Below are positions 1 to 64,000 of a stretch of DNA of 64,000 bases, one piece after another. The notes beneath the pieces are model-generated. The model was not told the DNA's origin and ran no database searches. It saw only the letters and a list, made by a program, of their open reading frames with translations. The first letter of the stretch is position 1. Each line of letters begins with the position of its first letter. Source of the stretch: Mycobacterium sp. Root265 (GTDB lineage: Bacteria; Actinomycetota; Actinomycetes; Mycobacteriales; Mycobacteriaceae); the NCBI RefSeq assembly GCF_001428895.1, contig NZ_LMJA01000007.1, positions 53,612-117,611 on the forward strand. Direction: 5' to 3'. The position numbers and the translations under genes were made by a program.

Positions 1-439
1 CGGCGATGGCGTCGTTGAGGCGATTGGCGAACTGCTTGAGGATTCGGTTGCTGACCTGAGCGATCACCCCGCTGCCGAACTGCGCGATCCGCCCACTGAG
101 CTCCAGATCGGTGGTGACGGTGACCGCCGAACTGCCGCCACGCTCGTGGGCAACCATGGTGACCGTGGCCTCGGCCGAGCCATTGCCCTTGCCGTCGCGG
201 GCGGTTCCCCGGACCACCATCCGATGCGTTCGGTCGTCGCGGTTCACGATCCGTGCCGTCCCGCCCAGCGTGAGGCCGACGGGTCCGACCTTCACTGTGA
301 CGTTGGCCCGGTGCTCATCACCCTCGCTGCTCTCCAGTTCGGCGCCCGGAATGCACGCCGCCACCTGCGGAATGTCGGTGAGTACGGCCCACGCGATATC
401 GATCGGTGCATCGACGACGAACTCGTTGACCAGCTGCAT
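1..439 (-). CDS. CoxG-like SRPBCC protein (3' end beyond window)
   Basis: This is the 5' part of a leftward gene starting at the ATG at 437-439 and running off the left edge. The product begins MQLVNEFVVDAPIDIAW, followed by a segment with CIPGAEL and KVGPV, the usual pattern of CoxG / carbon-monoxide-dehydrogenase subunit G proteins of the SRPBCC fold. CoxG proteins are associated with membrane recruitment or maturation of molybdenum hydroxylases, which fits the Mo-hydroxylase genes at 5399-9100. It is divergent from the reductase gene at 538 and shares its 98-bp control region, including the dyad at 497-513. The family call is firm; the exact role is inferred. Confidence 0.85.
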   Translation of the reverse strand, partial: MQLVNEFVVDAPIDIAWAVLTDIPQVAACIPGAELESSEGDEHRANVTVKVGPVGLTLGGTARIVNRDDRTHRMVVRGTARDGKGNGSAEATVTMVAHERGGSSAVTVTTDLELSGRIAQFGSGVIAQVSNRILKQFANRLNDAIA

Positions 440-466
440 CGCGGTGCTCCCTGTGTGACTGCGCTG

Positions 467-513
467 TTGAAGAACCCGGTGAGGTCCGCTTTACTATTGG
501 ATATTCTATCCAA
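467..513 (+). promoter_or_regulatory. promoter with TTGGATA-N3-TATCCAA operator
   Basis: A perfect 7-bp inverted repeat, TTGGATA-ttc-TATCCAA, lies at 497-513. A -10-like TACTAT at 492-497 abuts it, with a weak -35 candidate TTGAAG at 467-472 (spacer 19). A repressor here would cover the start of transcription of the reductase gene at 538, and possibly of the divergent coxG-like gene. Related dyads occur at 1862, 10125, 18243 and 18787. The palindrome is seen directly; the FCD-type GntR (VanR-like) regulator is inferred from resemblance to the VanR operator ATTGGATCCAAT. Confidence 0.7.
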
Positions 514-537
514 GACGCACCGTAAAGGGAGTTACGC

Positions 538-1536
538 ATGTTGAGCAAGGGTGTTGGACTTTTTCCCACCGAGCCGGTCGGTCCGATGTGCGACTACGTC
601 AAACTCTGCGAATCGCTGGGCTATGACAATGTGTGGTTCGGCGATTCGCAGAACATCTGGCGCGAGTCCTCAACCGTGATGGGCGCAGCGGCCGTCGGTA
701 CCGAAAAGATCGTCTTCGGCACCGGGGTGACCAATGCCGTGACGCGGCACCCGTCCGTGCTGGCGTCGACCTGGGCGACCTTGGCGGAGTTCACCAACGG
801 CCGAGTGGCGCTGGGCATCGGCACCGGAGACTCTTCGCTTCGGACCATGGGCCTTCGCCCGCAGAAGCTTGCCGAGCTCGAACAGTCGATCACCGACCTG
901 CGTGCCTTGTTCCGTGGGGAATCGGTGGCAGAGTCGAGCAGTGGCGCCGATTTTCACCTCAACTACGTGACCGAACCGATGGACATCCCGATCTACATCG
1001 CGGCGTCGGCACCGAAGATCCTGCAGATGTCCGGCCGTATCGCCGATGGCGTCATCGTGCTGGTGGGAACGGCACCGCATTTCATCGAAGCGGCGCTGCA
1101 GACCATCGAGGCCGGCGCCAAGGAGAGCGGCCGCACACTCGACGACCTGCACATCGTGTTGTGGACACCCACAGCGATCGCCGAAGACCGCACCGAGGCC
1201 CGCGATCTGGTGCGCGCTCATGTATCCCGTGTCGCCATCCGTCCGTTACCGGCCAAGGTGGACCCGGCGCTGGAGAAAGCGATCGACCGCATCCGGGACA
1301 GCTACAACTACTACGAGCACATGAACACCGAAGCCGCGCACGCCGACCTCGTCCCCGACGAACTGGTCGATCTGTTCGCCCTGGCGGGGACCCCCGATGA
1401 GTGTGCGCAACGGCTCAAGGAGATCGAATCCGTGGGTGTCAACCAAGTGTCGATCGTTCCTTTCGTGCGTCCCGGGCAGAGCAAGGAAGCAACCATCCGC
1501 ACCTTCGCCGATATCGTGGGCGGCCTCGGGCAATGA
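538..1536 (+). CDS. LLM-class (F420-type) flavin-dependent oxidoreductase
   Basis: The 332-residue protein has the TIM-barrel luciferase-like fold, with the N-terminal pattern KLCESLGYDNVWFGD, then GTGVTNAVTRHP and GRVALGIGTGDSS. It most resembles F420-dependent methylene-H4MPT-reductase-like members (mer-type) common in mycobacteria; FMN use cannot be excluded. The start at 538 is supported by AAAGGGA 8 bases upstream. It is the first gene behind the operator at 497-513 and overlaps a small downstream gene by ATGA. Because the island also encodes a ring hydroxylase and an enamidase-like enzyme, a role in reducing a hydroxylated N-heterocycle is proposed. That role is inference, while the family call is strong. 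Confidence 0.85.
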   Translation: MLSKGVGLFPTEPVGPMCDYVKLCESLGYDNVWFGDSQNIWRESSTVMGAAAVGTEKIVFGTGVTNAVTRHPSVLASTWATLAEFTNGRVALGIGTGDSSLRTMGLRPQKLAELEQSITDLRALFRGESVAESSSGADFHLNYVTEPMDIPIYIAASAPKILQMSGRIADGVIVLVGTAPHFIEAALQTIEAGAKESGRTLDDLHIVLWTPTAIAEDRTEARDLVRAHVSRVAIRPLPAKVDPALEKAIDRIRDSYNYYEHMNTEAAHADLVPDELVDLFALAGTPDECAQRLKEIESVGVNQVSIVPFVRPGQSKEATIRTFADIVGGLGQ

Positions 1537-1802
1537 CGGACCGCCGAGGTGCGCCCGCTACGGCTGCCGCCGGCTTCCCGGCTCCGGGCAGCAGGGTCGC
1601 CGGGGCGCCACCGGCACTGAAGCGCGTGCTGACACCGGCCGACGGGGTACTTCACGCTCCGCCCGTTGCTGAAGTGGCGACCGCCGCGGTGCCCGCGGCC
1701 GATCTGCGACGACCGTCCTTGTCGTCGTTCACCGCGGCCGCCGCCATGGCGGGCATCGCGGTCGGCCTCGAGCTGGCGCGACTGTCGAGAGGCGCTCGGT
1801 GA
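1533..1802 (+). CDS. small hypothetical protein (89 aa)
   Basis: The ATG at 1533 overlaps the stop of the reductase gene (ATGA), so the two would be translationally coupled. The 89-residue product starts MTDRRGAPATAAAGF, is rich in Ala, Pro and Arg, and has one short hydrophobic stretch near its C terminus (AAAAMAGIAVGLELARLSRG) that could be a membrane or amphipathic helix. No domain is recognised. The coding call rests on the overlap and on the absence of any other gene in this stretch; it could be a chance open frame in GC-rich DNA. Confidence 0.45.
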   Translation: MTDRRGAPATAAAGFPAPGSRVAGAPPALKRVLTPADGVLHAPPVAEVATAAVPAADLRRPSLSSFTAAAAMAGIAVGLELARLSRGAR

Positions 1803-1833
1803 GGTGTTATTTACGTCAAGTTAACGCGATCGG

Positions 1834-1871
1834 TTGACGCACCTCACACCCCCTTTTATAGTTGGATCCAA
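1834..1871 (+). promoter_or_regulatory. sigma70-type promoter with TTGGATCCAA operator
   Basis: TTGACG at 1834-1839 and TATAGT at 1857-1862 are separated by 17 bp, a near-consensus housekeeping promoter. The perfect 10-bp palindrome TTGGATCCAA at 1862-1871 starts within the -10 box and covers the expected start site. It matches the core of the VanR operator. The ABC-importer gene begins at 1900, behind a GGAGGTG ribosome site. This is the clearest repressible promoter of the island. Confidence 0.75.
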
Positions 1872-1899
1872 TATGCAGTTACCAGATGGAGGTGCTTTG

Positions 1900-2886
1900 A
1901 TGTTGCGTCTGACCAAGTGCGTGACTGCGTCACTCACAGTCTTCGCCGTACTGGCCACCGGTGCGTGCGCCGACGAGGGGGCGGCGCCCCAGAGTGGATC
2001 CGGCAGCAACACGCTGAGCATCTCGGCCACCGGCGTCGACAGCCTGCCGTTCATGGCCATCCTGCAGGCCGGCATCAACAAGAAGTGGTTCGAGGAAGAG
2101 GGCCTGGCCGTCGACCTGTTCTCGGGCGGCGGCGGTGGTAACACGCTGCGAGTCGTCACCAGTGGCGACGCCGACGTCGCCATCGCGGGCAACAGCTCGG
2201 TCCTGCTCGCCGCCCAGCAGCCCAATTCCAATCTCAAGGTGATCGCGCCCTGGTTCCAGGTCAACGACTTCTCCTGGATCAGCCCGCCCGGACGAAGCCT
2301 GGAGGGCGCGACCCTGGGTTTCAGTTCCGCCGGATCCTCGACCGAACTGATCGTCAAGGGCCTGCAACGTGAACTCCCCGGAGTGCAGGCACAGGCAGTC
2401 GGCCCGATGGGCGACAACTGGACGGCGGCGAAGGCCGACCAGATCACCGCAGGCTGGGCCATGCAACCCTTCATCGCCGACAAGCAGGCCACCGACAATG
2501 CCGAGGTGCTGGTGAATTCCCGGGAGTTGCTGGGTGACCTGCCCGCCGATCTGGTGGCAGTCAACACCGCATACGCCGAAGCCAACCCGGAAAACTTGCG
2601 CAAGTTCTTCAAGGTCGCCGACCGGCTGAACCAGTGGGTGGTGGAAAGCCCGGATGAAGCCGCGACCGAACTGGCGCCGCTGGTCGGTGTCGGTCCAGAA
2701 GTGATGAAGGCAGCCTTCCGTGACAATCCCGACCTCGCCAAAGGCTACTCGCTCAAGGTGGACACCGAGGGCCTGAAGAACCTGTCGGACCTGATGGTGG
2801 AGGCCGGGCAGATCTCCGAACCCGTCAACTGGGCGGAGACATTGGATCAGCAGTACCTGCCCGACGACGCCCAGTCCACGTTCTGA
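1900..2886 (+). CDS. ABC transporter substrate-binding lipoprotein (NitT/TauT type)
   Basis: The product is a 328-residue periplasmic-binding protein of the SsuA/TauA/NMT1 family. It has a lipoprotein signal with Cys at about residue 23 (VLATGAC), then DSLPFMAILQAGINKKWFEEEG, typical of this family's first lobe. The ATG at 1900 is preferred because GGAGGTG lies 6 bases upstream; an in-frame upstream start at 1834 would fall in the -35 box. It heads the importer operon (ATPase at 2951, permeases at 3757 and 4608) and should deliver the island's substrate. Families of this type carry sulfonates, nitrate, aromatic acids and thiamine precursors, so the ligand is not predictable from sequence alone. 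Confidence 0.88.
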   Translation: MLRLTKCVTASLTVFAVLATGACADEGAAPQSGSGSNTLSISATGVDSLPFMAILQAGINKKWFEEEGLAVDLFSGGGGGNTLRVVTSGDADVAIAGNSSVLLAAQQPNSNLKVIAPWFQVNDFSWISPPGRSLEGATLGFSSAGSSTELIVKGLQRELPGVQAQAVGPMGDNWTAAKADQITAGWAMQPFIADKQATDNAEVLVNSRELLGDLPADLVAVNTAYAEANPENLRKFFKVADRLNQWVVESPDEAATELAPLVGVGPEVMKAAFRDNPDLAKGYSLKVDTEGLKNLSDLMVEAGQISEPVNWAETLDQQYLPDDAQSTF

Positions 2887-2950
2887 GCCCGCAGCGACCG
2901 CGTGAACCGAACCCGTTGATGTCCGACAGCCTTGAAAGAGAGCGAAATTC

Positions 2951-3760
2951 GTGAGCAATCAGGGAATTCAAATCGAGAACGTGTCGGTCGTGTTCGACAC
3001 GGCAGCCGGGCAGGTGACGGCGGTCAAGCAGATCGATCAGCACATTCCGCCCACCAGCTTCGTGTCGATCGTCGGCCCCAGCGGCTGTGGCAAATCGACT
3101 CTGCTCGCCGTGATCTCCGGATTGCAGAAGGCCACCAGTGGAACGGTGAGTGTGGCGGGGCGACCGGTGAGCGGGCCGGACCCCAAGATCGGCGTGGTGT
3201 TCCAGGAGGACTCAACGTTGCCCTGGCGCACCGTCGAGGAGAACGTGGCGTTCGCGATGGAGATGATCGGGACCGAGAAGGCGGCCAGACGCCGACGGGC
3301 TCAGGAGGCGATCGAGCTGGTCGGTCTGCGGGGGTTCGAGAAGTCCTATCCCTCACAACTTTCCGGTGGCATGCGCCAGCGAGTGGCATTGGCGCGCACG
3401 CTCGCGGTCCAGCCCGAGGTGGTGCTGATGGACGAGCCGTTCGCAGCACTTGACCAGCAGACGCGCTTGTTCCTCGGTGCCGAGGTCCGCCAGATCTGGG
3501 CCCGCACGCATCAGACCATCATGTTCGTCACGCACGACATCTCGGAGGCCATTCTGCTGTCCCAGCAGGTGTGGGTGATGTCCTACCGGCCCGGAACCAT
3601 CATCGATGTCGTTGACATCGACCTGCCCGACGAGCGTGACGCCAGTGTTGTCTCGACACCCCGGTTCAACGAGTTGCACAACCGGATCTGGAGTTCCCTG
3701 CAGGCGGAGTCGATGCGCGGGTTCCAGCAGCAGGACACCAAGGAGAAGGCGTCGAAGTGA
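2951..3760 (+). CDS. ABC transporter ATP-binding protein (NitT/TauT type)
   Basis: The 269-residue ATPase carries Walker [10 protein letters not shown] (residues about 42-50), Q-loop [11 protein letters not shown], signature [16 protein letters not shown], Walker [13 protein letters not shown] and the H-loop [13 protein letters not shown], all intact. It belongs to the SsuB/TauB group. The GTG start lies 65 bp after the binding-protein gene, with AAAGAGAG upstream. Its stop overlaps the GTG of the first permease (GTGA). It energises uptake of the island's substrate together with two permeases. Confidence 0.93.
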
Positions 3761-4608
3761 CCACCTCCTATGTGGCGGCCGACGATCTGCCGTCGGAAAC
3801 TCTGCACGGGTCGCAGCGGGAGCCGGAGAACAGCACACCCGCGTGGCGTCCGGGCAAGCTCACGGTGAGTGTGTTGTCGACGGTGGGTCTGTTCGCGGCA
3901 TTCATCCTCTTCTGTGAGATCGGTGCGCGCGCCGGATGGTGGAGCGCGGGCATCCTGCCGGCCCCGTCGGTCATCGTTGCCGAACTGGGCGTCCTCCTCA
4001 CCGAGCCGCAATTCTGGAGTGACGCGGGCCGCACCGGATTCGAGGTGGCACTGGCCATTGTGTTCGGCGGGCTGCTGGGATTCGCTGCCGGCCTGGTCTT
4101 CTGGAAGATTCCGCTGGTCGGCCGGATCTTCGAACCGTATCTGGTGTCGTTCTACGCCGTCCCGTTGGTTTTGTTCTACCCGGTCATGATCGTCCTGGTA
4201 GGCATCAACGCCATGTCGGTGATCATCCTGGCGACCATCATGGCGGCCATCCCGATGGCGCTCAACACCGCGGTCGGTCTCAACACCATGCCCCCCGTCT
4301 ACATGAAGCTGGCTCGATCGTTGAAAGCCTCACCGCGACAGACGCTGTTCGCCATCGCCATCCCAGCGGCCGGACCTTTCATCGTCGCCGGTCTGCGACT
4401 CGCCGTGGTGTACGCCCTGATCGGGACCATCGCCATGGAATTCACCACGGCCCAGGCAGGATTGGGATACCGCATCCGCTACCTCTACGAAATCTTCGAC
4501 AACGAACTGATGTTCGCCCACATCGTGATGGTTCTCGTGCTCTCCGGCATTCTCACCATCCTGCTGGCCGTGGTAGAGCGGGCACTGCTGCGCGGAAGGA
4601 ATCTGTGA
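3757..4608 (+). CDS. ABC transporter permease 1 (NitT/TauT type)
   Basis: This 283-residue inner-membrane permease has about six hydrophobic segments and a BPD_transp_1 EAA-type loop ([20 protein letters not shown]) that contacts the ATPase. It starts with GTG overlapping the ATPase stop. A second, different permease follows immediately, so the importer probably uses a heterodimeric channel, whereas SsuABC/TauABC systems usually encode one permease. The first about 40 residues are hydrophilic. Confidence 0.9.
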
Positions 4609-5402
4609 TGACCACCATCGCCGGCCGGCACGCGGCCACCGAGCCGCCGGCGCGGCCCGACAGGTTCCAGGCCCGTGCGATCGTGACCAGCCAGGCTTTC
4701 GGGGCCGTGATGCTGGGATTCGTGATACTTGCCGTCTGGCAGGTGATGTCGGGTGTCACCTTCGTCATCCCTTCGCCTGCGCACACGGTGGCCGTGCTGT
4801 TCTCCAATCTCGCCGATCCTGCCTACCTTTTCGATCTGCGGGTCACGGCCCAGTCGGTGCTGATGGCATTCGTGATCGGCACCGCGGTGGGCGGCGGCAT
4901 CGGCCTGCTCCTCGGACTGTCGCCACTTCTGCGAACGGTCCTCGAACCGTCGATCATCATCCTCAACGGTATCCCCAAGATCGTGCTCTACCCGGTGCTG
5001 CTGCCCATCTTCAGCCTGTCGGGGTCCAAGGTGGTCATGGGCGTGTTGTTCGCCCTGTTCCCGGTTCTGATCAATGTCTCGACCGGCGTCCAGGAGATCC
5101 CGCGGGTGTACTGGAAGCTCGCGAAGTCGGTACGGGCGAACTCCTGGCAGACGCTGGTGCACATCATCTTTCCTGCCATTCGCCGTCCGCTGCTGACCGG
5201 CATCCGGCTCGCGGTGAGCCTGTCGGTCGTGGGCGTCGTGCTCTCGGAGTTCTTCGCCACTCGTCGCGGGCTCGGTCGAGTGGTGCTGCAGTCTTACAGC
5301 CACGGTGAATACCCGGCGATGGTCGCCACCATCATGCTGCTCATCACGATCTCCTTCGGTATCTCGATCGCGCTGTGGCAGTGGGAAAAGCGACTCCATT
5401 GA
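4608..5402 (+). CDS. ABC transporter permease 2 (NitT/TauT type)
   Basis: This is the second BPD_transp_1 permease, 264 residues from the ATG at 4608, which shares one base with the upstream stop (TGATG); a GTG one codon earlier is also possible. The EAA loop is KSVRANSWQTLVHIIFPAIR. It is related to but distinct from permease 1, consistent with a heterodimeric pore. Its end overlaps the start of the molybdenum-hydroxylase large subunit (TTGA), so import and first catabolic step are on one transcript. Confidence 0.9.
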   Translation: MTTIAGRHAATEPPARPDRFQARAIVTSQAFGAVMLGFVILAVWQVMSGVTFVIPSPAHTVAVLFSNLADPAYLFDLRVTAQSVLMAFVIGTAVGGGIGLLLGLSPLLRTVLEPSIIILNGIPKIVLYPVLLPIFSLSGSKVVMGVLFALFPVLINVSTGVQEIPRVYWKLAKSVRANSWQTLVHIIFPAIRRPLLTGIRLAVSLSVVGVVLSEFFATRRGLGRVVLQSYSHGEYPAMVATIMLLITISFGISIALWQWEKRLH

Positions 5403-7705
5403 GTTCGGAAACGGGCGGCGGACGCTACATCGGGACGTCGGTCCGTCGGCGTGAGGACGACCGCATGCTCAGCGGGCGGGGCCGATTTCTGGCCGACCAT
5501 GCCGCCGGTGCCCACCACATCGTGTTCGTCCGGTCGAGTCAGGCACACGCACGGATCACCCGAATCGACACATCGCGGGCGGCGGAGATGCCCGGGGTGC
5601 TGGGGGTGTTCCTCGCCCACGATCTCGGTCTGGCGGACACACCGATCACCGGATTGACCACTCCCGATCCGGGTTTCACTGCGGCGACGTCGTGTGTGAT
5701 CGCTGAGCAGCGCCTACCGATTCTCGCCACCGACCGGGTGCACTATGTCGGTCACCCGATCGCGGTGGTGGTGGCCGATGACCGTTACCGGGCCGAGGAC
5801 GCTGCCGAGAACGTCGACATCGAATACGAACCGCTTCCCGTCCTCACCGATGCGACGGCCGCACTCGAACCAGGGGCGCCGGTGCTCTTCGATCACCTGC
5901 CCGACAACGAGGCCGCCCGGATGCACTACGCGTTCGGTGATCCCGACGGTGCGTTCAGCCGTGCCCACCGCATCGTCGAGGGCAGCTACCAGATGAGCCG
6001 GCACGGCGCGGTGCCGTTGGAATGTCGGGGCGTGGCAGCCAGTTTCGATGCCAGATTGCAGCGCGTGGACATGCTCACCTCCACCCAGGTTCCGCACATG
6101 GTGCGTAACGCGATCTGCGCAGCCACCGGCTGGACCCGGGAGGACATCAAGGTCTCGGTACCCGACGTGGGCGGTGGCTTCGGGACGAAGGCCAACGTCT
6201 ACGGCGAGGAGATCATCGTCCCGGTGGTGTCCCGATACACCGGCTACCACGTTATCTGGGTGGAGGACCGGCAGGAGCATCTGGTCGCCAGTGCCCAAGG
6301 CCGCGATCAGCTGCACAAGACCAGACTGGCGGTGGACCGCGACGGCCGAATACTCGCGTGGCAAGACGATTTCGTCGTCGATATCGGTGCCGGCAGCCTG
6401 TGGGTCGCCGGAATCGTCGCCAACACCGCCATCCACCTGCTCGGGTCCTACCGGGTTCCGGCGGCGCGCATCAGTGGCCGGGCAGCATTGACCAACAAAA
6501 CGCTTGTCGCCCAGTACCGGGGAGCGGGTCGGCCCGAGGCGACGTTTGCCCTGGAACGCAGCATGGACGCGGCGGCGAGGGAACTCGGGCTCTCGACGGT
6601 GGAGATACGCCGCCGAAATCTGCTGACCGCCGACGACCTACCCTATCCGCGGCCGATCCCTTATCGCGACGGCGTACCGATCCTCTACGACGGCAAGGAC
6701 TACACGGCTTGCCTGGAGTCCGTGCTGACCTCCCTTCCCCAGTCGGAGGCCGACGAACTGGCGGACACCTATCCGGATCACCGGATCGGTTACGGCTTGG
6801 CGTGTTACATGGAAGCCACCGGCCGCGGTCCGCACGAGACCGCCCGCGTGAGGGTGTTGCCGAACGGCCAGTTCGAAGCTACCGCCGGCGCGGCCTCGGC
6901 CGGGCAGGGGCACGAAACCACATTTGCGCAGATTGCTGCGGACGCCCTGGAGGTGCCGCTGGAGCGGGTGCGGTATCTGGCTTCCGACACCGAACGCCTG
7001 CCCGACGGTGTGGGCACCTTCGCGAGTCGGTCGGCGATCCTGGCCGGATCGGCGATCCATCAGGGCGCCCGCGAACTCATCGACCTGGCTCGGGGGCGGG
7101 CGGCCGGTCTGCTCGGCTCGGCCGACGTGGTGTACCGCGACGGACGTTTCGAGGCCGACGGCAAGGCCGTCGGCTGGGGCGAGCTGGCCGCTGCGGTCCG
7201 GGACGGCGCGCCACTCGATATCAGCACGGTGTTCCGGGTGAACACCGTCACCTGGACGATGGGGGTGCACGCGGTGATCCTCGGGGTCCATCGGCATACC
7301 GGGATCGTGACGGTGCTCCGGTATGCGGTATCGCACGAAGGTGGGCGGGAGATCAATCCGCAAATCGTCGAGGGACAGGTGATAGGCGGTGTTGCGCAGG
7401 GCATCGGCGGCGCGTTGTTCGAGAAGTGGGCGTATTCGCCCGGCGGCGAACCGCAGTCGACCACCTTCGCTGCATACCACCTACCCCTGAGTACCGATGT
7501 TCCTCGGGTGCGGGTGACGCATCTGCATGTCGACACGCCGTGCAACCCGATCGGCGTGCGTGGAGCAGGTGAAAGCGGCGCAATCGCGGTATACGCCGCT
7601 GTCGCGGGTGCGATCGATGACGCGGTGGGTGGAAACATCCACATCGACCGCACGCCGATCAACACCGGTGACATCTGCCGAGCCCTGGACGCGGTGGCGT
7701 CATGA
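5399..7705 (+). CDS. molybdenum hydroxylase large (molybdopterin-binding) subunit
   Basis: This is a xanthine-oxidase-family molybdopterin subunit, about 768 residues from a TTG at 5399 that overlaps the upstream stop; a GTG at 5375 is an alternative. It shows the cofactor loop GGGFGTK (about residue 257) and the active-site Glu in GVRGAGESGAIAVY (about residue 725). The CO-dehydrogenase loop AYRCSFR is absent; the equivalent region reads AQYRGAGRPEA, so this is not a true CoxL. Such enzymes insert oxygen from water next to ring nitrogen in purines, nicotinate, picolinate or quinoline. With 7702 and 8576 it forms the L-M-S complex. The substrate is not determined by sequence. Confidence 0.9.
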   Translation: MSSETGGGRYIGTSVRRREDDRMLSGRGRFLADHAAGAHHIVFVRSSQAHARITRIDTSRAAEMPGVLGVFLAHDLGLADTPITGLTTPDPGFTAATSCVIAEQRLPILATDRVHYVGHPIAVVVADDRYRAEDAAENVDIEYEPLPVLTDATAALEPGAPVLFDHLPDNEAARMHYAFGDPDGAFSRAHRIVEGSYQMSRHGAVPLECRGVAASFDARLQRVDMLTSTQVPHMVRNAICAATGWTREDIKVSVPDVGGGFGTKANVYGEEIIVPVVSRYTGYHVIWVEDRQEHLVASAQGRDQLHKTRLAVDRDGRILAWQDDFVVDIGAGSLWVAGIVANTAIHLLGSYRVPAARISGRAALTNKTLVAQYRGAGRPEATFALERSMDAAARELGLSTVEIRRRNLLTADDLPYPRPIPYRDGVPILYDGKDYTACLESVLTSLPQSEADELADTYPDHRIGYGLACYMEATGRGPHETARVRVLPNGQFEATAGAASAGQGHETTFAQIAADALEVPLERVRYLASDTERLPDGVGTFASRSAILAGSAIHQGARELIDLARGRAAGLLGSADVVYRDGRFEADGKAVGWGELAAAVRDGAPLDISTVFRVNTVTWTMGVHAVILGVHRHTGIVTVLRYAVSHEGGREINPQIVEGQVIGGVAQGIGGALFEKWAYSPGGEPQSTTFAAYHLPLSTDVPRVRVTHLHVDTPCNPIGVRGAGESGAIAVYAAVAGAIDDAVGGNIHIDRTPINTGDICRALDAVAS

Positions 7706-8586
7706 AGCCGGCCGACTTTGATTACGTCCGGCCGCATACGGTTTCGGACGCCCTTGACCTGCTCGCCGAGAACCCAGATGCGAAGATCCTCGCCGGCGGC
7801 CAGTCGCTGCTGACGCTGATGAACCTGCGGTTGGCCCGTCCGACGATGCTGATCGACATCGGCGCACTGGAAGAACTGCGCAGGGTCTTCGATGACACCG
7901 ACGATCTGGTGCTGGGGTCCCTGATCACCCATCGCACCGTCGAGACGGATCCTCTCATCGGTGCCCGCGCGCCGTTACTGGCCGATGCCGCGCGCTATAT
8001 CGGTCATATCGGCATCCGGAACCGGGGAACCATCGGTGGCTCGGTGGCACATGCAGACCCCGCTGCCGAGATGCCACTGGCCACTCTCGTTCTCGACGCC
8101 ACATTCCACATCGAGTCGGCCATGTCCGGCCGCCGCGAGTTGTCCGCCGAGGACATGTTCGTGTCGTTCTACACCAATGCCCTGGAGCACCACGAGATCA
8201 TCACCTGGATCTCGATTCCGAGTGCCCGACCCAATGAGGGCTGGGGATTCGTCGAATATTCCCATCAGCATGGCGATTACGGCATGGCCGGTGCGGGGTG
8301 TGCGCTCACGTTGAGCCCGGATGGCCGGGTCTCGGCACTGCGCGCCGGCGTTCTCGCCGCGGCCGACCGGCCGCTGCTTTTCGTGGGGGACGAGGCCGTG
8401 GGAGCCGTGCCCTCGGAGAAGCTGTGGGCCGACCTCGCCCACGAATGGGCGGCGCGCACCGAACCTGCGGCTGATGATTCCGACTATGCGCGCCGGCTGT
8501 GCGCAACGGCGCTACGCGAAGCGCTGACCATGGCAGCGCATCGAACCATCGACCAATCAGAGGAGGAGGGCAGCTATGGCGGCTGA
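7702..8586 (+). CDS. molybdenum hydroxylase FAD-binding medium subunit
   Basis: The 294-residue protein is of the CoxM/XdhB family and contains both flavin signatures, AGGQSLLTLMNLRL (residues about 31-44) and IRNRGTIGGSVAHADPAAE (about 103-121), followed by the CO_deh_flav_C domain. It passes electrons from the Mo centre and Fe-S clusters to an external acceptor. The ATG overlaps the large-subunit stop (ATGA), and its 3' end overlaps the Fe-S subunit by 11 bp, as expected for stoichiometric subunits. Length is normal for the family. Confidence 0.94.
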   Translation: MKPADFDYVRPHTVSDALDLLAENPDAKILAGGQSLLTLMNLRLARPTMLIDIGALEELRRVFDDTDDLVLGSLITHRTVETDPLIGARAPLLADAARYIGHIGIRNRGTIGGSVAHADPAAEMPLATLVLDATFHIESAMSGRRELSAEDMFVSFYTNALEHHEIITWISIPSARPNEGWGFVEYSHQHGDYGMAGAGCALTLSPDGRVSALRAGVLAAADRPLLFVGDEAVGAVPSEKLWADLAHEWAARTEPAADDSDYARRLCATALREALTMAAHRTIDQSEEEGSYGG

Positions 8587-9100
8587 TTCTCGGGACTCGA
8601 ATGCGGTTCCGGTGTCGATCTCGGTCAACGGTCGCAATTTCCGGCGGACTGTCCCGGCCCGACTGACACTTGCCGACTTCCTGCGGGACCACCTCGGACT
8701 GACCGGAACTCATCTCGGCTGCGAGCACGGGGTGTGCGGCGCCTGCACGGTGCTCGTCGATGGCCACAGTGCCCGATCGTGCCTGATGCTGGCGGTCCAG
8801 GCCGACGGAGCTCGGCTTGACACGGTCGAAGGGCTCGGCCGATACGAGCAGTGTGACCGGCTACGCGAGGCGTTCTCCCGGAACGGGGGATTGCAGTGCG
8901 GTTTCTGCACGCCGGGCTTCCTGGTCACCGCGCTGGAATTGCTCCGCGATCCGGACACCGAGAAGCCGCTCTGCGAGCAGTCGGTACGGGAAGCTCTGTC
9001 CGGCAACATATGTCGATGCACTGGCTACCAGGGGATTGTGCAGGCCGTCCTCGACGCGGCGGAACCTCCGGATCCAGGTCCTGAGGTCGAGCCCGACTAG
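8576..9100 (+). CDS. molybdenum hydroxylase [2Fe-2S] small subunit
   Basis: The 174-residue small subunit is of the CoxS type. The N-terminal plant-type ferredoxin domain has CEHGVCGACTVLVDG (from about residue 49). The C-terminal helical domain binds the second cluster through CGFCTPG (about 108) and CRCTGYQG (about 145). Both clusters' cysteines are present. GAGGAGG lies just upstream of the ATG at 8576. Its TAG stop shares a base with the GTG of the next gene, so the FUSC protein is probably translated with it. Confidence 0.95.
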   Translation: MAADSRDSNAVPVSISVNGRNFRRTVPARLTLADFLRDHLGLTGTHLGCEHGVCGACTVLVDGHSARSCLMLAVQADGARLDTVEGLGRYEQCDRLREAFSRNGGLQCGFCTPGFLVTALELLRDPDTEKPLCEQSVREALSGNICRCTGYQGIVQAVLDAAEPPDPGPEVEPD

Positions 9101-10185
9101 TGCGCCGCTCACCGGTGTGCCCGTGTGTGGCCGAGCTGGTGCGCCCGGTCGGGCAGGCGCAGTGGGCGATGGCGACATGTCTGGCAGTGACGCTCGGCGC
9201 GATTCTCACGATCACCGCGGCCGTCGGCCACGCGGAGCTGGGCTCGGCGGTGGGACTGGGTTTCGTGCTGACCGCGGTTCCTTCGCTGCCGCAGGAGTTG
9301 GCCGCGGGACTGAGATTGATCGCTTTACGCACGGCCACGGTGATCGTCGGTGCGGGGTTCGTGGTGGTGACCGTCGAGGTTCCCGGTGCGCACGCGGTGG
9401 CCGTCGTGGTGGCGGCAGTGTGTGGTTCGCTGATCGAAAAGATAGGCGCGACAGCGGGTTTGGTGGTCATCTTGACCGCCATCGATGTCGGGGCATCGGG
9501 CGCCACGCACGTCCCGTGGTGGAATGTGTGGCCTTACGCCACAGGTTCGCTGACGGTGTTGATGGCCTGGCTGGCATGGTGGTGCGTTGCGCGTGTCAGA
9601 GGCTCGGGACCAGAGCCCGCCGTGTCTCCCTCAGTCGGCACGACGGTCGTACCGTACCGGCATGCCGCGCGGGTGGCGGTAGCCGTCACGGCGGCCGTCC
9701 TGGTTGCCCAGGCGCTACCCGATGATCTGGTGGGCGGGCACTGGCTGATCACCAGTGTGCTGCTGACCATTCAGCCGCAGCGGGACCAGACGCGCACCCG
9801 GATCGCGCAGCGGCTCGGCGGAAACGCGGTCGGAGCGTTGATCGCGGCCGCCGTGCTCGGGGTGCAACCACCTGCGCCGGTGGTCATTTCCGTGGCCGTC
9901 GCGTTGTTCCTCCTGGCCATGGCGCTGCGGCCGGTCAACTACACCTGGTGGGCGGTCACGGGGCCGCCGGTCCTGCTGATCGTCAGCGAGTATCCCGCGC
10001 TGTTCCCCTGGTATGAGGGCGGTGTGCGGTTGGCGATGAACCTCGCCGGTGCGGTGGTTGTCGTCCTGGTCGTGTTCGGCCCGACTCTGCTGATGCGCCG
10101 GGACCGTGCACGTGCATCCAATAATCGGATAGTGTATCCAAAATGGAGAGAAGGAGCCGCGGGTGACGACCCTGTTGATCGATGA
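9100..10185 (+). CDS. FUSC family (aromatic-acid-exporter-like) membrane protein
   Basis: This 361-residue integral membrane protein has two blocks of hydrophobic helices (about residues 20-160 and 185-320) and the FUSC hallmark HWLITSVLLTIQPQRDQTRTR in the second block. The family includes the AaeB aromatic-acid efflux proteins. Its GTG start overlaps the previous stop by one base. It may relieve accumulation of a toxic substrate or intermediate, but direction and ligand are unknown. The operator of the next gene (10125-10141) lies inside its last codons. Confidence 0.75.
   Translation: MRRSPVCPCVAELVRPVGQAQWAMATCLAVTLGAILTITAAVGHAELGSAVGLGFVLTAVPSLPQELAAGLRLIALRTATVIVGAGFVVVTVEVPGAHAVAVVVAAVCGSLIEKIGATAGLVVILTAIDVGASGATHVPWWNVWPYATGSLTVLMAWLAWWCVARVRGSGPEPAVSPSVGTTVVPYRHAARVAVAVTAAVLVAQALPDDLVGGHWLITSVLLTIQPQRDQTRTRIAQRLGGNAVGALIAAAVLGVQPPAPVVISVAVALFLLAMALRPVNYTWWAVTGPPVLLIVSEYPALFPWYEGGVRLAMNLAGAVVVVLVVFGPTLLMRRDRARASNNRIVYPKWREGAAGDDPVDR
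10125..10141 (+). promoter_or_regulatory. operator TCGGATA-N3-TATCCAA before the enamidase-like gene
   Basis: TCGGATA-gtg-TATCCAA has one mismatch from the perfect dyad at 497-513 and the same 3-bp spacer. It lies within the 3' end of the FUSC gene, 22 bp before the GTG at 10163, so the amidohydrolase gene probably has its own regulated promoter in addition to read-through. No good -35/-10 pair is visible. Confidence 0.6.
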
Positions 10186-11398
10186 CATCGGCCTGCTGGT
10201 GCACGGTGACAGCTCGAAGTCTCCGATCCGAGACACGACTGTCGTGGTCGAGGACGGTGTCATCACCGGTATCGGAAGCCGCCATCCCGCACCCGATGCC
10301 GTGCTCTCCGCGGGCGGGATGACGGTGATGCCCGGCCTTGTCGACGGCCACGTCCACCCCACCTTCGGTGAGTGGACACCGGCGCAGAACTCCATCGGGT
10401 GGATCCACAACTATCTGCACGGCGGCACCACATCGATGGTGTCGGCGGGCGAACTGCACATTCCCGGACTGGACTTCGGCGCACTGACACCGGAACTCGT
10501 GCTGAGCATCGCGATCGTGTCCAAACACACGACCGGCCGGATGCGGCCCTCCGGGGTGAAGGTGAATGCCGGTACCGTGCTGCTCGTTCCCGGCATGACC
10601 GAGGCGCACTTCGACCGGGCGGCCGCAGAGGGCATCGATCAGCTCAAGTTCATCTTCTACGACTGGAACCGGTTGGGCGACGGCGAAGCTCAGCAGTATG
10701 TCGAGTGGGCGCATCAACGGGGCATGACGGTCAAACTGCACTCGGGCGGCGTCTCCCGTTCGGGCAGCAGCCGAGTCGCCGGACGCGATGTCGTCGCCGC
10801 GGTTCAGCCCGATATTGTCGGGCACATCTCCGGCGGCCCGATCCCACCTCCGGACGCGGACATCATCGCGATCATCGAGGACGTGCCCTCGGCAAGCCTG
10901 GAAGTGTGCAGTTCGAACAATTACCGGGCTACCAAGCTGGTCATCGATGAACTGACGGCCCGCGGTCAACTCGGACGCCTGACCATGGGTACCGATACCC
11001 CCGGTGGAACCGGGGTGATCCCACGCGGCATGATGCGCGCATTGTGCTTCCTGGCCTCGGTGTGCGGAGTCGACCCGGTGACCGCCGTGGCAGCAGCCAC
11101 CGGACAAACCGCACGGGCGCACGGGTTGAACACCGGTGTGATCGCCGAGGGCATGCCCGCTGACCTGTTGGTCCTCGGGCCGATCACCGGATCCATGGCC
11201 CGCGACGGGCTGGAATGTCTGGCACTGGGCGATCTTCCGGGTATCGCGACCGTCCTTGTCGACGGTGTCCCGCTGGTGCCCACCCGCAGTGAGCAGACCC
11301 CGCCGCCGAGCCGGTCGGTCACCTGGCGTGGATCGCCGGAGACCATGGTGCCCGCCGCGCCGGTTCCGGCCGGCGCCCCGCGCCCGGGTTGCTGCTGA
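10163..11398 (+). CDS. enamidase-like amidohydrolase
   Basis: This 411-residue amidohydrolase-superfamily protein has the metal-binding HVH (about residues 61-63, DGHVHPTF), a His in KLHSGG (about 193), a His in GHISGGP (about 220) and the Asp in MGTDTPGGTG (about 277). Recalled against Eubacterium barkeri enamidase, it shares LHGGTTSMVSAG-, RPSGVKV- and GLNTGVIAEG-type blocks and the C-terminal GDIPGI-like block along its whole length. Enamidase hydrolyses 6-oxo-1,4,5,6-tetrahydronicotinate in nicotinate fermentation. GAAGGAG precedes the GTG start. The relationship is judged from memory, and the true substrate may be another cyclic enamide. Confidence 0.78.
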   Translation: MTTLLIDDIGLLVHGDSSKSPIRDTTVVVEDGVITGIGSRHPAPDAVLSAGGMTVMPGLVDGHVHPTFGEWTPAQNSIGWIHNYLHGGTTSMVSAGELHIPGLDFGALTPELVLSIAIVSKHTTGRMRPSGVKVNAGTVLLVPGMTEAHFDRAAAEGIDQLKFIFYDWNRLGDGEAQQYVEWAHQRGMTVKLHSGGVSRSGSSRVAGRDVVAAVQPDIVGHISGGPIPPPDADIIAIIEDVPSASLEVCSSNNYRATKLVIDELTARGQLGRLTMGTDTPGGTGVIPRGMMRALCFLASVCGVDPVTAVAAATGQTARAHGLNTGVIAEGMPADLLVLGPITGSMARDGLECLALGDLPGIATVLVDGVPLVPTRSEQTPPPSRSVTWRGSPETMVPAAPVPAGAPRPGCC

Positions 11399-11425
11399 CC
11401 CACCGCTGAACAGAAAGGGCGACTC

Positions 11426-11554
11426 ATGACCAGAGCGCATCCCGTCATCTGGGCGGTAGGCAGTCTGGAATCCGCGTTGCCCCACGGGGGCACGAGCCAA
11501 ATGCCTACGCTGGTTGCCTGTCACGCCTGCTCCGGCGGGTCCGCGTTCCGCTGA
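11426..11554 (+). CDS. possible 42-aa small protein between enamidase-like and E1 genes
   Basis: A short frame starts at the ATG at 11426 behind GAAAGGG and encodes 42 residues, beginning [20 protein letters not shown] and ending [14 protein letters not shown]. It has two cysteines in a CHAC motif. It fills most of the 178-bp gap and stops 22 bp before the E1 start. No family is recognised. It could be a real small protein, a leader peptide or a chance frame; the good ribosome site is the main support. Confidence 0.35.
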
Positions 11555-11576
11555 ATCGCGAAGTGAGGGTTGCCCG

Positions 11577-13751
11577 GTGGTCGAACCTATAGATACCTAC
11601 TTTCTCGACACGATCGCCGGCGCCACCGCGGGCCCGGGGGAGCGCGAACAGGGGCCGCTCGGTGACCAGCTCCGGCTGGATCTGTTCGACGCGCAGTTGG
11701 GCAGTCGCCACCTCGATCTGGTGGCGCGGTGGCTTCGATCGAAGGGCAAGGGCTTCTACACGATCGGGTCGTCCGGGCACGAAGGTAACGCGGCGGTGGC
11801 AGCGGCGCTGCGCCCCACCGACCCGGCACTGCTGCACTACCGCTCCGGTGGTTTCTTCGTCGCCCGGGCCCAACAGGTGATCGGTAGTGACCCGTTGCGG
11901 GATGTTCTGCTCGGATTGGTCGCTGCGACCGAGGAACCCATCGCCGGTGGGCGGCACAAGGTTTTCGGCCGCCGCGATCTCAATATCATCCCGCAGACGT
12001 CCACCATCGCCTCGCACCTACCGCGCGCAGTCGGGGTTGCTTTCTCCATCGCACGCACCAGGAAACTGGGCGTCGCGTGTCCGTGGCCGGCGGACGCGCT
12101 GGCGGTCTGTAGTTTCGGGGACGCCTCGGTGAACCACTCGACCGCGGTCGGCGCCATCAACACCGCGGTGCACACCGGCTATCAGGGGGTACCACTGCCG
12201 CTGCTGTTCGTCTGCGAGGACAACGGCATCGGTATCAGCGTGAAATCCCCGCCTGGCTGGATCGCGGCGAACTACGCCCACCGCACCGGACTGGAGTACT
12301 TCAGCGCCGACGGCTCCGATCTCGCCGAGACCTACGCCGTCACCGCGGCGGCGGCACAGTGGGTGCGCGCCGAACGCCGCCCGGCGTTCCTGCATCTGCG
12401 CACGGTGCGGTTGATGGCTCACGCCGGGTCGGACTTCGAGCCGGCGTATCGCTCGCCGCAGGAAATCGCAGCGGACTACGACCGCGATCCGGTGTTGTGT
12501 ACGGCTCTGGACCTGGTCGAGCGCGGGCTGCTGACATCCGATGAGGTGTTGGAGCGATATCAGGCAAAGCGGGCACGGGTACTGGAGATCGCCGCCGAGG
12601 TGGTCGAGCTCGAGCAGCTCGGTAGCGCCGAGACGGTGATGCGCCCACTGCATGAAGGCCTCGACAATGCCATCACCGTGTCGGGCTACCCGCCTGCGAG
12701 GGACGAAACCGGCGCGCGCACCGACGAAACCCCGCTGACGCTGGCACTGTCGATCAACCGGGCCTTGGCCGAGGCGCTGGCGCGCCATCCCGAAGCGGTG
12801 CTGTTCGGTGAGGATGTCGCGGGCAAGGGCGGCGTGTACGGAGTGACTCGCGGATTGCAGGCCGGCGCCGGCCGGGCCCGGGTCTTCGACACGCTGCTCG
12901 ACGAGCAGGCCATTCTGGGACTGGCGCTGGGCGCCGGGGTGTCGGGACTTCTCCCGCTACCCGAGATCCAGTACCTCGCTTACGTCCACAATGCCTCCGA
13001 TCAGATTCGTGGTGAAGCCGCCAGCCTGCAGTTCTTCTCCGATCGGCAGTACCGCAACCCGATGGTGATCCGCATCGCCGGCTACGGCTACCAGAAGGGC
13101 TTCGGCGGGCACTTCCACAACGACAATTCGATTGCCGCGCTGCGCGACATCCCCGGAGTCGTCATCGCTTCACCGGCGCGACCCGACGACGCCGCGGCCA
13201 TGCTGCGAAGCTGCGTCGAAGCGGCGTCGTCCACCGGGGCGGTCTGCATCTTTCTGGAACCGATTGCGCTCTATCACACCCGCGATCTGCACGAAGACGG
13301 AGACGAAGGTTGGCTCGCGCGGTATCCCGGTGCCGGCAGTCGCCTCGACGGGCGGATCGGGCACGCACGCGTGCACGGTGACGGCACCGACCTGACCCTC
13401 TTGACCTACGGCAACGGCTTGCGGATGAGTCTGCGGGTTGCGCGGCGGCTGGAGCGACGTGGTATCGGTTGCCGCACCGTGGATCTGCGTTGGCTTTCCC
13501 CGCTTCCGGTCGATGACATGTTGCGTGAGGCGACGGCCACCGGCCGGGTGCTGATCGTCGACGAAACCCGCCGGTCCGGGGGCGTCGGGGAGAGCGTCCT
13601 CGCCGAACTCCTGAGCGGTGGATTCGCTGGGCGCATCGCCCGCGTGTCGAGTCAGGACAGCTTCATCCCGCTCGGCGACGCCGCACGTCACGTGCTTCTC
13701 GACGAGGACACCATCGAAGCCGCCGCGATCGACATCGTCGGAAACTGCTGA
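11577..13751 (+). CDS. fused E1 alpha-beta 2-oxoacid dehydrogenase (TPP-dependent)
   Basis: The roughly 724-residue protein joins an E1-alpha domain (residues about 1-370; TPP/Mg motif [17 protein letters not shown] near 180) to an E1-beta transketolase-like domain (about 380-724; [19 protein letters not shown], then [14 protein letters not shown]). It resembles branched-chain/acetoin-type E1 but is fused into one chain. The GTG at 11577 has AGTGAGGG 7 bases upstream. It decarboxylates a 2-oxoacid and would normally pass the acyl group to a lipoyl E2, yet no E2 or E3 gene is nearby. In this island the 2-oxoacid could be 2-oxoadipate or 2-oxoglutarate; that is inference. Confidence 0.85.
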
Positions 13752-13775
13752 GCGGCAACCGAAAGCGCGCCGATC

Positions 13776-16640
13776 TCAGTCCGCCCTGCGTTGCGGCGCG
13801 ATCTGCCCGGCGCGCGTGGCCGTCCGGTCGAGCCGGGCGGCCAGAAGCTGTGCGAGGTGCACCCCGTGGCGATCGGTCAGGTCGGACAGCTGGGTTCGAC
13901 ACGAGTAGCCGTCGGCGAGGATGGTGGTGTCGGCGGCCGCCTGCGCGACCGCAGGCAGCAGCTGCTGTTCGGCGACGGCCACGGACACCTCGTAGTGCCC
14001 CTTCTCGACACCGAAGTTGCCGGCCAGGCCGCAACACCCGCCCAGTCGTTGCACCTCGGCCCCGGCCCGGCGTAGTAACTCGGCATCCGCCTTCCAGTCC
14101 ATCACCGCGTGGTGGTGGCAATGTGGTTGAGCCACCACAGATTGTCCGTCCAGACGAGGTGGTTGCCAGCCGCTCTGGACGAGCACCTCGGCCAGCGTGC
14201 GAGTGTTGTCCGCAACGGGTGCGGCGGTGCGCGGGTCGAGCAGTTCCGCCGCGTCCGAGCGGAGCACCGCCGTGCACGAGGGCTCCATGCCGATGATCGG
14301 CGTTCCGGCGGTGGCATATTCGGTCAGTGTGCGGACGGTGCGACCCAGGATTTTCTTGGCTGCGGTGAGTTGACCGGTGGAGATCCAGGTGAGCCCGCAG
14401 CACAGCGACTCGGCGGGCAGCTCCGGCCGGAACCCGGCATCCTCCAGCACGCGAACCGTTGCTCGCCCGATGTCGGGCGTGAAGTAGTTGGTGAAGGTGT
14501 CCACGAACAGCACGACAGCGTTGCCGGACTGCCTGCGCTCGGCGGCTGTCCCCTCGAACCAGTCCCGAAAGGTCTGCTGTGCCAGCGGGGGGATGCTGCG
14601 GCGACGGTCCACGCCGGCCATCGAGAGTGCCAACCGGCCTGCGCCCGGCAGCCGGGTAGTGGCGTTGGCCAGCCTCGGTGCACGGCTGGCGATGCGAGCC
14701 CATCGGGGTAGCCAGCCCAGCGAGTAGTGGGAGGCCGGGCGGATCCGGTTCCGGTAGCTCTGGTGCAGAACCTCGGACTTGAGAGACGCCATGTCGACCC
14801 CGGTCGGGCAGTCCGACAGACAGCCCTTGCATGAGAGGCACAGATCCAGCGCATCGTGCACCTCCGCTGCGCGCCATCCCCCGGTGATCTCGGAGCCGTT
14901 GATCATCTCCTGAAGGACCCGGGCGCGACCGCGCGTGGAGTCCTTCTCCTCCCGGGTGGCCTGGTAGGACGGGCACATGACGCCACCCGCCGAGGTGTTG
15001 TCCGCCCGGCACTTTCCGACACCTGTGCACCGGTGCACTGCCTGGTTGAAGTCACCCGCGTCGTGGCGGTAGGCCAGCGCCAGATTCCGGCCGACGGCCG
15101 ACGGGACGGGTGCCCTCAGGTCGGCGTCCACGGCCCGGGGGTCGACGACCACGCCTGGATTGAGGATGTTGTCGGGATCGAAGACGTGCTTCACCGCGGA
15201 GAACAGGCGCAGTGCAGCAGGGGAGTACATCAGTGGCAGCAACTCGCTGCGCGCGCGGCCGTCGCCGTGTTCGCCGGATAGCGAACCGCCATAACGGGAT
15301 ACCAGGGTGGCGGCCTCGACAAGAAATCGGCGGAAAATCTGGGTGCCGCCGGGATCGTCCAGTGGGAGATCGATACGGATGTGCAGGCAGCCGTCACCGA
15401 AGTGGCCGTACGGCAGCCCGGTCAGCCCGAAATCGTGCATGAGAGACTCGAACTCGCGCAGGTAGGCCCCGAGGGATCCGGGCGGCACCGCGGCGTCCTC
15501 CCAGCCGGCGTGCGCAGGCAGACCTGCCGGGCTGCGGCCGGCCAGCCCGGCTCCGTCGGCGCGGATCCGCCATAATGCCGCCGCGTTGGCGACGTCCGTG
15601 ACGATGAGGAAATCGGTCGCACCGCAACCGATACCGACTTCGCGGGCACGGTCCACGACATCGTCGAACTGGTCACCGGCCACTTCGACGAACAGCCACG
15701 CGGCACCGTCGGGGAGATCAGGAACCGCGCCGGGTCCGCGCCGCATGCGTACGACGTCGACGATGCGGGAATCCAGGCCCTCGCACGCGGTGGGGGAGAA
15801 CGCCAGCACGGCAGGTGCTGCGTCACCGGCAGTGGCGATATCGGGATAGCCGAGTACCACCATCACTCGGTACGCAGGCTCTTCGACCAGACGCACGGTC
15901 GCGCTGGTGGTCACCGCCAGGGTCCCCTCGCTGCCCACCAGCATCCGGGCGACGTCGAACTTGTGTTCCGGCAGCAAATGTTCCAGCGCATAACCGGACA
16001 CCTGGCGTCCGAAGGTGCCGAACTCGGTACGGATGGTGCCGAGCCCGGCGCGGGTGACCGCTTGTAGTTGCGAGAGCGTGGGCGAGGAAACCGCTCGGGC
16101 ACCCGATTCCAGGCTCAGCGTCTCGCCGGTTCCGGTGAGAACTTCCAGGTTGAGCACATTGTCGGAGGTGCGGCCGTAACCCAGCGTCCGGGAACCGCAG
16201 GCATTGTTGCCGATCATCCCGCCGATGGTGCATCGGGTGAACGTCGACGGGTCGGGTCCGAAGCGCAGACCGTGCGTCGCCGCGGCGTGCTGCAGCGCGA
16301 CCTGGATGGTTCCGGGTTCGACAGTTGCGGTGCGCGCGTCCGGATCGATCGACAGCACCTTGGTCATGTGCCGACTGAAATCCAGCACGAGGCCGGTCCC
16401 GATCGCATTGCCGGCGACCGAGGTGCCGCCGCCGCGGCTGACTACCGGAACGCCGTCCGCACGGCAGATCGACAGTGCGGTGGCGACCTCGTCGGCATGC
16501 CGGGGTCGGGCGATCACCATCGGCCGCACCCGGTACAGCGATGCATCCGAGGAGTAGGCGGCACGAGACGTGTCGTCGGCCAGTACGTCGGCTAATCCGG
16601 CACGGCGTAACCGGTCGGCCAGGAAGGTGGCTGAGGTCAC
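13776..16640 (-). CDS. FAD/Fe-S D-2-hydroxyacid dehydrogenase (YdiJ/GlcD-GlpC fusion type)
   Basis: The 954-residue protein begins with a PCMH-type FAD domain (VVSRGGGTSVAGNAIGTG near residues 63-80) and an FAD-oxidase C domain. A ferredoxin-like region follows with CTGVGKC and CLSCKGCLSDCP (C-x2-C-x2-C-x3-CP), then two CCG domains (SLCCGLTW and GGCCGLAGNFG). This architecture is that of YdiJ-type D-2-hydroxyglutarate dehydrogenases and related D-lactate dehydrogenases. The HglS-type gene lies 92 bp upstream on the same strand, and its product D-2-hydroxyglutarate would be this enzyme's substrate. The start is GTG at 16640. Domain calls are firm; specificity rests on context. Confidence 0.85.
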   Translation of the reverse strand: MTSATFLADRLRRAGLADVLADDTSRAAYSSDASLYRVRPMVIARPRHADEVATALSICRADGVPVVSRGGGTSVAGNAIGTGLVLDFSRHMTKVLSIDPDARTATVEPGTIQVALQHAAATHGLRFGPDPSTFTRCTIGGMIGNNACGSRTLGYGRTSDNVLNLEVLTGTGETLSLESGARAVSSPTLSQLQAVTRAGLGTIRTEFGTFGRQVSGYALEHLLPEHKFDVARMLVGSEGTLAVTTSATVRLVEEPAYRVMVVLGYPDIATAGDAAPAVLAFSPTACEGLDSRIVDVVRMRRGPGAVPDLPDGAAWLFVEVAGDQFDDVVDRAREVGIGCGATDFLIVTDVANAAALWRIRADGAGLAGRSPAGLPAHAGWEDAAVPPGSLGAYLREFESLMHDFGLTGLPYGHFGDGCLHIRIDLPLDDPGGTQIFRRFLVEAATLVSRYGGSLSGEHGDGRARSELLPLMYSPAALRLFSAVKHVFDPDNILNPGVVVDPRAVDADLRAPVPSAVGRNLALAYRHDAGDFNQAVHRCTGVGKCRADNTSAGGVMCPSYQATREEKDSTRGRARVLQEMINGSEITGGWRAAEVHDALDLCLSCKGCLSDCPTGVDMASLKSEVLHQSYRNRIRPASHYSLGWLPRWARIASRAPRLANATTRLPGAGRLALSMAGVDRRRSIPPLAQQTFRDWFEGTAAERRQSGNAVVLFVDTFTNYFTPDIGRATVRVLEDAGFRPELPAESLCCGLTWISTGQLTAAKKILGRTVRTLTEYATAGTPIIGMEPSCTAVLRSDAAELLDPRTAAPVADNTRTLAEVLVQSGWQPPRLDGQSVVAQPHCHHHAVMDWKADAELLRRAGAEVQRLGGCCGLAGNFGVEKGHYEVSVAVAEQQLLPAVAQAAADTTILADGYSCRTQLSDLTDRHGVHLAQLLAARLDRTATRAGQIAPQRRAD

Positions 16641-16732
16641 GGCGAGGTCCGCGTGGGCCGAACTGCTCCGCCGATGCCCGGTGGTCGAGCCTCGAGTTCC
16701 ATGCCGATCTCCTGTGGGCTGTTTGTGACGAA

Positions 16733-18157
16733 TTACGCAGTGTCGGCGGGCATCCCAAAGGATGTGCTGAGTCGATCGGTGATCCCGAGTTCGCCCGCGG
16801 CTGCCGCCAGGGACCGGGAGCGTTGCGCGGAATAGAGATCGTTGGGGTCTGCGACCTGACGGTCGAGAATGTCGGACATCCAGCCGATGTCGCGTGCCGA
16901 TCCCGCCAGCGAGGTGTCTTTTCTGCCTTCCGAGGTCAGGTTCGACTGGAAGATGCCGGCCGCCGAACGTGGCAGGAAGTCCTCATAGACGATCGGTTCC
17001 GGGATGACCCAGCGGTGTTCGACAAGGCTGGTCAGATTCGGTTCGGCGGGTCCGGTTCGGGCCGATTCATCCGCGACGCGGAAGGTGAAGTAGGCGAGAT
17101 CCTGTGCCGCGAGCTCCTGTTCGGTGCGCGGGAGATGCTCGGTCCAGACCGCTCTGGCGATGTCCTGCCGGCTCGAGTCCGGATTGTCGGCCAAGCGCGC
17201 ATCGGTCTTGGCCACCATTGCGTCATAGAGGTCTCGGCCCGCCGGTGTCAGCGCGACGCCACGGGCCTCGACTTCGCCGAATCGCACGCGCAGCGAACCC
17301 GTGGAGATGTGCCCGTCGTCGTCGCGGAACCGGCGGGGCTCGGCGAGTGCGCGAAACGACGTCTGGCGCAACAACACATCGGGTCCATCCCACTGCGGGG
17401 GGCCCTGGATCTCGTCGATCATCGTGATCCCGCGGCTCTGCATGCGCGCGTAGAGCTCATCGATATCGAGCACCCGGGGCGTCAGATGGTTGATATGGGT
17501 GCTGCGCACGCCGCCGATGTCGGCCGCGACCGATGAGATGGCGTCCAGCGTTTCGTACCACGATCGGTCCACCGGCTCGGCGGACAATTCGAAGGCCGCA
17601 GTGGCCAGCGCGACGAACCGGGCGGCGTGGGGCTGGTCGAGGCCGCCGTCCGCCTCTGCCTGGCCGGCGAGTTCGAGTACCTCTGGTGTGAAGAGCCGAC
17701 GCTCGCCGAGGAACGCGGTCAGGCGCTCGGAGATCTTCGGTGAGAAGAACCGGCGGTCGTCCACCACGAGCATCGAGGTGAACACCCGGAACGGGTTGAG
17801 GGCGAGTTGGTCGGTGTCCACGGGCCGGAAGGCGGTGGACACCACCGGCACGGCGCTGGTGGCGGCGTCGCGAAGGTCGTAGAAACCGACGGGGTGCATT
17901 CCGAAGCCGGCGAAAATCGTTGCCACCTGGTGCATTTCCTGGGGCGTGCCGACGCGGATCGCGCCGTGGCGTTCCTCGGCCACCCGATCGGCGGTGCCCA
18001 GTCGTTCGGCGTCGGCGCCGTCGCGGATCAAGACGTCGCGGTTGACCTCGGCTGCCACGTCAACCAGTTCGTTGTACGCCGGCACTTCGGTGCCGTACAT
18101 CCGGGACAAGGACTGGGCGAATGCGGCCCGTAGTTCCCAGGCACTGACAAATGTCAT
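16733..18157 (-). CDS. 2-oxoadipate dioxygenase/decarboxylase (HglS/YdcJ, DUF1338)
   Basis: The 474-residue DUF1338 protein has the signature EERHGAIRVG (His64, Arg68), STHINHLTPRVLD (His221/His224) and RFGEVEARGVAL (Glu295). These match in spacing the metal-ligand and substrate residues remembered for Pseudomonas putida HglS (His70/Arg74, His226, Glu294; numbering from memory). HglS is an Fe(II) enzyme converting 2-oxoadipate to D-2-hydroxyglutarate in lysine catabolism. The ATG at 18157 has GAGGAGA 8 bases upstream; an in-frame ATG at 18196 is less likely. An operator-like site (18243-18253) precedes it. The D-2-hydroxyacid dehydrogenase gene is downstream in the same direction. Confidence 0.88.
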   Translation of the reverse strand: MTFVSAWELRAAFAQSLSRMYGTEVPAYNELVDVAAEVNRDVLIRDGADAERLGTADRVAEERHGAIRVGTPQEMHQVATIFAGFGMHPVGFYDLRDAATSAVPVVSTAFRPVDTDQLALNPFRVFTSMLVVDDRRFFSPKISERLTAFLGERRLFTPEVLELAGQAEADGGLDQPHAARFVALATAAFELSAEPVDRSWYETLDAISSVAADIGGVRSTHINHLTPRVLDIDELYARMQSRGITMIDEIQGPPQWDGPDVLLRQTSFRALAEPRRFRDDDGHISTGSLRVRFGEVEARGVALTPAGRDLYDAMVAKTDARLADNPDSSRQDIARAVWTEHLPRTEQELAAQDLAYFTFRVADESARTGPAEPNLTSLVEHRWVIPEPIVYEDFLPRSAAGIFQSNLTSEGRKDTSLAGSARDIGWMSDILDRQVADPNDLYSAQRSRSLAAAAGELGITDRLSTSFGMPADTA

Positions 18158-18242
18158 TCGGCAGGTCTCCTCTTCGCGGCGACGCGGAAGTGCCATGGGT
18201 GCTCACCCACTTCTCGGTCGGGAAAACTCAACAAAGTGTATA

Positions 18243-18253
18243 TCGGATCCAAT
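18243..18253 (-). promoter_or_regulatory. operator-like ATTGGATCCGA before the hglS-like gene
   Basis: Read on the minus strand this is ATTGGATCCGA, one mismatch from the TTGGATCCAA palindrome at 1862-1871. It is followed downstream by a -10-like TATACA. It lies in the 124-bp gap between the ridA-like stop and the hglS-like start, suggesting that the hglS-dehydrogenase pair has its own promoter under the same regulator. Confidence 0.55.
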
Positions 18254-18281
18254 TGCGGGAAAAGCCGGTGTGGCGGGTGGC

Positions 18282-18746
18282 TCAGCGGTCCACGGCAGCG
18301 ACGAGGTCGAGTTCCACGCATGCGCCGCCCGGTAGCGACGCAACGCCGATCGCGGTGCGGGCATGGGCGCCGACCTCCGCGCCGAAGACGGCCAGAATGA
18401 GGCCGGATGCTCCGTCGATGACCGCCGGGTGGTCGGCCAGCGTCGGCGCGCCCCGCACGTATCCCCGCAGATGTAGCACCGCGGTGACGGCGTCGAGGCC
18501 GACCGCGGCATCGATGGCCGCGATCAGATTGAGCGCGGCGACCCGGGCCTGAGCCTGGGCGTGTTCGACCGTCACGTCGTCACCGACGACGCCGACGGTG
18601 CCGGGGCCGGCTGGGGTCCGCGCGGTGGCGCCGGAAACCCACAGCTGTCCGTTGTGCAGGCGGACGGGAAAATAGTTGCCCTTCGGGGGTGGGGGAGGCG
18701 GAACGGAGAGTCCGAGATCCGTGAGCCGGGCGTGTGGCGAGGTCAC
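18282..18746 (-). CDS. RidA-family enamine/imine deaminase
   Basis: The 154-residue protein is of the YjgF/YER057c/UK114 family. The conserved Arg in HARTAIGVASLPGG and the following Glu in CVELDLVA correspond to the ligand-binding Arg and nearby Glu of RidA. An N-terminal extension carries a six-proline run. The GTG at 18746 is chosen because GGAGG lies 9 bases upstream; the in-frame ATG at 18779 has no ribosome site and nearly touches the operator. RidA proteins hydrolyse reactive imines/enamines to 2-oxoacids plus ammonia, the step that would follow enamide ring opening. Confidence 0.85.
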   Translation of the reverse strand: MTSPHARLTDLGLSVPPPPPPKGNYFPVRLHNGQLWVSGATARTPAGPGTVGVVGDDVTVEHAQAQARVAALNLIAAIDAAVGLDAVTAVLHLRGYVRGAPTLADHPAVIDGASGLILAVFGAEVGAHARTAIGVASLPGGACVELDLVAAVDR

Positions 18747-18781
18747 TGGGATGTTCCTCCGTGGTCGATCGGTCGACATGG

Positions 18782-18808
18782 CAATATTGGATACTATATT
18801 CAACATTG
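18782..18808 (-). promoter_or_regulatory. extended dyad operator before the ridA-like gene
   Basis: The core TTGGATA-cta-TATTCAA (18787-18803) has one mismatch from the dyad at 497-513 and the same spacer. It is extended by flanking CAAT/ATTG arms (18782-18785 and 18805-18808) into a 27-bp imperfect palindrome. A minus-strand -10-like TATAGT sits inside the core. The site marks the right edge of the island; the next gene rightward is the conserved ylbL-like protease. Confidence 0.65.
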
Positions 18809-18948
18809 CCTCGGCGTCCCGTTTGGCGGCATCCCTGCCCTGAAGGGGCAATCCCCGCTGCCGAATGTCGTTGGCGGGCGCATCGGCAAAGCTCGTCCGG
18901 CCCGCCGGGTGCGGGCCGACCTGGCCCCGAACCTCTACTGTGGGCGGC

Positions 18949-19989
18949 GTGAACAGGCGGATTTTGACGCTGGTGGTCGCGCTCGTGCCCATCGTGGCGT
19001 TCGGGTTGCTGCTGTCGGTGGTGACGGTGCCCTTCGTCGCGTTGGGGCCCGGTCCGACGTTCGACACACTCGGTGAGATCGACGGCAAGCAGGTCGTGGA
19101 CATCAAGAGCACCGACGGGGTGGCCGGCGACATCACCCATCCGACCTCCGGTCACCTCAACATGACGACGGTGTCCCAGCGCGACGGTCTCTCCCTGGGC
19201 CAGGCCCTGGTGCTGTGGATGTCGGGCCGCGATCAGCTGATCCCGCGGGAGCTGGTGTATCCGCCGGACAAGTCGAAGGACGACATCGACAAGGGCAACA
19301 CCGCCGACTTCAAGCGGTCCGAGGACGACGCGGAGTACGCCGCCCTGTCCTATTTGAAGTACCCGAAGGCCGTCACCGTCGAGACCGTGGAGGACAAGGG
19401 CCCCTCGGCGGGCAAGCTGCAGCCCGGGGACGCCATCGACATGGTGAACAACGTCGAGGTGCCCGACCTGAACGCCTTCCAGGAGGTCGTGAAGAACACC
19501 AAGCCCGGCGAGCAGATCGTCATCGACTACCGCCGCAAGAACGCCCCCGCCGGCACCGCCACCATCACCCTCGGGAAACATCCCGAAGGGGATCGGGGAT
19601 ATCTGGGCATCGGGGTGCTCGACGCGCCGTGGGCCATGTTCGACATCGAGTTCAACCTGGCCAATATCGGCGGACCGTCGGCGGGCCTGATGTTCAGCCT
19701 TGCGGTCGTCGACAAGCTGACCACCGGAGAACTCAACGACGGCAAGTTCGTCGCCGGCACCGGCACCATCGACGCCGAAGGCAAGGTCGGCTCCATCGGC
19801 GGCATCACCCACAAGATTCTGGCCGCCCGGGAGGCCGGGGCGACGGTGTTCCTGGTCCCGGCCGAGAACTGCGCCGAGGCCCTCACCGCGCACGAGGACG
19901 GCCTGCAACTGGTGAAGGTCGACACGCTCAGCACCGCGGTGGACGCGCTGAACACGATTTCTGCCGGTGGCGAACCCCCTACATGCTGA
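18949..19989 (+). CDS. YlbL/Lon-like PDZ domain serine protease
   Basis: The 346-residue protein has one N-terminal transmembrane segment (LTLVVALVPIVAFGLLL), a PDZ domain (VEDKGPSAGKLQPGDAID) and a C-terminal Lon-type proteolytic domain. The catalytic dyad is Ser about 244 (GGPSAGLMFSL) and Lys about 289 (GGITHKIL), with the usual spacing. It corresponds to the conserved mycobacterial Rv3194c-type protein next to UPF0182. The GTG at 18949 gives the normal N terminus; the upstream extension lacks family features. It is expected to act at the membrane's outer face in envelope proteolysis. Confidence 0.9.
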   Translation: MNRRILTLVVALVPIVAFGLLLSVVTVPFVALGPGPTFDTLGEIDGKQVVDIKSTDGVAGDITHPTSGHLNMTTVSQRDGLSLGQALVLWMSGRDQLIPRELVYPPDKSKDDIDKGNTADFKRSEDDAEYAALSYLKYPKAVTVETVEDKGPSAGKLQPGDAIDMVNNVEVPDLNAFQEVVKNTKPGEQIVIDYRRKNAPAGTATITLGKHPEGDRGYLGIGVLDAPWAMFDIEFNLANIGGPSAGLMFSLAVVDKLTTGELNDGKFVAGTGTIDAEGKVGSIGGITHKILAAREAGATVFLVPAENCAEALTAHEDGLQLVKVDTLSTAVDALNTISAGGEPPTC

Positions 19990-20011
19990 GAGGTTCCTTG
20001 GCGGGTACTGC

Positions 20012-20042
20012 GTAGAGTTGGGGCAAGTAGTGGCCCCTCTAC
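20012..20042 (+). other. hairpin between the ylbL-like and UPF0182 genes
   Basis: GTAGA and GGGGC (20012-20024, separated by GTT) can pair with GCCCCTCTAC (20033-20042) across an 8-base loop. There is no T-run, so it is a weak terminator candidate and may be a leader structure of the UPF0182 transcript. Confidence 0.3.
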
Positions 20043-20091
20043 AGGGATTCAGACTTGCTGAGGCCACAGACCATGGACTGGAGTTGAAGAG

Positions 20092-23000
20092 TTGGGTATG
20101 CGGCCCGCGGCACGAATGCCGCAGCTGACACGTCGGAGCCGGGTTCTTATCGGCGTCGCGGTAGCTGTAGTCCTGTTGTTGTTGGTGGGCCCACGGTTCA
20201 TCGACGGGTATGTCGACTGGCTGTTCTTCGGCGAGCTCGGGTACCGCTCGGTGTTCACCACGGTGTTGTTCACCCGCATCGCACTGTTCCTGGTGGCCGC
20301 GGTGGTGTTCGGCGCGGTGGTCTTCGCGGCCATGACGCTGGCCTACCGCACCCGCCCGGTGTTCGTGCCGACGGTGGGACCCAACGATCCGGTGGCCCGC
20401 TACCGCACCACCGTGATGAGCCGGTTGCGGCTGTTCGGTATCGGCATCCCGGTCTTCATCGGTCTGCTGGCCGGCATCATCGCGCAGAGCTACTGGCCGC
20501 AGGTTCAGCTGTTCCTGCACGGCGGCGAGTTCGGCATCACCGATCCGCAGTTCGGTATCGACCTCGGTTTCTACGCCTTCGATCTGCCCTTCTACCGCCT
20601 GATTCTGAACTACATGTTCTTCGCGGTGTTCCTGGCGTTCGTGGCGAACCTGTTGGGCCACTACCTGTTCGGCGGTATCCGGCTGTCCGGGCGCTCCGGC
20701 GCACTCAGCCGTGCGGCCCGCATCCAGCTGATCGCGCTGGCCGGCACCCTGGTGCTGCTCAAGGCCGTCGCCTACTGGCTGGACCGCTACGAACTGCTGA
20801 GCAACACCCGCGCCGGTAAGCCCTTCACCGGTGCCGGTTACACCGATATCAACGCGGTGCTGCCGGCCAAGTTGATCCTGCTGGCCATCGCCGTCATCTG
20901 CGCGGTGGCGGTCTTCTCGGCACTGGTCCTGCGTGATCTGCGAATCCCGGCCATCGGTCTGGTGCTGTTGCTGCTGTCCTCCCTGGTGGTGGGTGCGGGC
21001 TGGCCACTGGTCGTCGAGCAGTTCAGCGTCAAGCCCAACGCGGCGCAGAAGGAAAGCGAATACATCAGTCGAAGTATCGACGCGACCAGACACGCCTACG
21101 GGCTGACCGATGAAGTGGTGACCTACCGCAACTACAGCGGTGATGCCGCGGCGACGGCCCAGCAGGTCGCCGCGGACCGGGCCACCACCTCGAACATCCG
21201 GCTGCTCGATCCGACGATCGTCAGCCCGGCGTTCACCCAGTTCCAACAGGGCAAGAACTTCTACAACTTCCCCGACCAGCTGTCGATGGACCGCTACGTC
21301 GGCCCGGACGGCCAGATCCGCGATTACGTGGTGGCCGCGCGTGAGCTGAACCCGGACCGGTTGATCGACAACCAGCGCGACTGGATCAACCGCCACACCG
21401 TCTACACCCACGGCAATGGCTTCGTCGCCTCGCCGGCCAACACGGTGCGCGGTATCGCCAATGACCCGAACCAGAACGGTGGCTACCCGGAATTCCTGGC
21501 CAGTGTGGTCGGCGCCAACGGTGGTGTGGTGTCCCCGGGTCCGGCGCCCCTGGATCAGCCCCGCATCTACTTCGGCCCGGTGATCGCCGGTGCCCCCGAG
21601 GATTACGCGATCGTCGGCAAGAACGGCGATGTCGACCGCGAGTACGACTACGAGACCAACACCGAGACCAAGAACTACACCTACGGTGGCACCGGCGGTG
21701 TGGGGATCGGCAACTGGATCAACCGTGGAGTGTTCGCGGCCAAGTTCGCCGAGCGGAACTTCCTGCTGTCCAACGTGATCGGCGAGAACAGCCGGATCCT
21801 GTTCAACCGGGACCCCGCGGATCGCGTCAAGGCGGTGGCGCCCTGGCTGGACACCGACAACGGTGTCTATCCCGCGATCGTCAACAAGCGCATGGTGTGG
21901 ATCGTCGACGGTTACACCACGCTGGACAACTACCCGTACTCGGAGTTGACCACGCTGTCGAACGCCACCATCGACTCCAACGAGGTCGCGGTCAACCGGT
22001 TGCTGCCGGACAAGCAGGTGTCCTACATCCGTAACTCGGTGAAGGCCACCGTCGATGCCTACGACGGCACGGTGACGCTGTACGCCCAGGACGAGACCGA
22101 CCCGGTGCTCAAGGCCTGGATGTCGGTCTTCCCGGACACCGTGAAGCCCAAGTCGGAGATCTCGGCGGACCTGCAGGAGCACCTGCGCTACCCCGAGGAT
22201 CTGTTCAAGGTGCAGCGCTCACTGCTGGCCAAGTACCACGTCGACGATCCGGTGAAGTTCTTCACCAACGCCGACTTCTGGGATGTGCCACTGGATCCCA
22301 ACCCGACGGCCAGCAGTTTCCAGCCGCCGTACTACATCGTGGCCACGGACCAGGCGCGTCAGGACGGCACCCCGTCGTTCCAGCTGACCAGCGCGATGAA
22401 CTGGATCAGGCGTGACTTCCTGGCCGCCTACATCAGCGCGAGTTCGGACCCGGACACCTACGGCAAGCTCACGGTGCTCACGGTGCCCGGTCAGGTCAAC
22501 GGTCCCAAGCTGGCCTTCAACGCGATCAGCACCGACACCGCGGTGTCCACCGAGTTGGGTCAGATCGGCCGCGACAACCAGAACCGGATCCGCTGGGGCA
22601 ACCTGCTGACGTTGCCGATCGGCAACGGTGGCCTGCTCTATGTCGCCCCGATCTACGCCTCGCCAGGTGCCAGTGATGCGGCGTCGTCCTACCCGCGCCT
22701 CATCCGGGTGGCGATGATGTACAACGACAAGGTCGGCTACGGCCCGACGGTCCGTGACGCGCTGGATGAGATCTTCGGCGCCGGTGCGGGTGCAACCGCG
22801 ACGGGCCCGGCGCCCGCCGAGGGACAGCCGGCAGCACGCCCGCCGGCCCAGCCTGCGGCCAATCCGCAGGCCACTCCGCCGCAGCAGGGGAGTGCGCCCG
22901 CGGCGACGCCGCCGCCTGCCGCGGTGGTGCCGGGCGGTCCCGTGCAGTTGTCGGGGGCGAAAGCCGCTGCGCTGCAGGAGGTCAATGCCGCGCTGGACAA

Positions 23001-23097
23001 TATGCAGCAGGCCCAGACCGGTGGTGACTTCGCCGAGTTCGGTGCCGCGCTGCAGCGCCTCGACGATGCGATGAACAAGTACCGCGAGGCCAGGTAG
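20092..23097 (+). CDS. UPF0182 family membrane protein
   Basis: This 1001-residue protein belongs to the UPF0182 family (Rv3193c type). The N-terminal third has about seven transmembrane helices, starting with [21 protein letters not shown] large extracytoplasmic domain follows, and the C terminus contains an Ala/Pro-rich linker (about residues 900-950) before a short helical end. The biochemical function is unknown. The TTG start at 20092 gives the MGMRPxARMPxLTRRSR N terminus I recall for orthologues; the ATG at 20098 is an alternative. Adjacency to the PDZ protease is conserved in mycobacteria. Confidence 0.92.
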
Positions 23098-23110
23098 CTC
23101 CTTTCCCTTC

Positions 23111-23175
23111 CCGCGAGCGTGCGTGTCTGCGGCCGGACACGCCGCGCCAGGCCCTGACTTTGCGCACGCTCGCGG
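23111..23175. repeat. nested inverted repeat (possible intergenic repeat element)
   Basis: A perfect 13-bp inverted repeat, CCGCGAGCGTGCG (23111-23123) and CGCACGCTCGCGG (23163-23175), encloses a smaller GTGTC...GACAC hairpin (about 23123-23140). It fills the gap between the UPF0182 stop and the SARP-type regulator. The layout resembles dispersed intergenic palindromes of fast-growing mycobacteria, though no second copy occurs in this window. It could also act as a factor-dependent terminator. Confidence 0.6.
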
Positions 23176-23204
23176 CGGGGGGATGCTCGGATTAAGCTGC
23201 TGCC

Positions 23205-26200
23205 GTGCACTATCGGCTGCTCGGACCGCTGCAGGTGCTGCGTGACGGTTCGCCGGTCGATATCGGCCCGCCCAAACAGCGTGCCGCGCTGGCCGTCCTG
23301 TTGCTCGCCGACGGTGGAGTCGTCTCGGTCGACCGGCTGATCGATGCGATCTGGGCCGACGATGTGCCGGCCAGTGCCACCGCGAGTCTGCAGGCCTACG
23401 TCTCCAATCTGCGCAAGGCGTTGCGCGCCGATGATGGCGCGGTCACCTCGCCCATCGTCCGGCAACCCCCGGGTTATTACCTCGATGTCAGCGCCGCGAC
23501 GGTCGACACCGCGGTGTTCGCGACCGCGTGTGCCCGGGCGGCCGGCGCGGTCGCGACAGGCCGGTGGGATGACGCGCTGGTGGCCGCGGAGCAGGCGCTG
23601 TCGCTGTGGCGGGGACCGCTGTTGGAGGATCTGCGCGACGAGCCGTGGGTGGCCGCAGAAGCCGTGCGCCTCGACGAGTTGCGCAGCGAGTGCCTGGACG
23701 CGCGGATCACCGCACTGCTCGCGCTGAACCGGCCCGCCTCGGCGTTGGCCGACATCGCCGCCCTGCGGGCCGTCGATCCGTACCGTGACCGGGGATGCTG
23801 GCTGCACATGGTGGCGCTGTACCGCTCCGGTCGTGCCGCCGACGCGCTGGAGACCTACACCCGGCATGCCCGCGCGCTCGATGATGAGCTGGGTCTGGAA
23901 CCCGGGGCCGAACTGCGTGAGCTGCAGACTGCGGTGCTGCGTCAGGCCCCCGAGTTGGCGGCCTGGCCGCGGCCGCCGGGCTGGACGGGTGCCGAGGACA
24001 TCCCCACGCCCGCCGCGGTGCACGCCGCGGACACCGCGCCGCCGTCCAGCGCGCAGGACCTCGTCGGACGTGATCGCGAACTGGGCACGGTGGCAAGCAT
24101 TCTCGCGTCCGCCGAGGCCGGGTCGACCCGCTGGCTCGTGCTGTCGGGGCCACCTGGAATCGGCAAGACCCGGCTGGCCGAGGAGGCCGTCGCCCGGGTG
24201 CGTGCCGCCGGAGGTGACACCGTGTGGGTCAGTTGTCCCGACGAGCGGGGGACACCGCCGTGGTGGCCGATGCGCCAGCTGGTCCGGACGCTCGGTGCCG
24301 ACGCCGACGAGCTGCTGGCGGTGCCCGCGCACGCCGACCCGGACACCGCCCGATTCGCGGTGTACGAGCGGGTGCAGACCCTGCTCGAATCGGCGCCGCG
24401 GTTGCTCGCCGTCGTGATCGATGATGTGCAGTGGGCGGATTCGGCGTCGGCCGCCTGCCTGGCCTATATCGCCGGCGCCCTACGGGACCGTCCGCTGGCG
24501 ATGATCCTGACCGTCCGCGACGGCGAGTACCCGTCGGATGTGTTGCGGTTGTTGGGGACTGCGACACGTGGCGTGGCCAACCGGCATATCCAGGTGCCCG
24601 CGCTGTCTGCGGCCGACGTCGCAACGCTGGCGAACCAGATTGCCGACGATCACGTGGCGGAGGCCGAGGCCGCCGCGCTGGCCGACCGCACCGGGGGCAA
24701 CCCGTTCTTCGTGTCCGAGTATGCGCGCCTGCCCCGGGCCGAGCGGCTCGGCGGGGAGATCCCGACCGCGGTGAAGTCGGTGCTGGAACGCCGGCTCGGT
24801 GCGCTGGATCCCGCTGTGCTGCAGACATTGCGGACCGCCGCCATCATCGGTGACGCCATCGACCGCGACGCGCTGCCGGTGCTGGCCGGTGCGACCCGGC
24901 TGGACCTCGACACCCTGGCCGACTACCTCGACGAAGCCGCCGACGAGCGCATCGTGGTGGCCGCACCCACCGGCGACGGCTACGTCTTCGCACATGGGCT
25001 GCTGCGGGCCCAGCTGATCGCGGGCATGCCCGCGCTGCGCCGCCAGCGTGTGCACGCCAAGGTCGCCGAGGTGCTTGCCGGCGCCACGACCGACGAGGCG
25101 CTGACCCGTCGGGCCGGGCACCTGATCGCGGCACAGCCCCTGGTGGAACCGCAGGAGGTGGTCGCCGCGTGCCGGCTCGCCGCCGAACGGGCCACCGCGA
25201 GTTGGAGTTCGGACATCGCTGCGCGGTGGTGGCAGGCCGCGCTGGACGCCTATGACCGGCTGCCGCAGGCGCAGCAATCCGATACCGAGCGTGACGCGCT
25301 CACGGTGTCGATGCTGGAGGCGCACTCCCGTGCCGGACGCGGCCGGCTGGTCCTGGACGCAGTGGAGCGCTACCTGGTGCAGGCACTGCGGGCGGGCCGG
25401 GCGGCGACGGCGGGCCGGGTGGCCAGTGCGCTGCTGCGCGCCAGCGGCGGGTGGCCGTGGTTGGCTCCGGGCGAGGATCCCGGAGCGGTGCTCGCTTTGC
25501 TGGATCGCGCTGCGGCACTGTGTGACTCGGACTCTGCTGCAGGCGCCCGGGTGCGGGCGGCCTTGGCGGTCGGGCACTGTTACGACAGGGACCCCACGGT
25601 GGCTGCCGATATCCTGGAGCGCGCCGAAGCGCTGGCAGCCCGCGCCCACGATCCCGATGTCACCGCCGACGTGCTGATGGGGCGGCTCATCACCTACTCC
25701 GGGGTGACGAGCTCCAGCGCGGAAAGCCTCGCCTGGATCGAGCAGCTGAACGCATTGCGGCACAGCCGGTCCCGGGAGGACAACGTCATCGCCGCATCGG
25801 TGGCCACCATGGCTGCGATGTCGCTGGGCGATGTGGAGGGCGCGGTACGCCATCTCGCGGCGGGTATCGCCGGCAGCGAGGAGTTGCAGCTGCCGGTCCT
25901 GCGTGCGCAGTTGCGGTGGATGGAGGCGGTACTGGCGATCTGGCGCGGTGACTTCGCTGAGGCGCGCCGGCACCACACCATCGCCGCGCACGTGCATGAG
26001 CAGACCGAACTGTATGTGGCGGGCAGCGGCATGGTCGCCGAGGCCAGCTTGCTGTGGGAAATGGGCGGACCCGTACCCGATCTGCCGGATGTGGCGACCC
26101 AGGCTGCCTCGGGCGGCCAGAGCCTGGTCGATCTGGTGCGCGCGGTGGCACTGGGCCTGCAGCAGGGTCCGGTCGCGCGCGAGAATGCGCGGGCACTGTT

Positions 26201-26636
26201 GGCCGAGCGGTTCGGCCCGTCTGCCACCCGGGCTCAGATCTGGACGACGCTGGGCCACAACACCTTCCTGGCGCACCTGGCCGCCGAACACGGCCTCACC
26301 GAGTTTGCCGGCAGGTTGCTCACCGAGCTGGAGCCGTTCGTCGACCGGATCGCGGTGATCGGGCAGGTCGGCTCGGCCGGTCCGGTGGCGCTCGGGACAG
26401 CCCGGCTGCACGCACTGGCCGGTGACCGGGCCCGGGCCTTCGAGCATCTGGCGCAGGCGCGGGAACTGGCCCGGCGGACCGGTGGGGTGCCGTCGCTGGT
26501 GCGCTGCGACCTGCTGGCCGGCGAGCTGGCAGACCCGGCGGATCGCGCGGTGTGGGCGGCACGGGTCGACGCCGACGCGCGCCGCCTCGGCATGGCCGGA
26601 GTTGCCGAAAGGGCTGCTGAACTGGGATCGAGGTGA
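23205..26636 (+). CDS. SARP/BTAD-domain ATPase transcriptional regulator
   Basis: The 1143-residue AfsR-like regulator starts MHYRLLGPLQVLRDGSPVDI with an OmpR-type winged helix (residues about 1-95) and a BTAD domain (about 100-245). An AAA/NB-ATPase follows with Walker A GPPGIGKTRLAEEAV (about residue 316) and Walker B LLAVVIDDVQWADS. The C-terminal half is alpha-helical and TPR-like. It begins at a GTG and is followed 83 bp later by an FAD oxidase, which it may control. It binds DNA in response to ATP and unknown signals; targets are not evident. Confidence 0.85.
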   Translation: MHYRLLGPLQVLRDGSPVDIGPPKQRAALAVLLLADGGVVSVDRLIDAIWADDVPASATASLQAYVSNLRKALRADDGAVTSPIVRQPPGYYLDVSAATVDTAVFATACARAAGAVATGRWDDALVAAEQALSLWRGPLLEDLRDEPWVAAEAVRLDELRSECLDARITALLALNRPASALADIAALRAVDPYRDRGCWLHMVALYRSGRAADALETYTRHARALDDELGLEPGAELRELQTAVLRQAPELAAWPRPPGWTGAEDIPTPAAVHAADTAPPSSAQDLVGRDRELGTVASILASAEAGSTRWLVLSGPPGIGKTRLAEEAVARVRAAGGDTVWVSCPDERGTPPWWPMRQLVRTLGADADELLAVPAHADPDTARFAVYERVQTLLESAPRLLAVVIDDVQWADSASAACLAYIAGALRDRPLAMILTVRDGEYPSDVLRLLGTATRGVANRHIQVPALSAADVATLANQIADDHVAEAEAAALADRTGGNPFFVSEYARLPRAERLGGEIPTAVKSVLERRLGALDPAVLQTLRTAAIIGDAIDRDALPVLAGATRLDLDTLADYLDEAADERIVVAAPTGDGYVFAHGLLRAQLIAGMPALRRQRVHAKVAEVLAGATTDEALTRRAGHLIAAQPLVEPQEVVAACRLAAERATASWSSDIAARWWQAALDAYDRLPQAQQSDTERDALTVSMLEAHSRAGRGRLVLDAVERYLVQALRAGRAATAGRVASALLRASGGWPWLAPGEDPGAVLALLDRAAALCDSDSAAGARVRAALAVGHCYDRDPTVAADILERAEALAARAHDPDVTADVLMGRLITYSGVTSSSAESLAWIEQLNALRHSRSREDNVIAASVATMAAMSLGDVEGAVRHLAAGIAGSEELQLPVLRAQLRWMEAVLAIWRGDFAEARRHHTIAAHVHEQTELYVAGSGMVAEASLLWEMGGPVPDLPDVATQAASGGQSLVDLVRAVALGLQQGPVARENARALLAERFGPSATRAQIWTTLGHNTFLAHLAAEHGLTEFAGRLLTELEPFVDRIAVIGQVGSAGPVALGTARLHALAGDRARAFEHLAQARELARRTGGVPSLVRCDLLAGELADPADRAVWAARVDADARRLGMAGVAERAAELGSR

Positions 26637-26719
26637 CTTGGGGCCGGCTCCAAGAAGATGCCAAGTGGGCCGGGACATCGTGGGTCCCGATGAACAGCCC
26701 TGCCCGAAAGGACCCTCGA

Positions 26720-28105
26720 ATGACCCTGGCCGAATCGGTCGACAACAGCGTGGTGTCGACACTGCCCGACCATGTCAGCGCCCTGGTCGCGCTGCCCGGC
26801 GAGCCCGGCTATGAACGCTGCACACCGTGGAACGTGGCCGTGCCAGTCCGTCCGGCCGCCGTGGTGTTCGCCACCTCACCGCATCACGTCGCTGAGGCCG
26901 TCCGGTTCGCCGCAGGCCACGGTCTGAAGGTCACCGTGCAGGCGACCGGCCACGGCGCGATCCCGGTGGGTGCAGATGCCATCCTGGTGCAGACCGGTGC
27001 GATGACCGACTGTGTCGTCGACCTACCCGCCCGGACCGCCCGGGTCGGGGCGGGCGCGCGGTGGCAGCACGTGCTGGACGCGGCCGCACCGCACGGGCTC
27101 GCGTCGCTGTGCGGATCGTCACCGAATGTGGGTGTGGTCGGATTCCTCACCGGTGCCGGCGTGGGCCCGCTGGTGCGCAGCGTCGGGGTGTCCTCGGACT
27201 ACGTGCGTTCCTTCGATCTTGTCACCGGCGCGGGGGAGTTGTTGCACGTGACGCCCGAGGAGCACGCCGAGTTGTACTGGGGGCTGCGCGGCGGCAAGGC
27301 CACTCTCGGCATCGTCACCGGTGCGGAGATCGACCTGCTGCCCATCTCCGAGTTCTACGGTGGCGCTTTGTATTTCGACGGCGCCGATGCCGCGGCGGTG
27401 CTGCGCGGCTGGCAACAGTGGAGTGCCGGACTGCCGGAGAACATCAACACCTCCGTCGCCTTCCAACAGCTGCCGCCGTTGCCCGGGGTGCCCGAGCCGC
27501 TGGCGGGCCGGCTGACCCTCGCGGTGCGCTACACCGCATTGGACGACTTCTCCGAGGCCGCAGCACTTCTGGCGCCGATGCGGGAAACCGCGACGCCGGT
27601 GCTGGACACCGTCGGGGTGCTGCCGTACGCCGCGATCGGAGCGGTGCACGCCGACCCGGTCGATCCCATGCCTGTGCACGAGGAGCAGGTTCTGCTGCGC
27701 GAATTCGGCGCGGACGCAGTCGATATCTTGCTGGCCGCCGCGGGACCGGGTTCGGCATCGGTGCAGACCATCGTAGAGGTCCGGCTGCTCGGTGGGGCGA
27801 TGGCACGACAGGCGCCGCACCGCAGCGCGTTCTGCCACCGTCAGGCGGCATACGCGGTGACCGTCATCGGGGTGCCCATGGGCCCGTCCGCCGAACTGGT
27901 GCCCGCACAGGCGCGCGCGTTGACGCATGCCCTGGCGCCGTGGTCGACGGGCGGTCTGCTGCCCAACTTTGCGCCCGCGGCGGACCCGGCGCGCATGGCA
28001 AGGGCCTACGACGAGGACACCCGGCACTGGCTGGCCGCGCTGGCGGACCGATATGACCCGGCCGGCGTACTGAAGACCGGTCTTGTGGTGCGGTTCTCGG
28101 CCTGA
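26720..28105 (+). CDS. FAD-binding PCMH-type oxidoreductase (BBE domain)
   Basis: The 461-residue flavoprotein has an FAD_binding_4 domain with VQATGHGAIPVG, where the His is the usual covalent FAD attachment site of the 6-hydroxynicotine-oxidase/BBE group, and SSPNVGVVGFLTGAGVGPL. The C-terminal berberine-bridge segment ends YDPAGVLKTGLVV. The ATG at 26720 has GAAAGGA 8 bases upstream and is preferred over the GTG at 26633. It lies behind the SARP-type regulator. It oxidises an unknown small molecule using oxygen. Confidence 0.85.
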   Translation: MTLAESVDNSVVSTLPDHVSALVALPGEPGYERCTPWNVAVPVRPAAVVFATSPHHVAEAVRFAAGHGLKVTVQATGHGAIPVGADAILVQTGAMTDCVVDLPARTARVGAGARWQHVLDAAAPHGLASLCGSSPNVGVVGFLTGAGVGPLVRSVGVSSDYVRSFDLVTGAGELLHVTPEEHAELYWGLRGGKATLGIVTGAEIDLLPISEFYGGALYFDGADAAAVLRGWQQWSAGLPENINTSVAFQQLPPLPGVPEPLAGRLTLAVRYTALDDFSEAAALLAPMRETATPVLDTVGVLPYAAIGAVHADPVDPMPVHEEQVLLREFGADAVDILLAAAGPGSASVQTIVEVRLLGGAMARQAPHRSAFCHRQAAYAVTVIGVPMGPSAELVPAQARALTHALAPWSTGGLLPNFAPAADPARMARAYDEDTRHWLAALADRYDPAGVLKTGLVVRFSA

Positions 28106-28115
28106 AAATGGCGCT

Positions 28116-28135
28116 GACCACCCGATTTGGTGGTC
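28116..28135 (+). terminator. small hairpin after the FAD oxidase gene
   Basis: GACCACC and GGTGGTC form a 7-bp stem with a 6-base loop, 11 bp after the oxidase stop. There is no T-run, so if it terminates transcription it is weak or factor-dependent. The 32 bp that follow would hold the tRNA promoter. Confidence 0.4.
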
Positions 28136-28167
28136 TGCACCCCCTTGGGTAATCTTGTGTTTACCGA

Positions 28168-28241
28168 CGCGGGGTGGAGCAGCTCGGTAGCTCGCTGGGC
28201 TCATAACCCAGAGGTCGCAGGTTCGAATCCTGTCCCCGCTA
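28168..28241 (+). tRNA. initiator tRNA-fMet (CAT anticodon)
   Basis: A 74-nt cloverleaf is seen: acceptor CGCGGGG/CCCCGCT, anticodon arm CTGGG-CTCATAA-CCCAG with CAT, and T arm GCAGG-TTCGAAT-CCTGT. Three consecutive G-C pairs in the anticodon stem and an unpaired first position (C1 opposite T72) mark the initiator rather than elongator species. CCA is not encoded. Confidence 0.95.
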
Positions 28242-28249
28242 CTACATGG

Positions 28250-28284
28250 AACGTCCCCCGGAGATTTTCTCCGGGGGACGTTTT
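28250..28284 (+). terminator. strong Rho-independent terminator after tRNA-fMet
   Basis: A 15-bp perfect stem (28250-28264 with 28268-28282) rich in G-C closes a three-T loop and is followed by TTTT (28281-28284). It lies 9 bp after the tRNA and also faces the end of the leftward PPOX gene, so it may serve both directions. Confidence 0.9.
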
Positions 28285-28313
28285 CGTCGTGCGGGGCGAG
28301 TTGATCGACGGTG

Positions 28314-28742
28314 CTAGCCGCTGCCGTCGGGCTGATCGTTGTTCTTGTGGGCGCCCCACCCGTGCACCCGGTCGATTTCTATCAGAGCGCTGACCCGGGG
28401 CCGGTCCCGGTCCGGGTACGGCTTTCCCTGGTAATGCTCGGACAGCGCATCGATGTCGGTGAGGCCGTCGTCCTCGTAGATGTCGGTGACATGACCGATG
28501 GCGGTGACGTGGGTGTACCAATCGTCGCCGTCGATGACGGTCAGCGAGACCCGTGGGTCTCTGCGCATGTGTTGCAGACGTTTTCGGCCGACGTCCATGT
28601 TGACGAGCAGGTGATCGTCTCGGAAGAGGTACCACGTGGCGGCGGATACCGGTTGTCCGTCGCGCCGGGTGGTGCTGATGACGGCGGGGTTGGGCTTGCC
28701 CAGCATCTGCTTGGCGTCGTCGGTCAGTGGCGAGGATGTCAT
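28314..28742 (-). CDS. PPOX-class F420-dependent flavin/deazaflavin oxidoreductase
   Basis: The 142-residue split-beta-barrel protein contains PAVISTTRRDGQPVSAATWY, RKRLQHMRRDPRVSLTVID and a C-terminal RVSALIEIDRVHGW, the pattern of PPOX/Rv1155-type F420- or FMN-binding proteins in mycobacteria. They reduce unsaturated small molecules or bind F420. It stands alone, transcribed toward the tRNA terminator. The substrate is unknown. Confidence 0.85.
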   Translation of the reverse strand: MTSSPLTDDAKQMLGKPNPAVISTTRRDGQPVSAATWYLFRDDHLLVNMDVGRKRLQHMRRDPRVSLTVIDGDDWYTHVTAIGHVTDIYEDDGLTDIDALSEHYQGKPYPDRDRPRVSALIEIDRVHGWGAHKNNDQPDGSG

Positions 28743-29075
28743 GGGATTTCTCCGGGTTGGCCGAACGTAAGGACACCTGTGGGATGCCCCGCAGCTGTCC
28801 GTTCTAAGCCAAGCGGTGCAACGTCCAAGGGCATAGCTCAGTGGACTTCAGTCGACACATACACCTGGACGCCAAATGCTCACTACCAGAAGCATGTTCG
28901 CCCTGACAGCGGTACGTTCTGTCAGGTTGCTGTGAATAGCAAGGGTCGGAAGGGTGCCCGCGTCGCCCGGTGTTGTGGAGTCCGGTCCGGTGTCGTACCG
29001 TCAACCTAAATCGTTAGCCTTGCTATAGGAAATAGTGGACCGTCCGCGCCTGTCGGCCCTCATGAAAGGTCACGG
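28743..29075. other. 333-bp intergenic region upstream of mmpS
   Basis: No convincing gene is seen. An 8-bp inverted repeat, CCTGACAG (28902-28909) and CTGTCAGG (28919-28926), could be a regulator site. An AT-richer patch near 29008-29035 (GTTAGCCTTGCTATAGG) is the best promoter candidate for mmpS. The spacing leaves a leader of about 45 bases. Confidence 0.45.
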
Positions 29076-29522
29076 ATGCAGCGGGTTTCGTTCAGCCGGA
29101 GACTCGGCCGGCGCTGGATGCCGTTGGTGGCAGTGGTGGTGATCGCGGTGGCCGGATTCGCGGTGTATCGGCTGCAGGCGATCTTCGCCTCGCAGGACGT
29201 GACGTCCACGGCCAGCGGTTCCGGGAACGAGATCGTTCCGTTCAATCCCAAGCACGTGGTGCTGGAGGTCTTCGGCCCGCCGGGCACGGTGGCCACCATC
29301 ACCTACCTGGACGTGGACGCGCAACCGCAGCGCGCCGATGCTGTCGCACTGCCCTGGGCCTATGACGCGACCACCACCCAGCCGGCCGTTTTCGTCAACG
29401 TCGCCGCTCAGGGTGACAGCGACTCCATCGGCTGCCGCATCAAGATCGACGATGTCGTGAAGGACGAGAGATCAGCCGAGAACGTGAACGCGTACACCTT
29501 CTGCCTGGACAAGTCCGGATGA
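29076..29522 (+). CDS. MmpS family accessory membrane protein
   Basis: The 148-residue protein has a single N-terminal transmembrane helix ([19 protein letters not shown]) and a periplasmic domain with [19 protein letters not shown] and a conserved late Cys pair (GCRIKI ... TFCLDKSG), as in MmpS proteins. MmpS partners MmpL transporters for export of lipids, siderophores or drugs. Its stop overlaps the MmpL ATG (ATGA). Confidence 0.93.
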
Positions 29523-32455
29523 GTACCCACCAGGCCGACCGTGAGGTTCACACCCCCACGAAGCGGGACCGCATCCCGGATTTCATCCGCCGCTTCGCCG
29601 TGCTCATCGCGCTGTTCTGGCTCGTCCTGGCGGTGATGACGAACGTCTTTGTGCCGCAACTGGAGACCGTCGCCGAATCGCACAACGTGTCGCTGAGCCC
29701 GCATGACGCGCCGTCGCTGCAGGCCAGTTTGCATATCGGCAAGGTGTTTGACGAGTTCGACTCCGACAGTTCGGCGATGATCGTCTTGGAGGGCGATCAG
29801 CCGCTCGGAGCCGATGCCCACCAGTACTACGACGGGCTGGTCGACAAGCTCTCCCAGGACACCAAACACGTACAGCACATTCAGAACTTCTGGGGCGATC
29901 CGCTGACGGCTGCCGGATCGCAGAGCGCTGATGGCAAGGCAGCATTGGTGCAGGTGTATCTCGCCGGCAATCAGGGCGAGTCGCTGGCCAATGAGTCCGT
30001 CGATTCGGTGCGCAGCATCGTCGACAACTCCACGCCGCCGCCGGGCGTCAAGGCCTATGTCACCGGCGCCGCACCGCTGGTCACCGATCAGTTCGAGGTG
30101 GGCCGGCACGGCACGCTGAAGACCACCTTGATCACTCTCGGCGTGATCGCGGTCATGCTGTTCTTCCTCTACCGCCGGCTCACCACGGTGTTCCTCGTGC
30201 TGTTCACGGTGATGATCGAGCTGACCGCATCCCGTGGTGTGGTCGCGGTGCTCGCCAATGCCGGCATCATCGAGCTGTCGACCTATTCGACCAACCTGCT
30301 GACGCTGTTGGTGATCGCCGCCGGAACCGACTATGCGATCTTCATTCTCGGCCGTTTCCACGAAGCGCGTCACGTGGGGGAGGACCGGGTTTCGGCGTTC
30401 AACACGATGTACCACGGGACGGCGCACATCATCCTGGGCTCTGGGCTGACGATTGCCGGCGCGGTGCTCTGCCTGATGTTCACCCGGCTGCCGTATTTCA
30501 ACAGCCTGGGCATACCGGCCGGAATCGGCGTCCTCGTCGCGGTGGCTGCCGCCCTCACCCTGGCGCCGGCGCTGCTGGTGATCGGCCGGCATTTCGGGTT
30601 GTTCGAACCCGCTCGCCCGATGCGTACCCAGGGGTGGCGGCGCATCGGCACGGCCATCGTCCGCTGGCCCGGGCCGATCCTGGCGGCGACGATTGCGATC
30701 GCCCTGATCGGGCTGCTCGCGCTGCCGCAATACGAGACGAGCTATGACGCTCGTCCCTACCTGCCCGCCAGCGCCCCAGCCAACGTCGGTTACACCGCAG
30801 CCGAACGGCATTTCACGCAGGCGCGGCTGAATCCCGAACTGATGATGATCGAGGCGGACCATGATTTGCGCAATCCCACCGACATGATCTTGCTGGAGCG
30901 GGTCGCCAAGGCGGTCTTCCACACCGACGGCATCGCGCAGGTGCAAGCAATCACCCGACCGCTGGGCACGCCGTTGGACCACAGCTCGATACCGTTCCAG
31001 ATCAGCGCGAGCAGCGCCGCGCAGATCAACAACCTGCCCTTCCAGCAGGCCCGCGGCGCCGATCTGCTCAAACAGGTCGATGTGATCAACAACTCGATCG
31101 ACATTCTGCGCCAGCAGTATTCGCTGCAACAGCAATCCGCTGCCGTCACCGACGAGCAGACCAAGGCATTTCAGAACACGGTCGCCACCGCGCAGGACCT
31201 GCGCGACAAGATCGCCAACTTCGACGACCAGTTCCGGCCGATACGCAATTACTTCTATTGGGAGCCGCACTGTTTCGACATCCCGATGTGCGCGGCGCTG
31301 CGGTCGGTGTTCGACGCGCTGGACGGTGTCGATCAGCTGACGGACCAACTGTCCGACGTCGCGGGCAGCATCGCCAAACTCGATGCGCTGCAACCACAGT
31401 TGGTCGCACTGATTCCGCCACAGATCGCCAGCCAGGAGGCCAACCGCGACCTGACGCTCACCAACTACGCCACCACGTCGGGTATCAACGACCAGACGGC
31501 TGCGGCGCTGGAGAATTCCACCGCGCTGGGCCAGGCGTATGACGCGTCGAAAACCGATGACTCCTTCTACCTGCCGCCGGAGGCCTTCACCAACCCGGAG
31601 TTCGAACGCGGGATGAAACTGTTCATGTCGCCGGATGGCAAGGCGGCCCGACTGATCATCACCCACGACGGCGATCCCGCTACGCCCGAGGGCATTGCAC
31701 ACATCGATGCCATCCGGCACGCCGCCCAGGAGGCCGTCAAGGGCACGCCGCTGGCCGGGTCCAAGATCTACATCGCCGGTACCGCGGCCACCTACAAGGA
31801 CATTCAGGACGGCGCGAAGTACGACCTCATCATCGCGGCGATTGCGGCGATGAGCCTGATTCTGCTCATCATGATGTTCATCACCCGCAGCATCATCGCC
31901 GCGTTCGTCATCGTGGGTACGGTGGCGCTGTCGTTGGGCGCCTCATTCGGGCTCTCCGTGCTGATCTGGCAGGACATCCTGGGTATCCAGCTGTACTGGA
32001 TTGTGTTGGCGCTGGCGGTGATCCTGCTGTTGGCGGTGGGCTCGGACTATAACCTGCTGCTGATCTCGCGGTTCAAGGAGGAAATCGGCGCCGGCCTGAA
32101 CACCGGGATCATTCGGGCGATGGCCGGATCCGGTGCCGTGGTGACCGCGGCCGGGCTGGTGTTCGCCGCCACCATGGCGTCCTTCGTCTTCGCCGACCTG
32201 CGGATCCTCGGCCAGATCGGCACCACGATCGCGCTCGGCCTGCTCTTCGACACACTCATCGTGCGGTCGTTCATGACCCCGGCCATCGCCGCGATGCTCG
32301 GTCGCTGGTTCTGGTGGCCGATGCGGGTGCGTCCCCGTCCCGCGAGCCAGATGCTGCAGCCCTACGGCTCACGTCAAGCGGTACGTCAACTGTTGCTGTG
32401 GGAAGACGGAGACCCCGTCGCCGGAGCGCCGGGGCACACCACATCGCAACCGTGA
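29519..32455 (+). CDS. MmpL family RND transporter
   Basis: The 978-residue RND-superfamily exporter has a single helix, a porter loop, a five-helix block (from about residue 200), a second large loop (about 400-750) and a final helix block. The MmpL signatures [19 protein letters not shown] and [16 protein letters not shown] carry the proton-relay Asp-Tyr pairs. Paired with the upstream MmpS it probably exports a lipid, siderophore or xenobiotic; neighbours do not reveal the cargo. Length is typical for MmpL4/5-like members. Confidence 0.94.
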
Positions 32456-32462
32456 GAACGGC

Positions 32463-32942
32463 TCAGGGCCTGCCGGCCGCGGCGAGCTCGTCGGTCTGGT
32501 CGGATTCCAGCACGGAAACGTCGCGCAGCTTTCGCTTCAACCACGCGACCTTGCGCAGTTGCACGGCCATGTTGATGGACGTCAGCATCGGGATACCGCC
32601 GATGAACGTGCGAAAAGAGGGCTGGCCGCCGTCCAGGTGAAGCATGAAAAGGCAGCCGACCACGTAGAAGAACCCGATGGTGAACAGCGCCGCGGGGATC
32701 GCGTATGCGAGCGGTGATCGCGCATCATCGACCAGCTCGGTCGCGTAGTCCACTTCGTCGCGCGACATCGGTTCACGCTTACGGAGTTTCGCCAGTACCG
32801 CCTTGTGCGCGCCGACTTGTTCCCCCAGCGGATGGGATGTCCGCCTCTCCAGCCGGCTGATGTAGACGAATACACAACTGGCGAAGATCACTTCCATCAC
32901 AGCAGCGAGGATCGAGAGATCACCCCACGGACCGAGATTCAC
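32463..32942 (-). CDS. hypothetical membrane protein (159 aa)
   Basis: This 159-residue protein has an N-terminal hydrophobic helix (ILAAVMEVIFASCVFVYI), a charged middle section (KLRKREPMSRDEVDYATE), a second helix pair (AYAIPAALFTIGFFYVVGCLFML) and a basic C-terminal part. No family is recognised. It starts at a GTG at 32942 and is divergent from the ferredoxin-reductase gene; the element at 32990-33005 lies between them and could control either. It ends 7 bp from the MmpL stop. Confidence 0.7.
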   Translation of the reverse strand: MNLGPWGDLSILAAVMEVIFASCVFVYISRLERRTSHPLGEQVGAHKAVLAKLRKREPMSRDEVDYATELVDDARSPLAYAIPAALFTIGFFYVVGCLFMLHLDGGQPSFRTFIGGIPMLTSINMAVQLRKVAWLKRKLRDVSVLESDQTDELAAAGRP

Positions 32943-32989
32943 CCTGGTGCTCCTCTGTTCTCTGTGCGCTCACAACCAAGAAAACATTA

Positions 32990-33005
32990 CCGGACCTAAC
33001 TAGTT
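32990..33005. promoter_or_regulatory. operator-like CCGGACCTAACTAGTT
   Basis: This 16-bp element differs at one position from CCGGAACTAACTAGTT at 57477-57492, directly upstream of a TetR-P450 operon. Its core AACTAGTT is palindromic. It sits in the divergent gap between the membrane protein (32942) and the ferredoxin reductase (33096). Binding by the TetR encoded at 57505 is inferred from the match. Confidence 0.6.
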
Positions 33006-33095
33006 TTGCCGGATCTCACAGCAACAAGACAGGTTGTGCGGTTCTGCGAGCCATCCGAACGGGTAGCTCGGGCCGGCGCTGGGTACCCGCGCCCC

Positions 33096-34238
33096 ATGCA
33101 ACGTGGATTGATCGTCGTCGGCAGTGGCCCGGCAGGTGTCAGCGCCGCCGCAACATTTCGTGAGCACAACTCCGAACTACCGGTACAGATCGTCACCGAC
33201 GACCCTGACCATCCCTATGCGCGGCCACCGCTGAGCAAGGAGTATCTCCGCGCGGAGACCGACGATGTCGAGCTGCACGAACCGAAGTGGTTTCCCGAGC
33301 GCAACATCGAGGTGCTGCACCTCGGGCCGATCGACCGGATCGATATCGCCGCGAAGACCGTCGCGGTCGGGAGCAAGACGATGCCCTATGGCTCGCTGGT
33401 GCTGGCCTGTGGCAGTGGTCCGAACGCGCTGCCGGTGCCCGGCGGCGAATCAGCGCTGCAATTGCGCTCGTTGTCGGACGCCGCTCGGCTGCGCGCCGCC
33501 GGCAGCGACGCGAATTCGGCGGTGGTGATCGGAGCCGGCTTCATCGGCTGTGAGGCGGCCGCCTCGCTGGCCATGCGGGGAGTGAAGACCACCCTGGTGG
33601 CGCCCGACGCAGCGCCGCAGGCCAAGCGGCTCGGCAGCGAGGCCGGTGCTCGACTGCGCACGATGCTGGACGAGGTGGGAGTGCGTTATCTGGGTGGTGT
33701 GTCGGTCGACTCGCTGGAAGACGGCGTGGTGCACCTCGACAACGGCGACGCCATCGACACCGACCTGATTCTGGCTGCCACGGGGGTCACGCCACGCAGC
33801 GGTGTGGCGGCGGACGCCGGACTGGAGGTCGACGACGGGCGCATCGTGGTCGGCCCCGACATGCGCACCTCCGTCGGCGACATCTACGCCGCCGGTGACG
33901 TCGCCCTGGCGTTCAATGCCGGCGCGGGCCGCCGGCTACCGGTGGAGCACTGGCAGGATGCCGACGATCAGGGCGCGGTAGCCGGTCGGAACGCCGCCGG
34001 AGGATCAGCCACCTGGGATGCGGTGCCGGGCTTCTGGTCCACCATCGGGGAAGCGACGATCAAGTACCACGCCTGGGGTGACGGCTATGAGCACAGCCGG
34101 TTCATCGACCATGGCGACGGTTTCACCGTCTGGTACGAGGCGCAGGGTGTGGCCGTGGGGGTCCTCACCCACAACTGCGATGACGACTACGACCGTGCCG
34201 AAGAGCTCATCGCCGAGGGTAGGCCCGCCCCACGGTGA
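33096..34238 (+). CDS. FAD-dependent ferredoxin reductase-type oxidoreductase
   Basis: The 380-residue protein has two dinucleotide folds, VVGSGPAGVSAAATFRE (FAD, N terminus) and VVIGAGFIGCEAAASL (NAD), the DIYAAGDVA FAD motif and a Reductase_C-like end. This is the layout of ferredoxin/rubredoxin reductases that feed P450s and dioxygenases. The ATG at 33096 places the GxGxxG at residue 8; the upstream extension is not conserved-looking. No ferredoxin gene is adjacent. The upstream element matches the one at the TetR-P450 operon (57477), suggesting it supplies electrons to that P450. Confidence 0.85.
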   Translation: MQRGLIVVGSGPAGVSAAATFREHNSELPVQIVTDDPDHPYARPPLSKEYLRAETDDVELHEPKWFPERNIEVLHLGPIDRIDIAAKTVAVGSKTMPYGSLVLACGSGPNALPVPGGESALQLRSLSDAARLRAAGSDANSAVVIGAGFIGCEAAASLAMRGVKTTLVAPDAAPQAKRLGSEAGARLRTMLDEVGVRYLGGVSVDSLEDGVVHLDNGDAIDTDLILAATGVTPRSGVAADAGLEVDDGRIVVGPDMRTSVGDIYAAGDVALAFNAGAGRRLPVEHWQDADDQGAVAGRNAAGGSATWDAVPGFWSTIGEATIKYHAWGDGYEHSRFIDHGDGFTVWYEAQGVAVGVLTHNCDDDYDRAEELIAEGRPAPR

Positions 34239-34316
34239 CGCATATCGCCGATCGCGCCACCAGAGTCGGCAAACTTGGGATCGGTAGCGATCCGTCGGTC
34301 CAGACTCGATCACAGC

Positions 34317-34340
34317 AGGCGCCGCCGAAAGGCGCCTTTT
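34317..34340 (+). terminator. hairpin with T-run before the secreted-protein gene
   Basis: AGGCGCC and GGCGCCT pair around a 7-base loop, followed by TTTT. It lies 79 bp after the ferredoxin-reductase stop and immediately before the GAGGAGG ribosome site of the next gene, so it either ends the reductase transcript or acts in the next gene's leader. Confidence 0.6.
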
Positions 34341-34353
34341 CGAGGAGGACACC

Positions 34354-34740
34354 ATGTCGCGAATTCTTGTCGCCGCCGTTGCGGCCACCGCCCTGATGAC
34401 CGGTGGCCTGGGGGCTGCTGCGGTGGGGATGGCTGCCGGGACGGCCCAGGCCGCTCCCCAGTGCTCACCGGGGGAGGCGAATACCCCTCGCTGCGCGCCG
34501 CCGGAAGGGCCACCGGCCTGCAACGCTTTCGGCGACTGCGGTCAGATCTGGTGCCCGGCGTCGGGGATGAACTCGGTTCCCGGTTGGGATCTCAATACCT
34601 GTCACACCTTCCACTTCGACCCGAACGCGCCGTTGAACAGGCCGATCATGATCTCGGGCAACCCTCCGGGACCCGCGGCGCCGCCACCGCCGCCGTGCAT
34701 TCTGTTCATCAACTGCCTGCCGGGGCTGACGCATCCCTGA
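34354..34740 (+). CDS. secreted Cys/Pro-rich hypothetical protein
   Basis: This 128-residue protein has a clear Sec signal peptide (residues 1 to about 32, ending GTAQAA). The mature part has eight or so cysteines (CSPGE, RCAPPEG, CNAFGDCGQIWCP, NTCHTFHF, CILFINC) and a proline run near the C terminus. It looks like the small disulfide-bonded secreted proteins of mycobacteria. GAGGAGG lies just upstream of the ATG. Function unknown. Confidence 0.8.
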   Translation: MSRILVAAVAATALMTGGLGAAAVGMAAGTAQAAPQCSPGEANTPRCAPPEGPPACNAFGDCGQIWCPASGMNSVPGWDLNTCHTFHFDPNAPLNRPIMISGNPPGPAAPPPPPCILFINCLPGLTHP

Positions 34741-34762
34741 TCGCACCGGTGCACCGGAAGGG

Positions 34763-35356
34763 TCAAACTCGGCATCGGGCCGCCAGCACGTCGGCGACCA
34801 CCGCGGCGACGGTATCCGCCAACGGGATCGGGGCGTCGACCTCGGTGTCGTAGAGGAAGTGCGAGGACGCGACGTGGGTCCCGCAGTATTCGAAGATGCC
34901 GTGTTCGATGCCGGTCCGCATGGACTCGGTGTAGCCGTGCCGTTCGTAGGTGCCGGGGTCGGTGCCGGCGAGTGCCAGTAGGTGAATGTCACGACGGGTG
35001 AGGGCATCGCCGGGGGCGGCCTCGTCCCCATAGGCCCAGCCGTAGTTCAGCACGCGGTCGATCCAGCCCTTGAGCAGGCCCGGCATGCCCCACCAGTAGA
35101 CGGGGTAGACGAGCACGACGGCGTCGGCGCGTTCCACCCGCTGCTGTTCGCGCCGCACATCGTCGGGATACGGTCCCTTCCCACGCATCGCGGCCAGATC
35201 GTCGGCGGTGAAGCGTGGATCGAACTCTTCGGTGGCCAGATCGGCAACCTCGGCGGTGTGGCCGAGTGGGGCGCTGAGTTCCGCGGCCAGCATGTGCGCG
35301 GCGGAACCGGTCAGCGACTCGGGTTGCGGATGTGCGTACAGAACGAGCGTGTGCAT
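34763..35356 (-). CDS. NAD(P)H quinone oxidoreductase (flavodoxin-like, KefF/MdaB type)
   Basis: The 197-residue flavodoxin-like protein starts MHTLVLYAHPQPES, with the ADAVVLVYPVYWWGMPGLLKG flavin-binding block and HLLALAGTD. It is typical of FMN/FAD NAD(P)H-quinone reductases that detoxify electrophiles. The ATG at 35356 is preferred (GGGAG 5-6 bases upstream) over the in-frame ATG at 35380. It is divergent from a TetR gene, the usual arrangement in which the TetR represses the reductase through the dyads at 35387-35419. Confidence 0.88.
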   Translation of the reverse strand: MHTLVLYAHPQPESLTGSAAHMLAAELSAPLGHTAEVADLATEEFDPRFTADDLAAMRGKGPYPDDVRREQQRVERADAVVLVYPVYWWGMPGLLKGWIDRVLNYGWAYGDEAAPGDALTRRDIHLLALAGTDPGTYERHGYTESMRTGIEHGIFEYCGTHVASSHFLYDTEVDAPIPLADTVAAVVADVLAARCRV

Positions 35357-35386
35357 GCTTGCTCCCGGTATCGTCGGCATGAGATT

Positions 35387-35419
35387 AGTTACAGTTGGTA
35401 ACTTACGAATAGTAACTTA
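35387..35419. promoter_or_regulatory. TetR operator: overlapping GTTAC/GTAAC dyads
   Basis: AGTTAC-N5-GTAACT (35387-35403) is a perfect 6-bp inverted repeat. It overlaps TTAC-N5-GTAA (35403-35415), and GTAACTTA recurs at 35398 and 35412. The cluster lies between the divergent quinone-reductase and TetR genes and probably binds the TetR cooperatively. Confidence 0.75.
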
Positions 35420-35440
35420 ATTGCGGCAGGAGGTGCAGGC

Positions 35441-36025
35441 GTGGCGGAGGTGACGCGAAAGCGCATGTCGAACGCGGAGCGCCACGCTCAGTTGCTCGAT
35501 ATCGCCCAGGAACTCATCCGTGTCGACGGCAGCGACGCACTGACCCTCGCTCGGATCGCGGAACGAGCCGGGGTGGCCAAACCGCTCGTCTACAACCACT
35601 TCGGCACGCGCGCCGCGGTGCTGGCCGAGCTCTACCGCGCCTTCGACGAACGCCAGCATGCCGCTCTGGACGCGGCTCTGGCCACCTCGCCCGGCGATCT
35701 GGACACGGTGGCGCACACGATCGCCGACGCCTACGTCGGTTGCGCGCTGAGCGAAGGCACGGAGCTGCCCGGACTGATTGCCGCGCTCGCCGGCTCACCG
35801 GAACTCGAACGCCTACGCCGCGACGCCGATCAAACCTTCGGCAGCAAATGCCGAAAAGCGCTGCTGCCCTTCGCCCGCAGCGGCGAGATTCCCGACGCGG
35901 CCATCCACGCGATCCTGGGTGCGGCCGACGGTATCGCGCGGGCGGTCATCGCGGGGGAGATCTCTGCCGAGGATGCGCACGCGGCGCTGTCCACCGCGAT
36001 CGCCGCGCTGGTCAGCCCACGCTGA
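35441..36025 (+). CDS. TetR/AcrR family transcriptional regulator
   Basis: The 194-residue protein has an N-terminal HTH (ALTLARIAERAGVAKPLVYNHFGTRAAVLAELY, in two blocks) typical of TetR. The ligand domain contains the ELPGLIAALAGSPELER pattern. The start is the GTG at 35441, 8 bases after GGAGG. It is divergent from a quinone reductase and presumably represses it and itself. Its last 14 bp overlap the remnant of a transporter gene on the opposite strand. Confidence 0.9.
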   Translation: MAEVTRKRMSNAERHAQLLDIAQELIRVDGSDALTLARIAERAGVAKPLVYNHFGTRAAVLAELYRAFDERQHAALDAALATSPGDLDTVAHTIADAYVGCALSEGTELPGLIAALAGSPELERLRRDADQTFGSKCRKALLPFARSGEIPDAAIHAILGAADGIARAVIAGEISAEDAHAALSTAIAALVSPR

Positions 36026-36427
36026 TCAGCACCACCCCGGCCAACACCACGGCCGATGCGATCGCGCGCCGGCCGCCGAGCTTCTCGCCGAGGAACACCG
36101 TCCCGATCAGTGCACCGAAGACGATGCTCGTCTCCCGCAGCGCGGCGATCGGCGCCAGTGCCCCGCTGGTCTGCGCCTACAGCACGATCGAGTAGGCGGC
36201 CAGCGAGATCACTCCTCCCGTGATCCCCGCCCCGGCGGACTCGCGGAACGCCGGCGCGAGTCTGCCGCGCCGCCGTATCACCGCCAGCACCGCGATCGGC
36301 GGGCCCCGCAGCAGAAACATCCACCCGATGTAGGCGGCCAACGGCGCCTCCCGCACCCCGAGCCCGTCGACGACGGTGTACGCGGCAATCATCACACCGG
36401 TGAGCGGCTCGATGACGCAGCGGCCGC
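36012..36427 (-). pseudogene. broken DMT/EamA-type transporter gene
   Basis: Minus-strand sequence encodes the C-terminal half of an EamA-type transporter: GVMIAAYTVVDGLGV, YIGWMFLLRGPPIAVLAV, GGVISLAAYSIVL, then TSGALAPIAALRETSIVFG and GEKLGGRRAIASAVVLAGVV. A TAG at 36177-36179 interrupts it where relatives usually have Trp (VLWAQ), so one G-to-A change would explain it. The N-terminal half and start are missing; coding similarity stops near 36427, where the IS607 remnant begins. This points to a deletion or insertion at that junction. Confidence 0.75.
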
Positions 36428-36669
36428 AAGTTCACGGTGGTGCGGGTGGGGTGGCGGGACCGCCCGGCCCTGGTCGGGGTGGATGACGCGAGCGGTACTT
36501 GTCGGTGTGCGGGGTTAGCGTCGGGGCAATGCGCGAGCGTGAGGGCAAGTCGCTGCTGGAGGAGCTCATGGACAACTTCATGGCCTTGTTGGCGTCGTTC
36601 TCCGGCCGCTTCTATCAGTCGCGGTCCCGAATTAACAGCGCCTGCTCGATGCTGCTGCCCGTCGGCTGA
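36428..36669 (+). pseudogene. tnpA remnant (IS607-type serine recombinase, C-terminal)
   Basis: Two frames together resemble the C-terminal part of IS607 TnpA. The first gives FTVVRVGWRDRPALVGVDDAS (36428 to about 36493) and the second, after a frameshift near 36495, gives YLSVCGVSV and LLEELMDNFMALLASFSGRF, ending at the TGA at 36667. The catalytic N-terminal domain is absent, so the recombinase cannot work. The stop directly precedes the tnpB GTG, the normal tnpA-tnpB arrangement. Confidence 0.65.
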
Positions 36670-38439
36670 GTGAGTGCTGACATGGTGATTCAGTCGGCGG
36701 TGCCGTTGCGGATTGCCGCGGCGGTCGAGGATGCCACCGGTGAGGTCGTCGATATCGACGCCAGGGTGGGCTGGCTGCTGGACCTGATCCACCAGATGAG
36801 CGTCGAGTTGATGCAGTCATGCTGGCGGCCCGAGGCTTTCGCTGCGCTTCATGCCGGGGTCGACGGGCTTGGCCGCAAACTTCCGTTGTCGGCGGCGGTG
36901 GTCGCAGCGCGGCTGGGCTGGGTGCCGACGCAGCTGGCAGGAGTCTACGTGCCCTCCCGGGTGGTGCGCCTGGCCCAGGCCAATGTGGTTCCTGTGCTTA
37001 AGTCGCTGACGTTTCGGGACGCATTGATCCCTGCGGCGCTCGCTGCCCTCGATGACGGGGGCCGCCTGGATCGCCGGGGCTTGGGCCAGGGCCAGGCCCG
37101 ACATGTGAGTTCGGCGTTTCTGCGCAACTTGTGCCGTCAGCTGCGCCGCGTCGGTGCTGGGTCCGTCACGTCGATCACCGAGATCCAGGGCCCACCCGCA
37201 GTGGCGCGGATCGCGCGGCTCGGGGCGGCCGATGTCCAGCTGGTCGAGCTGGACGACTCTGATCCGGCCGGTGTGTCGCTACGTATCAAATTGCCCAACA
37301 GCCCGCAGCCCGAGGGGCGTGGCGATTGGTCCTGGTACCGGTTGTGGTGCCCGACCCCACCGCATCTGAAGCAGCGCGACATAGCGCGTTGGCACCTGCC
37401 GGTAGTCTGCATCCAGCGGGGAAAACCGTTGTTGCGGTTCACGATCACCGAAATGGTCCCGGAACCGGCCACGGCCACCGCGACAGCCGCCCTGGGGATC
37501 GACTGGTCACCGGCTTCCCTGGGTGCGGCCACGATGGTCGTCGAGCGTGGCGGCCAGCTGGTCACCGACGCCCGAACCCACATGTACGACGATCGGGGTC
37601 TGGGTGTGCGGTTGACGAGGCTGCAGACCGAGGGGCAGGCGCTGACCCGCAAGATTGCCCGGCTTACCAACCTCGCCGCCAACGCACCCGAACCCACGCA
37701 GGCCAGACTCGCCACGAAAATCGCGGTCATGCGCGAGAACCGCCGCGCGGTGGGGGCCAAGCGAGCGCGGATCAACCGGGGCATGGCGTTCGATTTCGCC
37801 GCGTCCATGACCACGATGGCCACCGCATCGGGGGCCGAAGTGATCGCCGTGGAAGACCTGCGTGACCTCGAAACTCGCAAGCATGGCCGGACCAACAACA
37901 ACCGCGCCGCCCAATCCGCCCGCCGGCGTGCGGTCGCCGCGCTTGAGCACACCGCCGCCAAGGCTGGGCTGGAGGTGGTGATGTGCCCACCCCGGGGCAC
38001 CTCCGCGAACTGCCCGGGCTGCGATCAACAACTCACCCGGCCCGGCGGCTACCACACCGCCACCTGCCAAGCGTGCGGTATCCGCGCAGCGAACCGGGAC
38101 CAGGTCGCCGGGCAGAACATCGCCAAACGCGTCCTGCTAGCCAAGACGAAAGTCAAACGGCCCAAGGGCAAACCGAAACGAGTAACCGCCGTCGAACACC
38201 AGCCAGTGCGCAAGACCCGGCACAAAACCACGGCCACACCCAAACAGCGTCGGCACAAACGAGCCCGACACACCCCGACCACGCTGGCCCGCAGTCAGCG
38301 CCATCCAATCATTCCTGCACGCACAGCGTCCGTGTGGGACAGAGATCAGCCAGCTGCCATCCCGGCGGGAAGCACCTCTGCACAACCGATCCCCGACACC
38401 CGCGACACCCAGGTGTCAGCAAGTGCCAGAGACCGATAG
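36670..38439 (+). CDS. TnpB-type RuvC nuclease (IS607 accessory protein), long form
   Basis: The 589-residue protein carries the RuvC triad of TnpB/Cas12: Asp about 278 (LGIDWSPASLGAA), Glu about 395 (VIAVEDLRDLE) and Asp about 477 (NRDQVAGQNIAKR). A zinc ribbon lies between the last two (NCPGC ... CQACG, about 449-470). It is longer than common TnpB (about 400 aa): the N-terminal part is about 275 residues, and a basic, low-complexity tail of about 110 residues follows RuvC. TnpB proteins are RNA-guided DNA nucleases using a guide RNA encoded over the gene's 3' end. No CRISPR repeats lie nearby. The GTG start abuts the tnpA stop. Confidence 0.85.
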   Translation: MSADMVIQSAVPLRIAAAVEDATGEVVDIDARVGWLLDLIHQMSVELMQSCWRPEAFAALHAGVDGLGRKLPLSAAVVAARLGWVPTQLAGVYVPSRVVRLAQANVVPVLKSLTFRDALIPAALAALDDGGRLDRRGLGQGQARHVSSAFLRNLCRQLRRVGAGSVTSITEIQGPPAVARIARLGAADVQLVELDDSDPAGVSLRIKLPNSPQPEGRGDWSWYRLWCPTPPHLKQRDIARWHLPVVCIQRGKPLLRFTITEMVPEPATATATAALGIDWSPASLGAATMVVERGGQLVTDARTHMYDDRGLGVRLTRLQTEGQALTRKIARLTNLAANAPEPTQARLATKIAVMRENRRAVGAKRARINRGMAFDFAASMTTMATASGAEVIAVEDLRDLETRKHGRTNNNRAAQSARRRAVAALEHTAAKAGLEVVMCPPRGTSANCPGCDQQLTRPGGYHTATCQACGIRAANRDQVAGQNIAKRVLLAKTKVKRPKGKPKRVTAVEHQPVRKTRHKTTATPKQRRHKRARHTPTTLARSQRHPIIPARTASVWDRDQPAAIPAGSTSAQPIPDTRDTQVSASARDR

Positions 38440-38445
38440 ACGCTT

Positions 38446-39423
38446 TTATCCGTTCAGATGAACGTTATCGACAGCGACGGTACTCGCAGGGTCTGTACAC
38501 CGGAGCGCGCCGTCGTCATAGTCAATGCCCCACGACGCGGACAGCGTCGCGTCGGGGGCCAGCCAGCGCAGACCGACCCCGTTGTTGAACGCATCGGCCG
38601 GTGCGGTCATCGGTTCGAGTGCCACCGCCGTCGCGAACCTGTCTGCGTAGGGGAACTCCCGGGTGATGAAGACGTGCACGAATCCGAAGCTCTCGTCGGC
38701 CCACAGCGCGACGGTGCGACCGTCGGGGGAGCGCAGCGTGTGCACGCTGCGACCCTCTGGCGGTATCGGGACCGACCACGCGTCGTCGAGGTCCAGATCG
38801 GCAATGAGGCGTCCACTGCGCAGGTCCCACTGCGTGCCCGCCACGGCGGTGCACCCGGTCGGGATGAGCCGGTCGTCGACGTCGATGTGATGCGACCCGT
38901 CCATGGTGAGCGTCAACGCCTCGGTGGGGACGTCGCCGATCTTGAGAAAGGGATGGGCGCCGATCGCCACTGGGGCGCAGTCCGATCCGAGGTTGCGCAC
39001 CGTGTGCGTCACACTCAGCCCGTCGGGCACCAATCGGTAGGCGACCTCGGTCTGGAGATGGAAGGGATACCCGGGCTGCGGAACCACCGGCGCAGCGAGG
39101 GTGATCGCCGAGGCCGACCGCGCGATGACCTGATGAGTGGTGTCGCGCAGCAGCCCATGTAGTGCGCTGCCGTGACACGGATCGGTGACATCGAGTTGGT
39201 GGGTACGCCCGTCGTGGACCCACCGGCCGTCGCGCACCCGATTGGGCCACGGAATCAAGACGGCACCGCAGCTGAAGGGCACGGGCGTGTGGTCGTCGAC
39301 ACCGGCGGTGATCTCCACGCCGTCGACGCACAGCCGCCGAATGGCCGCGCCCTCCGCGGCGATCACCCCGCGCACCGTGCGCCCATCGAGGTGCAGGGCG
39401 AGCTCGTACCCAGCGCCTGCCAT
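38446..39423 (-). CDS. galM: aldose 1-epimerase
   Basis: The 325-residue galactose mutarotase-like protein has ALIPWPNRVRDGRW, DPCHGSALHGLLRD (catalytic His region), AIGAHPFLKIGD and ALEPMTAPADAFNNG (general-base Glu region). The ATG at 39423, 4 bp after the galK stop, is chosen over an in-frame upstream start inside galK. It is the last gene of the leftward sugar operon (transporter-galT-galK-galM). It interconverts sugar anomers for galactokinase. Confidence 0.9.
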   Translation of the reverse strand: MAGAGYELALHLDGRTVRGVIAAEGAAIRRLCVDGVEITAGVDDHTPVPFSCGAVLIPWPNRVRDGRWVHDGRTHQLDVTDPCHGSALHGLLRDTTHQVIARSASAITLAAPVVPQPGYPFHLQTEVAYRLVPDGLSVTHTVRNLGSDCAPVAIGAHPFLKIGDVPTEALTLTMDGSHHIDVDDRLIPTGCTAVAGTQWDLRSGRLIADLDLDDAWSVPIPPEGRSVHTLRSPDGRTVALWADESFGFVHVFITREFPYADRFATAVALEPMTAPADAFNNGVGLRWLAPDATLSASWGIDYDDGALRCTDPASTVAVDNVHLNG

Positions 39424-39427
39424 GGGA

Positions 39428-40519
39428 CTAGCCGCCGGCGCCGTGGCCGGCATGGGTCGCCACGATCGTCGGTTCGTGGTGGCCGTGGCGACGCATCGCG
39501 GCGCACACCGCGTCACCGACGGACCCCGATCGCTCGGTCTCGACCAGCGCGATCACACAGCCCCCGAAGCCGCCGCCGGTCATCCGGGCACCCAATGCTC
39601 CTGCCTGCACCGCGGTTTGGGCGATCCGGTCGATGTGATCGGTGGTGATCTCGAAATCGTCTCTCATCGATTCCTGTGACGCGGTCAGCAGTCGGCCGAC
39701 CTCGACGAAGTCGGAACGATGCAGCGCCTCGACGGTATCGAGCACCCGCTGGTTCTCGGTGAGGATGTGCCGGGCGCGCCGGCCGTCCTCGGAGTCCGGT
39801 AGCTCGCTGAGCACCTGTGGTCCCCGGTCCTGCAGATCGCGCAGCGTGGGAACACCCAGCGCGGCCGCGGCGCGCTCGCAGGAGGCGCGGCGGTCGGCGT
39901 ATTCACCGCCGGCATGCTGATGTGCGGCATGGGAATTGATGAGCAGCAGGGTCATGCCGTGGGCCTCGGGCTCGAACGGCACCGAGCGGGCGCTGAGGTC
40001 ACGGAAATCGATCAGCTGGGCGCGTCGCCGTTCGGCGAACAGGATCGCCAGCTGATCCAACAGCCCTGTCGGCGCACCCACATAGTCGTTCTCCGCGCGC
40101 TGTGCGATCCGGGCCTGCTCGACGCGGTCCAGCCTCCGGTCGGTGGCCGACAGAATCGCGCCCAGTACCGCGCACTCCAGCGCGGCGGACGACGCCAGGC
40201 CGGAGCCCGTGGTGACACCGCCGGTGACTGCCATCGCGCCGCCGGGGACGGGATGCCCCGCGCTCTGCAACGCCCACACCACACCGGCCACGTACGCGGC
40301 CCAGCCGCCCACGTCGCCGGGCACCGTGTTCAGCGCCAACCGGACCGGCGCCGCCTCCCGGTCGCTGCGCACGACGAGTGCGTCGGTGTCATCGGGTGCA
40401 AACGTCACCGTGGTGCGTTCGGGTAGCGCGATGGGCAGCGCGAAACCGTAGTTGTAGTCGGTGTGTTCGCCGATGAGGTTGATCCGGCCCGGTGCGCTGT
40501 ACTCGACTGGTCGTGTCAT
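39428..40519 (-). CDS. galK: galactokinase
   Basis: The 363-residue GHMP kinase has the GalK signature [15 protein letters not shown] near the N terminus, the ATP-binding [16 protein letters not shown] (about residues 104-119) and the C-terminal [16 protein letters not shown]. It phosphorylates galactose to galactose-1-phosphate. Its ATG overlaps the galT stop (ATGA), so the two are translationally coupled. Confidence 0.95.
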
Positions 40520-41598
40520 AGTTCCCGCAACCTGCCGGCGACGATCTCGGGGGTGGTGTCGTTGATGAAAGCGCCCATCGCCGATTCCGAGCTGGCCAGA
40601 TACTTGATCTTGTTGGCGGTGCGCCGTATCGAGAGCAACTCGACGTGGAAGTACCCCTCGCGTTGCGCGTCGTCATCGGTGTACTGGTGCAGTGCCGACA
40701 TGTACGGCAGCGGCGCGTCGTACAGCCGGTCGAACCGTCCCAGCACGTCGAGATAGATCCGTGCGAAGCTCTCGAGTTCCGCATCGTCGAGTTCGGTCAG
40801 GTTGCGCACGAACCTGTGCGGATAGATGTGGACCTCCAGCGGCCACCGTGAGGCGAAGGGGACGAAGGCGGTGAATGCCTCGTTCTGTGCCACGATCCGG
40901 CTGCCCTGGTCGAGTTCATCGGCGAGGATGCGGGCGAACAGGTTGGTGCCGTGCCGGTCTCGATGTAGTCCGGCTTGGCGCAGCATGGTGGCGGTGCGTG
41001 GTGTCAGGTACGGGTAGGCGTAGATCTGACCGTGCGGATGGGTCAGTGTCACGCCGATCTCCTCGCCGCGGTTCTCGAAGCAGAACACCTCTTCGATACC
41101 CGGTCGCGCCATCAACTCCGCGGTGCGGTGCCGCCAGGCCTGCACGACCAGCAGAGCGTGGGCGGCATCGAGATCGGCGAACCGGCCGGTGTGGTCACTG
41201 GAGAACGCGATGACCTCACAGTGACCGGTACCCGGTGCGGAGGTGAACCCGTCGGTGGCGTCGGGAAGCCCAGACGTGCTGTCGCCGGCCAGACTGGGGA
41301 ATCTGTTCTCGAACACCACGACGTCGTAATCGGGTGCCGGGACCTCGCTGGAGATCCCGGAGGGTCCCGGGCACAGCGGGCACTGGTCGGGAGCCGGCTT
41401 GTAGGTGCGGTTCTGGCGCAGGGCCGCGATGACCACCCATTCGCCGGTCTGGCGGTCCAGCCGTAACTCGGTGTGCGAGCCGGCCCGGCCCGGCAGGGTG
41501 CGACGGTCCGGATGCGGTTCGGCAGCATGTCCGGGCAGCGAGAAGAACAGCAGTTCGCGTTCGTCGGCCAACGGCCATCGCAGCGGCTCGATCGTCAT
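40516..41598 (-). CDS. galT: galactose-1-phosphate uridylyltransferase
   Basis: The 360-residue HIT-superfamily enzyme has CPLCPG (zinc Cys pair), the active-site region [16 protein letters not shown] and [16 protein letters not shown]. The ATG at 41598 overlaps the previous gene's stop. With GalK it forms the first Leloir steps; no galE lies in the window, so UDP-galactose epimerase must be encoded elsewhere. Confidence 0.94.
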
Positions 41599-41822
41599 GT
41601 TCCGATCATCCGGGCGCGTTCGCGCGAGGCCTGGACGCGCTGCCAGGGCTGCGCGAGTTCCTGGAAATGCCGGGCATTCTCGGCGGCGATGATGTGGTTG
41701 ACCCGCTCGGCGAGCTGGCCCGGCGTCAGGCCGAACTCCGCGAGAACCTCGTCTGAGGGCGGGCCGCCGTAGGGGGACCAACTGCGTACGTAGTCGAGGA
41801 TCTCGCGGTCGAACCGGTCCAT
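41595..41822 (-). CDS. small hypothetical protein (75 aa) in the gal operon
   Basis: This 75-residue protein begins MDRFDREILDYVRSWSPYGG and continues with EVLAEFGLTPGQLAERV, a short helical, HTH-like pattern seen in small actinobacterial proteins. It sits between the sugar permease (5 bp away) and galT (4-bp overlap), so it is clearly part of the operon. Function unknown; DNA or protein binding is possible. Confidence 0.75.
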   Translation of the reverse strand: MDRFDREILDYVRSWSPYGGPPSDEVLAEFGLTPGQLAERVNHIIAAENARHFQELAQPWQRVQASRERARMIGT

Positions 41823-41826
41823 GGGG

Positions 41827-43056
41827 CTACGAGCCGCCCTTCTTCTTGTTGTAGACGTCGAATCCGACCGCGGCCAGCAGCACCAGTCCCTTGATGACCT
41901 GCTGGACATCGCTGCCGATGCCGATCAACGACATCCCGTTGTTCAACACGCCGAGCACGAAGCCGCCGATGATGGCGCCGAACACGGTGCCCACGCCGCC
42001 GTTGGCCGAGGCGCCGCCGATGAACGCCGCGGCGATCGCCTCCAACTCCATGCCGATGCCGGCCTGCGGGGTGGCCGAATTGAGCCTCGCCGCGAACAGC
42101 AGACCGGCCAGGGCTGAGAGCAGACCCATGTTCACGAAAACCAGGAACGTGACGCGCTTGGTCTTCACCCCGGAGAGCCGGGCGGCGGCCACATTGCCGC
42201 CCACCGCATACACCTGCCGTCCGAACACGCTGCTACGCATGACGAATGCGTAGATGACGAATGCGACCGCCAGGATGATCCCGACCACCGGTACACCGCG
42301 GTAGCTGGCGAGCAGCAGCGTGAAGGCGGCCAGGGCGGCAACGATGGCTGCGCATTTGAAGACGAACCATCCGAAGGGCAGGACGTCGAACTCATAGCGG
42401 GTCTGGGCGTTTCGCTGGCGAACCTGCTGCCACACCGCGGCGACCATCACCAGCGCACCGAGGATCATCGTGGGCCAGTGGTAGAGGCTGCTGCCGCCGA
42501 CCTCGGGCAGGAAGCCACTGCTGACCTGACTGAAGCTGCGGGGGAACGGTGCAATCGACTGACCCTCGAGCAGATACTGGGTCGCGCCACGGAACACCAG
42601 CATGCCGGCCAGCGTCACGATGAACGACGGAATCCCGACGTAGGCGATCCAGAACCCCTGCCACGCACCGATCAGCGCGCCCAGCAGCAGGCACAGCCCG
42701 ACCGCGACCGGCCACGGCATGTCCTGTCGGATCATCAACACCGCCGACATGGCACCGATGAAACCGGCGATGGAACCGACCGACAGGTCGATGTGGCCGG
42801 AGATGATGACGATGACCATCCCGATCGCCAGGATCAGGATGTAACCGTTCTGCTGAACGATATTGGTGACATTGAGCGGTTTGAGCAGGATCCCACTGGT
42901 CCACAGCTGGAACAGGATGACGATCAGAACCAGCGCGACGACCATGCCGTACTGCCGGAAGTTCTTGCGTACGGCCGTCACCAGTCGCGCTGCGCCGGAT
43001 TCCGGCGGCGGCGCCGGTGCGCTCGAGGCCGCGTCCACCGTGGAACTGGTGGTCAT
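41827..43056 (-). CDS. sugar ABC transporter permease (MmsB/GguB/XylH type)
   Basis: The 409-residue permease of the branched-chain/ribose superfamily has about ten hydrophobic helices and the sugar-permease motif [20 protein letters not shown], and later [19 protein letters not shown]. Its length and two-part hydrophobic layout match the multiple-monosaccharide permeases paired with ChvE. GTGA/ATGA-type overlap with the ATPase gene upstream. It imports galactose, arabinose or related sugars. Confidence 0.92.
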
Positions 43057-44597
43057 GAGGTCGATCCCTTCATCATGTAATGCATCAGTGTTTCCTGCGC
43101 GGCGTCCTCGCGGGCGACCTCACCGGTGAGCCTGCCCTCGTTGAGGGTGTAGATGCGGTCACACAGGCCGATCAGCTCCGGCAGCTCGGAGGAGATCACG
43201 ATCACCGATTTCCCCTGGGAGGCCAGCGAATTGATGATCGTGTAGATCTCGTACTTGGCGCCCACATCGATACCGCGGGTGGGTTCGTCGAGGATCAGCA
43301 CGTCCGGGTCGGCGAAGATCCACTTGCTCAGCACCACCTTCTGCTGATTGCCGCCCGACAGGTTGCCGGTGGTGGCCCGCACCGACGGAGCCTTGATGTG
43401 CATGTCCTTGCGGAAGCGCTCGGCGACGACGGTCTCTTCGTGTTCGTTGATGACGGTCGCTCTGCTGACCTTCGGCAGCGAGGCCAGGGTCACGCTGCGG
43501 GCGATGTCATCCATCAGGTTCAGTCCGTAATGCTTGCGGTCCTCGGTGGCATAGGCGATACCGTGCGCGATCGCCTCGGACACGGTGCGGGTGCGGATCT
43601 CCTTGCCGTCCTTGAAGACCGAGCCGCCGCCCTTCTTCCCGTAGCTGCGCCCGAAGACGCTCATCGCCAGCTCGGTGCGCCCGGCCCCCATCAGCCCTGC
43701 CAGGCCCACCACCTCGCCGCGTCGCACGCTGATCGACACCCCGTCGACGACCTTTCGCTCCTGATCGAGCGGATGGAAGACGGTCCAGTCCTCGATCGCG
43801 AAGGTGACCTCGCCGACGGGATGGGGAGTGCGCGGCGGGAAACGGTCGACCATGTCCCGACCGACCATGCCGCGGATGATGTGTTCCTCGGTGAGTCCGG
43901 CTTCGACGGGCCGGGTCTCGATGGTCTGACCGTCGCGCAGGATGGTGATGGTGTCGGCGACCCGCATCACCTCGTTGAGCTTGTGCGAGATGATGATGCA
44001 GGTCAGGCCCTGGCCGGCGAGCTCGACGATGAGGTCGAGCAGGTGCCTGCTGTCCTCGTCGTTGAGGGCCGCCGTCGGTTCATCGAGGATGAGCAGCTTC
44101 ACCTTCTTCGACAGCGCCTTGGCGATCTCGACGAGTTGCTGCTTCCCGACTCCGATATCCGAGATCAGGGTCTGCGGGTTCTCGTTCAGACCCACGCGGT
44201 CGAGCAATTGCTGGGCGTGACTGGTGGTCTCGTGCCAGCTGATGATCCCGCCCGAGGCGTGTTCGTTGCCGAGAAAGATGTTCTCGGCAATGGACAGCAC
44301 GGGCACCAGGGCGAGTTCCTGGTGGATGATGCCGATGCCGCGGCGCTCGCTGCTGCGGATGTCCTTGAACTCGCCCGGCCGGCCGTCGAAGACGATGTCG
44401 CCCTGGTAGCTACCGTGCGGGTAGATACCACTGAGCACCTTCATCAACGTGGACTTACCGGCGCCGTTCTCCCCGCAGATGGCGTGGATCTCACCGTGGC
44501 GCACCGTGAGGTTGACCTCGCTCAGTGCGGTGACGTTGCCGAATCGCTTGGTGATGTCGCGCATCTCGAGCAACGGCGCGGCCGTCGCCCCGCTCAC
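43053..44597 (-). CDS. sugar ABC transporter ATP-binding protein (MmsA/GguA type)
   Basis: The 514-residue tandem ATPase has two nucleotide-binding domains: Walker [17 protein letters not shown] (about 38-53) in the first, and a degenerate P-loop ([14 protein letters not shown], about residue 295) with intact signature [14 protein letters not shown] in the second. This asymmetry is normal for monosaccharide importers. It overlaps both neighbours by 4 bp. Confidence 0.94.
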
Positions 44598-45694
44598 GCG
44601 AGTTGTGCCGACGTGTAGTAGCCGGACTCGACGAGCACCTTTTCGTAGTTGGTCTTGTCCACGCTGACGGGGTCGAGCAGGAAGGCCGGGACGACCTTGA
44701 TGCCATTGTCATAGGTGGTGGTGTCGTTGGTCTCGGGTGTCCCGCCGGTGAGCAGCGAATCCACCATCTGCACAGCGGCATTGGCCAACTCGCGGGTGTC
44801 CTTGAACACGGTCTGGGTCTGCTCGCCGGCGATGATCGATTTCACGGATGCGAGCTCGGCATCCTGCCCGGTGACGATGGGCAGCGGGTTGGCCGGTGTT
44901 CCGTAGCCGGCGCTCTTCAGCGCCGAGATGATGCCCAGTGACATGCCATCGTAGGGGGAGAGCACCGCGTCGACGCGTCCGCTGGTGTACGCGCGGCTCA
45001 GCAGGTTGTCCATGCGCGACTGTGCCAGCCCGCCGTCCCAGCGCAGCGTGGCCACCTGGTCGAAGGAGGTCTGACCGCTCTTGACGACCAGCTTCCCGTT
45101 GTCGATGTAGGGCTGCAGCACGCTCATGGCGCCGTCGAAGAAGAACGTCGCGTTGTTGTCGTCGGGGGAACCGGCGAACAGTTCGATGTTGAACGGGCCC
45201 TTGCCATCTGCGACGCCGAGCTTGTCGACGATGTAGGTGGCCTGCAGCACGCCGACCTTGAAGTTGTCGAAGGTCGCGTAATAGTCCACGTTCTCGGTGC
45301 CGCGGATCAGCCGGTCATAGCTGACCACCGGGATGTCGGCGTCAGCGGCGCGTTGCAGGATGTCGGTCAGCGAGGAGCTGTCGATGGGGGCGATGACCAG
45401 AGCCTTGACGCCCTTGGTGATCATGTTCTCGATCTGCGAGACCTGGTTCTGCACGACGTCGTCGCCGTACTGCAGGTCGGTCTGGTAGCCCAGTTTCTGG
45501 AACTGCGCGGCGATGTTGTCGCCGTCGGCCACCCAGCGTTCGGATGACTTGGTGGGCATCGCGATGCCCACCGTGCCGGTGCGTTCACCGCCGCCGCCGG
45601 CCGCGTCCGGCGCGTCCGGGCGACCACAACCGGCGCTGGTCAGTGCCGCCACCACGGCGAGTGCGCCGAAAGCGCGAGCAAGGCTCTTACGCAT
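44594..45694 (-). CDS. sugar-binding lipoprotein (ChvE type)
   Basis: The 366-residue binding protein has a lipoprotein signal (Cys about 23, LTSAGC) and family features [34 protein letters not shown] and [16 protein letters not shown]. ChvE relatives bind galactose, arabinose, xylose and glucose. The ATG at 45694 has GGAGG 5-6 bases upstream. It heads the leftward operon, downstream of the LacI-type operator at 45752-45769. Confidence 0.93.
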
Positions 45695-45751
45695 GAAATC
45701 CTCCGAATGGGTTCTGCTCAAAACGCGCGGCCGGCGTGACCGGCGCGCGGT

Positions 45752-45769
45752 GATGTGAGCGCTAACATC
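45752..45769. promoter_or_regulatory. LacI-type operator 1
   Basis: GATGTGAGCGCTAACATC is an 18-bp palindrome with one mismatched pair. It lies 58 bp upstream of the ChvE-type gene and downstream of a minus-strand TTGACA (45798-45803), so it would block the leftward operon. It shares the GTGAGCG core with operators 2 and 3. Confidence 0.8.
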
Positions 45770-45820
45770 GAGAAGTGTGTGACCGGGCTCACGGCTTTGT
45801 CAAGCCCTCGGAACAATCGA

Positions 45821-45834
45821 TGTGAGCGCTCACA
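45821..45834. promoter_or_regulatory. LacI-type operator 2 (perfect palindrome)
   Basis: TGTGAGCGCTCACA is a perfect 14-bp palindrome near the middle of the divergent control region. It lies upstream of both candidate -35 boxes and could support looping between operators 1 and 3. Confidence 0.8.
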
Positions 45835-45840
45835 AGGTCG

Positions 45841-45872
45841 TTGACAACCGCTGAATGTGAGCGTTAACATTC
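45841..45872 (+). promoter_or_regulatory. promoter and LacI-type operator 3 of the arabinose operon
   Basis: A consensus -35 TTGACA (45841-45846) is followed 18 bp later by TAACAT (45865-45870). The operator GAATGTGAGCGTTAACATTC (45853-45872) covers the spacer and -10. This is the likely promoter of the rightward operon from 45981 to 56499, repressed by the LacI protein encoded within it at 50585. Confidence 0.78.
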
Positions 45873-45980
45873 GCTCGGTGTAACGCCGGTCACATCGAAA
45901 ATCCATCCCTCGGCCGGCCTCAAATCTCCGCACATCGCGGCCCGATCTCGGCAAACAGCGAAAAAAGAGGAGTTACCGTC

Positions 45981-46964
45981 ATGAGGTTTCGCACTGTGGT
46001 CGTAGCCGCGGCGTCGGCCGTCCTGTTGGCCGGATGCGGCAGCGGGCAGGCCCCCGGCGGCGGGTCCGAATCCGGAAGCGACGGGGGACAGCTCACCATG
46101 GGCTTCTCGCAGGTCGGTGCCGAGAGCGGCTGGCGCACCGCGAACACCAAATCGATCCAGGAGGCGGCCAAGGACGCCGGGGTCGACCTGAAGTTCTCCG
46201 ACGCCAACGGCGAGCAGGAAAATCAGATCTCGGCCATCCGGTCCTTCGTGCAACAGGGCGTCGATGTCATCGCGTTCAGCCCCGTCGTGCGCACCGGCTG
46301 GGATGCCGTGCTGCTCGAGGCCAAGAACGCCGGCATCCCGGTGATCCTCACCGACCGCGCCGTCGACACCCAGGAGCCCGATGTCTACAAGACCTTCCTG
46401 GGCGCCGACTTCGTCGACGAGGGCCGGCGTGCCGGCGACTGGGTGGTCCAGCAGTACGCGTCGGCGCCCGGACCGGTCAACATCGTGCAGCTCGAAGGCA
46501 CCACCGGCGCCGATCCGGCCATCGATCGCAACTCCGGCTTCGCGGACGCCATCTCCGCCAACCCGAACCTGAAGATCATCGCCTCGCAGAGCGGGGACTT
46601 CACCCGCTCGGGCGGCAAGCAGGTGATGGAAGCGTTCCTGAAGGCACACCCGCAGATCGACATGGTGTTCTCGCAGAACGACGATATGGGCCTGGGCGCG
46701 ATGGAGGCCATCGAAGCGGCCGGGAAGAAACCCGGTCAGGACATCAAGATCGTCACCATCGACGCCACCCACGACGGGATGCAGGCGTTGGCCGACGGCA
46801 AGTTCAACTACATCGTCGAGTGCAACCCGCTGCTCGGCCCGCAACTGATGGACCTCGCCAAGCAGGTCGTGGCCGGCGAGCAGGTACCGGAGCGGGTGGT
46901 CACCCCCGACGAGGCCTTCGACCAGCAGCAAGCGGCCGCCGTGCTGCCGGACCGCAAGTACTGA
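45981..46964 (+). CDS. sugar-binding lipoprotein (YtfQ type)
   Basis: The 327-residue binding protein has lipobox LLAGC (Cys19) and YtfQ-type features MGFSQVGAESGWRTANTKS and GGKQVMEAFLKAHPQID. In Escherichia coli YtfQ binds galactofuranose, and the family also takes up L-arabinose. Here it heads an operon with araB, araD and araA, favouring L-arabinose. AAAGAGGAG lies upstream of the ATG. Its stop overlaps the next ATG. Confidence 0.92.
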   Translation: MRFRTVVVAAASAVLLAGCGSGQAPGGGSESGSDGGQLTMGFSQVGAESGWRTANTKSIQEAAKDAGVDLKFSDANGEQENQISAIRSFVQQGVDVIAFSPVVRTGWDAVLLEAKNAGIPVILTDRAVDTQEPDVYKTFLGADFVDEGRRAGDWVVQQYASAPGPVNIVQLEGTTGADPAIDRNSGFADAISANPNLKIIASQSGDFTRSGGKQVMEAFLKAHPQIDMVFSQNDDMGLGAMEAIEAAGKKPGQDIKIVTIDATHDGMQALADGKFNYIVECNPLLGPQLMDLAKQVVAGEQVPERVVTPDEAFDQQQAAAVLPDRKY

Positions 46965-48499
46965 TGACTGCGTCGCTGTCGGAAACCGTTGTGCAGCCGG
47001 TGATCCAGCTGACCGGGGTCACCGTCGAGTTCCCCGGGGTCAAAGCCCTCGACGGTGTCGACCTGCGGCTGCTTCCCGGCGAGATCCATGCGCTGATGGG
47101 TGAGAACGGCGCCGGGAAGTCCACGTTGATCAAGGCGCTGACCGGCGTCCACGACATCGCTGCGGGGACGATCACCATCGACGGCGAGGAGCGCCGGTTC
47201 AGCACTCCGCGTCAAGCACAGGACGCCGGCATCAGCACGGTGTATCAGGAGGTCAACCTCTGCCCGAATCTGACGGTGGCAGAGAACATCCTGTTGGGTC
47301 GCGAGCCCAGACGCTTCGGGCGGATCGACTACCGCGCCATGAACCGCCGCGCCGCCGAACTGCTCGGTGAGCTCGACCTGACCATCGATCCGGGCGACAC
47401 GCTGGGAGCGCACCCGATCGCCTTGCAGCAGCTGGTCGCCATCGCCCGGGCGATGGCGGTGTCGGCGCGGGTGTTGATCCTCGACGAACCCACGTCCAGC
47501 CTGGACGCCGACGAGGTCGCCGAACTGTTCCGGGTGATGCGCAACCTCCGCGACCGCGGGGTGGCGATCCTGTTCGTCTCGCACTTCCTGGATCAGGTGT
47601 ACGAGATCTCGGACCGGATGACCGTACTGCGCAACGGACGGCTGGTGGCCGAGTATCTGACCGCGGAACTCGATAAGGTGGCCCTGATCTCCGCGATGCT
47701 CGGGCACGAACTCGACCTGCTGGACGACCTCGAGGAGGCGGTCGCCGCCGCGAGCGGCACCGGCGCCGAGGAGACCGTGCTCAGCGCGCAGCAGCTCGGG
47801 CGTGCCCCCGGCATCCACCCGACCGACCTCGACATTCACCGCGGCGAGGTGATCGGTCTGGCGGGACTATTGGGTTCGGGACGGACAGAACTGGCCAGGC
47901 TGCTCTTCGGCGCCGATCACGCCACCAGCGGACGCATGGTCATCAACGGCAAGGCCGTGCCGATGCGTACGCCGCGGGCCGCCATCGCCAACGGTTTCGC
48001 CTTCTCCTCGGAAGACCGCAAGGGTGAAGGCATCATCGGCGAGCTCTCGGTGCGGGACAACATGATCCTGGCGCTGCAGGCCCGCCGCGGCTTCGCCCGG
48101 CCCCTGTCGAAGAAAACCAAGGACGACCTGGTGGCTCGCTACCTGGAGGCCCTCGACATCCGGCCCCGCGACCCGTCCGCGCTGGTGAAGAATCTCAGCG
48201 GCGGCAACCAGCAGAAAGTCCTGCTGGCCCGCTGGCTGATCACCGCGCCCCAACTCTTCATCCTGGACGAACCGACCAGAGGCATCGATATCGGTGCCAA
48301 ATCGCAGATCCAGAAACTCGTCACCGACCTGTCGGCCGACGGGATGGCGGTGGTGTTCATCTCCGCGGAACTCGAAGAGGTGTCGCGGATCAGTGACCGC
48401 ATCCTGGTGCTGCGCGACGGGCACTGCGTCGACGAGGTCGGCAACGACTGCTCGGTCCAGCGGCTGACCGAACTCATCGCCGGGGTGAGCGCGTCATGA
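46964..48499 (+). CDS. sugar ABC transporter ATP-binding protein (YtfR type)
   Basis: The 511-residue tandem ATPase has Walker [17 protein letters not shown] in the first domain and [15 protein letters not shown] with [18 protein letters not shown] in the second. The ATG at 46964 shares one base with the upstream stop. The open frame extends far upstream inside the ytfQ-like gene, but that is a shadow. It drives the YtfT/YjfF-type permease pair. Confidence 0.93.
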   Translation: MTASLSETVVQPVIQLTGVTVEFPGVKALDGVDLRLLPGEIHALMGENGAGKSTLIKALTGVHDIAAGTITIDGEERRFSTPRQAQDAGISTVYQEVNLCPNLTVAENILLGREPRRFGRIDYRAMNRRAAELLGELDLTIDPGDTLGAHPIALQQLVAIARAMAVSARVLILDEPTSSLDADEVAELFRVMRNLRDRGVAILFVSHFLDQVYEISDRMTVLRNGRLVAEYLTAELDKVALISAMLGHELDLLDDLEEAVAAASGTGAEETVLSAQQLGRAPGIHPTDLDIHRGEVIGLAGLLGSGRTELARLLFGADHATSGRMVINGKAVPMRTPRAAIANGFAFSSEDRKGEGIIGELSVRDNMILALQARRGFARPLSKKTKDDLVARYLEALDIRPRDPSALVKNLSGGNQQKVLLARWLITAPQLFILDEPTRGIDIGAKSQIQKLVTDLSADGMAVVFISAELEEVSRISDRILVLRDGHCVDEVGNDCSVQRLTELIAGVSAS

Positions 48500-49590
48500 G
48501 GGCCAAGCTGCTGGCGTCACCGCTGCTGTGGCCCGCGCTCGCGCTGATCGCCCTGCTGGCGGTCAATGTCATTCTCACACCGAGCTTTCTGACGCTACGG
48601 ATGCAGGACGGCCACCTCTTCGGCAGTCTCATCGACATTCTGCGTAACGGTGCTCCCACCATGTTGATCGCGCTCGGCATGACCCTGGTGATCGCCTCGC
48701 GCGGCATCGACCTGTCGGTGGGCGCGGTCGTCGCGATCGGCGGCGCGCTGGCCTGCGCCCACATCGCCGCATCCGCGGACCCGGGCAGTCCCGGCACCGT
48801 CGTCACCGCGATGGCGATCGCCCTCGGTGTGGCGGTGGCCCTGGGATTGTGGAACGGGGTGCTCGTCTCGGTCTGCGGCATCCAACCGATCATCGCGACC
48901 CTGGTGCTGATGACGGCCGGCCGCGGTATCGCGCTGCTGGTCACCGACGGCCAGATCGTCACGGTGACCAGTGCACCGTTCAAGGTCCTCGGCGCGGGTT
49001 ACGCATTCGGCTTGCCGGTGGCAATTCTGGTCAGCCTGTCGGTGTTCGCGGTGGTGGCCCTGCTGACCCGGTGCACCGCGCTGGGCATGCTGCTGGAATC
49101 GGTGGGCATCAATCCCGAAGCCAGCCGCCTCGCCGGCGTGCGCCACCGCTCCATCGTCTTCGCGGTCTACGTGTTCAGCGCCTTGTGCGCCGGAGTCGCC
49201 GGCCTGATGATCGCGTCGAACATCTCCGCGGCCGACGCCAACAACGCCGGGCTGTGGATAGAAATGGACGCCATCCTGGCCGTGGTGATCGGTGGAACAT
49301 CGCTGCTCGGCGGGCGATTCAGCCTGACCGGCACGATCCTCGGCGCGCTGATCATCCAGACCCTGACCACCACCGTCTACACGGCGGGAATCACGCCGGA
49401 GACCACCCTGGTGTTCAAGGCGCTGGTCGTGATCATCGTGTGCCTGCTGCAGGCCCCGAAGTTCCGGGCGCTGCTGTCACGGCGCCGGACACCTCGGCTC
49501 CCGAGCACGATCGACCCTCCGGAATCACAGTTGAATTCGTCTGAACGGCCCTCGATCTCGCAGCGCGCCCCGGTGGTGGTGACCAAATGA
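48496..49590 (+). CDS. sugar ABC transporter permease (YtfT type)
   Basis: The 364-residue ribose/galactofuranose-type permease has about eight to ten helices, GMTLVIASRGIDLSVGAVVA and GTSLLGGRFSLTGTILGALI. It overlaps the ATPase gene (ATGA) and the second permease gene. Two permeases after one tandem ATPase is the ytfQRT-yjfF layout. A hydrophilic C-terminal tail of about 35 residues is longer than expected. Confidence 0.92.
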   Translation: MRAKLLASPLLWPALALIALLAVNVILTPSFLTLRMQDGHLFGSLIDILRNGAPTMLIALGMTLVIASRGIDLSVGAVVAIGGALACAHIAASADPGSPGTVVTAMAIALGVAVALGLWNGVLVSVCGIQPIIATLVLMTAGRGIALLVTDGQIVTVTSAPFKVLGAGYAFGLPVAILVSLSVFAVVALLTRCTALGMLLESVGINPEASRLAGVRHRSIVFAVYVFSALCAGVAGLMIASNISAADANNAGLWIEMDAILAVVIGGTSLLGGRFSLTGTILGALIIQTLTTTVYTAGITPETTLVFKALVVIIVCLLQAPKFRALLSRRRTPRLPSTIDPPESQLNSSERPSISQRAPVVVTK

Positions 49591-50588
49591 GCATCCAGAC
49601 CGCCGTGCGACCCCGCGCCGTCCGCGCCGAACTGATCCGGCGTGCGCGGGGGCGCTACCTGTCACCGCTGGCCTCGCTGGTGCTGTTCATCGTGCTGTTC
49701 GTCGCGGTCATCGCCCGCTACGAATTCGCGAGCCCCGCACAGGTCTTCCTGAATCTGCTCGTCGACAACGCCTACCTGATCGTGCTGGCCGTCGGCATGA
49801 CCTTCGTGATCCTCACCGGTGGCATCGATCTCAGCGTCGGCGCGGTGGTCGCGCTGTCCACCGTGATTCTGGCGACCACGTTGCGGGCCGGGTGGCCCAT
49901 GCCGCTGGCCGTGGCGGTGGTCCTGGTGGCGGGCCCCGCCCTCGGTCTGATGATGGGGCTGGTCATCGAATACTTCGATGTCCAGCCGTTCATCGCGACG
50001 CTCGCCGGGATGTTCCTGGCCCGCGGGCTGTGCTACGTGCTCAGCGTGGATTCGCTACCCATCAGGGATCCCGCCCTGCGCGCGTTCGGACTCAATTACG
50101 TCTACCTCTATGACGACAAATTCATCCGCTGGAGCGTCGTCGTCGCGCTCGCCGTCGTGGTGATCGGTGCGTACGTGCTGCACAAGACCCGTTTCGGCCG
50201 CACGGTGTACGCGGTCGGCGGCAACCGGCAGTCGGCGCAGCTGATGGGGCTCGACGCCGCCCGGGCCAACGTCTCGGTGTACGCCATCAGCGGGCTGTGC
50301 GCGGCGGTGGCCGGTCTGCTGCTCGCCGTGCAGAAACTGTCCGGATACAGTCTCAACGGCATCGGGCTGGAACTCGACGCCATCGCCGCCGCGGTGATCG
50401 GTGGCGTACTGCTCTCCGGCGGTGTGGGTTTCGTGCTCGGATCCGTGATCGGCGTGCTGGTGCTCGGTACGATTCAGACATTCGTCACGGCCGCGAACCT
50501 CGACTCGTATTGGACGCGCATCATGACCGGGGCTTTGCTGCTGGTATTCGTTCTCGTGCAGCGCCTAGTGGTGAGGAAGTCCGGATGA
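49587..50588 (+). CDS. sugar ABC transporter permease (YjfF type)
   Basis: The 333-residue second permease has GMTFVILTGGIDLSVGAVVA and GVLLSGGVGFVLGSVIGVLV. It pairs with the YtfT-type protein as a heterodimer. Its stop overlaps the ATG of the LacI-family gene, so transporter and regulator are co-translated. Confidence 0.92.
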   Translation: MSIQTAVRPRAVRAELIRRARGRYLSPLASLVLFIVLFVAVIARYEFASPAQVFLNLLVDNAYLIVLAVGMTFVILTGGIDLSVGAVVALSTVILATTLRAGWPMPLAVAVVLVAGPALGLMMGLVIEYFDVQPFIATLAGMFLARGLCYVLSVDSLPIRDPALRAFGLNYVYLYDDKFIRWSVVVALAVVVIGAYVLHKTRFGRTVYAVGGNRQSAQLMGLDAARANVSVYAISGLCAAVAGLLLAVQKLSGYSLNGIGLELDAIAAAVIGGVLLSGGVGFVLGSVIGVLVLGTIQTFVTAANLDSYWTRIMTGALLLVFVLVQRLVVRKSG

Positions 50589-51613
50589 GCATCCAGCCCA
50601 ACAGCCCGGTACCCGGAAAGCCGGTCATGGCCGATGTCGCGCGTCTGGCGGGCGTCAGCCACCAGACGGTGTCACGGGTGATCAACGGATCGCCCAGCAT
50701 CCGACCCGCCACCAAAGAGCGTGTCGAGCAGGCGATCTCGGAACTCGGGTACCGTCCCAACACCGCGGCACGCGCCCTGGTGACCCGACGATCCAGGATC
50801 ATCGGCATCGTCGGCACCAACGACGCGCTGTACGGACCGTCGAGTATCCAGCGGTCGGTGGAGGAGGCCGCGCGGGCCGCCGGCTACTTCTCCAGCATGG
50901 TGCCGCTGGTCGACCTGACCGGTGAGGCGCTGCACGATTCCCTCGATCATCTGGCCCGGCAATCGGTGGAGGCGATCGTGATGATCGCCGCGCAGGAGGG
51001 CGCCCTCGCGGTCGCGCATGCCGCCGACGCCGGCGTGCCGCTCATCGTGGTCGAGGGTGACCTCTCCGGGCGCGGGCTCAGCGTCGGCGTCGACCAGATC
51101 GACGGTGCCCGCCAAGCCACCCAGCACCTCATCGACCTCGGCCACCGCGTCATCGACCATGTGGCGGGCCCGCCGACCTGGACCGAGGCCAAGGGCCGCC
51201 GGATCGGATACGAAGAGACCATGCGCGACAACGGTCTTGCGGTACGGGAGTCGTTGGCGGGGGATTGGACCCCGGCCCGCGGCTACGAGATCGGCTGCGA
51301 ACTGGTGCGGCGCAACGAGGCGACGGCGGTGTTCGTGGCCAACGACCAGATGGCGATCGGAGTACTGCACGCATTAGCCCAGAACGGGATACGCGTTCCC
51401 GAAGATGTGAGTGTCATCGGATTCGACGACATCCCCGAGTCCGCCTACCTGAACCCCGCGCTGACGACCATCCGGCAGGACTTCAAGGCCGTCGGACAGC
51501 GCGCGATCGAGCTGGTGATCGCCACGTTGGGCGGATCGACACTCGACGTTCCGCTGCTACCCCCCGAGCTGATCATCCGCGACAGCACCGCCACCATCCA
51601 GGAGAGTTCATGA
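50585..51613 (+). CDS. LacI-family transcriptional repressor of the sugar locus
   Basis: The 342-residue protein has an N-terminal LacI HTH (MADVARLAGVSHQTVSRVIN, residues about 15-34) with the hinge helix region NTAARALVTRRSRIIGIVG, and a periplasmic-binding-like sensor ending IGFDDIPESAYLNPAL. It lies between the importer and araB and very probably binds the three GTGAGCG-type operators at 45752-45872. The effector is likely L-arabinose or galactose. It is a LacI protein rather than the AraC or GntR-type AraR used elsewhere. Confidence 0.9.
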   Translation: MSIQPNSPVPGKPVMADVARLAGVSHQTVSRVINGSPSIRPATKERVEQAISELGYRPNTAARALVTRRSRIIGIVGTNDALYGPSSIQRSVEEAARAAGYFSSMVPLVDLTGEALHDSLDHLARQSVEAIVMIAAQEGALAVAHAADAGVPLIVVEGDLSGRGLSVGVDQIDGARQATQHLIDLGHRVIDHVAGPPTWTEAKGRRIGYEETMRDNGLAVRESLAGDWTPARGYEIGCELVRRNEATAVFVANDQMAIGVLHALAQNGIRVPEDVSVIGFDDIPESAYLNPALTTIRQDFKAVGQRAIELVIATLGGSTLDVPLLPPELIIRDSTATIQESS

Positions 51614-53277
51614 GCACCGAGAAGTACACGGTCGGTGTCGATTTCGGCACCCTGTCCGGGCGCGCGCTGGTGGTGCGGGTCAGCGACGGCCACCCGCTCG
51701 CCGCCGCCGAACATGCCTACCGGCATGGCGTCATCACCGACACGTTGCCCGGCAGCACGACACGCCTGCCGGCGCAGTGGGCGCTACAGGTTCCCGAGGA
51801 CTACCTGGACGTGTTGCGCAGCGCCGTCCCCGATGCCGTCGCGAAGTCCGGTGTCGACGCGAGTGACATCATCGGCATCGGCACCGACTTCACCGCGTGC
51901 ACCATGGTGCCGGTCCGCCGCGACGGGACACCGCTGTATCAGCTGGCGGAGTTCGAGGATCGTCCGCACGCATACGGCAAGCTGTGGCGTCACCATTCGC
52001 CGCAGCCGCAGGCCGATCGCATCAACGCCGTTGCCGCCGAACGCCGTGAGCCATGGCTGTCGCGTTACGGTGGACTGATCTCCAGTGAGTGGGAGTTCGC
52101 GAAGGCCCTGGAGATCTTCGATGAAGATCCGCAGGTATACCAGGCGATGGATCATTTCGTCGAGGCCGCCGACTGGATCGTCTGGCAACTGTGCGGGACC
52201 TATGTCCGCAACGCGTGTAGCGCAGGCTACAAGGGCATCCGGCAGGACGGCGGATACCCTTCGCCGCAGTTCCTCTCCGAGGTGCGGTCGGGCTTCGGCG
52301 ATTTCGTGACCGAGAAGCTCGACGCCCCGATCGGCCGGCTCGGTGACCGCGCCGGTGCGCTGACCGCGCAGGCCGCGCAGTGGACCGGGCTGCCGGAGGG
52401 CATCCCGGTCGCGGTGGGCAACGTCGACGCGCATGTTACGGTCGCGGCGGCCGATGCGCTGGACATCGGGCAACTGGTCGCCATCATGGGCACGTCGACC
52501 TGTCACGTGGTGAATTCCGACGTGCTGCGCGACGTCCCCGGCATGTGCGGAGTCGTCGACGGTGGGATCTCCTCGGGCAGTTGGGGATACGAGGCGGGGC
52601 AGTCCGGCGTCGGCGACATCTTCGGCTGGTTCATCGAGAACTGCGTGCCCGAGCGCTACCACGTCGAGGCCCGTCGCCTGGGTGTATCGCTGCACGCCCA
52701 CCTGACCGAACTGGCGAGCCGCCAGCAGGTGGGAGAGCACGGCCTGGTGGCGCTGGACTGGCACAGCGGCAACCGTTCGGTGCTGGTCGACCACGAGCTG
52801 TCCGGTGTCATGATCGGGCAGACCCTGCACACCACCTGCGTCGACATGTACCGGGCGTTGTTGGAGGCCACCGCGTTCGGTACCCGGATGATCGTGGAGA
52901 CGTTCGCGACCTCGGGTGTCCGCATCGACGAGCTGGTGGTCGCCGGAGGGTTGCTGAAGAACGAGCTGCTGATGCAGATCTATGCCGATGTGGTGGGGTT
53001 GCCGCTGTCGACGGTGCCGTCGGATCAGGCGCCCGCGCTGGGATCGGCGATTCACGCCACGGTGGCAGCGGGCGCGTACCTCGATGTGAGCGCGGCCGCC
53101 CGGCACATGGGCACGCGGACCCGCAACGCCTATCTGCCCATCGCGCACAACGCCGCCGCCTACGACCGGCTCTACCGCGAGTACGTGGCGGCCTACGAGT
53201 GGTTCGGTCGCGGAAACGACATGATGCGCCGGCTCCGGCGCATCGCCACCACGGAACCGGTAGGAGCCACCCGATGA
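51610..53277 (+). CDS. araB: ribulokinase
   Basis: The 555-residue FGGY-family kinase begins [19 protein letters not shown] (phosphate 1 motif). It contains [24 protein letters not shown] and [20 protein letters not shown]. Length is typical for AraB (about 560). It phosphorylates L-ribulose to L-ribulose-5-phosphate. It overlaps the LacI gene (ATGA) and araD. Confidence 0.95.
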
Positions 53278-53984
53278 CCATCACGTCGGACATCGACCAC
53301 GTCATTGCCGAACTGCGGCAACAGGTGTGCGATCTGCACGCCCTGCTCACCCAGTACGAACTGGTGATCTGGACCGCAGGCAACGTCTCGGCCCGGGTGC
53401 CCGGGCGCGACCTCATGGTCATCAAGCCCTCGGGTGCCGAGTACGCCTCACTGCGCGCCGAGGACATGGTGGTATGCGACCTGTACGGCAATCTGGTCGA
53501 CGGCGCGCTGGCACCGTCCTCGGACACCGCCGCCCACGCGTACGTGTACCGGCACATGCCCGAGGTGGGCGGGGTGGTGCACACGCACTCCACCTACGCC
53601 ACCGCATGGGCCGCCCGCGGCGAGCCGATCCCGTGTGTGCTCACCATGGCCGCCGACGAGTTCGGTGGCGAGGTGCCGGTCGGTCCGTTCGCCCTGATCG
53701 GCGACGACTCGATCGGGCGTGGCATCGTGGAGGTGTTGCGGGACAGCCGATCCCCGGCGGTGCTGATGCGCAACCATGGGCCCTTCACCATCGGCCGGAC
53801 CGCGCGCGATGCCGTCAAGGCCGCCGTCATGGTCGAGGACGTGGCGCGCACGGTGCACATCAGCCGGCAACTCGGTGCCGCGCCGCCCATCGACGCCGCC
53901 GACGTGACCGCGCTCTTCGACCGGTACCAGAACGTATACGGCCAGAACGAACAGACTTCCGACGTCCACCAGGAGAACCCATGA
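53274..53984 (+). CDS. araD: L-ribulose-5-phosphate 4-epimerase
   Basis: The 236-residue class II aldolase-family protein has [24 protein letters not shown], the zinc-binding [13 protein letters not shown] (two His) and [10 protein letters not shown] (third His). It converts L-ribulose-5-phosphate to D-xylulose-5-phosphate for the pentose phosphate pathway. It overlaps araB and araA by 4 bp each. Gene order B-D-A differs from the E. coli araBAD. Confidence 0.94.
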
Positions 53985-55492
53985 TCGCGTCCCGACTCGC
54001 CACCAGCCAGGTATGGCTGATCACCGGCAGTCAATCGTTGTACGGACCCGATGTCCTGGACCAGGTCGCCGACCAGTCACGCCAGATCGCCGAACGTCTC
54101 GACGGCAGTGCCGAGATCCCGGTCGAGGTGCGCTGGGTTCCGGTCGTCACCGATTCCGAACAGATCGCCCGGGTGCTCAGCGATGCCAATGCCGCACCGG
54201 AATGTGTCGGTGTCATCGCCTGGATGCACACCTTCTCACCGGCGAAGATGTGGATCCGCGGGCTCAAGTCACTGCGTAAACCATTGCTGCATCTGCACAC
54301 CCAGTTCGGTGTCGAGTTGCCCTGGCAGACCATCGACATGAACTTCATGAACCTCAACCAGGCCGCGCACGGAGACCGCGAGTTCGGGTACATCCAGTCC
54401 CGGTTGTCCACCTCGCGGAAGACCATCGCCGGACACGTCAGCGATCCGCGCACCCAGGTGCGGGTCGGGTCGTGGGTGCGCGCGGCACTGGGAGCCGCCG
54501 AGCTGTCGACGCTCAAGGTCGCGCGGTTCGGCGACAACATGCGTGGTGTCGCGGTCACCGAGGGCGACAAGGTCGAGGCGGAAGCGCATTTCGGCGCCTC
54601 CATCGATGCCTTCGGTGTCAACGATCTTGTCGGCGTCGTTGAACGAGTGCAGTCGGCTGATATCGACAAACTGGTGCGCGAGTACGAACACACCTACCGG
54701 GTCGATCCGGACCTGTTGCCCGGCGGTGACCGGCATGTCGCCCTGCGGCACGGCGCGCAGATCGAGCTCGGACTGCGGAAGTTCCTGACCGACGGTGGGT
54801 TCCACGCCTTCACCACCAACTTCGAAGACCTCGGCGGGCTCCGTCAGCTGCCGGGGCTGGCGGTGCAGCGGCTGATGGCCGACGGCTACGGGTTCGGCGG
54901 CGAGGGCGACTGGAAGACCGCGATGATGCTGCGCACGGTGAAGGTGATGGCCGAGGGGCTGCCCGGTGGCACCTCGTTCATGGAGGACTACACCTACGAT
55001 CTGACGCCCGGCCGCGAGCGCATCCTCGGTGCACACATGCTCGAGGTGTGTCCCAGCATCGCCGCATCGACCCCCACCCTGGAGATCCACCCGCTGTCGA
55101 TCGGTGATCGCGACGATCCCGTCCGGTTGCGGTTCACCGCCGCACCCGCCGATGCCGTGATCATCGGGATCTGCGATATGGGCAGCCGATTCCGGCTGGT
55201 GGCCAACGAAGTTCGGGTCATCGAACCGACGGAGGAACTGCCGAACCTGCCGGTGGCGTGCGCGGTGTGGGAACCCTCCCCGTCCTGGTCGACCTCGGCG
55301 GAAGCCTGGTTGATGGCCGGTGCGCCGCACCACACCGTGCTCACCACCGCCGTCGGCACCGAGGTGTTCGAGGATTTCGCGACCATGACCGACACCGAAC
55401 TGCTCGTCATCGACGACACCACCACGGTGCGCAACTTTCAGCACGAACTGCGGTGGAACGACGTCTATCACCACGTCGCCGCCGGACTGTGA
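53981..55492 (+). CDS. araA: L-arabinose isomerase
   Basis: The 503-residue protein matches Ara[20 protein letters not shown] at the N terminus, [39 protein letters not shown] and [20 protein letters not shown] with the catalytic Glu region. It isomerises L-arabinose to L-ribulose. It overlaps araD (ATGA) and the following dehydrogenase (GTGA). Confidence 0.96.
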
Positions 55493-56499
55493 TCGCGGCG
55501 CGCCTGCACGCCGTCGGTGATCTACGCGTCGGCACCGAGGACGATCCCGGTGACGCCCCGCCGGGGTGGTCGCTGCTGGCGGTGACTTCGGTGGGCATTT
55601 GCGGTTCGGATCTGCACTGGTTCACCGACGGCGGTATCGGGGAGAACCGGATCGAGCATCCCGTGGTGCCCGGCCATGAGTTCGCGGCGCGCGCCGTCAC
55701 CGGACCGTTCGCGGGCCGACGCGTCGCTGTCGATCCGGCCATCCCGTGCCAGAAGTGCGAACTGTGTCTGGCCGGTCACCACAACCTCTGTCCCACAGTG
55801 CAATTCGCCGGGCACGGCACGCTCGACGGTGCGCTACAGGAATATCTGGTGTGGCCGGACCGCCTGCTGCATCCGCTACCCGATGAGCTCAGCGACGATG
55901 CCGGGGCGCTGCTGGAACCCCTGGGTGTGGCCATCCACGCGGTGGGCGTGAGCCATCTACGGCGCGGGGACGACGTGTTGGTGGTCGGTGCCGGCCCGAT
56001 CGGTGTGCTCGCTGTTCAGGTGGCTCTGCGCGCGGGTGCGGCACGGGTTTTCGTGACCGAACCGCTTGCGCACCGGCGAGACACCGCGTTGCGCAACGGT
56101 GCAGATGGCGCGTGGTCGCCGACGGAAGGCACCGCCGAGGTCCTGGAGGGCACCGAGGGGCGCGGAGTCGACGTGGTGATCGAGTTGGCCGGGACCGACG
56201 CCGGGATCGCCACCGCCGTGGCCGCCGTCCGCCCGGGCGGACGGGTGGCGCTCGCCGGAATCCCCTCAGAGGATCAATCGTCGTTTCCGGCCGCGGCGGC
56301 ACGGCGTAAGGGCCTGACTTTCGCGATGGTCCGCCGGATGAAGGACACCTATCCGCGTGCGATCGCCCTGGCCGTGGACGGTGTGGACCTCGATTCGCTG
56401 GTCACCGGGCGTCATCGCCTGGATCACGCGGCCGAGGCCTTCACCGCGGCGGCGCGGCGCGAGGGCGACAAGGTCGTGGTGGCGGTGTCCGGTACCTGA
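55489..56499 (+). CDS. zinc-dependent MDR alcohol/polyol dehydrogenase
   Basis: The 336-residue medium-chain dehydrogenase has the catalytic zinc ligands in [11 protein letters not shown] (Cys) and [11 protein letters not shown] (His-Glu), the structural zinc cysteines [15 protein letters not shown], and the NAD fold [16 protein letters not shown]. It is closest in pattern to sorbitol/idonate dehydrogenases. It is the last gene of the arabinose operon (GTG overlapping the araA stop) and may oxidise a sugar or polyol such as L-arabitol or galactitol; that is inferred from position. Confidence 0.88.
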
Positions 56500-56546
56500 G
56501 CGGTTGGCACGCCAAGTTACCCATCAGTAGGCTCAGAGGTCGACGG

Positions 56547-57419
56547 GTGGGAGCTGGAGTGATCGAACCGAAGTTCATCGAGATTCATGGCATGCGACAA
56601 GCGGTCGTGGACGAGGGTGACGGCGACGAAGTCCTGTTGTTGATCCACGGAATGGCGGGCAGCGCGCAGACCTGGCGCGCCGTCTTGCCGCAACTTGCCA
56701 AGAAATACCGGGTCATCGCCCCGGATCTGCTCGGGCATGGCCAGTCATCCAAGCCCCGCACCGACTACTCGCTGGGTGCCTTCGCGGTTGGCCTGCGTGA
56801 TCTGCTCGACGAACTCGGCGTGGAATCGGCGACCGTGGTCGGCCAATCCCTGGGCGGTGGCGTCGCGATGCAGTTCCTCTATCAGCATCCCGACTACTGT
56901 CGCCGGCTCGTGCTCATCAGCAGTGGCGGACTAGGCCCTGATGTCGGATTGATTCTGCGTCTGCTTGCGGCGCCGGGAGCCGAGTTCGTGATGCCGGTGA
57001 TCGCGCCGTCACCGGTGCTGCGCGCCGGAAACGCCGTGAAGTCCTGGCTGAGCTCGGCCGGTCTGCGCTCCCCCCGGGGCGCGGAAATGTGGAGCGCGTA
57101 CTCGTCGTTCGGGGACGGCGAGACGCGTCAGGCGTTTCTGCGGACCCTGCGTTCGGTGGTCGATTATCGCGGCCAGGCCGTGAGTGCCCTGAACCGGCTG
57201 AATCTGCGCGAAGGTTTACCGATACTCGCTATCTGGGGCGAGGACGACAAGATCATCCCGGTCGACCACGCCTACGCGGCGTTGGAGGCTCGTCCGGACT
57301 GCCGCCTCGAAATCCTGCCCGGCGTCGGGCATTTCGCGCAGGTCGAAGCCCCCGATAAGGTGATCGACCTACTCGACGAGTTCATCTCCACGACGGAGCC
57401 CTCGGGCCCGAGCCGCTGA
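56547..57419 (+). CDS. alpha/beta-fold hydrolase
   Basis: The 290-residue hydrolase has the oxyanion block LLIHGMAGSAQTWRAVLP, nucleophile elbow VGQSLGGGVAMQ (Ser), IWGEDDKIIP (Asp) and the catalytic His in GVGHFAQVEAP. The GTG at 56547 is used; the in-frame GTG at 56559, with GGGAG 5 bases upstream, is equally possible. It stands alone between the sugar operon and the TetR-P450 pair. Substrate unknown. Confidence 0.88.
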   Translation: MGAGVIEPKFIEIHGMRQAVVDEGDGDEVLLLIHGMAGSAQTWRAVLPQLAKKYRVIAPDLLGHGQSSKPRTDYSLGAFAVGLRDLLDELGVESATVVGQSLGGGVAMQFLYQHPDYCRRLVLISSGGLGPDVGLILRLLAAPGAEFVMPVIAPSPVLRAGNAVKSWLSSAGLRSPRGAEMWSAYSSFGDGETRQAFLRTLRSVVDYRGQAVSALNRLNLREGLPILAIWGEDDKIIPVDHAYAALEARPDCRLEILPGVGHFAQVEAPDKVIDLLDEFISTTEPSGPSR

Positions 57420-57475
57420 TTTTCGCCCTCCCGTCCCATGGGCTCGAGGCGGTTCTTATTACGAGACTCTTGAAT

Positions 57476-57497
57476 TCCGGAACTAACTAGTTCAGGA
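57476..57497. promoter_or_regulatory. TetR operator GAACTA-AC-TAGTTC
   Basis: GAACTAACTAGTTC (57480-57493) is a perfect 6-bp inverted repeat with a 2-bp centre, extended by TCC/GGA at 57476-57478 and 57495-57497. It lies 11 bp before the TetR start, so autorepression of the TetR-P450 operon is expected. The left 16 bases (57477-57492) recur at 32990-33005 with one change. Confidence 0.75.
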
Positions 57498-57504
57498 TTC
57501 AGGT

Positions 57505-58095
57505 GTGACGACAACCACACCGATCGGTGCGCCCCGCCGGGGCCGACCCCGCGACGAGCGTCTGGACGCGGCGATTGTGGCGGCAGCCGTTGCCGAGGTC
57601 GGCGCCAAGGGGTGGGGTGGCGCGACCATCGAGGGCATCGCCGCCCGCGCAGGCGTCGGCCGCGCCTCGATCTACCGGCGCTGGGGCAGCAAGTACGAGC
57701 TGTTCCAGTACGCCGCGGTATCGATCACCCAGCCGTCCGACGCGGTGGACACCGGTTCGTTCGCCGACGATCTGTTCGCCGCACTGCTGCCCATCGCGGA
57801 GATGCTGACCCAGCCCGAGCTCGCCGCACTGCTGCCCTCGCTGCTCGCCGAGGCCACCAATGACGAGGCAGTGCGCTCCACGGTGCGCACCTTCGCGGGG
57901 CGGTGCCGCCAGCAGGCGATCGACGCCGTCGAGCGGGCCCGCGAGCGCGGCGACGTCCCGGCATCGACGAACGCCGACGCCCTGGTGGACATGCTCGCCG
58001 GCGGGCTCGTCTACCGCCGGCTGCTACTCGGCGAGGCGGCCGACGCCACGGCCGTGCGCGCACTCATCCGGCAAGCACTAGGGGAGCAGACATGA
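57505..58095 (+). CDS. TetR family transcriptional regulator
   Basis: The 196-residue protein has a basic N terminus (APRRGRPRDERLDAAIV) and HTH (ATIEGIAARAGVGRASIYRR), plus a TetR_C-type ligand domain. The start is the GTG at 57505. The stop overlaps the P450 ATG (ATGA), so it controls and is co-expressed with the P450. Confidence 0.92.
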   Translation: MTTTTPIGAPRRGRPRDERLDAAIVAAAVAEVGAKGWGGATIEGIAARAGVGRASIYRRWGSKYELFQYAAVSITQPSDAVDTGSFADDLFAALLPIAEMLTQPELAALLPSLLAEATNDEAVRSTVRTFAGRCRQQAIDAVERARERGDVPASTNADALVDMLAGGLVYRRLLLGEAADATAVRALIRQALGEQT

Positions 58096-59300
58096 CACAC
58101 GTCCTGGACGTCGATCTCACCGATCCGGCGCTCTACACGAACGGCTTCCCGCACGAGGTCTTCACCGAATTGCGCAGTCGCGGTGCGATACACCGGCACC
58201 TGGCCGTCGAGGGCCGCCCGGCGATCCCGCCGATTCCGTTCTGGTCCATCGTCACCCACCCGGAGATTCAGCAGGCCAACCGCGACTGGAAGACGTTCGC
58301 GGCGACCGGCGGGCCAATGATGGAGCCCAACCCGCTGCTATCGGCCGGACGGACCTTGGTCTCGATGGATCCGCCCGATCAGGCGGAGATGCGCCGGATC
58401 ATCACCTCGGAATTCACGCCGCGCATGATCGGCAGGCTCGAACAGCTCATCGCCGCCCGGACCGCGCAGATCCTGGCGGCGGCGACGGGGGAGGTCTGCG
58501 ACTTCGTCGCCGATATCGCCTATCAGGTGCCCATGCACCTGATCGCCGACATCGTCGGTATCCCCGAGTCGGATCGGCCGTGGGTGTTCGAGCGGGTCGA
58601 CCATCTGCTCAAGTCCGGTGATCCCTACCGCGGCTACACCGAGGACGACCGGCTGGGGTTTCAGGTCGAACTCTTCGAGTATGCGCAGCGGCTCACCACG
58701 GACAAGCGAGCACACCCGACCGATGACGTCTGGACCAAGCTCGCCGGTCAACTCGACGGGTTCGAGCTGGAGATGTTCTTTCTCATCCTGTCCATCGCCG
58801 GCAGCGAAACCACCCGAAACGCGTTGACCCAAGGCCTGATTGCGCTGTTGGACAACCCGGATCAATGGACCGAGCTGCGAACCAATCCGGATGTCGCGCT
58901 GACCGCCGCCGACGAGTCCATCCGCTGGGCCAGCCCGGTGCTGTTCTTCGGACGCACCGCCACCTGCGATGTGACCGTCGGCGGGCAGGACGTGAAAGCC
59001 GGTGACCGCGTCCTGTTCTGGTATCCGTCGGGCAACCGCGACGAATCCGTCTTCGCCGATCCGTTCCGGTTCGACGTCCACCGCTCACCCAACCCGCACC
59101 TGTCCTTCGGCGGGGGCGGTGTGCACTACTGCCTCGGTGCCAACCTGGCGCGCAAGGAGGTCCAGGTGGTGCTCGGTGTCATCGCCGCGGGCTACGACAT
59201 CGAGCTCGCCGGGCCTGCCGTGTGGGCGGGCGGCGGACCCGTGCACAACGTCGGTATCGGGATCGATTCGCTACCGGTGCGGGTCACCGCGCGCGGCTGA
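58092..59300 (+). CDS. cytochrome P450
   Basis: The 402-residue bacterial P450 has the I-helix AGSETTRNAL (about 236-245), the ExxR motif in ADESIRWASP (about 275) and the haem loop LSFGGGGVHYCLGANLAR with Cys347. It is of the CYP125/124-like soluble three-component type in overall pattern. No ferredoxin gene is adjacent; the ferredoxin reductase at 33096, with a matching upstream element, is a candidate partner. The substrate is unknown, perhaps a sterol or aliphatic. Confidence 0.94.
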   Translation: MTHVLDVDLTDPALYTNGFPHEVFTELRSRGAIHRHLAVEGRPAIPPIPFWSIVTHPEIQQANRDWKTFAATGGPMMEPNPLLSAGRTLVSMDPPDQAEMRRIITSEFTPRMIGRLEQLIAARTAQILAAATGEVCDFVADIAYQVPMHLIADIVGIPESDRPWVFERVDHLLKSGDPYRGYTEDDRLGFQVELFEYAQRLTTDKRAHPTDDVWTKLAGQLDGFELEMFFLILSIAGSETTRNALTQGLIALLDNPDQWTELRTNPDVALTAADESIRWASPVLFFGRTATCDVTVGGQDVKAGDRVLFWYPSGNRDESVFADPFRFDVHRSPNPHLSFGGGGVHYCLGANLARKEVQVVLGVIAAGYDIELAGPAVWAGGGPVHNVGIGIDSLPVRVTARG

Positions 59301-59463
59301 ACAGCAGATCGCCGGGTGCCGGCACGGTGTGGCCGCCCACGGCTACCCGGCTAGCCGGAATCCGTGAACGGACGCCAGCCATGGCGACTCGGCGATCGTG
59401 GCCGACGATGCTTACGGTCAACGACGGTCGAATCGTGCGACCTTCTATTCAGCGAGGAGCATC

Positions 59464-60309
59464 ATGACGACCATCGGCTTTGTCGGTCTCGGCGATATGG
59501 GCTCGAAAATGGTGCCGCACCTGGTGAAGTCCGGTCATCGCGTGATCGTTTACGACGTGATCGGCAGCCGGTTGGAGGCAATGGTCGACGCCGGAGCCGA
59601 ACCGGCGGACAGCCCGGCGGGCGCGGCCCGCGACGCCGCGGTGGTGATCAGTGCCGTCATGTCGGGTGATATCCAGACCGCACATCTCGGTCCTACCGGC
59701 ATACTCGCCGGGCTTCGGCCCGGCAGTCTGCTGGCGGTGCTGTCGACGACGACTCCGCAACTACTGCAGTCGATTGCCGCGTCGATGCCGGAAGGCACGC
59801 ACCTGGTCGACGCACCGCTGGTGGGCGGGGTCCGCTACGCCGCGGATGCCGCGTTGACCATCCTGCTGGCGGGGCCCGATGCCGCCGTGGCCATCGCCGA
59901 ACCGGTCTTGAGCACATTCGGTGAGGTCGTCCGCGTCGGCCCTCTCGGCGCCGGGGTGGCGCAGAAGCTGATCACCAACGTCGTTGTCATGGCAGCCGAA
60001 GCCGGCCTGCGCGAGGCCCTCGACCTGGCCGATATTCTGGGCCAACCCTACGAGACCACGCTGGAACTCCTGGCCCGCGGACCGATGGCAGCGGTCACCC
60101 ACCGCGCGTTGGACCGCGACAACCCGCGGGCGATCCGCGACTCGGCCGTGGACTTCGACGTGCTGATAGACGCCGGCGGCGAAGGCAATCTGCCGATCAG
60201 CGCGGCGGGGCGCGCAAGGCTTTGGGCGGCAACGAAATCGGGACCGCCGGCTCCGGTGTTCTTCGACCTGACCACCCACACCACGGCGCTGCCGCAGTTC
60301 CGCAGCTGA
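59464..60309 (+). CDS. beta-hydroxyacid dehydrogenase (3-hydroxyisobutyrate dehydrogenase family)
   Basis: The 281-residue protein begins MTTIGFVGLGDMGSKMVPHL, with the NAD-binding GxGxxG. It has the substrate motif THLVDAPLVGGVRYA and the catalytic Lys in GAGVAQKLITNVVVM. The ATG at 59464 has GAGGAG 4-5 bases upstream. It lies 163 bp after the P450 and may belong to the same pathway. The reaction would be NAD(P)-dependent oxidation of a 3-hydroxyacid or reduction of a semialdehyde. Confidence 0.88.
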   Translation: MTTIGFVGLGDMGSKMVPHLVKSGHRVIVYDVIGSRLEAMVDAGAEPADSPAGAARDAAVVISAVMSGDIQTAHLGPTGILAGLRPGSLLAVLSTTTPQLLQSIAASMPEGTHLVDAPLVGGVRYAADAALTILLAGPDAAVAIAEPVLSTFGEVVRVGPLGAGVAQKLITNVVVMAAEAGLREALDLADILGQPYETTLELLARGPMAAVTHRALDRDNPRAIRDSAVDFDVLIDAGGEGNLPISAAGRARLWAATKSGPPAPVFFDLTTHTTALPQFRS

Positions 60310-60331
60310 CGTACGGGCGCAGCCGAAGGGC

Positions 60332-60688
60332 TCAGTCCGGCACGAACTGTGTGTCGGCGCCGGTCTTGAACACCACGTACGCGCGTTTCCACGGCGCGTC
60401 GTCGACCAGTCGCCACTTGTGCCCGGTTCCGGTGTGGTCGACGGCAAGCAGAACGTCGCCCGGCTGGATGGTGAAGGTCTCGCCACCGACCGTGGAGAAC
60501 TCCAATACCCCGGACAGTGTGATGACGTACTGAGGAATCGGATCGTTGTGCCAGTCGAACGACGAATGCGCCGGGGTCTCCTTGAATTCGATCGATTCCG
60601 CGTCCACCAGCGCCCCGGCAGCGATGCTGCCGCGCTCGACGTGCGAGTTGCCGTCGGTACCGGTGTACAGGCGGTAGGCACGGATCAT
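60332..60688 (-). CDS. cupin-domain protein
   Basis: The 118-residue single-domain cupin has FDWHNDPIPQYVITLSGVLE (motif 1 region) and IQPGDVLLAVDHTGTGHKW (motif 2). The metal-binding His set is partly present. The closely following, convergent beta-hydroxyacid dehydrogenase gene ends 22 bp away. Function unknown. Confidence 0.8.
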   Translation of the reverse strand: MIRAYRLYTGTDGNSHVERGSIAAGALVDAESIEFKETPAHSSFDWHNDPIPQYVITLSGVLEFSTVGGETFTIQPGDVLLAVDHTGTGHKWRLVDDAPWKRAYVVFKTGADTQFVPD

Positions 60689-60715
60689 GACGGTGTCCTT
60701 TGTTCGATGCCGGCA

Positions 60716-61135
60716 TCAGGGTAGCGGCAGCAGCGGCTCGATCAGCGCCCATTCGGCGGCGCTGACCCAGGAGGGGTTGGACTGCTGGGGTGCGCGAAAG
60801 ACTTCCATCGCGCGCAGTCCCGGTACCGCGCCCAGTTCGGCGGCCGTGACCGGTTCGGCGAACAGCGGGATACGAACCGGAACGTGCAACGCCTCGTCGT
60901 CGGTCGTCACAGCGCCATCGATCCGGCCTGCGCCCCAGATTCCTCGTCGCGGATGTGCCGATACCCAGAACAGCACCCGCTGGCCTGGTCGGATGAGCCG
61001 CGAGCGGTAGTTGTCGGCAACGCACCAGGAGGCTTTCGCCTGCCCGGCCGCTCGCATGGGTTCCACAGCGGTTTTGCGCGGGTTGCATTTGATCACCCAC
61101 GCACCGAGTTCCTCGGCGGTCACATTGCGCGCCAC
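60716..61135 (-). CDS. EVE/PUA-like domain hypothetical protein
   Basis: This 139-residue protein has WVIKCNPRKTAVEPM at the start, RLIRPGQRVLFWVSAHPRRG and IWGAGRIDG, the pattern of EVE/PUA-like small domains that bind modified nucleotides. The assignment is from pattern only. It ends just before the cupin gene start region and begins 8 bp after the flavoprotein stop, so the three leftward genes may form one unit. Confidence 0.6.
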   Translation of the reverse strand: MARNVTAEELGAWVIKCNPRKTAVEPMRAAGQAKASWCVADNYRSRLIRPGQRVLFWVSAHPRRGIWGAGRIDGAVTTDDEALHVPVRIPLFAEPVTAAELGAVPGLRAMEVFRAPQQSNPSWVSAAEWALIEPLLPLP

Positions 61136-61143
61136 CCAGGCTC

Positions 61144-62340
61144 CTACAGCCGACCCTTGAGAATGAAGTTCCAGTAGATCTGCGGCAGACCGTACCGATC
61201 GAAGGCCCAGGCGCTGCGGCGCGGCTTGAACGGGTCGAGAAAGGACGGCAGCGACGCCGCCGAGTCGCCGCTGCGATCGAACTCGGCAGCGATCAGTGTG
61301 TGGGCGTCGGTGGCGATCGGCGCCACGGTGTATCCGTCGTACGTCGCGGTCGCCGAGTCGCCTCGGCGCGCCGCGATGAGATTGTCGACGAGCACCGCGA
61401 TCTGGCGTCGCAGCGCGCCGCCGGAGGGATCGGTGTCCACCGCCGCGGCATCCCCGGCCGCCCAGACATTGTCATGGGCGCGGTGGCGCAGCGTAAGGGG
61501 ATCGATGTCGATCAGACCGTGAGAGGTGTTGCCCGCCAGGCCCGAATCGGTCAGCCATCGGGGTCCACGGAAGGGTGGCACGAGGTGCAGCATGTCGTAG
61601 GGCAGTACGCGGTCCTCGCCGATGCCGATGGTGTGCTGCTCGGGCTGTAGCTCGGTGACCGCCGTACCGAGCAGGGTGTCCACATCCAGCTCGCGAAGCC
61701 GTTGACGGAGTTTGTCGTCGACGGCGGGGACACCGGTCAGGCCGGGGCGATCGACGACCAGGGTGATGTGTACGCGGCGGCGGGCACGGGCCCAGTGCGC
61801 GGCGGCGAGAAACAGCGGTTTGAGCGTGGTGCCGGTGCAGCTCACCGGTGGGCGCGGCACCGTGAAGACGGCGCGACCGTCATCGGGAAGTGTCTTGATG
61901 AGTTGCCAGGTTTTCTCGGCCCGGTCGAGGTAGTTGCTCGTGACGTTCTGGGCCTTGATCGCGGAGAAGACGCCGGGTAGTGCGTCCTCGTCGACCTCAA
62001 GGCCGGGCACCAGGATCAGATCGCGGTAGCGCAGTGTTGCCCCGCCGGCGGTCATAACGGTCTGCCCGGTGGGATCGACCGCGGTCGCGGTGTCCTGCAC
62101 CCAGGTACAGCCCGACGGCGTGACGGACCGTTGGGTGCGTTCGGCGGCGCGCTGCTCGGCTTGCCCCGCACCGACATAGGACAGCAGCGGACGGTAGGTG
62201 TGAACCGCCTGAGGTTCCACGACGGCGACATCGGTGACGCCGCGGCGTCGCAGACGTGCCGCCGCACTGATACCGGCGTTACCGCCGCCGACGATCACGA
62301 CATCGAAAGAGGAAGCACTGCCGGACGCGGCGTTGGTCAT
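61144..62340 (-). CDS. SQR-like FAD-dependent oxidoreductase lacking one redox Cys
   Basis: The 398-residue flavoprotein of the sulfide:quinone-reductase family has DVVIVGGGNAGISAAARLRR at the N terminus, PPVSCTGTTLKPLFLAA with Cys168, and the membrane-contact-like end FDRYGLPQIYWNFILKGR. In SQRs the second catalytic cysteine lies in a YxGYxxCP motif; here the sequence is YDGYTVAPIAT, with Ala at about 340. It may thus be an NDH-like or other quinone reductase rather than a sulfide oxidiser. Confidence 0.8.
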   Translation of the reverse strand: MTNAASGSASSFDVVIVGGGNAGISAAARLRRRGVTDVAVVEPQAVHTYRPLLSYVGAGQAEQRAAERTQRSVTPSGCTWVQDTATAVDPTGQTVMTAGGATLRYRDLILVPGLEVDEDALPGVFSAIKAQNVTSNYLDRAEKTWQLIKTLPDDGRAVFTVPRPPVSCTGTTLKPLFLAAAHWARARRRVHITLVVDRPGLTGVPAVDDKLRQRLRELDVDTLLGTAVTELQPEQHTIGIGEDRVLPYDMLHLVPPFRGPRWLTDSGLAGNTSHGLIDIDPLTLRHRAHDNVWAAGDAAAVDTDPSGGALRRQIAVLVDNLIAARRGDSATATYDGYTVAPIATDAHTLIAAEFDRSGDSAASLPSFLDPFKPRRSAWAFDRYGLPQIYWNFILKGRL

Positions 62341-62397
62341 GGTCGCTGGCTACCCAGAGAGCAGGCGGCGCAACCCGCCGCCGCTAGGCTGGACGCG

Positions 62398-63093
62398 ATG
62401 TTTGCGATCAGCACCACGACACTGGCCGTCGCCGGCTCCGCGGAGCGCTTCCCCGTCCGCCGGGTCTACTGCGTCGGGCGTAACTACGCCGACCATGCCC
62501 GGGAGATGGGCGCCGACCCGGACCGGGAACCGCCGTTCTATTTCACCAAGCCCGCCGACGCTGTCTTCACCGACTCCGAAGGCTACCGCGACGGTCCGCC
62601 ACATCAGTTGCCGTACCCGCCCCAGACGCAGAACCTGCATCACGAGATCGAACTCGTGGTGGCCCTGGCCGCCGGCGGCGCGGACATCGGTGCTGCCACT
62701 GCGCTAGAACGCGTTTGGGGATATGGCGTCGGTGTCGATCTCACCCGTCGCGATCTGCAGGACGCGGCCAAACAGGCCCGCCGTCCGTGGGATCTTTCGA
62801 AGGGCTTCGACGCGTCGGGCCCGGTGTCGGAGCTGGTGCCTGCCGCGTCGGTGGACCCCACCCGCGGACGGATCTGGCTGAGCGTCGATGACGACCTACG
62901 CCAGGAGGGTGATCTCGCCGACCAGATCTGGCCGGTCGCCGATGTCATTGCCCACCTGTCGAAATCGGTCACCCTGCGTCCCGGTGACCTCATCATGACC
63001 GGCACCCCGGCCGGGGTCGGGGCGATCGCCCGCGGGCAGCACGTGCGGGGTGGCATTGACGGTGTCGGTGACATCTCGTTCGTGGTGAATTGA
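62398..63093 (+). CDS. fumarylacetoacetase-family (fumarylpyruvate-hydrolase-like) protein
   Basis: The 231-residue FAH-family hydrolase has RVYCVGRNYADHAREMG, FYFTKPADAVF, the metal ligands in HHEIELVVAL and VWGYGVGVDLTRRDLQ, then RPWDLSKGFD. The last block and the short length fit fumarylpyruvate hydrolases of gentisate pathways. No gentisate dioxygenase or maleylpyruvate isomerase is nearby. The ATG at 62398 is 57 bp from the divergent SQR-like gene. Confidence 0.88.
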   Translation: MFAISTTTLAVAGSAERFPVRRVYCVGRNYADHAREMGADPDREPPFYFTKPADAVFTDSEGYRDGPPHQLPYPPQTQNLHHEIELVVALAAGGADIGAATALERVWGYGVGVDLTRRDLQDAAKQARRPWDLSKGFDASGPVSELVPAASVDPTRGRIWLSVDDDLRQEGDLADQIWPVADVIAHLSKSVTLRPGDLIMTGTPAGVGAIARGQHVRGGIDGVGDISFVVN

Positions 63094-63115
63094 GCCCCGA
63101 CGCCGCGCCGTCAAG

Positions 63116-64000
63116 CTAGTTGTTCGACGGTGGTGGTGGTTCGTATGGTGTGTACCACCACCATTGCGCGCGTTCCCCGGTCGGGCCTGTGCACGGTGGT
63201 ACGTCGGGTGGGGGTTTGGTGGGTGGTCGGGCCAGTGATCGGTTTCGGTTGGTGAGGGGTTCGCCTTCACTGTCGGTGACTCGTAGTGTCTCGGCGGGTC
63301 CGGTGATCGTGATGCCGCCGCGGTGATGCATGCGGTGGTGGAACGGGCAGAGTAAGACCAGGTTGGACAGCTCGGTGGCCCCGCCATTCTCCCAGTGCAC
63401 GAGGTGATGGGCGTGCAGGCCGCGGGTGGCCCCGCAACCCGGGACGACGCAGGTCTGGTCGCGGTGCTCCAGCGCGCGGCGCAGCCGGCGGCTGATGGTG
63501 CGGGTGGCCCGGCCCACCCCGATGGGTCGGCCGTGGCGTTCGAACCACACCTCACAGGTCGCATCACAGAGCAGATATCGCCGGTCGTCTGCTGTCAGCG
63601 CAGGACCCAGATGCAGCGCGGCGACGGGCTTTTCGACATCGACGTGGACGACGACGGTGGTGTGCTGGCCGTGCGGGCGGGCCGCCACTTCGGTGTTCCA
63701 GCCGGCCTCGATGAGGCTCATGAACGCATCCACCCCGTCCGGGAATGGCGGGGCCTGCTCGGAAACCTGGATCTCGGCGTCGTACTGGCGTTTACTGCCG
63801 TTCTCGGGGTCGATGCTGTCGTGCGTGTCGTGGTCGCGTTTCCAGTCCGCGACCAACGCATCGCGGTGTGACTGCAGGCCGGCCTCGAACTTCGCGGCCT
63901 CCACCTTGGGCAGGGTGATCCGCCACGTCGTGGAATCGTCGCCCTCGATCATGGTGATCTTGCGTTTCGGTTCGGGCTTGGACTCTGGTTCGGGGCGGGG
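63116..64000 (-). CDS. DUF222/HNH endonuclease domain protein (5' end beyond window)
   Basis: This leftward gene stays open to the right edge, so the start is outside. The visible 295 residues include part of the DUF222 region, then an HNH nuclease motif: CVVPGCGATRGLHAHHLVHW, GGATELSNLVLLCPFHHRMH. A Pro-rich tail follows. These 13E12-type proteins are multicopy in mycobacteria and often lie near mobile DNA. An internal ATG at 63952 is not the true start, because coding continues upstream as a Pro/Glu/Lys-rich segment. Confidence 0.85.
   Translation of the reverse strand, partial: PRPEPESKPEPKRKITMIEGDDSTTWRITLPKVEAAKFEAGLQSHRDALVADWKRDHDTHDSIDPENGSKRQYDAEIQVSEQAPPFPDGVDAFMSLIEAGWNTEVAARPHGQHTTVVVHVDVEKPVAALHLGPALTADDRRYLLCDATCEVWFERHGRPIGVGRATRTISRRLRRALEHRDQTCVVPGCGATRGLHAHHLVHWENGGATELSNLVLLCPFHHRMHHRGGITITGPAETLRVTDSEGEPLTNRNRSLARPPTKPPPDVPPCTGPTGERAQWWWYTPYEPPPPSNN

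What the first reader, a model, noticed from the sequence alone, without database searches (positions are those of the whole stretch)
1..18808. Candidate reductive pathway from an N-heterocyclic carboxylate (picolinate-like) to 2-oxoglutarate
The island encodes an importer, a Mo hydroxylase, an F420-type LLM reductase, an enamidase homologue, a RidA deaminase, an HglS-type 2-oxoadipate enzyme and a YdiJ-type D-2-hydroxyglutarate dehydrogenase. The chemistry links up for picolinate: hydroxylation to 6-hydroxypicolinate, ring reduction to 6-oxo-1,4,5,6-tetrahydropicolinate, enamide hydrolysis to 2-amino-2-hexenedioate/2-iminoadipate, RidA hydrolysis to 2-oxoadipate, then D-2-hydroxyglutarate and 2-oxoglutarate. 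The aerobic picolinate routes I know go through 3,6-dihydroxypicolinate, so this would be a different, reductive route. Other 2-carboxylated azacycles would also fit. Gene families are seen; the pathway is inference.
Basis: partly seen in the sequence, partly recalled or inferred. Interest (0 to 1): 0.9.

Follow-up and report, generated by a model that had tools for sequence, protein, structure and literature searches.

The report
F420-powered picolinate breakdown gene island
A mycobacterium carries a block of genes that very probably breaks down picolinate (a pyridine acid) by reducing its ring with the unusual cofactor F420 and ending at 2-oxoadipate, a route for which we found no published description.

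Summary
The island (window about -914 to 18746) sits between two genes that adjoin in 17 of 17 other genus genomes where both were read. It encodes importer, Mo hydroxylase, Mer-like F420-type LLM protein, enamidase homologue (PDB 2VUN, E 5.9e-80, 39.6% identity), RidA, HglS and a YdiJ-like dehydrogenase.

In 47 related actinobacterial loci the core is conserved, while the stretches read carry at most one of three tails: E1, mostly with glutaryl-CoA dehydrogenase (27); HglS (6); TPP decarboxylase + aldehyde dehydrogenase (3). All fit 2-oxoadipate; 11 show none. [quoted passage not shown] Cluster HglS proteins form one clade apart from the genome's second copy.

Picolinate is the simplest pyridine carboxylate giving 2-oxoadipate by this chemistry, but the substrate is inferred; substituted picolinates and nicotinate are rivals. 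Nothing has been assayed. Nine searches of an open-licence paper library found no such pathway.

The parts
1..439 (-). CoxG-like protein (Mo-hydroxylase accessory), continues upstream of the window
   Evidence: PF06240 6.9e-18; full gene L007:19452-20051; conserved position in sibling clusters
538..1536 (+). LLM-class, Mer-like, proposed F420H2-dependent 6-hydroxypicolinate reductase
1834..2886 (+). substrate-binding protein of ABC importer (NMT1/SsuA type)
2951..3760 (+). ABC importer ATPase
3757..4608 (+). ABC importer permease 1
4605..5402 (+). ABC importer permease 2
5375..7705 (+). Mo hydroxylase large (molybdopterin) subunit; best solved relatives 6-hydroxypseudooxynicotine dehydrogenase and quinoline 2-oxidoreductase
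7702..8586 (+). Mo hydroxylase FAD subunit
   Evidence: PF00941
8576..9100 (+). Mo hydroxylase [2Fe-2S] subunit
   Evidence: PF01799, PF00111
9100..10185 (+). FUSC_2 / aromatic-acid-exporter-like protein (matched only in mycobacterial clusters)
   Evidence: PF13515 9.7e-15
10163..11398 (+). enamidase homologue (proposed to open 6-oxo-1,4,5,6-tetrahydropicolinate)
   Evidence: 2VUN E 5.9e-80; 149 of 376 aligned residues identical; alignment A1
11514..13751 (+). fused E1 alpha/beta 2-oxoacid dehydrogenase (in relatives usually next to glutaryl-CoA dehydrogenase)
   Evidence: PF00676, PF02779, PF02780
13776..16640 (-). YdiJ-like FAD/Fe-S dehydrogenase (proposed D-2-hydroxyglutarate dehydrogenase)
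   Evidence: below equivalog cut-off
16733..18196 (-). HglS, 2-oxoadipate dioxygenase/decarboxylase
   Evidence: PF07063 472 bits; NF050083 719.6 bits over cut-off 600; PDB 6w1g E 4.2e-84; clade of cluster HglS
18282..18746 (-). RidA/Rid-family protein (proposed 2-iminoadipate deaminase), GTG start with GGAGGA upstream
   Evidence: invariant Arg in 14 of 14; start read

Best explanation
The island is a self-contained actinobacterial catabolic unit for picolinate (pyridine-2-carboxylate). Proposed order: uptake by the ABC importer; Mo hydroxylase makes 6-hydroxypicolinate (6-oxo-1,6-dihydropicolinate); the Mer-like LLM enzyme reduces the ring by hydride transfer from F420H2 to 6-oxo-1,4,5,6-tetrahydropicolinate; the enamidase homologue hydrolyses the cyclic enamide to 2-aminohex-2-enedioate/2-iminoadipate; RidA speeds hydrolysis to 2-oxoadipate and ammonium; HglS (O2) gives D-2-hydroxyglutarate + CO2; the YdiJ-like dehydrogenase gives 2-oxoglutarate. 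Relatives replace the last two steps by E1 with glutaryl-CoA dehydrogenase, or by a TPP decarboxylase, aldehyde dehydrogenase and CoA-transferase. Shown: gene families, gene order, position as one block at one site, exclusivity of tails in the stretches read, HglS clade, F420-glucose-6-phosphate dehydrogenase (FGD) in sister clusters. Inferred: every reaction, and picolinate as substrate.
Against: No enzyme activity, growth or expression data. The window carries E1 but no GCDH orthologue, which the scheme does not explain. The CoA-transferase-family protein of the E1 type is nearest to 2-methylfumaryl-CoA isomerase, not to a glutarate CoA-transferase. YdiJ-like protein below equivalog cut-off, and YdiJ adjoins HglS in only 2 of the 6 other HglS-type loci. 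GCDH occurs outside the cluster in 3 of 7 HglS-type genomes, so complementarity is incomplete. FGD is not over the cut-off anywhere in the L075 and L077 genomes, and only a 31-residue piece of low score appears in that of L065. Six uncut loci (L070, L071, L074, L078, L080, L085) have no tail beside them; HglS of 61% lies elsewhere in the genomes of L070 and L074 but none was found for L071, L078, L080, L085; a TPP-type genome (L084) also holds an HglS elsewhere, 63%. By family model the Mo subunit is not specific: best NCBIfam matches are CO dehydrogenase and glyceraldehyde dehydrogenase models, all below cut-off. The enamidase homologue lacks Glu164 of 2VUN (Phe163 here, invariant Lys162 beside it), so its metal site may differ. 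The substrate-binding protein has no informative solved relative. The nicotinate pathway also uses an enamidase and, by recall, can end at glutaryl-CoA.
Confidence: 0.67

Rival explanations
1. Same reductive route, different 2-carboxylated azaarene: a substituted picolinate (such as fusaric acid), 6-hydroxypicolinate itself, or a picolinate precursor.
For: The chemistry tolerates ring substituents in principle; mycobacterial clusters carry a FUSC-type (fusaric-acid-resistance-like) protein.
Against: Substituents would leave a branched 2-oxoadipate, whereas HglS and glutaryl-CoA dehydrogenase of ordinary families follow; no nitrilase, amidase or ring decarboxylase recurs among the neighbours scanned, which are only a part of all neighbours; FUSC was not matched in the non-mycobacterial clusters.
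Confidence: 0.14
2. Nicotinate catabolism of the Eubacterium/Azorhizobium kind: 6-hydroxynicotinate, 1,4,5,6-tetrahydro-6-oxonicotinate, 2-formylglutarate, on to glutarate and glutaryl-CoA.
For: The one enamidase described as experimentally confirmed acts there (PMC7356986 and PMC9304392, passages); glutaryl-CoA dehydrogenase and CoA-transferase-family genes occur in many siblings.
Against: 2-Formylglutarate is not a 2-oxo acid, yet the tails are HglS, a TPP-type decarboxylase or an E1 2-oxoacid dehydrogenase. No dehydrogenase for 2-hydroxymethylglutarate was among the island proteins scanned; the rest of the genome was not searched for one. The nicotinate dehydrogenase large subunit (3hrd, a split chain) is a far weaker relative of the Mo subunit.
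Confidence: 0.1
3. Oxygenolytic pyridine cleavage: the LLM is a flavin monooxygenase (RutA/PyrA-like) and the amidohydrolase-fold protein a KpiC-type dioxygenase.
For: KpiC of Arthrobacter IN13 is an amidohydrolase-superfamily dioxygenase with enamidase among its closest homologues, 28% (PMC7356986 section 19); RutA and a Rid protein occur together in the Rut pathway (recalled).
Against: LLM groups with F420 Mer, not with RutA; FGD in sister clusters; 39.6% identity to true enamidase; no flavin reductase among the island proteins. KpiC's own sequence was not compared.
Confidence: 0.04
4. Two unrelated units side by side: ordinary lysine catabolism (RidA-HglS-YdiJ) next to a Mo-hydroxylase/amidohydrolase cluster for something else.
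For: HglS and YdiJ serve lysine catabolism elsewhere (recalled); in the window they lie on the opposite strand.
Against: All sits as one block at one site; RidA is part of the core beside GntR/CoxG in siblings where that part was read; cluster HglS forms its own clade and the genome keeps a second HglS elsewhere; enamidase and HglS are neighbours in three families of actinobacteria.
Confidence: 0.04

Closest known systems
Reductive nicotinate pathway (Eubacterium barkeri; Azorhizobium caulinodans)
   Same: Partial ring saturation of a hydroxylated pyridine carboxylate, then enamidase-type hydrolytic ring opening (passages of PMC9304392); Mo hydroxylase as first step (recalled)
   Different: Here the reductase is an F420-type LLM protein instead of the 6-hydroxynicotinate reductase (Fe-S/ferredoxin type, recalled), RidA is added, and the tails handle a 2-oxo acid (2-oxoadipate), not 2-formylglutarate
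Aerobic picolinate pathway pic (Alcaligenes faecalis JQ135, Bordetella)
   Same: Same presumed substrate and first product, 6-hydroxypicolinate, by picolinate dehydrogenase PicA (PMC10142695, passages)
   Different: pic goes on oxidatively: 3,6-dihydroxypicolinate, 2,5-dihydroxypyridine, fumarate; no PicB-PicF type genes among the island's proteins (rest of genome not searched)
HglS/YdiJ branch of bacterial lysine catabolism
   Same: Same two last enzyme types (2-oxoadipate to D-2-hydroxyglutarate to 2-oxoglutarate; recalled)
   Different: HglS here belongs to a cluster-specific clade and is fed, by inference, from a pyridine ring
F420H2-dependent picrate reduction (Nocardioides, Rhodococcus)
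   Same: LLM-type F420H2 hydride transfer to an aromatic ring in aerobic actinobacteria (PMC8498797, passages)
   Different: Substrate would be a hydroxypyridine carboxylate, not a nitroaromatic; the F420 review's two hits for 'pyridine' are reference titles about pyridine nucleotides
KpiC-type 4-hydroxypyridine pathway (Arthrobacter IN13)
   Same: Amidohydrolase-superfamily protein acting on a pyridine
   Different: KpiC is an oxygenase on 3,4-dihydroxypyridine (PMC7356986 section 19)

Membership tests
Enamidase (2VUN) | full-length homology to enamidase above other amidohydrolases | tested here: met
   E 5.9e-80 over residues 3-385; next PDB hit 1.3e-4; 149 of 376 identical
Enamidase (2VUN) | metal-ligand His/Asp positions (identity of the ligands recalled) | tested here: met
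   H63, H65, H193, H221, D278 align with H67, H69, H193, H220, D276 of 2VUN and are invariant in 16 mycobacterial sequences
Enamidase (2VUN) | bridging Glu164 (recalled) | tested here: not met
   Phe163 aligned; invariant Lys162 next to it, the usual bridging carboxylated lysine of the superfamily (recalled) being a possibility
Enamidase (2VUN) | hydrolysis of a cyclic enamide | not testable with these tools
   needs assay
HglS 2-oxoadipate dioxygenase/decarboxylase | over curated equivalog cut-off | tested here: met
   NF050083 719.6 bits, cut-off 600; 6w1g E 4.2e-84
F420-dependent LLM oxidoreductase | closest in sequence and fold to F420 rather than FMN members | tested here: met
F420-dependent LLM oxidoreductase | F420 binding and use | not testable with these tools
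   indirect only: cofD 14 of 14, FGD in sister clusters
Mer (methylenetetrahydromethanopterin reductase) | over Mer equivalog cut-off | tested here: not met
   TIGR03555 174.7 of 348.7; NF002619 192.3 of 276
Xanthine-oxidase-family Mo hydroxylase | three subunits with MoCo, FAD and [2Fe-2S] domains | tested here: met
YdiJ D-2-hydroxyglutarate dehydrogenase | over equivalog cut-off NF049975 | tested here: not met
   444 of 1350 bits; works-like only
RidA/Rid | catalytic Arg (identity with RidA Arg105 recalled) | tested here: met
   R128 invariant in 14 of 14; PF14588 46.3 bits, cut-off 35
pic picolinate pathway | 6-hydroxypicolinate monooxygenase, PicC decarboxylase, PicD-F in the cluster | tested here: not met
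   no such families among the island proteins scanned; the rest of the genome was not searched
E. barkeri-type nicotinate pathway | 2-formylglutarate-handling enzymes | tested here: inconclusive
   none among island proteins; rest of genome not searched; tails are 2-oxoacid enzymes
Catabolic island inserted as a unit | empty site in relatives | tested here: met
   17 of 17 other genomes with the Zincin gene have PDZ/Lon adjoining

The most novel reading that the evidence does not exclude
Actinobacteria across several families degrade picolinate aerobically by a previously undescribed reductive route in which F420H2 takes the place of the low-potential ferredoxin of the anaerobic nicotinate pathway, with F420H2 supplied in some clusters by a dedicated F420-glucose-6-phosphate dehydrogenase, and with three interchangeable, mutually exclusive tails joined at 2-oxoadipate. 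It would be the first F420-dependent reduction of a pyridine ring known to us.
Probability: 0.6. Interest if true: 0.82.

Novelty: new variant of a known kind. Interest (0 to 1): 0.76.

Why it matters
It would add a second, reductive logic to aerobic pyridine-carboxylate catabolism, give a natural role to one of the many unassigned actinobacterial F420 LLM enzymes, link HglS to heterocycle breakdown beyond lysine, and yield enzymes for selective reduction and opening of hydroxypyridines. The gene set is compact, recurs in several genera and makes sharp predictions for each step, so it is directly testable.

Tried and rejected
AlphaFold model of the enamidase homologue was poor (mean pLDDT 48.6) and was not used. 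Solved-structure search with the substrate-binding protein gave only weak, uninformative relatives. Nine paper searches found no description of this pathway; several of them list only the best rows, and the library holds open-licence papers only, so subscription papers are unseen. A selection of neighbours of sibling clusters was scanned for hints of a precursor (nitrilase, amidase, ring decarboxylase): none recurs. The idea that E1 simply replaces HglS fails for the window itself, which has both; it holds for the stretches read of the other 47 loci. The idea that every HglS-type genome lacks GCDH fails: 3 of 7 have one elsewhere. A strict search for GCDH in the window genome alone returned nothing and carried no control; it was repeated at a looser threshold with positive genomes beside it. 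A second LLM gene first taken as unexplained turned out to be FGD.

Rows dropped or merged before the count of 47: L090 dropped as a chance match (43 residues, 49%); 11 named loci merged with the anonymous loci of equal contig length; further duplicates, or one cluster split over two contigs (for instance L047 ends and L066 begins near the same gene), cannot be excluded. L086, a MAG record labelled Klebsiella, shows only the enamidase gene and looks misbinned, but was kept; L074 (only enamidase and LLM) was kept too.
Full report
WHAT IS THERE. The window lies on contig 7 (positions 53612-117611) of a 6.67-Mb genome. Gene calls by codon-position GC and Pfam/NCBIfam scans give, in order: GntR/FCD regulator (window -914 to -165), CoxG (minus strand, -160 to 439), LLM protein (538-1536), NMT1/SsuA-type ABC importer (1834-5402), three-subunit Mo hydroxylase (5375-9100), FUSC_2 protein (9100-10185), amidohydrolase (10163-11398), fused E1 2-oxoacid dehydrogenase (11514-13751), then on the minus strand YdiJ-like (13776-16640), HglS (16733-18196) and RidA (18282-18746, start read). 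Plus-strand genes from the ATPase to the amidohydrolase overlap or abut.

BOUNDARIES. The flanks are a Zincin_2 gene and a PDZ/Lon gene followed by UPF0182. A search with the Zincin gene found it in 18 of 21 genomes; leaving out the window's own, PDZ/Lon adjoins it in 17 of 17. The island is therefore a block at one site that is empty in these relatives; whether it came in one step is not shown.

RELATIVES. 21 of 198 genus genomes, the window's included, carry the large Mo subunit at E 1e-150 or better; 20 neighbourhoods were fetched. A scan of the genome collection with the enamidase alignment gave 39 loci, one of them spurious (L090). They come from Mycobacterium/Mycolicibacterium, Sciscionella, Knoellia, Amycolatopsis, Sphaerisporangium, Nonomuraea, Pseudonocardia, Planosporangium, Nocardioides, Georgenia, Streptomyces, Tamaricihabitans, a Streptosporangiales MAG and a MAG record labelled Klebsiella. 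LLM and enamidase homologue occur together in 39 of 47, Mo subunit over 50% identity with the enamidase homologue in 38 of 47, RidA in 25 of 47; many misses are cut stretches. In siblings where that part was read RidA lies between GntR and CoxG, so it belongs to the core; in the window it lies next to HglS.

TAILS. Of the 47 loci, 27 carry E1 (24 of these with glutaryl-CoA dehydrogenase; the L032 protein matches PDB 3SF6 at 1.1e-216), 6 carry HglS, 3 carry a TPP-enzyme decarboxylase plus aldehyde dehydrogenase (two of these also a CoA-transferase whose best NCBIfam match is succinate-glutarate CoA-transferase, below its cut-off). No locus shows two of the three within the stretch read. Eleven show none: L030, L047, L073, L079 and L086 are cut by contig ends; L070, L071, L074, L078, L080 and L085 are not. 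The window alone has E1 and HglS together. The three tails are not homologous but all make sense for one compound, 2-oxoadipate: to D-2-hydroxyglutarate (HglS), to glutaryl-CoA (E1), or to glutarate semialdehyde (TPP enzyme). E1 substrate and partner E2 are unknown, and the CoA-transferase-family gene in E1-type clusters resembles 2-methylfumaryl-CoA isomerase. The window's HglS was also sought in 13 cluster genomes: besides the window and L075 genomes, a protein of 61-63% identity lies elsewhere in the genomes of L070, L074 and L084; none was found in those of L071, L073, L078, L080, L081, L082, L085 and L088.

HglS. The window's protein passes the curated HglS cut-off (719.6 against 600), as does the Sphaerisporangium one (719.0). 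PF07063 is found in 28 of 60 genus genomes. In a tree of 35 HglS rows the 7 cluster proteins from mycobacteria, Streptosporangiaceae and Georgenia form one group with support 97/94, apart from 27 of the 28 others; the remaining row, L092, is a long branch placed beside the cluster group. The window genome's other copy (contig 10) is among the 27. In Sphaerisporangium and Nonomuraea the order is enamidase-HglS-YdiJ; in the other four HglS-type loci no YdiJ was matched.

GLUTARYL-CoA DEHYDROGENASE. Searched in 12 genomes: an orthologue of 64% identity or more is in 5 of 5 E1-type genomes and in 3 of 7 HglS-type (those of L039, L075, L077); the window genome (best 34%) and those of L035, L083 and L065 have nothing above 37%. 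So in the window's genome the E1/GCDH end looks unavailable and HglS-YdiJ the working exit; the leftover E1 is unexplained.

UPPER STEPS. The Mo subunit's best solved relatives are 6-hydroxypseudooxynicotine dehydrogenase (2.3e-133) and quinoline 2-oxidoreductase (2.3e-113), followed by CO dehydrogenase (2.2e-94); nicotinate dehydrogenase, whose large subunit is split in two chains, comes at 2.1e-32. NCBIfam models for CO and glyceraldehyde dehydrogenases match best but below their cut-offs. The amidohydrolase's best solved relative is enamidase, 39.6% identical over 376 aligned positions, with His/Asp ligand positions kept; Glu164 is replaced by Phe163 and an invariant Lys162 stands beside it (ligand roles recalled). 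The Rid arginine is invariant in 14 of 14.

WHY PICOLINATE. By established chemistry, Mo hydroxylation at C6, two-electron reduction and enamide hydrolysis of pyridine-2-carboxylate give 2-iminoadipate, a 2-imino acid as expected for RidA, then 2-oxoadipate; atoms balance. Nicotinate would give 2-formylglutarate, isonicotinate a branched chain. This is inference; substituted picolinates or precursors remain possible.

LITERATURE. PMC10142695 (passages): known picolinate pathway through 6-hydroxy- and 3,6-dihydroxypicolinate. PMC9304392 (passages): reductive nicotinate route with enamidase. PMC7356986 (section 19 and a passage): KpiC. PMC8498797 (passages): F420 roles, with picrate as an aromatic ring reduced by hydride transfer. 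All other papers were seen in search listings only. No paper with this route was found in searches; the library holds open-licence papers only.

VERDICT. My estimates: 2-oxoadipate as the junction about 0.85, F420H2 as the reductant about 0.88, picolinate as the main substrate about 0.67.

Noticed in passing
[quoted passage not shown]
   Followed up: yes
window 11514-13751: Fused E1 2-oxoacid dehydrogenase kept in a genome without a glutaryl-CoA dehydrogenase orthologue; role unexplained.
   Followed up: partly
window 10163-11398, residues 162-163: Invariant Lys162 next to the position of 2VUN Glu164 (Phe163 here): possible different metal bridge in this enamidase subfamily.
   Followed up: partly
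window 36670-38439: 589-aa protein with a Cas12f1-like TNB domain (TnpB-like).
   Followed up: no
window 9100-10185: FUSC_2 protein matched in mycobacterial clusters only, not in those of other genera.
   Followed up: partly
L082:505-1557 and 11245-14950: Nocardioides daejeonensis locus: enamidase, RidA and TPP tail kept, but a different Mo hydroxylase (29%) and another F420-type LLM protein (TIGR03559, 467 bits) nearby: possible non-orthologous replacement.
   Followed up: partly
L086: Enamidase homologue (58%) on a MAG contig labelled Klebsiella pneumoniae; probably misbinned.
   Followed up: no
L092: Divergent HglS (58% to the window's) on a long branch beside the cluster clade.
   Followed up: no
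window 23205-28105, 29519-32455, 57903-59300: BTAD/AAA regulator with FAD-binding oxidase, an MMPL protein and a cytochrome P450 outside the island.
   Followed up: no
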